IMG/VR virus record: IMGVR_UViG_3300047661_000045
Location: 1 to 21,182 of that record
DNA from: a virus
DNA length: 21,182 nt
Reading direction: 5' to 3' (one strand)
Position numbers and translations under genes: made by a program. Below the pieces are notes generated by a model. The model was not told where the DNA came from. It did no database searches and was given only the letters and a program-made list of their open reading frames with translations. Shown in pieces: positions 1 through 21,182 of the stretch (positions are counted from its first letter, which is position 1; the number at the start of each line of letters is the position of its first letter).

Positions 1-48
1 AAATCCCGAAATATCGTGGATAGCTGCCACACGTTTTTGACTTGCCAT
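1..48 (-). CDS. Pyridoxamine-kinase-like protein, N-terminus only (second paralogue, runs off the left edge)
   Basis: Only 16 codons lie in the window: an ATG at 48-46 reading MASQKRVAAIHDISGF. The stretch RVAAIHDISGF matches residues 7-17 of the complete kinase just upstream (RVAAIHDLSGF) with one difference. It is therefore very probably a tandem paralogue of that gene, a ribokinase-superfamily kinase that phosphorylates vitamin B6 vitamers. A GGAGG lies 12 bases before the ATG on the minus strand, which is somewhat far but usable. The 67-bp gap after the upstream gene suggests co-transcription. The rest of the protein cannot be seen, so substrate and completeness are unknown. Confidence 0.7.
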   Translation of the reverse strand, partial: MASQKRVAAIHDISGF

Positions 49-115
49 TTTTATGATATGCCTCCATTATTTTATACTCAATATAGCTGCAAGCGTATTT
101 CCTGAAAAATATCAA

Positions 116-979
116 TTAAAGAGGCTCGTAACCTCTTATCGTGTTTCTTTCAATGAGCCATGGCAGAGACTTTTCGACCATCACGCCTTCGCGTGGTTCA
201 CAGTTGTAGCCATAAGCAGTGCTAACCGCAATCTCTACAAAACGTGAAGCACGAGCCATTGCAAGAGGCAGGCTGTCGCCAGTCAAAAGACCGCCCACGA
301 GCACACTTGCGAAGCAATCACCCGTGCCGGGGTAACTTACCGGTACAAAATCACAATCAACACGCCAAAATGCGTTGTTTTTGCGGTCATAGCCGATATT
401 AGACATCTTGCCGGGCACAACCACAAGACCTGTTATGACCACAAATTCAGGGCCTTTTTCAGACAATCGTACGAGCATACTGCGTGCCTTGTCACGACCT
501 AAAGCGGTATTAGTGAAGTTGTCATGCAAGAGAATGCAGGCTTCTGTCATGTTGGGCGTGATGAGATCGGCTTCCTTTACAAGCTCCGACATCTTTTTTA
601 TGAGTGAGGGCGTGCATGTCCGGTAAGGTTTACCGTCGTCTCCCATCACAGGGTCTACTACCGCGAGGGCGCTGGGCCATGCTTTAATGAATTCGCCTAC
701 TTGTGACGCTTGTAGCTCACTTGCAAGGAAGCCACTGTATATGCAGTCGAATTCAATGCCTATTAATTTCCAATGTTCGAGACAAGGCGACACAAAATCG
801 GTAAGGTCGTGCATTACAGGATCACCGAAACCTCCGGTGTGTGTTGAAAGCACTGCTGTGGGCACAGGACACGGCTGCACGCCCATTGCGGCAAGAATAG
901 GCATTACAACGCTGAGTGAGCATCTGCCGAAACCTGAGAGGTCGTGGATAGCCGCAACACGTGGCGAGCGGTTTGTCAT
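116..979 (-). CDS. Pyridoxamine kinase (ribokinase superfamily, PdxY/PdxK-like)
   Basis: A 287-residue cytoplasmic kinase expected to transfer phosphate from ATP to pyridoxamine/pyridoxal in the vitamin B6 salvage pathway. The N-terminus RVAAIHDLSGFGRCSL is typical of the PdxY-like clostridial pyridoxamine kinases. VVDPVMGDDGK (residues 107-117) and TPNMTEA (141-147) are nucleotide- and substrate-loop motifs of the family. PGTGDCF (217-223) holds the catalytic base Asp221 in the anion-hole motif. Length is normal. The ATG at 979 is preceded by AAAGGAG at 8 bases. It is followed by a second gene with the same N-terminus, forming a tandem pair. The exact vitamer cannot be read from sequence, so no symbol is given. 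Confidence 0.88.
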   Translation of the reverse strand: MTNRSPRVAAIHDLSGFGRCSLSVVMPILAAMGVQPCPVPTAVLSTHTGGFGDPVMHDLTDFVSPCLEHWKLIGIEFDCIYSGFLASELQASQVGEFIKAWPSALAVVDPVMGDDGKPYRTCTPSLIKKMSELVKEADLITPNMTEACILLHDNFTNTALGRDKARSMLVRLSEKGPEFVVITGLVVVPGKMSNIGYDRKNNAFWRVDCDFVPVSYPGTGDCFASVLVGGLLTGDSLPLAMARASRFVEIAVSTAYGYNCEPREGVMVEKSLPWLIERNTIRGYEPL

Positions 980-1298
980 ATTGGAGACTCCTTTGTAACA
1001 TAATTACGTACTTCTATATATTACAGTTATGATTTATTATATCCGCTTATTTCTAATGATGCAAACCGACGTTTTTTGTTAAGTTCATATTCATCATTGT
1101 GTATTTTTTCTTAAAAACAGCTTTACTTTGTGAGATATTATGTTATAATAACAATTATTGTGTTTAATATTTTTGTTTGAATCGAACATATGTGACAATT
1201 TACACTATAATCACTAAAAAATGGCATTATATATTGTCATAAATGTAGATTTAAATAGCACCAATTTTGCTTGTGTACGGTTATACCATATCGGTAAA

Positions 1299-1405
1299 TT
1301 AAGATAATCTCTAAAAACTCAATTTTAAAAATTCGGAATGGCTTAAAGTCTGGAATTCCAGGGACGGAAAATGCCGTTTTTGATAGTTTTTAGAGATAAC
1401 CTTAA
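1299..1405. mobile_element. MITE-like element of 107 bp with about 20-bp terminal inverted repeats
   Basis: The left end (1299-1319) and the reverse complement of the right end (1385-1405) both read TTAAG, then two variable bases, then ATCTCTAAAAACT; the inner 13 bases match perfectly. The interior has no ORF but contains a short hairpin (ACGGAAAATGCCGT). Size, non-coding interior and imperfect long inverted ends fit a miniature inverted-repeat element. No clear target duplication is visible. Alternatively it is a plain palindromic regulatory repeat. Confidence 0.6.
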
Positions 1406-1435
1406 GAAATTAAATAAATCAAAGTAACTGTGCTA

Positions 1436-1465
1436 TTGACAAATAAGTATGTTTTGTGATATCAT
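1436..1465 (+). promoter_or_regulatory. Promoter for the two tRNA-Ser genes
   Basis: The -35 TTGACA (1436-1441) and -10 TATCAT (1460-1465) are separated by 18 bp, and the first tRNA starts at 1483, about 10 bases past the expected start point. No promoter is obvious between the two tRNAs, so they are probably one transcript. Confidence 0.7.
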
Positions 1466-1482
1466 ATTGAACGTCGCAAAAT

Positions 1483-1569
1483 GGAGAGATGTCCGAGTGG
1501 TTTATGGAGCTAGTCTTGAAAACTAGTGACCCGAAAGGGCCGGGGGTTCGAATCCCTCTCTCTCCGCCA
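1483..1569 (+). tRNA. tRNA-Ser (anticodon UGA), with encoded CCA
   Basis: The acceptor stem GGAGAGA (1483-1489) pairs with TCTCTCC (1559-1565), followed by discriminator G and CCA (1567-1569). The anticodon stem CTAGT/ACTAG (1510-1514 and 1522-1526) encloses loop CTTGAAA with anticodon TGA at 1517-1519. A long variable arm (ACCCGAAAGGGC region) marks it as a class II serine tRNA. The T arm carries GGTTCGAATCC. Confidence 0.97.
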
Positions 1570-1631
1570 TATGGGAAATATCGTGAAAATTAAGTTTTCA
1601 TAATACGTTCCCAATTATATAAGTTCACCAT

Positions 1632-1721
1632 GGAGAAGTACTCAAGTGGTGAAGAGGCGCCCCTGCTAAGGGTGTAGGTCGGGTAACCGGCGCGAGGGTT
1701 CAACTCCCTCCTTCTCCGCCA
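1632..1721 (+). tRNA. tRNA-Ser (anticodon GCU), with encoded CCA; integration target of the island
   Basis: The acceptor stem GGAGAAG (1632-1638) pairs with CTTCTCC (1711-1717), followed by G and CCA (1719-1721). The anticodon stem CGCCC/GGGTG (1658-1662 and 1670-1674) encloses CTGCTAA with anticodon GCT at 1665-1667. A long variable arm is present, as in serine tRNAs. Its last 23 bases are repeated at 15361-15383, so the island inserted in the 3' end and kept the tRNA whole. Confidence 0.97.
1699..1721 (+). repeat. attL: 23-bp direct repeat inside the 3' end of tRNA-Ser(GCU)
   Basis: Bases 1699-1721 (beginning TTCAACTCCCTCC, ending CTCCGCCA) are identical to 15361-15383. The match breaks at once on either side (G versus A at 1698/15360, G versus A at 1722/15384). 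It covers part of the T arm, the acceptor 3' strand and CCA, the usual tyrosine-integrase crossover region. Confidence 0.96.
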
Positions 1722-1727
1722 GAAACA

Positions 1728-1761
1728 AAGCTTGTAGCCGTCAAGGGTTACAGGCTTTTTT
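1728..1761 (+). terminator. Island-supplied terminator for the tRNA-Ser genes
   Basis: AGCTTGTAGCC (1729-1739) pairs with GGTTACAGGCT through an 11-bp stem with two G-T wobbles, followed directly by a run of T. The native tRNA terminator was pushed 13.7 kb away by the insertion, so this hairpin restores transcription termination downstream of the tRNA. Confidence 0.75.
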
Positions 1762-1782
1762 CTTGCCCTTTTATAAGCGTTT

Positions 1783-1822
1783 ACCCTTTAACTTACCCTT
1801 TACAGGTTTGAAACACCCTTTA
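1783..1822. promoter_or_regulatory. Left cluster of candidate integrase arm-type sites
   Basis: Three copies of ACCCTTTA start at 1783, 1795 and 1815, 60-100 bp inside attL. The middle copy belongs to a 13-bp sequence, TTACCCTTTACAG (1793-1805), that recurs exactly at 15237-15249 near attR. Repeats of one short motif flanking both crossover sites are what arm-binding domains of lambda/Tn916-type integrases recognise. The copies overlap the 3' end of the integrase gene. Confidence 0.45.
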
Positions 1823-2972
1823 TAAAGCCTTCCATGCGCTGCGCACTATCTTTTTTCATACGCTCTGACACATGACCGTAAACATTAAGTGTAAAGGCTG
1901 CTGTATGGTGTCCAAGGTTTTCTTGAACCGTCTTGATATCATCGCCGGACTGTAAAGAAGCTACAGCATACGTATGACGCAGATCATGGAAGCGCGTTTC
2001 TGACAAGCCTATGCTCTTTACTAAGAGCTTAAAATGTTTGTATACCGTGAAGTGAGCCAAGTGACCACCAATTTCATTAGTGAAAACAAGATTATCTTTA
2101 TTATCCCATGCCTGTCCAGCCTTTATATGCCATTCTGTCTGTGTTTTCTTTTGCTCTTGTAGAACCTTCATTACTGATGGTGCCGGAGTAATCGTACGGG
2201 TTTTATCGTTTTTAAGTGAACCAAATTTATATATACCTTTAATTTTTTGAAGCTGCTGATATATATAAATAGTTCCGTTTTCAAAGTCTATGCAGTCCCA
2301 TGTAAGACCGATAATTTCAGCTTGCCGCATACCTGTGAATATATCCACAAGATAAATTCGCTCATATTTATGCCCTTTTATAGCTTGCAAGAAAGCAGTT
2401 ATTTCATAGTCTTCTAATGGGTTGATTTTTGGCTTTTCAATCCGTGGGAGTTTACAAGCATCCGCTGGATTAAACTTAATATAACCTATCTCGATGGCCT
2501 GAGTAAGAGCCTTATGCACTACACCGTGAAGATTTAGTATTGTTTTAGGAGAAAGAGCCTTTTTATCATCCGAACCTTTATAAACGTCATTATAAAGTTT
2601 TTGAATTTCATGCGTACACAGAGCAGACAGCTTCACGGCTCCAAGGGCTGGCTTAATGTGGTTGTTTATATGCGATTGATACGACTTTAAGGTTAACGGC
2701 TTTATGTCACCCACATATTCATTAATCCAAATATCTAGCCAACTGCCAAAGGTCATTTTTGAAGGTTCCATATATATTCCTTCATCAATTGATATACAAG
2801 CCGCCTGTAATTTTTTTCGGACTTCCGCCTGAGTCTTCCCATACACAGATTTTTGAATTTGTTTTCCAGTACCGGGATCGCGACCTATTGTATAACGTGC
2901 TTCCCAAGTGCCGTCTTTTCGTTTTCTAATGCTTCCCCCGCCTTGCGCATTACGATTTGACTTTTTTGGCAT
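1800..2972 (-). CDS. int: Tyrosine-family site-specific integrase of the island
   Basis: A 390-residue recombinase that catalyses integration into, and with the excisionase excision from, tRNA-Ser(GCU). The N-terminal arm-binding domain (about residues 11-55, GGSIRKRKDGTWEARY) is of the AP2-like type. The core-binding domain (about 74-165) begins TFGSWLDIWI. The catalytic domain shows Arg216 (TGMRQAE), His329 and Arg332 (HDLRHTYA), His355 (ENLGHH) and the nucleophile Tyr365 (NVYGHV). Start: ATG at 2972, 8 bases after GGAG; an in-frame GTG at 2981 overlaps that ribosome-binding site and is unlikely. It is the first gene inside attL and is transcribed leftward, probably with the repressor. Confidence 0.95.
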   Translation of the reverse strand: MPKKSNRNAQGGGSIRKRKDGTWEARYTIGRDPGTGKQIQKSVYGKTQAEVRKKLQAACISIDEGIYMEPSKMTFGSWLDIWINEYVGDIKPLTLKSYQSHINNHIKPALGAVKLSALCTHEIQKLYNDVYKGSDDKKALSPKTILNLHGVVHKALTQAIEIGYIKFNPADACKLPRIEKPKINPLEDYEITAFLQAIKGHKYERIYLVDIFTGMRQAEIIGLTWDCIDFENGTIYIYQQLQKIKGIYKFGSLKNDKTRTITPAPSVMKVLQEQKKTQTEWHIKAGQAWDNKDNLVFTNEIGGHLAHFTVYKHFKLLVKSIGLSETRFHDLRHTYAVASLQSGDDIKTVQENLGHHTAAFTLNVYGHVSERMKKDSAQRMEGFIKGVSNL

Positions 2973-3004
2973 ACATATCACTCCTTTTTAAAAATAGATA
3001 CATG

Positions 3005-3033
3005 TTCACACAATGCACAGAATACACACAATA
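3005..3033 (-). repeat. Iteron array 1: three 9-bp CACASAATR units
   Basis: The plus strand reads CACACAATG (3007-3015), CACAGAATA (3016-3024), CACACAATA (3025-3033). The 29-bp stretch is an exact inverted copy of 15035-15063. It lies in the integrase leader, 33 bp upstream of the start codon, next to a small hairpin (TTCCCC/GGGGAA, 3038-3055). It is a candidate binding site for the excisionase, the replication protein or the integrase. Confidence 0.75.
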
Positions 3034-3091
3034 GGTTTTCCCCTGATTTGGGGAATAGCTTTATAGATACTTTTAAAATATAGAATGTCTT

Positions 3092-3118
3092 CACAGAATG
3101 CACACAATACACAGAATT
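3092..3118 (-). repeat. Iteron array 2: three 9-bp CACASAATR units
   Basis: The plus strand reads CACAGAATG (3092-3100), CACACAATA (3101-3109), CACAGAATT (3110-3118). The C/G at the fifth position alternates in the opposite order to array 1. It is in the same orientation as array 1 and is separated from it by a short hairpin and an AT-rich stretch. Confidence 0.7.
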
Positions 3119-3137
3119 AAATATTGTTTGAAATTTA

Positions 3138-3168
3138 GCCGTCTGCTTAATTGCAGGCGGCTTTTTTT
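3138..3168 (+). terminator. Rightward-oriented hairpin terminator between repressor and integrase
   Basis: GCCGTCTGC (3138-3146) pairs with GCAGGCGGC (3153-3161) through 9 bp including one wobble, followed by seven T. Its polarity is plus, opposite to the flanking leftward genes, so it would stop rightward transcription coming from the host side before it reaches the repressor. The T run overlaps the repressor stop codon. Confidence 0.6.
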
Positions 3169-3791
3169 CATAGGTCAACATCTATTAAGTCAGTTACTTT
3201 ATGTTGCTTAATAATTTTAAGAATTTTTTCTTTTATCCCATTCTCTAAATAAATGTTGACGTCTTCGCCGGAGATAATTAGTGCGTTTCCTTCTCCAAAT
3301 AAATCATCAACCGTTTTCTCACATTTTGTGTATTCTTCATCACGATCCAACATCAAACCAATTGCTTTTTTGAGCCTCTCTACTCTTTTGGGTCTTTCAT
3401 TAAGCAAATTTAGCTTTTCAACATCATGTGCTAAGGATAAAAACATTTCGTCAGTTAAGAGAGTATTCAAAAAGTTAGAAGTATACGAATGATTATTGCT
3501 TTTCATACGGCCTATAAATCGAAGCATTTTCACAGCGTTTTCCGATAAGCCAGTTTCCTTTGCAATGTTGTCATTTTCTAGTTTTTTGCAATCGGACGCT
3601 CCAAGAAGAAAATCGGTTGTCACGTCGAAATATGTGGCGAGCTGACAAACCGTTTCATAGTCGGGTCGGTTAGCACCATTTTCCCATTTGTTATATTTTG
3701 ACGCGTCAGGCATTCCTAATTCAGAAGCACAGTCTTTTTGGCTTAATCCTTTTGCTTTTCTCAATTCTGTTAATCGTTCATCAAATTTCAT
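3168..3791 (-). CDS. HTH_XRE (Cro/CI-type) repressor of the island
   Basis: A 207-residue DNA-binding protein. Residues 1-64 form a classical XRE helix-turn-helix (RLTELRKAKGLSQKDCASELGMPDASKYNKWENG). The C-terminal 130 residues are charged and helical and carry no recognisable LexA/S24 peptidase, so induction by RecA-stimulated self-cleavage is not supported. Antirepressor-type control, as in phage-inducible islands, would be an alternative. ATG at 3791 follows GGAGGTG by 5 bases. It is divergent from the replication/head operon, with perfect -35/-10 promoters and paired operators between them, so it very likely represses both its own and the rightward promoter. Confidence 0.85.
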   Translation of the reverse strand: MKFDERLTELRKAKGLSQKDCASELGMPDASKYNKWENGANRPDYETVCQLATYFDVTTDFLLGASDCKKLENDNIAKETGLSENAVKMLRFIGRMKSNNHSYTSNFLNTLLTDEMFLSLAHDVEKLNLLNERPKRVERLKKAIGLMLDRDEEYTKCEKTVDDLFGEGNALIISGEDVNIYLENGIKEKILKIIKQHKVTDLIDVDL

Positions 3792-3810
3792 ATTAGCACC
3801 TCCATATATT

Positions 3811-3838
3811 ATTATATAGAGTATATTTCAATTGTCAA
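3811..3838 (-). promoter_or_regulatory. Leftward repressor/integrase promoter with operator
   Basis: On the minus strand the -35 is TTGACA (3838-3833) and the -10 is TATAAT (3816-3811), with a 16-bp spacer. The operator TTTCAATTGTCAA (3826-3838) covers the -35. Its exact reverse complement covers the -35 of the opposing promoter. Confidence 0.8.
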
Positions 3839-3895
3839 TACATCATTGTTAAATTGCGTAATTTTATATATAAATAAAATAATTGAGTAATACTC

Positions 3896-3924
3896 TTGAC
3901 AATTGAAACAAAAGCAATTATAAT
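3896..3924 (+). promoter_or_regulatory. Rightward early promoter with operator
   Basis: TTGACA (3896-3901) and TATAAT (3919-3924) are both perfect consensus with an optimal 17-bp spacer. The operator TTGACAATTGAAA (3896-3908) is the exact reverse complement of the operator at 3826-3838, with a CAATTG core. This promoter should drive the rightward operon, and its strength implies a need for tight repression. A weaker related sequence, TTCAATTAA, lies at 3942-3950. Confidence 0.85.
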
Positions 3925-4020
3925 TTAATTATAGAGAAACATTCAATTAATAAACGTTAGTTAATGACTTTGATGTTATCGAAAGATATTTCCAAAGTTG
4001 AATAGGGGGAATTCTGTAAT

Positions 4021-4194
4021 TTGGCAAGAGATAGAAAGATTTCAAAGGAGCATAAAAGACTTGAAGAATCAATCAGCCCCAAAAATCAGTATGGCATTAC
4101 TGACCCGACACCGTACAAAGCAGTTTTACATATTAAACACGAACAACAATTGAAACGAGGTGGAAAAAATGGAGCGGCTAACAATATCGGTTGA
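4021..4194 (+). CDS. Small rightward-operon protein, 57 aa, TTG start
   Basis: A reading frame from TTG at 4021 encodes MARDRKISKEHKRLEESISP and continues with KNQYGITDPTPYKAVLHI. AGGGGGA lies 10 bases upstream, and this is the first gene after the early promoter. It overlaps the next gene by 26 bp in another frame, a typical compact phage arrangement. It is basic at the N-terminus. The D-PTPY-A motif resembles small proteins of unknown function that I associate with clostridial phages and integrative elements. I do not know its role. Confidence 0.6.
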   Translation: MARDRKISKEHKRLEESISPKNQYGITDPTPYKAVLHIKHEQQLKRGGKNGAANNIG

Positions 4195-4357
4195 AGAAAT
4201 GGCAAAAGAATTAGGAATCTCAAAGCCCACAGCGTACACGCTTGCAAATTCAGAGGGCTTCCCTATCTTAAAAATAGGAAAGCGCAAAGTAGTTCCGGTG
4301 CAAGGCTTACAAGAATGGGTTAAGAGAAATACAGGTACAGAAGCACAGCGTAATTAA
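4169..4357 (+). CDS. Excisionase-like HTH DNA-binding protein
   Basis: A 62-residue winged HTH of the excisionase/AlpA-like (HTH_17) type: LTISVEEMAKELGISKPTAY is the helix-turn-helix and FPILKIGKRKVVP the wing. It probably bends attachment-site DNA during excision and may also act as a regulator, as AlpA does in satellites. ATG at 4169 follows GAGGTGG; a GTG at 4160 in the same frame sits inside that ribosome-binding site and is not preferred. It is second in the early operon, which fits expression on induction. The iteron arrays near the integrase and attR are candidate targets. Confidence 0.8.
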   Translation: MERLTISVEEMAKELGISKPTAYTLANSEGFPILKIGKRKVVPVQGLQEWVKRNTGTEAQRN

Positions 4358-4370
4358 GGTGGTGAACGGC

Positions 4371-4820
4371 TTGACACAAGAGCAAATCAACAACATTCGG
4401 CAAGGGCTAGGAAAATATGCAACCTACAGGCGTTTTGTGGCACGCCGGGGCAAAGAACCCATCGACCCGATTACAGGTTACGGAGCAAAAGCAAATGACC
4501 CGACCACATGGGGTACGCTGGAACAAGCGCTTGAAGCTGTGGACATATATCACCTTGACGGTATTGGAGTTGAGCTGGGCGATGGTTTGTGCGGGGTTGA
4601 CCTTGACCATGTAATAGACGATAACGGACAGATCAGCGAACGTGCGCAGGAAATTATAACCACAATGGACAGTTACACCGAAATTAGTCCCAGTGGCACT
4701 GGCATACATATTTTATTTGCGGGTAGTTTGCCGGAAGGAACACGGCGCAAGGATGGCCTTGAAATGTATTCGGAAGGGCGGTATTTTACCGTGACAGGTA
4801 ATTTATATGAGCCTAAATAA
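4371..4820 (+). CDS. Primase-polymerase (AEP/PrimPol) domain protein, separated from its helicase
   Basis: A 149-residue archaeo-eukaryotic-primase-type domain that would prime and extend DNA during island replication. Visible motifs are GVDLDHV with metal-binding Asp77 and Asp79, SPSGTGIHI with His113, and GRYFTVTGN near the C-terminus, the three signature motifs of phage/plasmid PrimPols. TTG at 4371 is 8 bases after AAGGTGG and is taken as the start; GTG codons at 4359 and 4362 are alternatives, but they lie within that site. The domain is normally the N-terminus of one long protein. Here it ends with a stop at 4818-4820, overlapping by 14 bases the helicase gene in the +1 frame. Confidence 0.8.
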   Translation: MTQEQINNIRQGLGKYATYRRFVARRGKEPIDPITGYGAKANDPTTWGTLEQALEAVDIYHLDGIGVELGDGLCGVDLDHVIDDNGQISERAQEIITTMDSYTEISPSGTGIHILFAGSLPEGTRRKDGLEMYSEGRYFTVTGNLYEPK

Positions 4821-6681
4821 ACTTGAATTTCGCGCCGAGCAAGCCGCGCAGGTACATAAAAAGTATTTGGCAGCCGTACCGATACAGAAGTCGCCCGCCG
4901 CTCTGTCTTTACCATTATCTATTCCAGATGATGAACTGCTTAAAAAAATCAGTGCGTCAAAGAATAGTGCTAGTGTGGATATTTTATGGCGTGGTGACAT
5001 ATCCGCTTATAATTCCCACAGTGAAGCGGATATTGCCATGTGCAACATTCTTGCCTTTTGGACAGGCCGCGACGCAGGGCAGATGGATAGGCTTTACAGA
5101 TCATCCGGTTTGATGCGTGAAAAATGGGATAGACCGCAAAGTGGAAGTACATACGGTCAAATAACTATTCAAAAGGCTGTTGACGAATGTCGGGAAGTAT
5201 ATCAACCCGGATACCATCAAAGCGCCGAGCAGGATTTTAAAGGAATAACCGTTGAACCATGGGAAAAGCCTACACCGTTTGACGAGTATTCTACAGGGCC
5301 ATTTTCCAAAAATAGCTTGCCAAAGAGTTTGGAAGATATGGCCGAAGCATCCGCGACTGCGACACAAACACCATTGTCGATGAATATAGCCGCAGTATTA
5401 TCCGCTGCAGCTATCACCGTTCAGGGCAAATACAATGTGCAGATTACGAGTGATTACTCAGAACCATTAAATATTTATGTCGCCGCCGTTGCCCCGCCAG
5501 CTGAGCGAAAAAGCGCGATTTTACGCAGTGCAACACAGCCATTACAATTGTATGAAGCCAAACGGAACGAGCTGTTAAGACCGGATGTACTTCGTTCAGG
5601 CGCCGAGCTTGACATTCTTATGCGAAAGCAGGAGGAAGTAAAGAAAAAAGCGGCAAAGAGTGGCAACACCGCCGAATTAGAAGAAGTTTTGCGCGATATC
5701 GAGGATTTTGAACCAGTAAAGTTTGAACGTTTTATTTGTGATGATGCAACGCCCGAAGCCCTGACAAGTCTTATGGCAGATAATAACGGTTGCATAGGAC
5801 TGATATCCGCTGAAGGTGGGGTGTTTGCTAATATGAAAGGGCGATACCGTGAAAGCGGCGGCTCTGATATTGATGTTTATTTGAAGGCTCATGCGGGCGA
5901 CACAATTAGAATTGACAGAAAGTCACGACCTGCTGAATACATAAACAGTCCGTGTATGACTATGCTTTTGACAATACAGCCGGTGCTAATAGAAGGCATG
6001 ATGTCAAACCCGGAATTTAAGGGGCGTGGACTGACAGCAAGATTTATATATGTTGTTGTGGATGATGAATCAAGCCTTGTTGGGGTAAGAACAGCAACAG
6101 CTCCGGCTATTCCCCAAAATGTCAAAACAACTTATGAAAATGCGCTATTTAAAGCCCTTAACTACAGGCCACAAGAAACACAGCCACTCTTTTTATCCAG
6201 CAAGGCGGAACAATATAGGCAATCATTCTTTGAAACGATTGAACCCCAACTTAAAGAAGAACTGTATTTTATGAGTGACTGGGCAGGTAAGTTGCCGGGT
6301 GCAGTATGCAGGATTGCTGGCATTCTACATTGTTTCAGTAGCGAGAACCCAGCAGAAACGCAAATTAGTGGCGACACAATGCTTCATGCGATAGAACTGG
6401 GTTTTTGTTTTTTGCAACACGCACAGGCTGCATATGGAGCAATGGGCGGCGACCAAAATGCGGCGGCTGCAACATATGTTTTAAAACGAATTTCCGGCAT
6501 GGAAAGTATTACAAAGCGAAATTTACACCAGCTATGCCGTGGACGCTTTAAGAAGATTGACGAACTGGAACCGGTCATTAGTTTACTGATAGATCATGGT
6601 TATTTGAGAGAATCCACAGTGCCCACCGAGGGAGCAGGTAGAAAGCCAAGTCCGAAATATTTAATTAATCCGCTACTATAA
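4807..6681 (+). CDS. DUF3987-type replicative helicase with NrS-1-like primase C-terminal domain
   Basis: 624 residues. The first 130 (including WRGDISAYNSHSEADIAMCNILAFWTG, given in part, and SSGLMREKWDR) resemble the helicase-binding/primase C-terminal domain of phage NrS-1-type primase-polymerases. From about residue 180 it is a DUF3987 ATPase: a degenerate Walker A at APPAERKSA, then LISAEGGVF in the Walker B region. It should unwind DNA at the island origin together with the PrimPol. ATG at 4807 has only a weak AGG upstream and overlaps the primase stop, so it relies on translational coupling or on a frameshift fusing the two. Length is normal for the helicase part. Confidence 0.82.
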   Translation: MSLNKLEFRAEQAAQVHKKYLAAVPIQKSPAALSLPLSIPDDELLKKISASKNSASVDILWRGDISAYNSHSEADIAMCNILAFWTGRDAGQMDRLYRSSGLMREKWDRPQSGSTYGQITIQKAVDECREVYQPGYHQSAEQDFKGITVEPWEKPTPFDEYSTGPFSKNSLPKSLEDMAEASATATQTPLSMNIAAVLSAAAITVQGKYNVQITSDYSEPLNIYVAAVAPPAERKSAILRSATQPLQLYEAKRNELLRPDVLRSGAELDILMRKQEEVKKKAAKSGNTAELEEVLRDIEDFEPVKFERFICDDATPEALTSLMADNNGCIGLISAEGGVFANMKGRYRESGGSDIDVYLKAHAGDTIRIDRKSRPAEYINSPCMTMLLTIQPVLIEGMMSNPEFKGRGLTARFIYVVVDDESSLVGVRTATAPAIPQNVKTTYENALFKALNYRPQETQPLFLSSKAEQYRQSFFETIEPQLKEELYFMSDWAGKLPGAVCRIAGILHCFSSENPAETQISGDTMLHAIELGFCFLQHAQAAYGAMGGDQNAAAATYVLKRISGMESITKRNLHQLCRGRFKKIDELEPVISLLIDHGYLRESTVPTEGAGRKPSPKYLINPLL

Positions 6682-6720
6682 TCATTTCAAGCCCATTACT
6701 TTAGTACGTAAAAAATTTGA

Positions 6721-6752
6721 GTAATTACCGTATTTGTTTTTGAAGTAACTAC
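6721..6752 (+). repeat. Inverted pair 1 (GTAATTAC-N16-GTAACTAC), upstream of the J-domain gene
   Basis: The arms at 6721-6728 and 6745-6752 are 24 bp apart start to start. The right arm is followed directly by A and the ribosome-binding site AGAGG of the J-domain gene. The geometry is the same as in pairs 2-4. The left arm differs by one base from the exact inverse. Confidence 0.75.
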
Positions 6753-6764
6753 AAGAGGTAGACA

Positions 6765-7592
6765 ATGTATATTGTAATTCAAGAAATTCAGCTTAAAAAG
6801 CCAAATAAAAATGGAGCCTATAAGGAATTCAAGGTTGACACCATTTCATTCTCATTTAATGGTATTACCAAAACTCATTATTACTACAATGCCAATTACG
6901 CCGCCGGACGCTTTGAACGGCTTCACCTTGAAGCGTATAAAATCAGCTTACGCGAAAGCTACAGGGAGGACGGCATGGTTAAGGCAAAGCAGTGCGTCAT
7001 TGCAACAATCGGATATTATCAGCTTGCAGATGATTTTTGGCCTTTATACGACCTGATAGAATCCGGCTTAAGCCGTGTAGCCGGGATGTTTAGTGATACC
7101 GATAACCTTTATGACCTCGTAGAAGCCAAGATAAAGCCGTTGCGGGAAAGAATCAAGCGTGAATACCACAAGACGGATGAATATAAAACCATCCGTGAGC
7201 GGGATAAAGTCCAAAAGAAGTATCAAAAAGTCAAAGCAGCCTTTGCAAAGAAATACAGCGTTGACGCAGATGAATACGATTGTTGCTATGATATTTTCGG
7301 TCATGTGATGGAGCCGGACTACCTGGCGGAAATAATAAAAAAGGCTAATGCTTATAGTAGTTACTCGAATTATTCAAGTGGTAACTACAGTTACAGCGGT
7401 TCGTCCAGTGGAGGGGATTACAGTAGTTACCTTAAATCCAATTCAAGTAACTACACCGAGGAAGAAAAGCAAGCATTGAAAAAGTTCTACAAAAAACTTG
7501 CTATGGAATTTCACCCTGACAGAAATCCCGATACGGACACCACCAAGGAAATGCAGCTGATAAATAAGCTCAAAGATGAATGGAATTTGTAA
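6765..7592 (+). CDS. J-domain (DnaJ-like) protein of the island
   Basis: A 275-residue protein. The last 40 residues form a J-domain with the HPD motif at 250-252 (KKLAMEFHPDRNPDTD), which stimulates DnaK ATPase. Unusually the J-domain is C-terminal. Residues 1-200 are a helical, charged region with no family I can name. Residues 204-235 are a Ser/Tyr/Gly/Asn-rich linker (SSYSNYSSGNYSYSGSSSGG) whose DNA contains two copies of the GTAGTTAC-N16-GTAACTAC repeat. ATG at 6765 follows AGAGGT. Its position between replication and head genes suggests a role in recruiting host DnaK for replication or head assembly. Confidence 0.75.
   Translation: MYIVIQEIQLKKPNKNGAYKEFKVDTISFSFNGITKTHYYYNANYAAGRFERLHLEAYKISLRESYREDGMVKAKQCVIATIGYYQLADDFWPLYDLIESGLSRVAGMFSDTDNLYDLVEAKIKPLRERIKREYHKTDEYKTIRERDKVQKKYQKVKAAFAKKYSVDADEYDCCYDIFGHVMEPDYLAEIIKKANAYSSYSNYSSGNYSYSGSSSGGDYSSYLKSNSSNYTEEEKQALKKFYKKLAMEFHPDRNPDTDTTKEMQLINKLKDEWNL
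7357..7388 (+). repeat. Inverted pair 2 (GTAGTTAC-N16-GTAACTAC) inside the J-domain gene
   Basis: Perfect 8-bp inverted arms at 7357-7364 and 7381-7388 with a 16-bp spacer. It falls in the Ser/Tyr-rich linker codons. Confidence 0.8.
7423..7454 (+). repeat. Inverted pair 3 (GTAGTTAC-N16-GTAACTAC) inside the J-domain gene
   Basis: Perfect 8-bp inverted arms at 7423-7430 and 7447-7454, again with 16 bp between them, although the spacer sequence differs from that of pair 2. Confidence 0.8.
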
Positions 7593-7624
7593 GTAGTTAT
7601 CGCATAATAATTTTTGGTAACTAC
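7593..7624 (+). repeat. Inverted pair 4 (GTAGTTAT-N16-GTAACTAC), upstream of the 55-aa gene
   Basis: The arms at 7593-7600 and 7617-7624 are again 24 bp apart. The right arm is followed by A and AGGAG, the ribosome-binding site of the next gene. The whole block aligns with pair 1, including CG at the spacer start and a T-rich spacer. Confidence 0.78.
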
Positions 7625-7636
7625 AAGGAGAGTGAG

Positions 7637-7804
7637 GTGAACACAATACCTATGTTTAATATTTATCTGAAAAATGGCGATTTTGTCGAAGCAAAAAGTT
7701 TTTGCCCTTACGAATGGGATGAGCACTTTATCAAAGCCGAGGGCATAGAAGGCAAAACCTATTATGTCAATCGTGATTTTATTGTGAAAATCGTTGAGGA
7801 CTAA
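7637..7804 (+). CDS. Small hypothetical protein, 55 aa
   Basis: I do not recognise the family. The sequence MNTIPMFNIYLKNGDFVEAK and the alternating pattern after it suggest a small all-beta domain. GTG at 7637 follows AAGGAG by 6 bases and is the preferred start; ATG at 7652 is possible. It lies between the J-domain and portal genes in the same direction, with repeat pair 4 just upstream of its ribosome-binding site. Confidence 0.6.
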   Translation: MNTIPMFNIYLKNGDFVEAKSFCPYEWDEHFIKAEGIEGKTYYVNRDFIVKIVED

Positions 7805-7810
7805 TTTTAC

Positions 7811-7836
7811 AGTTATGTACTATAAGTATATAACTA
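7811..7836 (+). repeat. Palindrome upstream of the portal gene
   Basis: AGTTATGTACT-ATA-AGTATATAACT is an 11-bp-arm palindrome with one mismatch, followed by AAAGAGGTG, the portal ribosome-binding site. The outer AGTTA/TAACT parts match the arms of inverted pairs 1-4, but the spacing is 21 rather than 24 bp. It may be a divergent member of the same family or an RNA hairpin controlling translation. Confidence 0.5.
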
Positions 7837-7853
7837 AAGAGGTGATATAAACA

Positions 7854-9041
7854 ATGAGTATATTTTCTAAAATATTTAGATCTAATCAGCCGCAGCAAAC
7901 AGTACCCGCTGTGGTAATGGGTGCAACCCCATATTTTACACCCTTCAGTGGCAATGCTTATGAATCGGATATTTACCGCGCCTCAGTCGATGCTATAGCA
8001 CGGCATGTCGCAAGGCTTAACGGCTCGCACATTATAAAGACAGGCAACGGCAGGCAGCCGGGCGATGATGCTTTAAACTATCTACTTCAAATCCGCCCAA
8101 ATCCTTATATGTCGGCCTTCGATATGATTTATAAACTGACTACGCATTATTACATATACAATAACGCTTTTGCACTTCTACAGAGGGATGGCAGCGGCAA
8201 CCTTACTGGAATATTCCCGTTGAATGTAACAAGCATGGAATTTATGACTGACCCAACAGATACGTTATATTGTCAATTTTACTTCCGCAACGGGCAAAAC
8301 TGCATTTTGCCCTATGCCGACATAATCCACCTTCGCCGGAACTTCAATGGCAATGACTTACTAGGTGACAGCAACACAGCCATTCTTCCGGCTCTGCAAC
8401 TGGCACAAACGCAGAGCGAAGGTATAACCGCAGGTATTCGGGCAGGTGCGAGCATTCGCGGACTACTGAAATATAATCAAGTGCTGGCACCAGATGCGCT
8501 GAAAAGGGAGAAAGCAGCGTTTATCGCAGATTATATGAACATTTCAAATAACGGCGGTATAGCTGCCATTGACAGTAAGGCGGATTATGTGCCGCTTGAA
8601 TCCAAGCCATACATTATAGACGCCGACCAACTCGCCGCCGTGAAATCAAAAATTTATGAGTACCTAGGCATTTCTGAAGATGTTGTGAGTAGTAGCTATG
8701 AGGAAGATGTTGGCACGGCATTTTATGAATCAGTTGTTGAACCGTTCGCCGCACAAATATCGCAGGAATACACAGCGAAGATTTTTACACCCATTGAACA
8801 ACTATACGGAAACATGATTATTTTTGAAGCCGGTTCGATGGATTATGCTTCATATGAAACCCGTGTTGCCACTCTGACGGCGGCGCTTCCAATGGGCTTA
8901 TTCAGTGTTGATGAAGCCCGCGAAATCCTAAACATGCCGCCTATTGGGGGCGACGAGGGCGCAAAGAGGTTGCAAACCTTAAATGTAGTGCAGGCAGATA
9001 AAGCTGCACAATACCAAGGTGTGGGAGGTTCACAGCAATGA
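7854..9041 (+). CDS. HK97-family portal protein
   Basis: A 395-residue portal, the dodecameric ring at the unique capsid vertex through which DNA enters and to which the connector binds. YESDIYRASVDAIARHVARL near the start, NPYMSAFDMIYKLTTHYYIYNNAF and LPYADIIHLRR are characteristic of the family, as is the C-terminal ALPMGLFSVDEAREILNMPP segment. Length is typical. ATG at 7854 follows AGAGGTGAT. It overlaps the protease gene by 4 bases (ATGA), indicating translational coupling in a head operon. Confidence 0.95.
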   Translation: MSIFSKIFRSNQPQQTVPAVVMGATPYFTPFSGNAYESDIYRASVDAIARHVARLNGSHIIKTGNGRQPGDDALNYLLQIRPNPYMSAFDMIYKLTTHYYIYNNAFALLQRDGSGNLTGIFPLNVTSMEFMTDPTDTLYCQFYFRNGQNCILPYADIIHLRRNFNGNDLLGDSNTAILPALQLAQTQSEGITAGIRAGASIRGLLKYNQVLAPDALKREKAAFIADYMNISNNGGIAAIDSKADYVPLESKPYIIDADQLAAVKSKIYEYLGISEDVVSSSYEEDVGTAFYESVVEPFAAQISQEYTAKIFTPIEQLYGNMIIFEAGSMDYASYETRVATLTAALPMGLFSVDEAREILNMPPIGGDEGAKRLQTLNVVQADKAAQYQGVGGSQQ

Positions 9042-9616
9042 AAGAAACCCGTATTTGCGAAATAAGAGCCGCCGATCCGGCAGGTGAAAACGGCCTTATA
9101 TTAGAGGGAACGCCGATTGTTTTCAATCAGCCTACCACCATAAACGACCCGAAAGGTAAGTTTGTGGAGATCATCAAGCCGGGAGCGCTGGCAAGCGCAG
9201 ACCTGACAGACACACGTTTACTTTATAACCACGACACAAGTAAGGTACCACTTGCAAAAGCTCCAAAGACTATGCAGCTTGAAAACAGTCCGGTAGGGCT
9301 TCGGATGGTTGCACAACTTCCAAATACGGAAGAAGCACGCAGCGTTCACACAGCAGTGCAGCGCGGTGACTTGTCAGGTATGAGCTTTTCTTTCAAAGTG
9401 CCACTCGGGGGCGATAGTTACGACCCAAAGACAAACACCCGAACAATAAATAAAATTGACAAGGTGTATGAAATTAGTGTCGTTCCGTTCCCTGCCTACC
9501 CTCAAACGTCGGTTGAAGCGCGGGCGGCAATCGACGAAAGCAGTGCAACATTCCAAGACCCCAAAAAAGCAGAAGCCCGTATAAAAATTAACCAAATATT
9601 AAAAAGGAGCTTTTAA
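9038..9616 (+). CDS. HK97-family prohead protease (peptidase S78/U35 type)
   Basis: A 192-residue maturation protease that cleaves the scaffold-like N-terminus of the capsid protein during head assembly. The active-site His65 is seen in LLYNHD and Ser113 in GDLSGMSFSF, with the IKPGAL motif upstream and YEISVVPFPAYP after it, all as in the family. It overlaps the portal gene by 4 bases and is followed 3 bp later by the capsid gene. Confidence 0.95.
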   Translation: MKETRICEIRAADPAGENGLILEGTPIVFNQPTTINDPKGKFVEIIKPGALASADLTDTRLLYNHDTSKVPLAKAPKTMQLENSPVGLRMVAQLPNTEEARSVHTAVQRGDLSGMSFSFKVPLGGDSYDPKTNTRTINKIDKVYEISVVPFPAYPQTSVEARAAIDESSATFQDPKKAEARIKINQILKRSF

Positions 9617-9619
9617 ACT

Positions 9620-10843
9620 ATGAAATTTTCTGATAAAGCCGAAGCATTCAACTTTTATCGCACATCAACCGCCGAGGTAATAGAAACCCGTGCCACCGAA
9701 ATTGGCAGGCTGATTGATGCCGATGCCACAGCGGATGTTTCCGCACTAAACATTGAACTTGACGGCTTGAAAGATGCCAAGACAAGCATCGAGCAGCGCA
9801 GTGCAATGAAGGACAAGCTGAAAGGATTCAATCCTATTACAGGTCGCAATTTTGATGATAAGCCGGAACAGCGCGACGATGACAATATTTTTGGCAGTCG
9901 TGAATACAGGGGTGCATTTTTCAAGCAAATGCTGAACCAACCACTTTCAAAAGATGAATCAGCAATTTTTGACAGAGCGCAGAACCAAGCACATATTGAG
10001 CGCAGAGACGCTTTTACAGGCGTAACAAGTGGCGCAGCGGTTATTCCAACGCAGACGCTTGACGAAGTTGTTAAAAAAGCAGTCACACAGGGCAATATTC
10101 TTCAATATGTGCGACAGTTCCGTATTCCGGCTAATCTGTCAATACCGGTTGCAACACCCGAAGATACCGCAGCGTGGCATGCTGAAGGCGAAATAGTTAC
10201 TCCGAGTACAAACACACCGGCAAAGGTATCATTTAGCGCATACGAGCTTTTGAAGGTGTTCAGCCTGTCAGTGGCAAGCAACGCAATGAGTATACAGGCA
10301 TTTGAAGCATATCTGACAACTGAACTTTCACGTACGATTATGGCAGCAATCAACACCGGTGTATTTAGCGGTGTTGGCACCACGCAGCCTACAGGTATTT
10401 TACCCGGCATTACATGGGGTATGACCAACAGTGCCACATTTGCTTCCACAGGCATTAAATTTGCTGATATGTTAGGACTTGCCGCAATGCTGAAACGTGG
10501 CTATGCTCAAGGTGCAGTGTGGGCTATGAACAATACAACGCTTTTCAATCGGATCATGTCTGTTGTTGATTCAATTGGCAGACCAATGTTTACAGACCCG
10601 ACAAACGGCGGCGTTGGCTACATACTGGGCAAGCCTGTTGTAATTGATGATTTTATGCCGGATGATACAATCCTTTTTGGCAACTTCCAGTATTACGGTG
10701 TGAACATGCCACAGGATATACTTCTTGAAGTGTCAAGGGAATCTAGTTTCAAACAAGGTTTGATTGACTACCGTTCAATGGCTGTAGCAGATGCAAAACC
10801 AATTGTATCGGAAGCATTTCTTAAATTAACAGTTGGCGCGTAA
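9620..10843 (+). CDS. HK97-fold major capsid protein
   Basis: 407 residues. Residues 10-75 are a helical delta/scaffold domain (EVIETRATEIGRLIDADATA onward), normally removed by the prohead protease. The mature HK97 shell domain begins near residue 130 (RDAFTGVTSGAAVIPTQTLDEVV), with the E-loop and P-domain typical of the fold, a conserved GTTQPTGI and a late ILFGNFQYYGV strand. Cleavage is expected between about residues 110 and 132. AAAAAGGAG lies about 10 bases before ATG 9620. Carrying its own capsid is the central feature that separates capsid-forming satellites from those that remodel helper capsids. Confidence 0.95.
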   Translation: MKFSDKAEAFNFYRTSTAEVIETRATEIGRLIDADATADVSALNIELDGLKDAKTSIEQRSAMKDKLKGFNPITGRNFDDKPEQRDDDNIFGSREYRGAFFKQMLNQPLSKDESAIFDRAQNQAHIERRDAFTGVTSGAAVIPTQTLDEVVKKAVTQGNILQYVRQFRIPANLSIPVATPEDTAAWHAEGEIVTPSTNTPAKVSFSAYELLKVFSLSVASNAMSIQAFEAYLTTELSRTIMAAINTGVFSGVGTTQPTGILPGITWGMTNSATFASTGIKFADMLGLAAMLKRGYAQGAVWAMNNTTLFNRIMSVVDSIGRPMFTDPTNGGVGYILGKPVVIDDFMPDDTILFGNFQYYGVNMPQDILLEVSRESSFKQGLIDYRSMAVADAKPIVSEAFLKLTVGA

Positions 10844-10857
10844 AATAAATTGAGTAT

Positions 10858-10889
10858 TGCCGGTATACTGCATATGTGGTGTACCGGCA
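10858..10889 (+). terminator. Hairpin after the capsid gene (partial terminator/attenuator)
   Basis: TGCCGGTATAC (10858-10868) pairs with GTGTACCGGCA (10879-10889) through 11 bp including one wobble, followed by TTATTCTTT. It separates the abundantly needed capsid from the downstream connector and terminase genes, so it may reduce their expression. It could also stabilise the 3' end of the capsid mRNA. Confidence 0.6.
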
Positions 10890-10914
10890 TTATTCTTTAA
10901 ATGGAGGAATTAAA

Positions 10915-11196
10915 ATGGCAATATTAACGCTAGATGAGGCATATGAAGCATTAAGACTTACTCCGGGTGATTTTGATGTTTTATTGCAATCTTATATTGA
11001 TACAATGCCTGATTATCTGCTTGCGAAGACAGGCAGTTCATGGGGAGACAGTACAGCAGCAGGATATGGTATTGCCAAGACAGCCGCAAAGTTTATTATT
11101 CTGCAATGGTTTGATATGCAACCAGATAATCAGATTGAAATCGAAAGTTTGTTAGGTATATTATCAGTTATCGCCCGGAGTAATAATAATGGCTAA
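10915..11196 (+). CDS. Gp6-like head-tail connector protein
   Basis: A 93-residue helical adaptor of the HK97 gp6/DNA-packaging family, which forms a ring under the portal and begins the interface to the tail. MAILTLDEAYEALRLTPGDF and the run of short helices ending WFDMQPDNQIEIESLLGIL fit the family. ATG at 10915 has a good TGGAGGA at 8 bases; an upstream in-frame GTG at 10876 lies within the hairpin and is rejected. In a satellite this protein would be the surface presented to helper tails. It overlaps the HNH gene by 8 bases. Confidence 0.8.
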   Translation: MAILTLDEAYEALRLTPGDFDVLLQSYIDTMPDYLLAKTGSSWGDSTAAGYGIAKTAAKFIILQWFDMQPDNQIEIESLLGILSVIARSNNNG

Positions 11197-11530
11197 AGAT
11201 TATGCAAAGGACTTCTATCACAGCAAAACATGGGTAAAGTGCCGAAGTAGCTTTATGACAAGTAAGTATTATTTATGTGAAAGATGCGAGGGTGTTGCGG
11301 TTATCTGCCACCATAAGACGCATATAACACCTGCAAACATCAACGACCCGAACATTACACTGTCATGGGACAACCTTCAAGCGCTGTGTGTAGAGTGTCA
11401 CAATGTTGTACATGGCAATTCACAAGTAACACAAGATGGATTGAGGTTTGACGCGAACGGAAACTTAATTAAAGCCCCCGGCAATAAAAATCCTGCAAAT
11501 TTCCCAGAGACCAGCGCCAGTCATAAATAA
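11189..11530 (+). CDS. HNH endonuclease of the packaging module
   Basis: 113 residues with a zinc-binding CERC pair (about residues 31-34), the HNH core CHHKTHI with the first catalytic His, and the second CVECHNVVHG metal/His motif. HNH proteins next to terminases in HK97-like phages assist terminase cleavage at cos sites, so this gene points to cos-type packaging. It is immediately upstream of the terminase pair, as usual. It overlaps the connector, and the start follows CGGAG. Confidence 0.92.
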   Translation: MAKDYAKDFYHSKTWVKCRSSFMTSKYYLCERCEGVAVICHHKTHITPANINDPNITLSWDNLQALCVECHNVVHGNSQVTQDGLRFDANGNLIKAPGNKNPANFPETSASHK

Positions 11531-11563
11531 ACCCCTCCATGACTTTTTTATATTACGAGGGGT
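11531..11563 (+). other. Stem-loop between HNH and small terminase genes
   Basis: ACCCCTC (11531-11537) pairs perfectly with GAGGGGT (11557-11563) across a 19-base loop containing six T. It is not followed by a T run on the plus strand, so it is a weak terminator candidate. A cos-associated or translational element is possible. Confidence 0.35.
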
Positions 11564-11602
11564 ATAAAAATACTATATGTATTATATCTGAGGTGATAAA
11601 AC

Positions 11603-11920
11603 ATGGCATTAACAAAGGTAAAAAAGCTGATTGACGCAATTTCAGAGGAAAGAAAACCTGTTGCAGAAAGCCTTTTAAAAGAATTGTCTTTCATGGAACG
11701 AACATTATCGGAACTCAAAAAGACAGTGCAGGAAGTGGGCGCGGTTGAACATTTTGAAAACGGAAAGCAGAAGTTTGTCCGCGAAAATCCCGCTCTGAAA
11801 TCCTATAATACGACCATTCAGCGGTATGCACTGATTTATAAACAGTTTGTTGACCTGTTGCCTGTCGCAGTCAAGCCCGAAGCCAAGGACGATCTAATGG
11901 TATTCATGGGAAAGAAGTGA
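11603..11920 (+). CDS. Small terminase subunit (P27-like)
   Basis: 105 helical residues. The C-terminal pattern VRENPALKSYNTTIQRYALI followed by LLPVA is characteristic of P27-family small terminases, which recognise the packaging site and recruit the large subunit. ATG at 11603 follows GAGGTGA. Four bases separate it from the large terminase gene. Having its own small subunit means the island can direct packaging of its own DNA. Confidence 0.85.
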   Translation: MALTKVKKLIDAISEERKPVAESLLKELSFMERTLSELKKTVQEVGAVEHFENGKQKFVRENPALKSYNTTIQRYALIYKQFVDLLPVAVKPEAKDDLMVFMGKK

Positions 11921-11924
11921 TTTT

Positions 11925-13565
11925 GTGAACCCAATACTTGAATATTGGAATGGAATTCAGTCCAAACGCTTCATTGTTTCAAAAAGAGTATATAAACTTT
12001 ATGAAAAGCTGGCAGACGAGATTAATAAACCCACAAGTCAGTACATATACGATGAATCCAAGGCAAACCGCGCAATAGAGTTTATAGAACAGTTCTGTAA
12101 GCATTCTAAAGGCGAATGGGCGGGGCAATCTGTTAGGTTAGAACTATTCCAAAGGGCATTTATTTGCGCTCTATTTGGCTTTGTGGATGCTCAAACGGGC
12201 TATAGAAGATACCGTGAAACCCTGTTTTTAGTAGCCCGTAAGAATGGAAAAAGCACCATGCTAGCGGCAATTGCTCTATACTGTATGATTGCAGATGGTG
12301 AAAGCGGTGCGGAGATATATTCCACAGCCACAAAACGCGATCAGGCGCGACTTCTATTCGATGAAGCCATAAACATGGTGAAACAATCGCCCGCGCTCTC
12401 AAAGCATATCAGGAAGCGCAAAACCGACCTGTATTTTGATGCGGGTATGTCAAAGTTCCAACCGTTGGGGCGCAATTCTGACACATTGGACGGTCTGAAT
12501 GCTTCACTTGTTATCATGGACGAGCTTCACGGCGTCAAAGACCGTAACCTATATGAAGTTATGAAACAGTCACAGAGCGCACGCAGACAGCCTTTATTGA
12601 TTATGATAACCACAGCGGGGACTGTGCGCGAATGTATTTTTGATGATATGTACTCCTATGCCTGCAATGTCATTGATGGCACATTCAAAGACGAGAGCTT
12701 TCTTCCAGTTCTCTATGAGTTGGACACCGCCGAGGAATGGGATGATCCCAAAGCATGGCCAAAGGCAAACCCCGGACTGGGAACCATTAAAAAACTTGAT
12801 GATCTCCAGCGTAAGGTTGAACGTGCCAAGAGCAGCGCCGCCGATCTGCCCGGTTTACTCTGTAAAGACTTCAATATCAGGCAGAATGCAGCCACGGCAT
12901 GGCTTACGTTCGATAATATAGAGAATAAAGAAACCTTCGATCTTGAAAAATTCCGTAATTGTTATGCTATCGGTGGCGCTGATCTGTCAATTACAACTGA
13001 TCTGACGAGCGCAACGCTTCTTTTTGTGGATAAGGAAACAGGAGAACGTTATATTCATCAAATGTACTGGTTGCCGCATGACAGCTTCTATGAGCGTGTA
13101 CAACGTGACAAAATACCATACGATATATGGAAGGACAAAGGATTGTTGCGGCTCTGCAACGGCAACACAATAGATTACAGCGATGTGACGGCATGGTTTA
13201 ATGAGATGCTGAACGATTACGGCATAACTCCGCTATGGGTTTACTACGACAGTTACAGCGCCCGGTACTGGGTTGATGAAATGCAGCAGTACGGCTATAA
13301 GATGGAACGCTGCATTCAGGGTGCGAAGACGCTGTCACTTCCAATGCAGCAGATGGGTGCCGACCTGAAGGCGAAGAAAATCAATTATAACAACTCGCCT
13401 ATGCTAAAATGGTGCCTGTCAAACACCGGCATTTTGACCGACCGCAACGGGAACATCGTTCCTATAAAGTCACAACAGCCCAAAATGAGGATTGATGGCA
13501 TGGCGTCGATGTTGGATGCTTATGTTGGATTATTTGAACATTATGAGGAATTTTTAAGAGCGTGA
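11925..13565 (+). CDS. Large terminase subunit (ATPase and nuclease)
   Basis: 546 residues. The N-terminal packaging ATPase has Walker A LVARKNGKST (about 103-111), Walker B SLVIMDE (194-200) and the coupling motif MITTAGT (227-233). The C-terminal RNase H-like nuclease has Asp353 (GGADLSITTDLTSA), YYDSYSARYW and the late DGMASMLDAY. Together these translocate DNA into the prohead and cut it. GTG at 11925 is the only reasonable start; its ribosome-binding site is weak (AAGAAGTGA), suggesting coupling to the small subunit. Length is full. Confidence 0.95.
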   Translation: MNPILEYWNGIQSKRFIVSKRVYKLYEKLADEINKPTSQYIYDESKANRAIEFIEQFCKHSKGEWAGQSVRLELFQRAFICALFGFVDAQTGYRRYRETLFLVARKNGKSTMLAAIALYCMIADGESGAEIYSTATKRDQARLLFDEAINMVKQSPALSKHIRKRKTDLYFDAGMSKFQPLGRNSDTLDGLNASLVIMDELHGVKDRNLYEVMKQSQSARRQPLLIMITTAGTVRECIFDDMYSYACNVIDGTFKDESFLPVLYELDTAEEWDDPKAWPKANPGLGTIKKLDDLQRKVERAKSSAADLPGLLCKDFNIRQNAATAWLTFDNIENKETFDLEKFRNCYAIGGADLSITTDLTSATLLFVDKETGERYIHQMYWLPHDSFYERVQRDKIPYDIWKDKGLLRLCNGNTIDYSDVTAWFNEMLNDYGITPLWVYYDSYSARYWVDEMQQYGYKMERCIQGAKTLSLPMQQMGADLKAKKINYNNSPMLKWCLSNTGILTDRNGNIVPIKSQQPKMRIDGMASMLDAYVGLFEHYEEFLRA

Positions 13566-13582
13566 AAGTGAGGCTAATCTTT

Positions 13583-14137
13583 ATGAAATTATTTCACAAC
13601 ACAGATATAGAAAATCTAGAAAGCATTAAAAAGCAGGGACTTGTAGCAAGCAAAAGCAAAAAGATGGGTACAAAAGCAACCAGTATATGCTTAGCAGACT
13701 TCAAACCTCAAAATATCCCCGAATATGTTGACTTTGTGAAGTGCATATACTTAACGCCATGTAATAGTGGTCTTATAAATGGAGGATTTGAGCAAAAGTC
13801 TTTTGAAACAGAAGATGATATTTTAAGTAATATGCGTCCTCTTATGATTAAATCTCAAGACTTAAACAATAAAAAATTGTATTGTGCTTCAGTACTTATT
13901 TCTCTAAAACTCACAAACCTAATAAACGAAAACTATTGGGGAGTAGGCAGAGAAGAAAAGTTGACTGAAATGTGCAATTCATCTCGTTATAAAAGCCTAT
14001 GTTCTAAGTATTGGGCAAGCTTTAGACCGTTTGATAAGTATTTATTGAAATATGGAAAAGTGCCAGTAGTAGAAGGCAATGAGAATGTTGAAGTGCTTTA
14101 TTTTGATGATATATCGCCTGATAAAATACAATTCTGA
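13583..14137 (+). CDS. Possible ADP-ribosyltransferase-fold (DarT-like) cargo protein
   Basis: A 184-residue protein, more AT-rich than the head genes before it and located last in that operon, where satellites and phages often keep cargo. The N-terminus KLFHNTDIENLESIKKQGLV follows the H-x-T...NL..I...G pattern of DarT/KptA-type ADP-ribosyltransferase folds. PEYVDFVKCIYLTP resembles the DarT YV-F segment, and the C-terminal NVEVLYFDDISPDKI has a Glu in a strand where DarT has its catalytic Glu. No DarG-like macrodomain antitoxin is next to it. ATG 13583 follows GAGG; an upstream GTG (13562) is possible. The similarity is judged by eye only. Confidence 0.4.
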   Translation: MKLFHNTDIENLESIKKQGLVASKSKKMGTKATSICLADFKPQNIPEYVDFVKCIYLTPCNSGLINGGFEQKSFETEDDILSNMRPLMIKSQDLNNKKLYCASVLISLKLTNLINENYWGVGREEKLTEMCNSSRYKSLCSKYWASFRPFDKYLLKYGKVPVVEGNENVEVLYFDDISPDKIQF

Positions 14138-14174
14138 AGTCTGAAAAGAGCAGAGACTACCGAGTAAAGCAAAG

Positions 14175-14212
14175 GCCGTCCCGATATGGGGCGGCTTATT
14201 TTTGTTATTTTT
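14175..14212 (+). terminator. Terminator of the rightward head/cargo operon
   Basis: GCCGTCCC (14175-14182) pairs with GGGGCGGC (14188-14195) around a 5-base loop, followed by TTATTTTTGTTATTTTT. A strong intrinsic terminator 37 bp after the cargo gene. Confidence 0.88.
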
Positions 14213-14305
14213 AAAGTTTGGAAATACCTATGCTATGCAAATATTCTGTGAACAGGTTTGTATTTTTAAATTATGTCGAATAAGAAAATATTATAAAAAT
14301 AAGTG

Positions 14306-14347
14306 TTGACTTATGTGGATACATATTATATAATATATGTGGATACA
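14306..14347 (+). promoter_or_regulatory. Promoter of the RHH gene with a directly repeated operator
   Basis: The -35 TTGACT (14306-14311) and -10 TATAAT (14329-14334) have a 17-bp spacer. The 12-bp sequence TATGTGGATACA occurs twice in direct orientation, at 14312-14323 and 14336-14347, 24 bp apart, flanking the -10. Direct repeats at the promoter of a ribbon-helix-helix gene are the usual autoregulatory operator for such proteins. Confidence 0.78.
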
Positions 14348-14366
14348 AAATAAAGGAGATGAAACG

Positions 14367-14537
14367 GTGCCGAGAACAGGTAGACCAACAGACGACCCCA
14401 AGACCTTGAACACAAGAATAAGGCTGTCAAAAGCAGATGTTGAGATGCTCGAATTCTGTTGTAAAGCCACAGGTTTAAACAAAGCAGATGTGATACGCAA
14501 AGGAATTTGTAAGGTTTATGAAGAAGTCAAGGAATAA
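14367..14537 (+). CDS. Ribbon-helix-helix (CopG/Arc-like) DNA-binding protein, 56 aa
   Basis: The sequence MPRTGRPTDDPKTLNTRIRL and the following helices (SKADVEMLEFCCKATGLNKA, then DVIRKGI) are a complete RHH domain. NTRIRLS is the DNA-contacting beta strand; the GL-N-K-A-D-VIR segment forms the second helix. GTG at 14367 follows AAAGGAG by 8 bases; an in-frame ATG at 14337 lies within the promoter and is excluded. It has its own promoter downstream of a strong terminator, so it can be expressed when the main operon is silent. It could be a lysogeny-phase regulator or an antitoxin-type protein. Confidence 0.85.
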   Translation: MPRTGRPTDDPKTLNTRIRLSKADVEMLEFCCKATGLNKADVIRKGICKVYEEVKE

Positions 14538-14541
14538 CAAA

Positions 14542-14658
14542 GGCTCCTGCCACCGTCGAAAGTTTGCAGGAGCCACGCAGGAACCAACCACCTAAGGAAA
14601 GCCCCTAGCACCATTATTATATCATGCTGGGGGCTGACCTTCAACCATAATTTGAAGG
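14542..14658 (+). ncRNA. Three consecutive hairpins: structured leader or small RNA candidate
   Basis: Hairpin 1: GGCTCCTGC (14542-14550) with GCAGGAGCC (14566-14574), 9 bp, perfect. Hairpin 2: AGCCCCTAGCA (14600-14610) with TGCTGGGGGCT (14625-14635), 11 bp with one wobble. Hairpin 3: CCTTCAA (14638-14644) with TTGAAGG (14652-14658), whose 3' arm carries the ribosome-binding GAAGGGA of the next gene. Linker sequences such as ACCAACCACCTAAGG are unpaired. Neither of the first two hairpins is followed by a T run, so simple terminators are unlikely. I do not recognise a known RNA class. Confidence 0.5.
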
Positions 14659-14670
14659 GAAGTTTTATAA

Positions 14671-14970
14671 ATGGCAGAAATTATAGTATTAGAATCATAT
14701 ACCAAGAACGTAACAATTGAAAATGGGCTTTTAGATTTGCAAATGTTTCTTGAACGGATTAATTTTGTTCAACAAGATATTGAGGAAGAATATTTTAACT
14801 TCGATAATCCTGAAGACCATGAATATGACCTTATATGGGGATATCACCGCGGCAAAGTAAAAGCAAACATTGTAAGCGATTATATATTTAAAATGCGCGA
14901 GAAGTTGGCTGAACTTGACGCCTATATGGAGCAAGCCAAAGCGCTACAGGAGTGCGATGCAGTGCAGTGA
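14671..14970 (+). CDS. Hypothetical acidic protein, 99 aa
   Basis: MAEIIVLESYTKNVTIENGL begins a short, acidic, mostly helical protein (C-terminal helix MREKLAELDAYMEQAKALQE). I do not recognise the family. ATG 14671 follows GAAGGGA, which is part of hairpin 3, so translation may be controlled by leader folding. It is probably co-transcribed with the RHH gene and is followed 19 bp later by a terminator. Confidence 0.65.
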   Translation: MAEIIVLESYTKNVTIENGLLDLQMFLERINFVQQDIEEEYFNFDNPEDHEYDLIWGYHRGKVKANIVSDYIFKMREKLAELDAYMEQAKALQECDAVQ

Positions 14971-14988
14971 ACAGCTTATGATAACAAG

Positions 14989-15021
14989 GCGGGGCGTAAT
15001 GCTCCGCTTTTCTCTTTTTTG
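14989..15021 (+). terminator. Rightward terminator after the 99-aa gene
   Basis: GCGGGGC (14989-14995) pairs with GCTCCGC (15001-15007) around GTAAT, followed by TTTTCTCTTTTTT. An inverted copy of the same sequence forms the leftward terminator at 15201-15221. Confidence 0.88.
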
Positions 15022-15034
15022 CCCACAATTCAGC

Positions 15035-15063
15035 TATTGTGTGTATTCTGTGCATTGTGTGAA
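15035..15063 (+). repeat. Iteron array 3: exact inverted copy of array 1
   Basis: Read as the reverse complement, the three 9-bp units are CACACAATG, CACAGAATA and CACACAATA, identical to 3007-3033 including two flanking bases (29 bp). It lies 298 bp from attR, so in an excised circle it faces array 1 about 1.6 kb away across the att site. Confidence 0.75.
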
Positions 15064-15189
15064 GACATCTCTATTTTGAGAATCTAGTGAAAATACGCTT
15101 TAAGGTATATTTTTAAATAATTATTATTATTTATATATGAATACTATATTATAAACAAAGGGTGAATAATTGTGGATAAAAAAGAACGG

Positions 15190-15221
15190 TGAGAAATAAA
15201 GGCGGAGCATTACGCCCCACC
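15190..15221 (-). terminator. Leftward terminator near attR
   Basis: On the minus strand GGTGGGGC (15221-15214) pairs with GCTCCGCC (15208-15201) around GTAAT, followed by TTTATTTCTC. It would stop host transcription entering the island from the right. Confidence 0.65.
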
Positions 15222-15249
15222 CTTATACCCTTATTTTTACCCTTTACAG
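15219..15249. promoter_or_regulatory. Right cluster of candidate integrase arm-type sites
   Basis: ACCCTTAT at 15219 and 15227 and ACCCTTTA at 15239; the last is part of TTACCCTTTACAG (15237-15249), an exact copy of 1793-1805. The orientation is the same as at the left end. Confidence 0.45.
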
Positions 15250-15360
15250 CTTTTGCTTTAATAATATACAATTGCACATAATTGTATAGCAGCACATTCT
15301 ATACCACAATATATAGCGCTATTTGTAAATAGTTATACGCAATTTATTCATGCTATATAA

Positions 15361-15383
15361 TTCAACTCCCTCCTTCTCCGCCA
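15361..15383 (+). repeat. attR: 23-bp direct repeat of the tRNA-Ser(GCU) 3' end
   Basis: Identical to 1699-1721. It is not part of a second tRNA; nothing tRNA-like precedes it. Confidence 0.96.
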
Positions 15384-15384
15384 A

Positions 15385-15413
15385 AAGCGCTCACTGAAAA
15401 GTGAGCGCTTTTC
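15385..15413 (+). terminator. Original host terminator of the tRNA-Ser operon, displaced by the island
   Basis: AAGCGCTCAC (15385-15394) pairs perfectly with GTGAGCGCTT (15401-15410), followed by TTTTCTT counting the stem end. It starts one base after attR, just where a terminator would follow an intact tRNA. Confidence 0.85.
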
Positions 15414-16281
15414 TTGCGTTTACAGTGTTTATTTGGCATCACGCCTATATCTAATAAAATTAGTTTTACTAAAAACAAAGTGATTCTACTTACTTATGAT
15501 GCATTTTTACAGTTTATGCAACATGAAATGACGCACGTCAAATGATCGATGATTATATCTATTTTTACAACAATGAACGTATTCAACTTAAAACAAAACT
15601 GACGCCGTTTGAAAAACGACGCCAGTTTGCATAAATCAAAGATATTCTGCGATACGGGTTTCTATTTCGTGTCCATTAAATCTGGCACAGTTCAAACTGG
15701 CTGGGGGATTGTTTTTATGATTCTTAATTAGTATAAAAAGACAAAAAAGATGTATTTCAGATATGAATCAGCAAAAAAATACATAATACTAATGAAATAT
15801 ATTGAAATATTTATTATTATCATATAATTTATGTAATATATTAGGCAGTCATAATTTGAATGAACTTTTATATTAAGCAATTACGGCAATTCCTTGAGAG
15901 AATGATAGAGCGTATTATACTAATTTCCATCTGATTAGCCTTAAATTATAATGATAGAAACACTTAATTCCACCGACATGATGTACCGGCACATATTAAG
16001 CGGTTTTTACAGCATTTCCACTAAAGATAGGGAAAGGATAATTTTCATTTTCACGACTTTGTCGAGAAAATAAAAATCTTTTGTGTTTCAATCTTAACTG
16101 GAATTGCTGTAGTGATTATATCGGGAATAATTAGAATTTTTTTAGATGGGAATCAGTATGAGTTACTATTGCAACATATCATACAATTAACATGAAACAT
16201 TTTACATTATAATCTAGTACATAACAAACAAGTGACTATTTTCATGGATGTTTATGATGTGGAATTTATTGGAGGTTTAAG
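15414..16281. other. Decayed host intergenic region
   Basis: About 870 bp of AT-rich DNA with stops in all frames. It contains the tail of an IS3-family transposase (15527-15634), single ends of ATACTAATT-type repeats near 15725, 15785 and 15917, and a hydrophobic open frame without a start codon at 16031-16195 (containing KIFCVSILTGIAVVIISGII), which may be a remnant of a membrane protein. Nothing else is recognised. Confidence 0.55.
15527..15634 (+). pseudogene. IS3-family (IS150-like) transposase C-terminal remnant
   Basis: The frame after a stop at 15524-15526 reads NDARQMIDDYIYFYNNERIQ and then LKTKLTPFEKRRQFA, ending in TAA at 15632-15634. YI.FYNNERIQ.K....P.E.R is the characteristic end of IS3-family OrfB transposases. 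Only about 35 residues survive; the catalytic domain is missing. Confidence 0.8.
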
Positions 16282-16744
16282 ATGAATAAACGTATTAAGA
16301 CAGCAATTCTTGAAGGTCTTCTCTTAGCAAATTTTATGGGGGGTATTTTTTACTATCGTTTTCGGGTTGATTAGGGGCATTATTTGCGGTATTGTGTTGG
16401 GAACAATTTTTGGTTCCACTATGGGAATTTTTAACGTAAGAGAGTCGAAAAAATTTGATGACGTTCGTTCTGAGATTCAAAAAAAAGAAAAGGTTTTATT
16501 TGACGATGCGGCTTATCATTTTATGGGTAGTGAATCTGTTAGCGGCTGGCTTTTTCTCACCGAAAAATAACTGATTTTTATTTCGCATAAATATAATGTG
16601 CAACATCATGCTATGGAAATACCATTCAAGAACATAACGGAAGTTGTCAATGATTCTTCACTTAATTTTACAAAAAACAGTATTATTGTAAAAACCAAAG
16701 GCGGCAAGTCTACAAAGCTAGTGGTTAGCCAAAAGAAAAAATGA
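16282..16744 (+). pseudogene. GRAM/PH-like membrane-anchored protein, inactivated by a frameshift and a stop
   Basis: GGAGG then ATG at 16282 opens MNKRIKTAILEGLLLANFMG. At a run of six G (16337-16342) the frame ends soon after, but removing one G continues as VFFTIVFGLIRGIICGIVLG, then FNVRESKKFDDVRSEIQKKE and FDDAAYHFMGSESVSGWLFL. A TAA (16568-16570) interrupts just after LTEK, and the same frame goes on with LIFISHKYNVQHHAMEIPFK to a TGA at 16742-16744. The reconstructed protein, about 153 residues, has a hydrophobic N-terminus and a GRAM/PH-like beta domain (GWLFLT..LIF.SHKYN). Function unknown; two independent lesions indicate decay. Confidence 0.7.
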
Positions 16745-16779
16745 ATAAAATTTACAAGCAATAATATACAGACGGCATA

Positions 16780-16905
16780 ATACTAATTCCAAATAAAAAG
16801 AAGTTCTAAGCACAAAATGCACTTTCACAAAAATTCAAGCGACAGTGCATTTTGCGCCAAGAACTTCTATAATTATAATGGAAGGTGTTTATTAAGAATT
16901 AGTAT
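16780..16905. mobile_element. MITE-like element of the ATACTAATT family, copy 1 (126 bp)
   Basis: Ends are ATACTAATTC (16780-16789) and GAATTAGTAT (16896-16905), exact inverse complements. Inside, AGAAGTTCT and AAATGCACT also have inverted partners (AGTGCATTT, AGAACTTCT), giving a long hairpin. There is no ORF of note. A second element with the same ends lies on the other side of topB. Confidence 0.65.
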
Positions 16906-16909
16906 AAGA

Positions 16910-16945
16910 AGAGAAGGCAACCACGCAAATGTGGTTGCCTTCTCT
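16910..16945 (-). terminator. topB terminator
   Basis: AGAGAAGGCAACCAC (16910-16924) and GTGGTTGCCTTCTCT (16931-16945) form a perfect 15-bp stem with a 6-base loop, 10 bp downstream of the topB stop. On the minus strand a moderately T-rich TCTTAT follows. Confidence 0.75.
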
Positions 16946-16955
16946 AAATTATTTA

Positions 16956-19160
16956 TTACTTTTTCTCCCCGTCATTATCAGAATTTGCTTTGGCCCAGGC
17001 CTGCGCGAAAGCCGACGCCGCGGGCGTCTCGTTTTGTGCTGAATGCAGGTACTTTTGTACCTCGATTTTCGAGACACCGCTGTGATTTTCCGACAGACGC
17101 TTGTTGAAAGCGTCAAATTTTTCACGGAATCCGCAGGTGTGGCAGAGATAGAGCCTCTTTTCACCTTCGCCAATGACTTCCAGTTTTTTGTGGCAGTTGG
17201 GGCAGCGGGCGTTGCTCAGGAATGATACATTCTGGCGATAACCACATTCACGATCGGAGCAGACTAGCATTTTCCCGTGTTTGCCGTTGATTTCGAGCAG
17301 AAATTTGCCACACTGCGGGCAGGGAGTGCGTGTCATATTGTCGTGGCGATAGGTTGCACTATTTGCGATGACACCGCCCACAAGTTTTGTGGCATAGGCT
17401 CTGATTTCATCTGTAAAAACCTTTTGCTGCAAAGCACCGCGGCTGATTGCCGTCAGTTTCTGTTCCCAGTTGGCGGTAAGTTCCGGTGACCTTAGATCCT
17501 CCGGTACAATGTCGATAAGCTGTACGCCCTTGCTCAGCGGCACAAGATCCTTGCCACGACGTTCGATATAATTTGATGATACAATCTTTTCTATAATCTC
17601 GGCTCTTGTTGCGGGTGTGCCAATTCCGTTTGATGCGTCCATAACTGAACGCAAAGTATCGTTTTCAATAAATTTGGAGGGGTGCTCCATCGCCGTCAGC
17701 AGCGTAGCCTCCGTGTAACGCGCCGGAGGTTTTGTTTTGCCGTTACCCTGTTTCACTCGTTCCACCCTTAAAGTCTGACCTTTTTTCACATCCGGTAGCG
17801 ACTGCTCCCGTACATCGTCGGTCTCATTTTCTTCATCGTCATCTGAAACAGCGCCATAAACCGCTTTCCACCCAATTGACCCCACAATTTTGCCGCGCGC
17901 TGTAAAAAGCTCGCTGTTACACGACGCTGCAACTGTAACCTGCTCGTATTCAAAATCGGGGCTCAACACGGCAAGAAAACGTTTAACCACAAGGTCGTAA
18001 ACCCGACGTTCATCCGAACCCAGACGTTCAAGCTGCACGAACTGCTCGGTCGGTATAATAGCGTGATGGTCGCTAACCTTCGCATCGTTCACAAAATGCT
18101 TTGATGCCTTTACTCCGTGCCGCAGAACAGCCTTTGCAAATGTGGAGTAGGGACCTATGTCAATACTCCGCAGACGCTCCGGTAGTGTTGGCACGATGTC
18201 GGCTGTGAGATAACGTGAATCGGTGCGTGGATAGGTCAGCAGCTTGTATTCCTCATAGAGTTTCTGCATGATATTTAGTGTTTGTTTGGCAGAAAAGCCG
18301 TAACGCCTGTTTGCGTCGCGCTGAAGCTCCGTGAGATCGTAAAGCAGCGGCGAACTCTCACGCTTCTGTTCGCGTTTGACTTCGGTCACTGTCATTATTC
18401 CGCCTGTGACTTTTGCAGCCGCTTCGTCCGCTTGAGCTTTGTCAAATGTGCGACCCTGCATAGTTTTTTTATCTTTCCAGTACATATCAAAACCGTTTAC
18501 TGTTGCCGTTACGGTGTAAAATTCACGCGGTGAAAATTTGCGTATATCATCCTCGCGCGCTACAATCATTGCAAGGGTCGGTGTTTGAACCCGACCTGCC
18601 GATAGCTGCGCGTTGTATTTGCAGGTAAGCGCCCTTGTGACGTTAAGGCCGACAAGCCAGTCTGCCTGCGCACGGCAAAGTGCCGAATAGTATAGGTTAT
18701 CATATTCTTTCGCGGGGCGCAGGTTTCTGAATCCGTCTTGTATTGCTCTGTCGGTCTGTGACGAAATCCACAGCCGTTTAACAGGTTTTCGGAAGCCTGC
18801 CTTTTCAATAATCCAACGCGCAACAAGCTCGCCCTCGCGTCCGGCGTCGGTTGCTATCACAAGCTGGCTGACAGTCGGATTGCGAAGCAGGGTTTTGACG
18901 ACATTATATTGCCGTGAAGTCTCTTTTATAACAACGGTGTCGAGCTTTGCGGGCAGCATCGGCAGCGTTTCCAGGTCCCATTTTTTATATTTGTCTCCGT
19001 AATATTCTGGGTCTGCGAGTGTAACAAGATGACCAAGCGCCCATGTAACGATATATTCACTGCCCTCAATGTAACCATCCCTGCCTTGTTTGCAGCCGAG
19101 CACCCTCGCGAGCTCCCGACCAACAGAGGGCTTTTCTGCCATAACCAGAATTTTTCCCAT
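16956..19160 (-). CDS. topB: DNA topoisomerase III (type IA)
   Basis: 734 residues. It relaxes and decatenates DNA by cutting one strand. The Toprim domain opens with ILVMAEKPSVGRELARVLG (Glu9) and contains ATDAGREGE (103-111). The active-site Tyr310 is in LLTYPRTDSRYL, and AQLSAGRVQTPTL (184-196) is a conserved TopB motif. At the C-terminus are two zinc ribbons, CPQC...CSDREC and CPNC...CHTC. Full length. ATG at 19160 follows AAGGTG. It stands alone outside the island's att sites with its own terminator, so it is host chromosomal despite topB also occurring on conjugative elements. Confidence 0.95.
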   Translation of the reverse strand: MGKILVMAEKPSVGRELARVLGCKQGRDGYIEGSEYIVTWALGHLVTLADPEYYGDKYKKWDLETLPMLPAKLDTVVIKETSRQYNVVKTLLRNPTVSQLVIATDAGREGELVARWIIEKAGFRKPVKRLWISSQTDRAIQDGFRNLRPAKEYDNLYYSALCRAQADWLVGLNVTRALTCKYNAQLSAGRVQTPTLAMIVAREDDIRKFSPREFYTVTATVNGFDMYWKDKKTMQGRTFDKAQADEAAAKVTGGIMTVTEVKREQKRESSPLLYDLTELQRDANRRYGFSAKQTLNIMQKLYEEYKLLTYPRTDSRYLTADIVPTLPERLRSIDIGPYSTFAKAVLRHGVKASKHFVNDAKVSDHHAIIPTEQFVQLERLGSDERRVYDLVVKRFLAVLSPDFEYEQVTVAASCNSELFTARGKIVGSIGWKAVYGAVSDDDEENETDDVREQSLPDVKKGQTLRVERVKQGNGKTKPPARYTEATLLTAMEHPSKFIENDTLRSVMDASNGIGTPATRAEIIEKIVSSNYIERRGKDLVPLSKGVQLIDIVPEDLRSPELTANWEQKLTAISRGALQQKVFTDEIRAYATKLVGGVIANSATYRHDNMTRTPCPQCGKFLLEINGKHGKMLVCSDRECGYRQNVSFLSNARCPNCHKKLEVIGEGEKRLYLCHTCGFREKFDAFNKRLSENHSGVSKIEVQKYLHSAQNETPAASAFAQAWAKANSDNDGEKK

Positions 19161-19178
19161 AATTGCACCTTTCTTGCA

Positions 19179-19242
19179 ATACTAATTTTAGGCTAATCAC
19201 ATTTCATAGCTGAAAAATGAATACGTCAGCGAAAATTAGTAT
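19179..19242. mobile_element. ATACTAATT-family inverted-repeat element, copy 2 (64 bp)
   Basis: ATACTAATTTT (19179-19189) and AAAATTAGTAT (19232-19242) are exact inverse complements. The element sits in the topB leader, 18 bp upstream of the start codon. It is shorter than copy 1 but has the same 9-bp ends. Confidence 0.6.
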
Positions 19243-19412
19243 AAGAGCCATTTACGGCTCTGAATGTCGTTTCATATGAATTATACCATTTTCACATCAT
19301 ACAGACAACACCTTCAACTTTTGATGCAATTATGGTTGAAAATATAAAAAAAGCTGCAAGACTTTATTTTTCTGGTTACTGTAGAATTTTACGGTGTCTG
19401 GCTTCGAAAATC

Positions 19413-19820
19413 TTAATTTTGAGGCAAAAAACGCTCGCAGTAAGACATGAACTGCTCTGCCCCCGGCTCTAGCCGTGCAAACCCTATTTCTATGAATTGC
19501 AGCGGCTCCGGCTCAAAAGTGATAGCTACTTGCCTCAACTTGATAAAAAAGTCTGTGGCGGAGTAAGTATCAATTGTGAAGTTTTTACCCATCATTGTCA
19601 TGTCTACCTGTTTTCCGGTGCTGCTGACGGCAAACACCTCGCTCGTCTCATTCCAGCCGAGTCTGCGCGAATTTTTGTCGGCAATTGCAATGCCCACGGC
19701 AAGTCCCAATACGGCAAGCGTGAGAAAAAAGGAAGCAAAGAAATAAGAAACCCTGCGTTTATGGGGTGCAGGATAATAAATTGTTCCGTGTTTTGTTTTT
19801 TTTGCAGGCTTTTTGAGCAT
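19413..19820 (-). CDS. Single-pass membrane protein of unknown function, 135 aa
   Basis: A basic N-terminus (MLKKPAKKTKHGTIYYPAPH) precedes one transmembrane segment, about residues 24-47 (SYFFASFFLTLAVLGLAVGI). The remainder (about 85 residues) would then be extracytoplasmic and looks like a small alpha/beta domain (VDMTMMGKNFTIDTYSATDF). ATG at 19820 follows GGAGGT; a longer in-frame extension reaching into gpr is not supported. It lies 55 bp downstream of gpr on the same strand with a hairpin between them, so it may be partly co-transcribed, possibly in sporulation. I do not recognise the family. Confidence 0.75.
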   Translation of the reverse strand: MLKKPAKKTKHGTIYYPAPHKRRVSYFFASFFLTLAVLGLAVGIAIADKNSRRLGWNETSEVFAVSSTGKQVDMTMMGKNFTIDTYSATDFFIKLRQVAITFEPEPLQFIEIGFARLEPGAEQFMSYCERFLPQN

Positions 19821-19851
19821 AGCAACCTCCAATCTGCCAAAACTGAATTTT

Positions 19852-19875
19852 AAAAAAGAGGCGAAGCCCTTTTTT
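19852..19875 (-). terminator. Hairpin at the gpr stop codon
   Basis: On the minus strand A6-GGG pairs with CTC-T6 (one wobble) around CTTCGC, giving a short intrinsic terminator directly after the gpr TAG. Its weak GC part may allow read-through into the membrane protein gene. Confidence 0.6.
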
Positions 19876-20793
19876 CTACCCGACCAGTTTTGCCAAATCC
19901 TCGTTGGAAACGCCGGGATGCAGCGCACGGTTGATTGCAAGCCCTGTGAGGGAAGCCGCATGTTCGACAATGAGGTCGATCATTCGCGGTGTTACAAAAA
20001 GCGAAACGCCTCCGGGTTCGACTGAAGCGCGGATTTTTTCTTCATCCTTAGGCGGAGTATTGATGCCTGCTTCTTCAAGTACGTCAATAGCAAGAGTTGC
20101 GGCGTCCACAACGGTTGGCACACCAATTGAGATTACGGGCACGCCGAGCGACTGGCTATTGACTGCAAATCGCGCGTTGCCTACACCTGAGCCGGGTGAG
20201 ATTCCGGTGTCTGCAATTTGAACGGTGTTGCCAAGACGTGAAGCACGTCTTGAGGCAAGAGCGTCAATTGCAATTACGGCGGAGGGAGCAATGCGCTGCA
20301 CAAGTGCCTTGATGATTTCGCCGGTTTCGACTCCTGTCTGCCCTAAAACCCCGGGAGCTATCGCCGCGACAGCGCGAAGACTTTCAAGACCTTTTATTTT
20401 TGATAACTCGCCCGCGACATGGCGCGTAACAAGCACATTAGTGACACAACGCGGCCCTAATGCATCTGGGGTCATTTCTGCGTTGCCAAGCCCTGCCACA
20501 AGCACCAGACCGTTACCTATGGGCTTTAGCATTGCGCCGATTTCATTTGCTACGGCGTCGGCAGCTTCGTAATAGCTTTCACCGCCCACGTCGTCAAGCC
20601 CTCCGGTTTCAACCGTGACATAAGTGCCAACGGGTTTGCCTATGGCTTTTTCGCCGCGCTCGTCGAGCACCTTGACTCGTGTTACTTTGACGCCGCCACG
20701 TGTAAATTCTTCACGTGTTACCCCGTCGGGCTCACCTGATCGGGCGGCTGTTTCATGCGCTTCAAGCGCTAAATCGGTTCTTATAAGTGACAA
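19876..20793 (-). CDS. gpr: GPR germination (spore) endopeptidase
   Basis: A protease that degrades small acid-soluble spore proteins during germination; it is made as an inactive precursor in the forespore. IRTDLALEAHE at the N-terminus, GLGNAEMTPDALGPRCVTNV, APGVLGQTGVETGEI, IAIDALASRRASRLGNTVQI and GISPGSGVGNAR are hallmark GPR segments; the Asp residues in TPDALGP and AIDALAS are the expected catalytic pair. TTG at 20793 is 6 bases after AAGGGGTG and is taken as the start; GTG at 20802 falls inside that site. About 305 residues, slightly shorter than Bacillus GPR. It shows that the host is a spore former. Confidence 0.93.
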   Translation of the reverse strand: MSLIRTDLALEAHETAARSGEPDGVTREEFTRGGVKVTRVKVLDERGEKAIGKPVGTYVTVETGGLDDVGGESYYEAADAVANEIGAMLKPIGNGLVLVAGLGNAEMTPDALGPRCVTNVLVTRHVAGELSKIKGLESLRAVAAIAPGVLGQTGVETGEIIKALVQRIAPSAVIAIDALASRRASRLGNTVQIADTGISPGSGVGNARFAVNSQSLGVPVISIGVPTVVDAATLAIDVLEEAGINTPPKDEEKIRASVEPGGVSLFVTPRMIDLIVEHAASLTGLAINRALHPGVSNEDLAKLVG

Positions 20794-20802
20794 AAAATAC
20801 AC

Positions 20803-21162
20803 CCCTTATCTATTAAATAATTGCGGTAAAGTTATAGCAATTTAACTTTTAAAGAGTAAAATTAATTTTATATTCTCCCGCCTGTGAATTGACCTAAAAA
20901 ACTTATTCCCGTTTAATTATTAAACTGCTATAGGTTATATATTTTTTTGTGTAAGAACATGGCATTTATATTATTGCCCATGATTTACCGTTTTACTATC
21001 AGTGAGGCACAGAATTTTAGCAGCTACAATATTTTTAATTGTTTTTTGCTAATTGAAGGCAAGTTGTAAAATGAAATGTCCAAAGAATAAAAAATAGCTC
21101 AGATGAAATAATCCGAGTACAATGTTAAGTGACTAAACGAAACATGTACTGGAGGACTTCAA
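20803..21162. other. Divergent intergenic region between gpr and the next gene
   Basis: 360 bp, AT-rich, with no supported gene. It must hold the gpr promoter (minus) and the promoter of the gene at the right edge (plus). I could not identify a convincing forespore sigma-factor promoter by eye. Confidence 0.5.
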
Positions 21163-21182
21163 ATGAGCCAATTGAATTGTAT
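21163..21182 (+). CDS. Start of a gene running off the right edge
   Basis: GGAGG at 21151-21155 precedes ATG at 21163 by 7 bases, then MSQLNC before the window ends. The ribosome-binding site and spacing are excellent, but only six codons are visible, so nothing can be said about function. Confidence 0.5.

Follow-up and report, generated by a model that had tools for sequence, protein, structure and literature searches.

A tail-less Bacillota island with its own HK97-type head genes, a diverged gp6-type adaptor and no head-completion gene

The virus record analysed here, referred to below as the window, is 21,182 bp long, and an integrated island inside it spans 13,662 bp between att repeats. 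Its genes and their relatives indicate that the island belongs to a lineage of tail-less satellites that make their own capsids and are widespread in Bacillota; this member lacks the usual closure gene of the head. The gene set and helper-tail dependence of cf-PICIs have been described (PMC10690885, PMC11389934, PMC13230959), and cf-PICIs take only tails from the helper (PMC10690885, PMC11389934). Because a helper is understood to be needed only for tails, the range of usable helpers should depend on the head-tail joint. A closure-less member of a group in which nearly all relatives have a closure protein makes it testable which ring forms the helper joint. cf-PICIs are possibly present in staphylococci (PMC12597102) and have been predicted in Pseudolactococcus (PMC13335696). 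The first-pass annotation of this DNA had suggested a lineage possibly not yet described, which is not supported in view of these Gram-positive reports. New here are the form without a closure gene and the breadth of sampling of the Bacillota family.

The ends of the island are fixed by a 23-bp att duplication, as had been proposed. The repeat is exact and its copies are spaced 13,662 bp apart.

1632..1721, plus strand: tRNA-Ser(GCT) gene, that is tRNA-Ser(GCU), whose 3' end is the attachment site (ARAGORN)
1699..1721, plus strand: attL, 23 bp, TTCAACTCCCTCCTTCTCCGCCA, the last 23 bp of the tRNA-Ser gene (exact repeat)
1781..1802, plus strand: two copies of TTACCCTTTA at the left end, starting at 1781 and 1793 (motif count)
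15237..15246, plus strand: one copy of TTACCCTTTA at the right end (motif count)
15361..15383, plus strand: attR, 23 bp, identical to attL (exact repeat)

The integrase gene adjoins attL, so that an integrase with flanking att repeats, one of the features of cf-PICIs, is present. By chance, 0.11 copies of TTACCCTTTA would be expected in the window; there are three, and all lie just inside the island ends. L126, which has the integrase most similar to that of the window (520 bits), also carries the motif at either end. These copies are probably integrase arm sites. A 57-nt inverted repeat, 84% complementary, lies near both island ends (2978-3034 and 15034-15090). About 20 relatives are likewise att-bounded and measure 12-15.4 kb by their direct repeats. 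Their sites are tRNA-Val, tRNA-Arg, tmRNA and a recurrent ATGGGCGGCATGATGTAA, which we read as the 3' end of groEL from its Gly-Gly-Met-Met-stop ending. A second element with the tRNA-Ser site of the window was not found among the relatives collected.

Pfam and PHROGs matches gave the following list of island genes.

1800..2981, minus strand: tyrosine integrase (PF00589 and PF14659; phrog_1, E=1e-72)
3168..3791, minus strand: HTH repressor in a Stl/CI-like position (PF01381, phrog_8)
4160..4357, plus strand: excisionase-like HTH protein in the AlpA position (PF12728, HTH_17; phrog_66)
4359..4820, plus strand: primase domain, the upstream part of a divided primase-helicase (phrog_13901/1829)
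4807..6681, plus strand: helicase part, NrS-1-like HBD and DUF3987 (PF22763, PF13148)
6765..7592, plus strand: J-domain protein (PF00226, E=6e-6, just under the Pfam cut-off; phrog_32441)
7580..7804, plus strand: small ORF of 74 aa (no Pfam or PHROGs family)
7854..9041, plus strand: portal (PF04860, E=2e-51)
9038..9616, plus strand: prohead protease, S78 (PF04586, E=9e-33)
9620..10843, plus strand: HK97-type major capsid protein (PF05065, E=7e-41)
10912..11196, plus strand: gp6-type head-tail adaptor (Ad1), unusually diverged (phrog_40; weak PF05135)
11189..11530, plus strand: HNH endonuclease of the packaging module (PF01844, phrog_119)
11603..11920, plus strand: TerS (phrog_1066, unnamed, E=8e-28; phrog_2343, TerS, E=1e-6)
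11925..13565, plus strand: TerL (PF03354 and PF20441; phrog_9, E=3e-164)
13562..14137, plus strand: 191-aa ORF in the usual head-completion slot (weak DarT-like N-terminus, E=0.012)
14337..14537, plus strand: small repressor-like protein (phrog_876)
14671..14970, plus strand: 99-aa ORF (phrog_24806, E=0.023 only)

Every gene named in the first-pass annotation (integrase, repressor, excisionase, PrimPol/helicase, portal, protease, capsid, connector, HNH, TerS and TerL) was recovered by Pfam or PHROGs. That list was otherwise right and had left out the genes at 13562-14970 and the J-domain protein at 6765-7592. The 4160..4357 protein matches HTH_17 and phrog_66 clearly and the AlpA model PF05930 at E=0.054 only. 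The J-domain gene stands between the replication and head genes; phrog_32441 is a phage family of unknown function, and no counterpart was present among the relatives collected. Pfam, PHROGs and tail-gene profiles detected no family of tail or lysis proteins within the island, in agreement with the earlier reading. Markers of the proposed spore-forming clostridial host, a GPR spore protease and TopB, were also recovered (Pfam). The window TopB is at most 64% identical to those of the Clostridia searched (about 490 genomes).

The cf-PICI features found in the window include its own portal, protease, major capsid protein, adaptor, HNH, TerS and TerL, and the head genes are all open reading frames. 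Compared with the head genes of its sister locus L008 (TerL 85% identical), third codon positions show 0.49-0.63 differences per site and first plus second positions 0.11-0.35. This large excess at third positions indicates purifying selection on the head genes.

Relatives were collected by capsid and TerL scans of viral contigs, which gave 4, at least 557 (the best 80 were kept) and 32 loci. Genomes of named organisms added 55 capsid loci, of which a few, at about 30% identity, were tailed prophages. The named organisms include Clostridium, Cohnella, Niallia, Priestia, Alkalicoccus, Alicyclobacillus and Staphylococcus, and also Macrococcoides, Sporomusa, Acetobacterium, Oscillospiraceae, Lachnospiraceae and others. 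About 130 tail-less relatives, nearly all from Bacillota, are among the loci collected, and the tail-less head lineage thus extends over many Bacillota families, gut Clostridia included. The order portal-protease-capsid-adaptor-HNH-TerS-TerL was seen in 129 loci and in 7 permuted contigs. The tailed relatives have the reverse order, with TerL before capsid, in 16 of 16 cases. Profiles for major tail protein, tape measure and sheath matched every one of the 16 tailed-order loci but no tail-less locus. When 129 non-core ORFs of the relatives were scanned as a batch, regulators, replication genes, methylase and toxin-like cargo were returned; tail families were absent from the most frequent matches.

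These data bear on the idea that the island is a recent deletion derivative of a tailed prophage which has lost its tail and lysis genes. All head genes do have tailed-phage homologues, and the TerL of the tailed Caldibacillus phage CBP1 is 53% identical. However, the capsid is 42-71% identical to those of tail-less loci and at most 28.7% to that of any annotated phage, and the annotated phages with capsid matches are records nearly all of phage size. The gene order is unlike that of every tailed relative examined. In the TerL tree (70 rows), a single branch (SH-aLRT 91) separates the 54 tail-less sequences from the rest, and none of 500 shuffles came out as low. A capsid tree had two changes of the tail label and long tailed branches, and we did not rely on it for ancestry. 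The first-pass annotation had named the finding that would mark the island as a deletion derivative, namely close relatives with tail and lysis genes between the same repeats. The search for these was negative among the relatives collected, none of which was found at this tRNA-Ser site, and about 130 relatives share the tail-less module and its order. Order, profiles and the TerL tree revealed neither a TerL-before-portal arrangement nor tailed close relatives, and we rejected a tailed-prophage remnant as highly improbable. The earlier proposal of a tail-less capsid-forming satellite, as opposed to a deletion derivative, is thus upheld by the relatives and the TerL tree; the use of helper tails, which was part of it, we infer.

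In L126, L014 and other loci TerL is followed by a short protein of the phage head-completion family PF05521. With a profile of this type, 133 TerL-bearing loci gave a match, and five of these are tailed. The gene is present in 128 of the 131 tail-less loci with enough sequence, usually directly after TerL. The three without it are the window, L120 and L158. A full-sensitivity profile search of all six frames of the window detected no PF05521-type head-completion protein, and the head closure or completion connector is therefore the cf-PICI feature that is absent. The HK97 head module had been described as complete, which does not agree with this result. The description of a single gp6-like connector is correct for the window copy and incorrect for the relatives, which normally have two connector genes. 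Since L008 retains the completion gene, the loss is most simply placed on the window's own branch. In L118, L124, L034 and L036 the head-completion gene lies upstream of portal, and L124 has a second copy after TerL. Tail-completion-type connectors were found by profiles among the tail-less loci only in L064, L076, L084, L094/L211 and L155, and the same profiles found none in the window.

The usual place of the completion gene is taken in the window by the 191-aa ORF, which lies close behind TerL and belongs to the same operon. Its position, exactly where the head operon of relatives ends with the completion gene, would suit a functional replacement of the head-completion protein, in which case a helper closure protein would not be needed. 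We consider this very unlikely. The N-terminus is weakly DarT-like and the gene is AT-rich like cargo (32.8% GC vs 44.3% for the head module). It has no similarity to the head-completion profile, and no relatives were found in viral contigs. A single-sequence fold was uninformative (pLDDT 33). RNA folding of 14137-14190, a segment that stops short of the T-run at the end of this ORF, gave nothing beyond chance.

The adaptor matches PF05135 only weakly. phrog_40 is matched by 26 of 26 members of the adaptor family. The AF2 model has a pLDDT of 92.5 and its best PDB match is HK97 gp6 (TM 0.67, probability 1.0; the E-value alone is not significant). By family match, model and structural match, this protein is a true gp6-type adaptor. 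With 12 outgroup loci, gp6 showed 21 window-only and 8 L008-only changes, compared to 88 window-only and 154 L008-only changes in the other six head genes together. An excess on the window side is seen in gp6 and in no other head gene (Fisher p=0.00025; the comparison was unplanned and made after seeing the alignment). It would fit a new partner of gp6 as well as a relaxation of constraint.

A second feature of the window is its divided primase-helicase. The primase (4359-4820) and helicase (4807-6681) genes overlap by 14 nt in different frames, so both parts of the Pri-Rep replication protein of cf-PICIs are present, as two ORFs. In the best-matching relatives the primase-helicase is a single ORF of about 760-810 aa, and most family members have one ORF. 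The junction falls where the relatives read through. The nearest relatives of the two halves differ, being L046 for the primase half and L011 for the helicase half. The split may come from an error of assembly or from a mutation, or the two genes may be a workable arrangement.

Two conserved features, the completion gene and the primase-helicase, are therefore altered in one copy, as might be expected of a decaying satellite of the same ancestry, immobile after the loss of its head closure and of an unbroken primase-helicase. The change in gp6 fits relaxed constraint, and L120, which is also without the completion gene, has a short portal ORF. On the other hand, the other head and packaging genes, the integrase and the control genes are all open and conserved, and the primase and helicase parts are each intact as separate ORFs. 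A small assembly error could account for the split, and the 191-aa ORF still closely follows TerL within the same operon. We regard decay as a real, if less favoured, possibility.

With modest confidence we prefer a working cf-PICI-like satellite to which the helper would supply both the closure protein and the tail. Because the head-completion connector was searched for and not found, we say only that the island would work like a cf-PICI and do not claim cf-PICI membership proper. The integrase and Xis would move the island into and out of tRNA-Ser(GCU). After induction, the island primase and helicase would replicate its DNA, the island would build its own HK97-type procapsid, and HNH, TerS and TerL would fill this with the island's own DNA. 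A helper phage would supply tail and lysis, completing particles. As the island has no completion protein of its own, the helper most likely supplies the closure protein too, and this protein may dock on the island's remodelled gp6 ring. We tentatively suggest that the satellite might have shifted its helper joint one ring up, so that the remodelled gp6 ring is exposed and the closure protein and tail both come from the helper.

The island resembles cf-PICIs in being a small integrated island with integrase, repressor and primase/helicase (gene set as in PMC10690885 and PMC13230959), and in having its own capsid, protease, portal, adaptor, HNH, TerS and TerL without tail or lysis genes. It differs from them in the missing head-completion protein, the diverged adaptor and the split primase-helicase. 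The Bacillota tail-less elements, such as L008, L126 (Oscillospiraceae), L119/L143 (Cohnella), L124 (Priestia) and L136/L138 (Staphylococcus), have an orthologous head module in the same order, with identities to the window of roughly 65-85% for TerL and roughly 45-71% for the capsid. Unlike the window, they carry PF05521 and mostly a single primase-helicase ORF. The Streptomyces satellites Mulch and Flayer also have their own capsid and packaging genes, but are without a primase and have virulent helpers (PMC10690885). SaPI-type PICIs share the arrangement of integrase, repressor and primase; they use helper capsid proteins, whereas the window island has its own. TscT and DUF771 are known from SaPIs. 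This type of cargo occurs in a few relatives of the window, with three ORF matches to each of the two families; these ORFs probably belong to the staphylococcal loci L134, L136 and L138.

The Vibrio cf-PISP satellite-plasmids are also tail-less with HK97-type head and packaging genes, but are episomal with ParA/RepA, both of which the window island lacks (PMC13230959). Among the relatives, L057, L207, L211 and L212 are closed contigs with end repeats of 118-127 bp that carry the tail-less head module and ParA. Circular contigs might be taken for excised islands. However, ParA is encoded by four of the five that have end repeats, which makes a plasmid-like nature the better reading, and they were not used as evidence of excision. 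About 20 other tail-less loci also have ParA, e.g. L129 (Bacillus ectoiniformans) and L133 and L139 (Lachnospiraceae). We read the ParA-bearing loci as plasmid-like capsid-forming satellites in Bacillota, resembling the Vibrio cf-PISP (PMC13230959). Several of them have a short tyrosine recombinase between capsid/adaptor and TerL.
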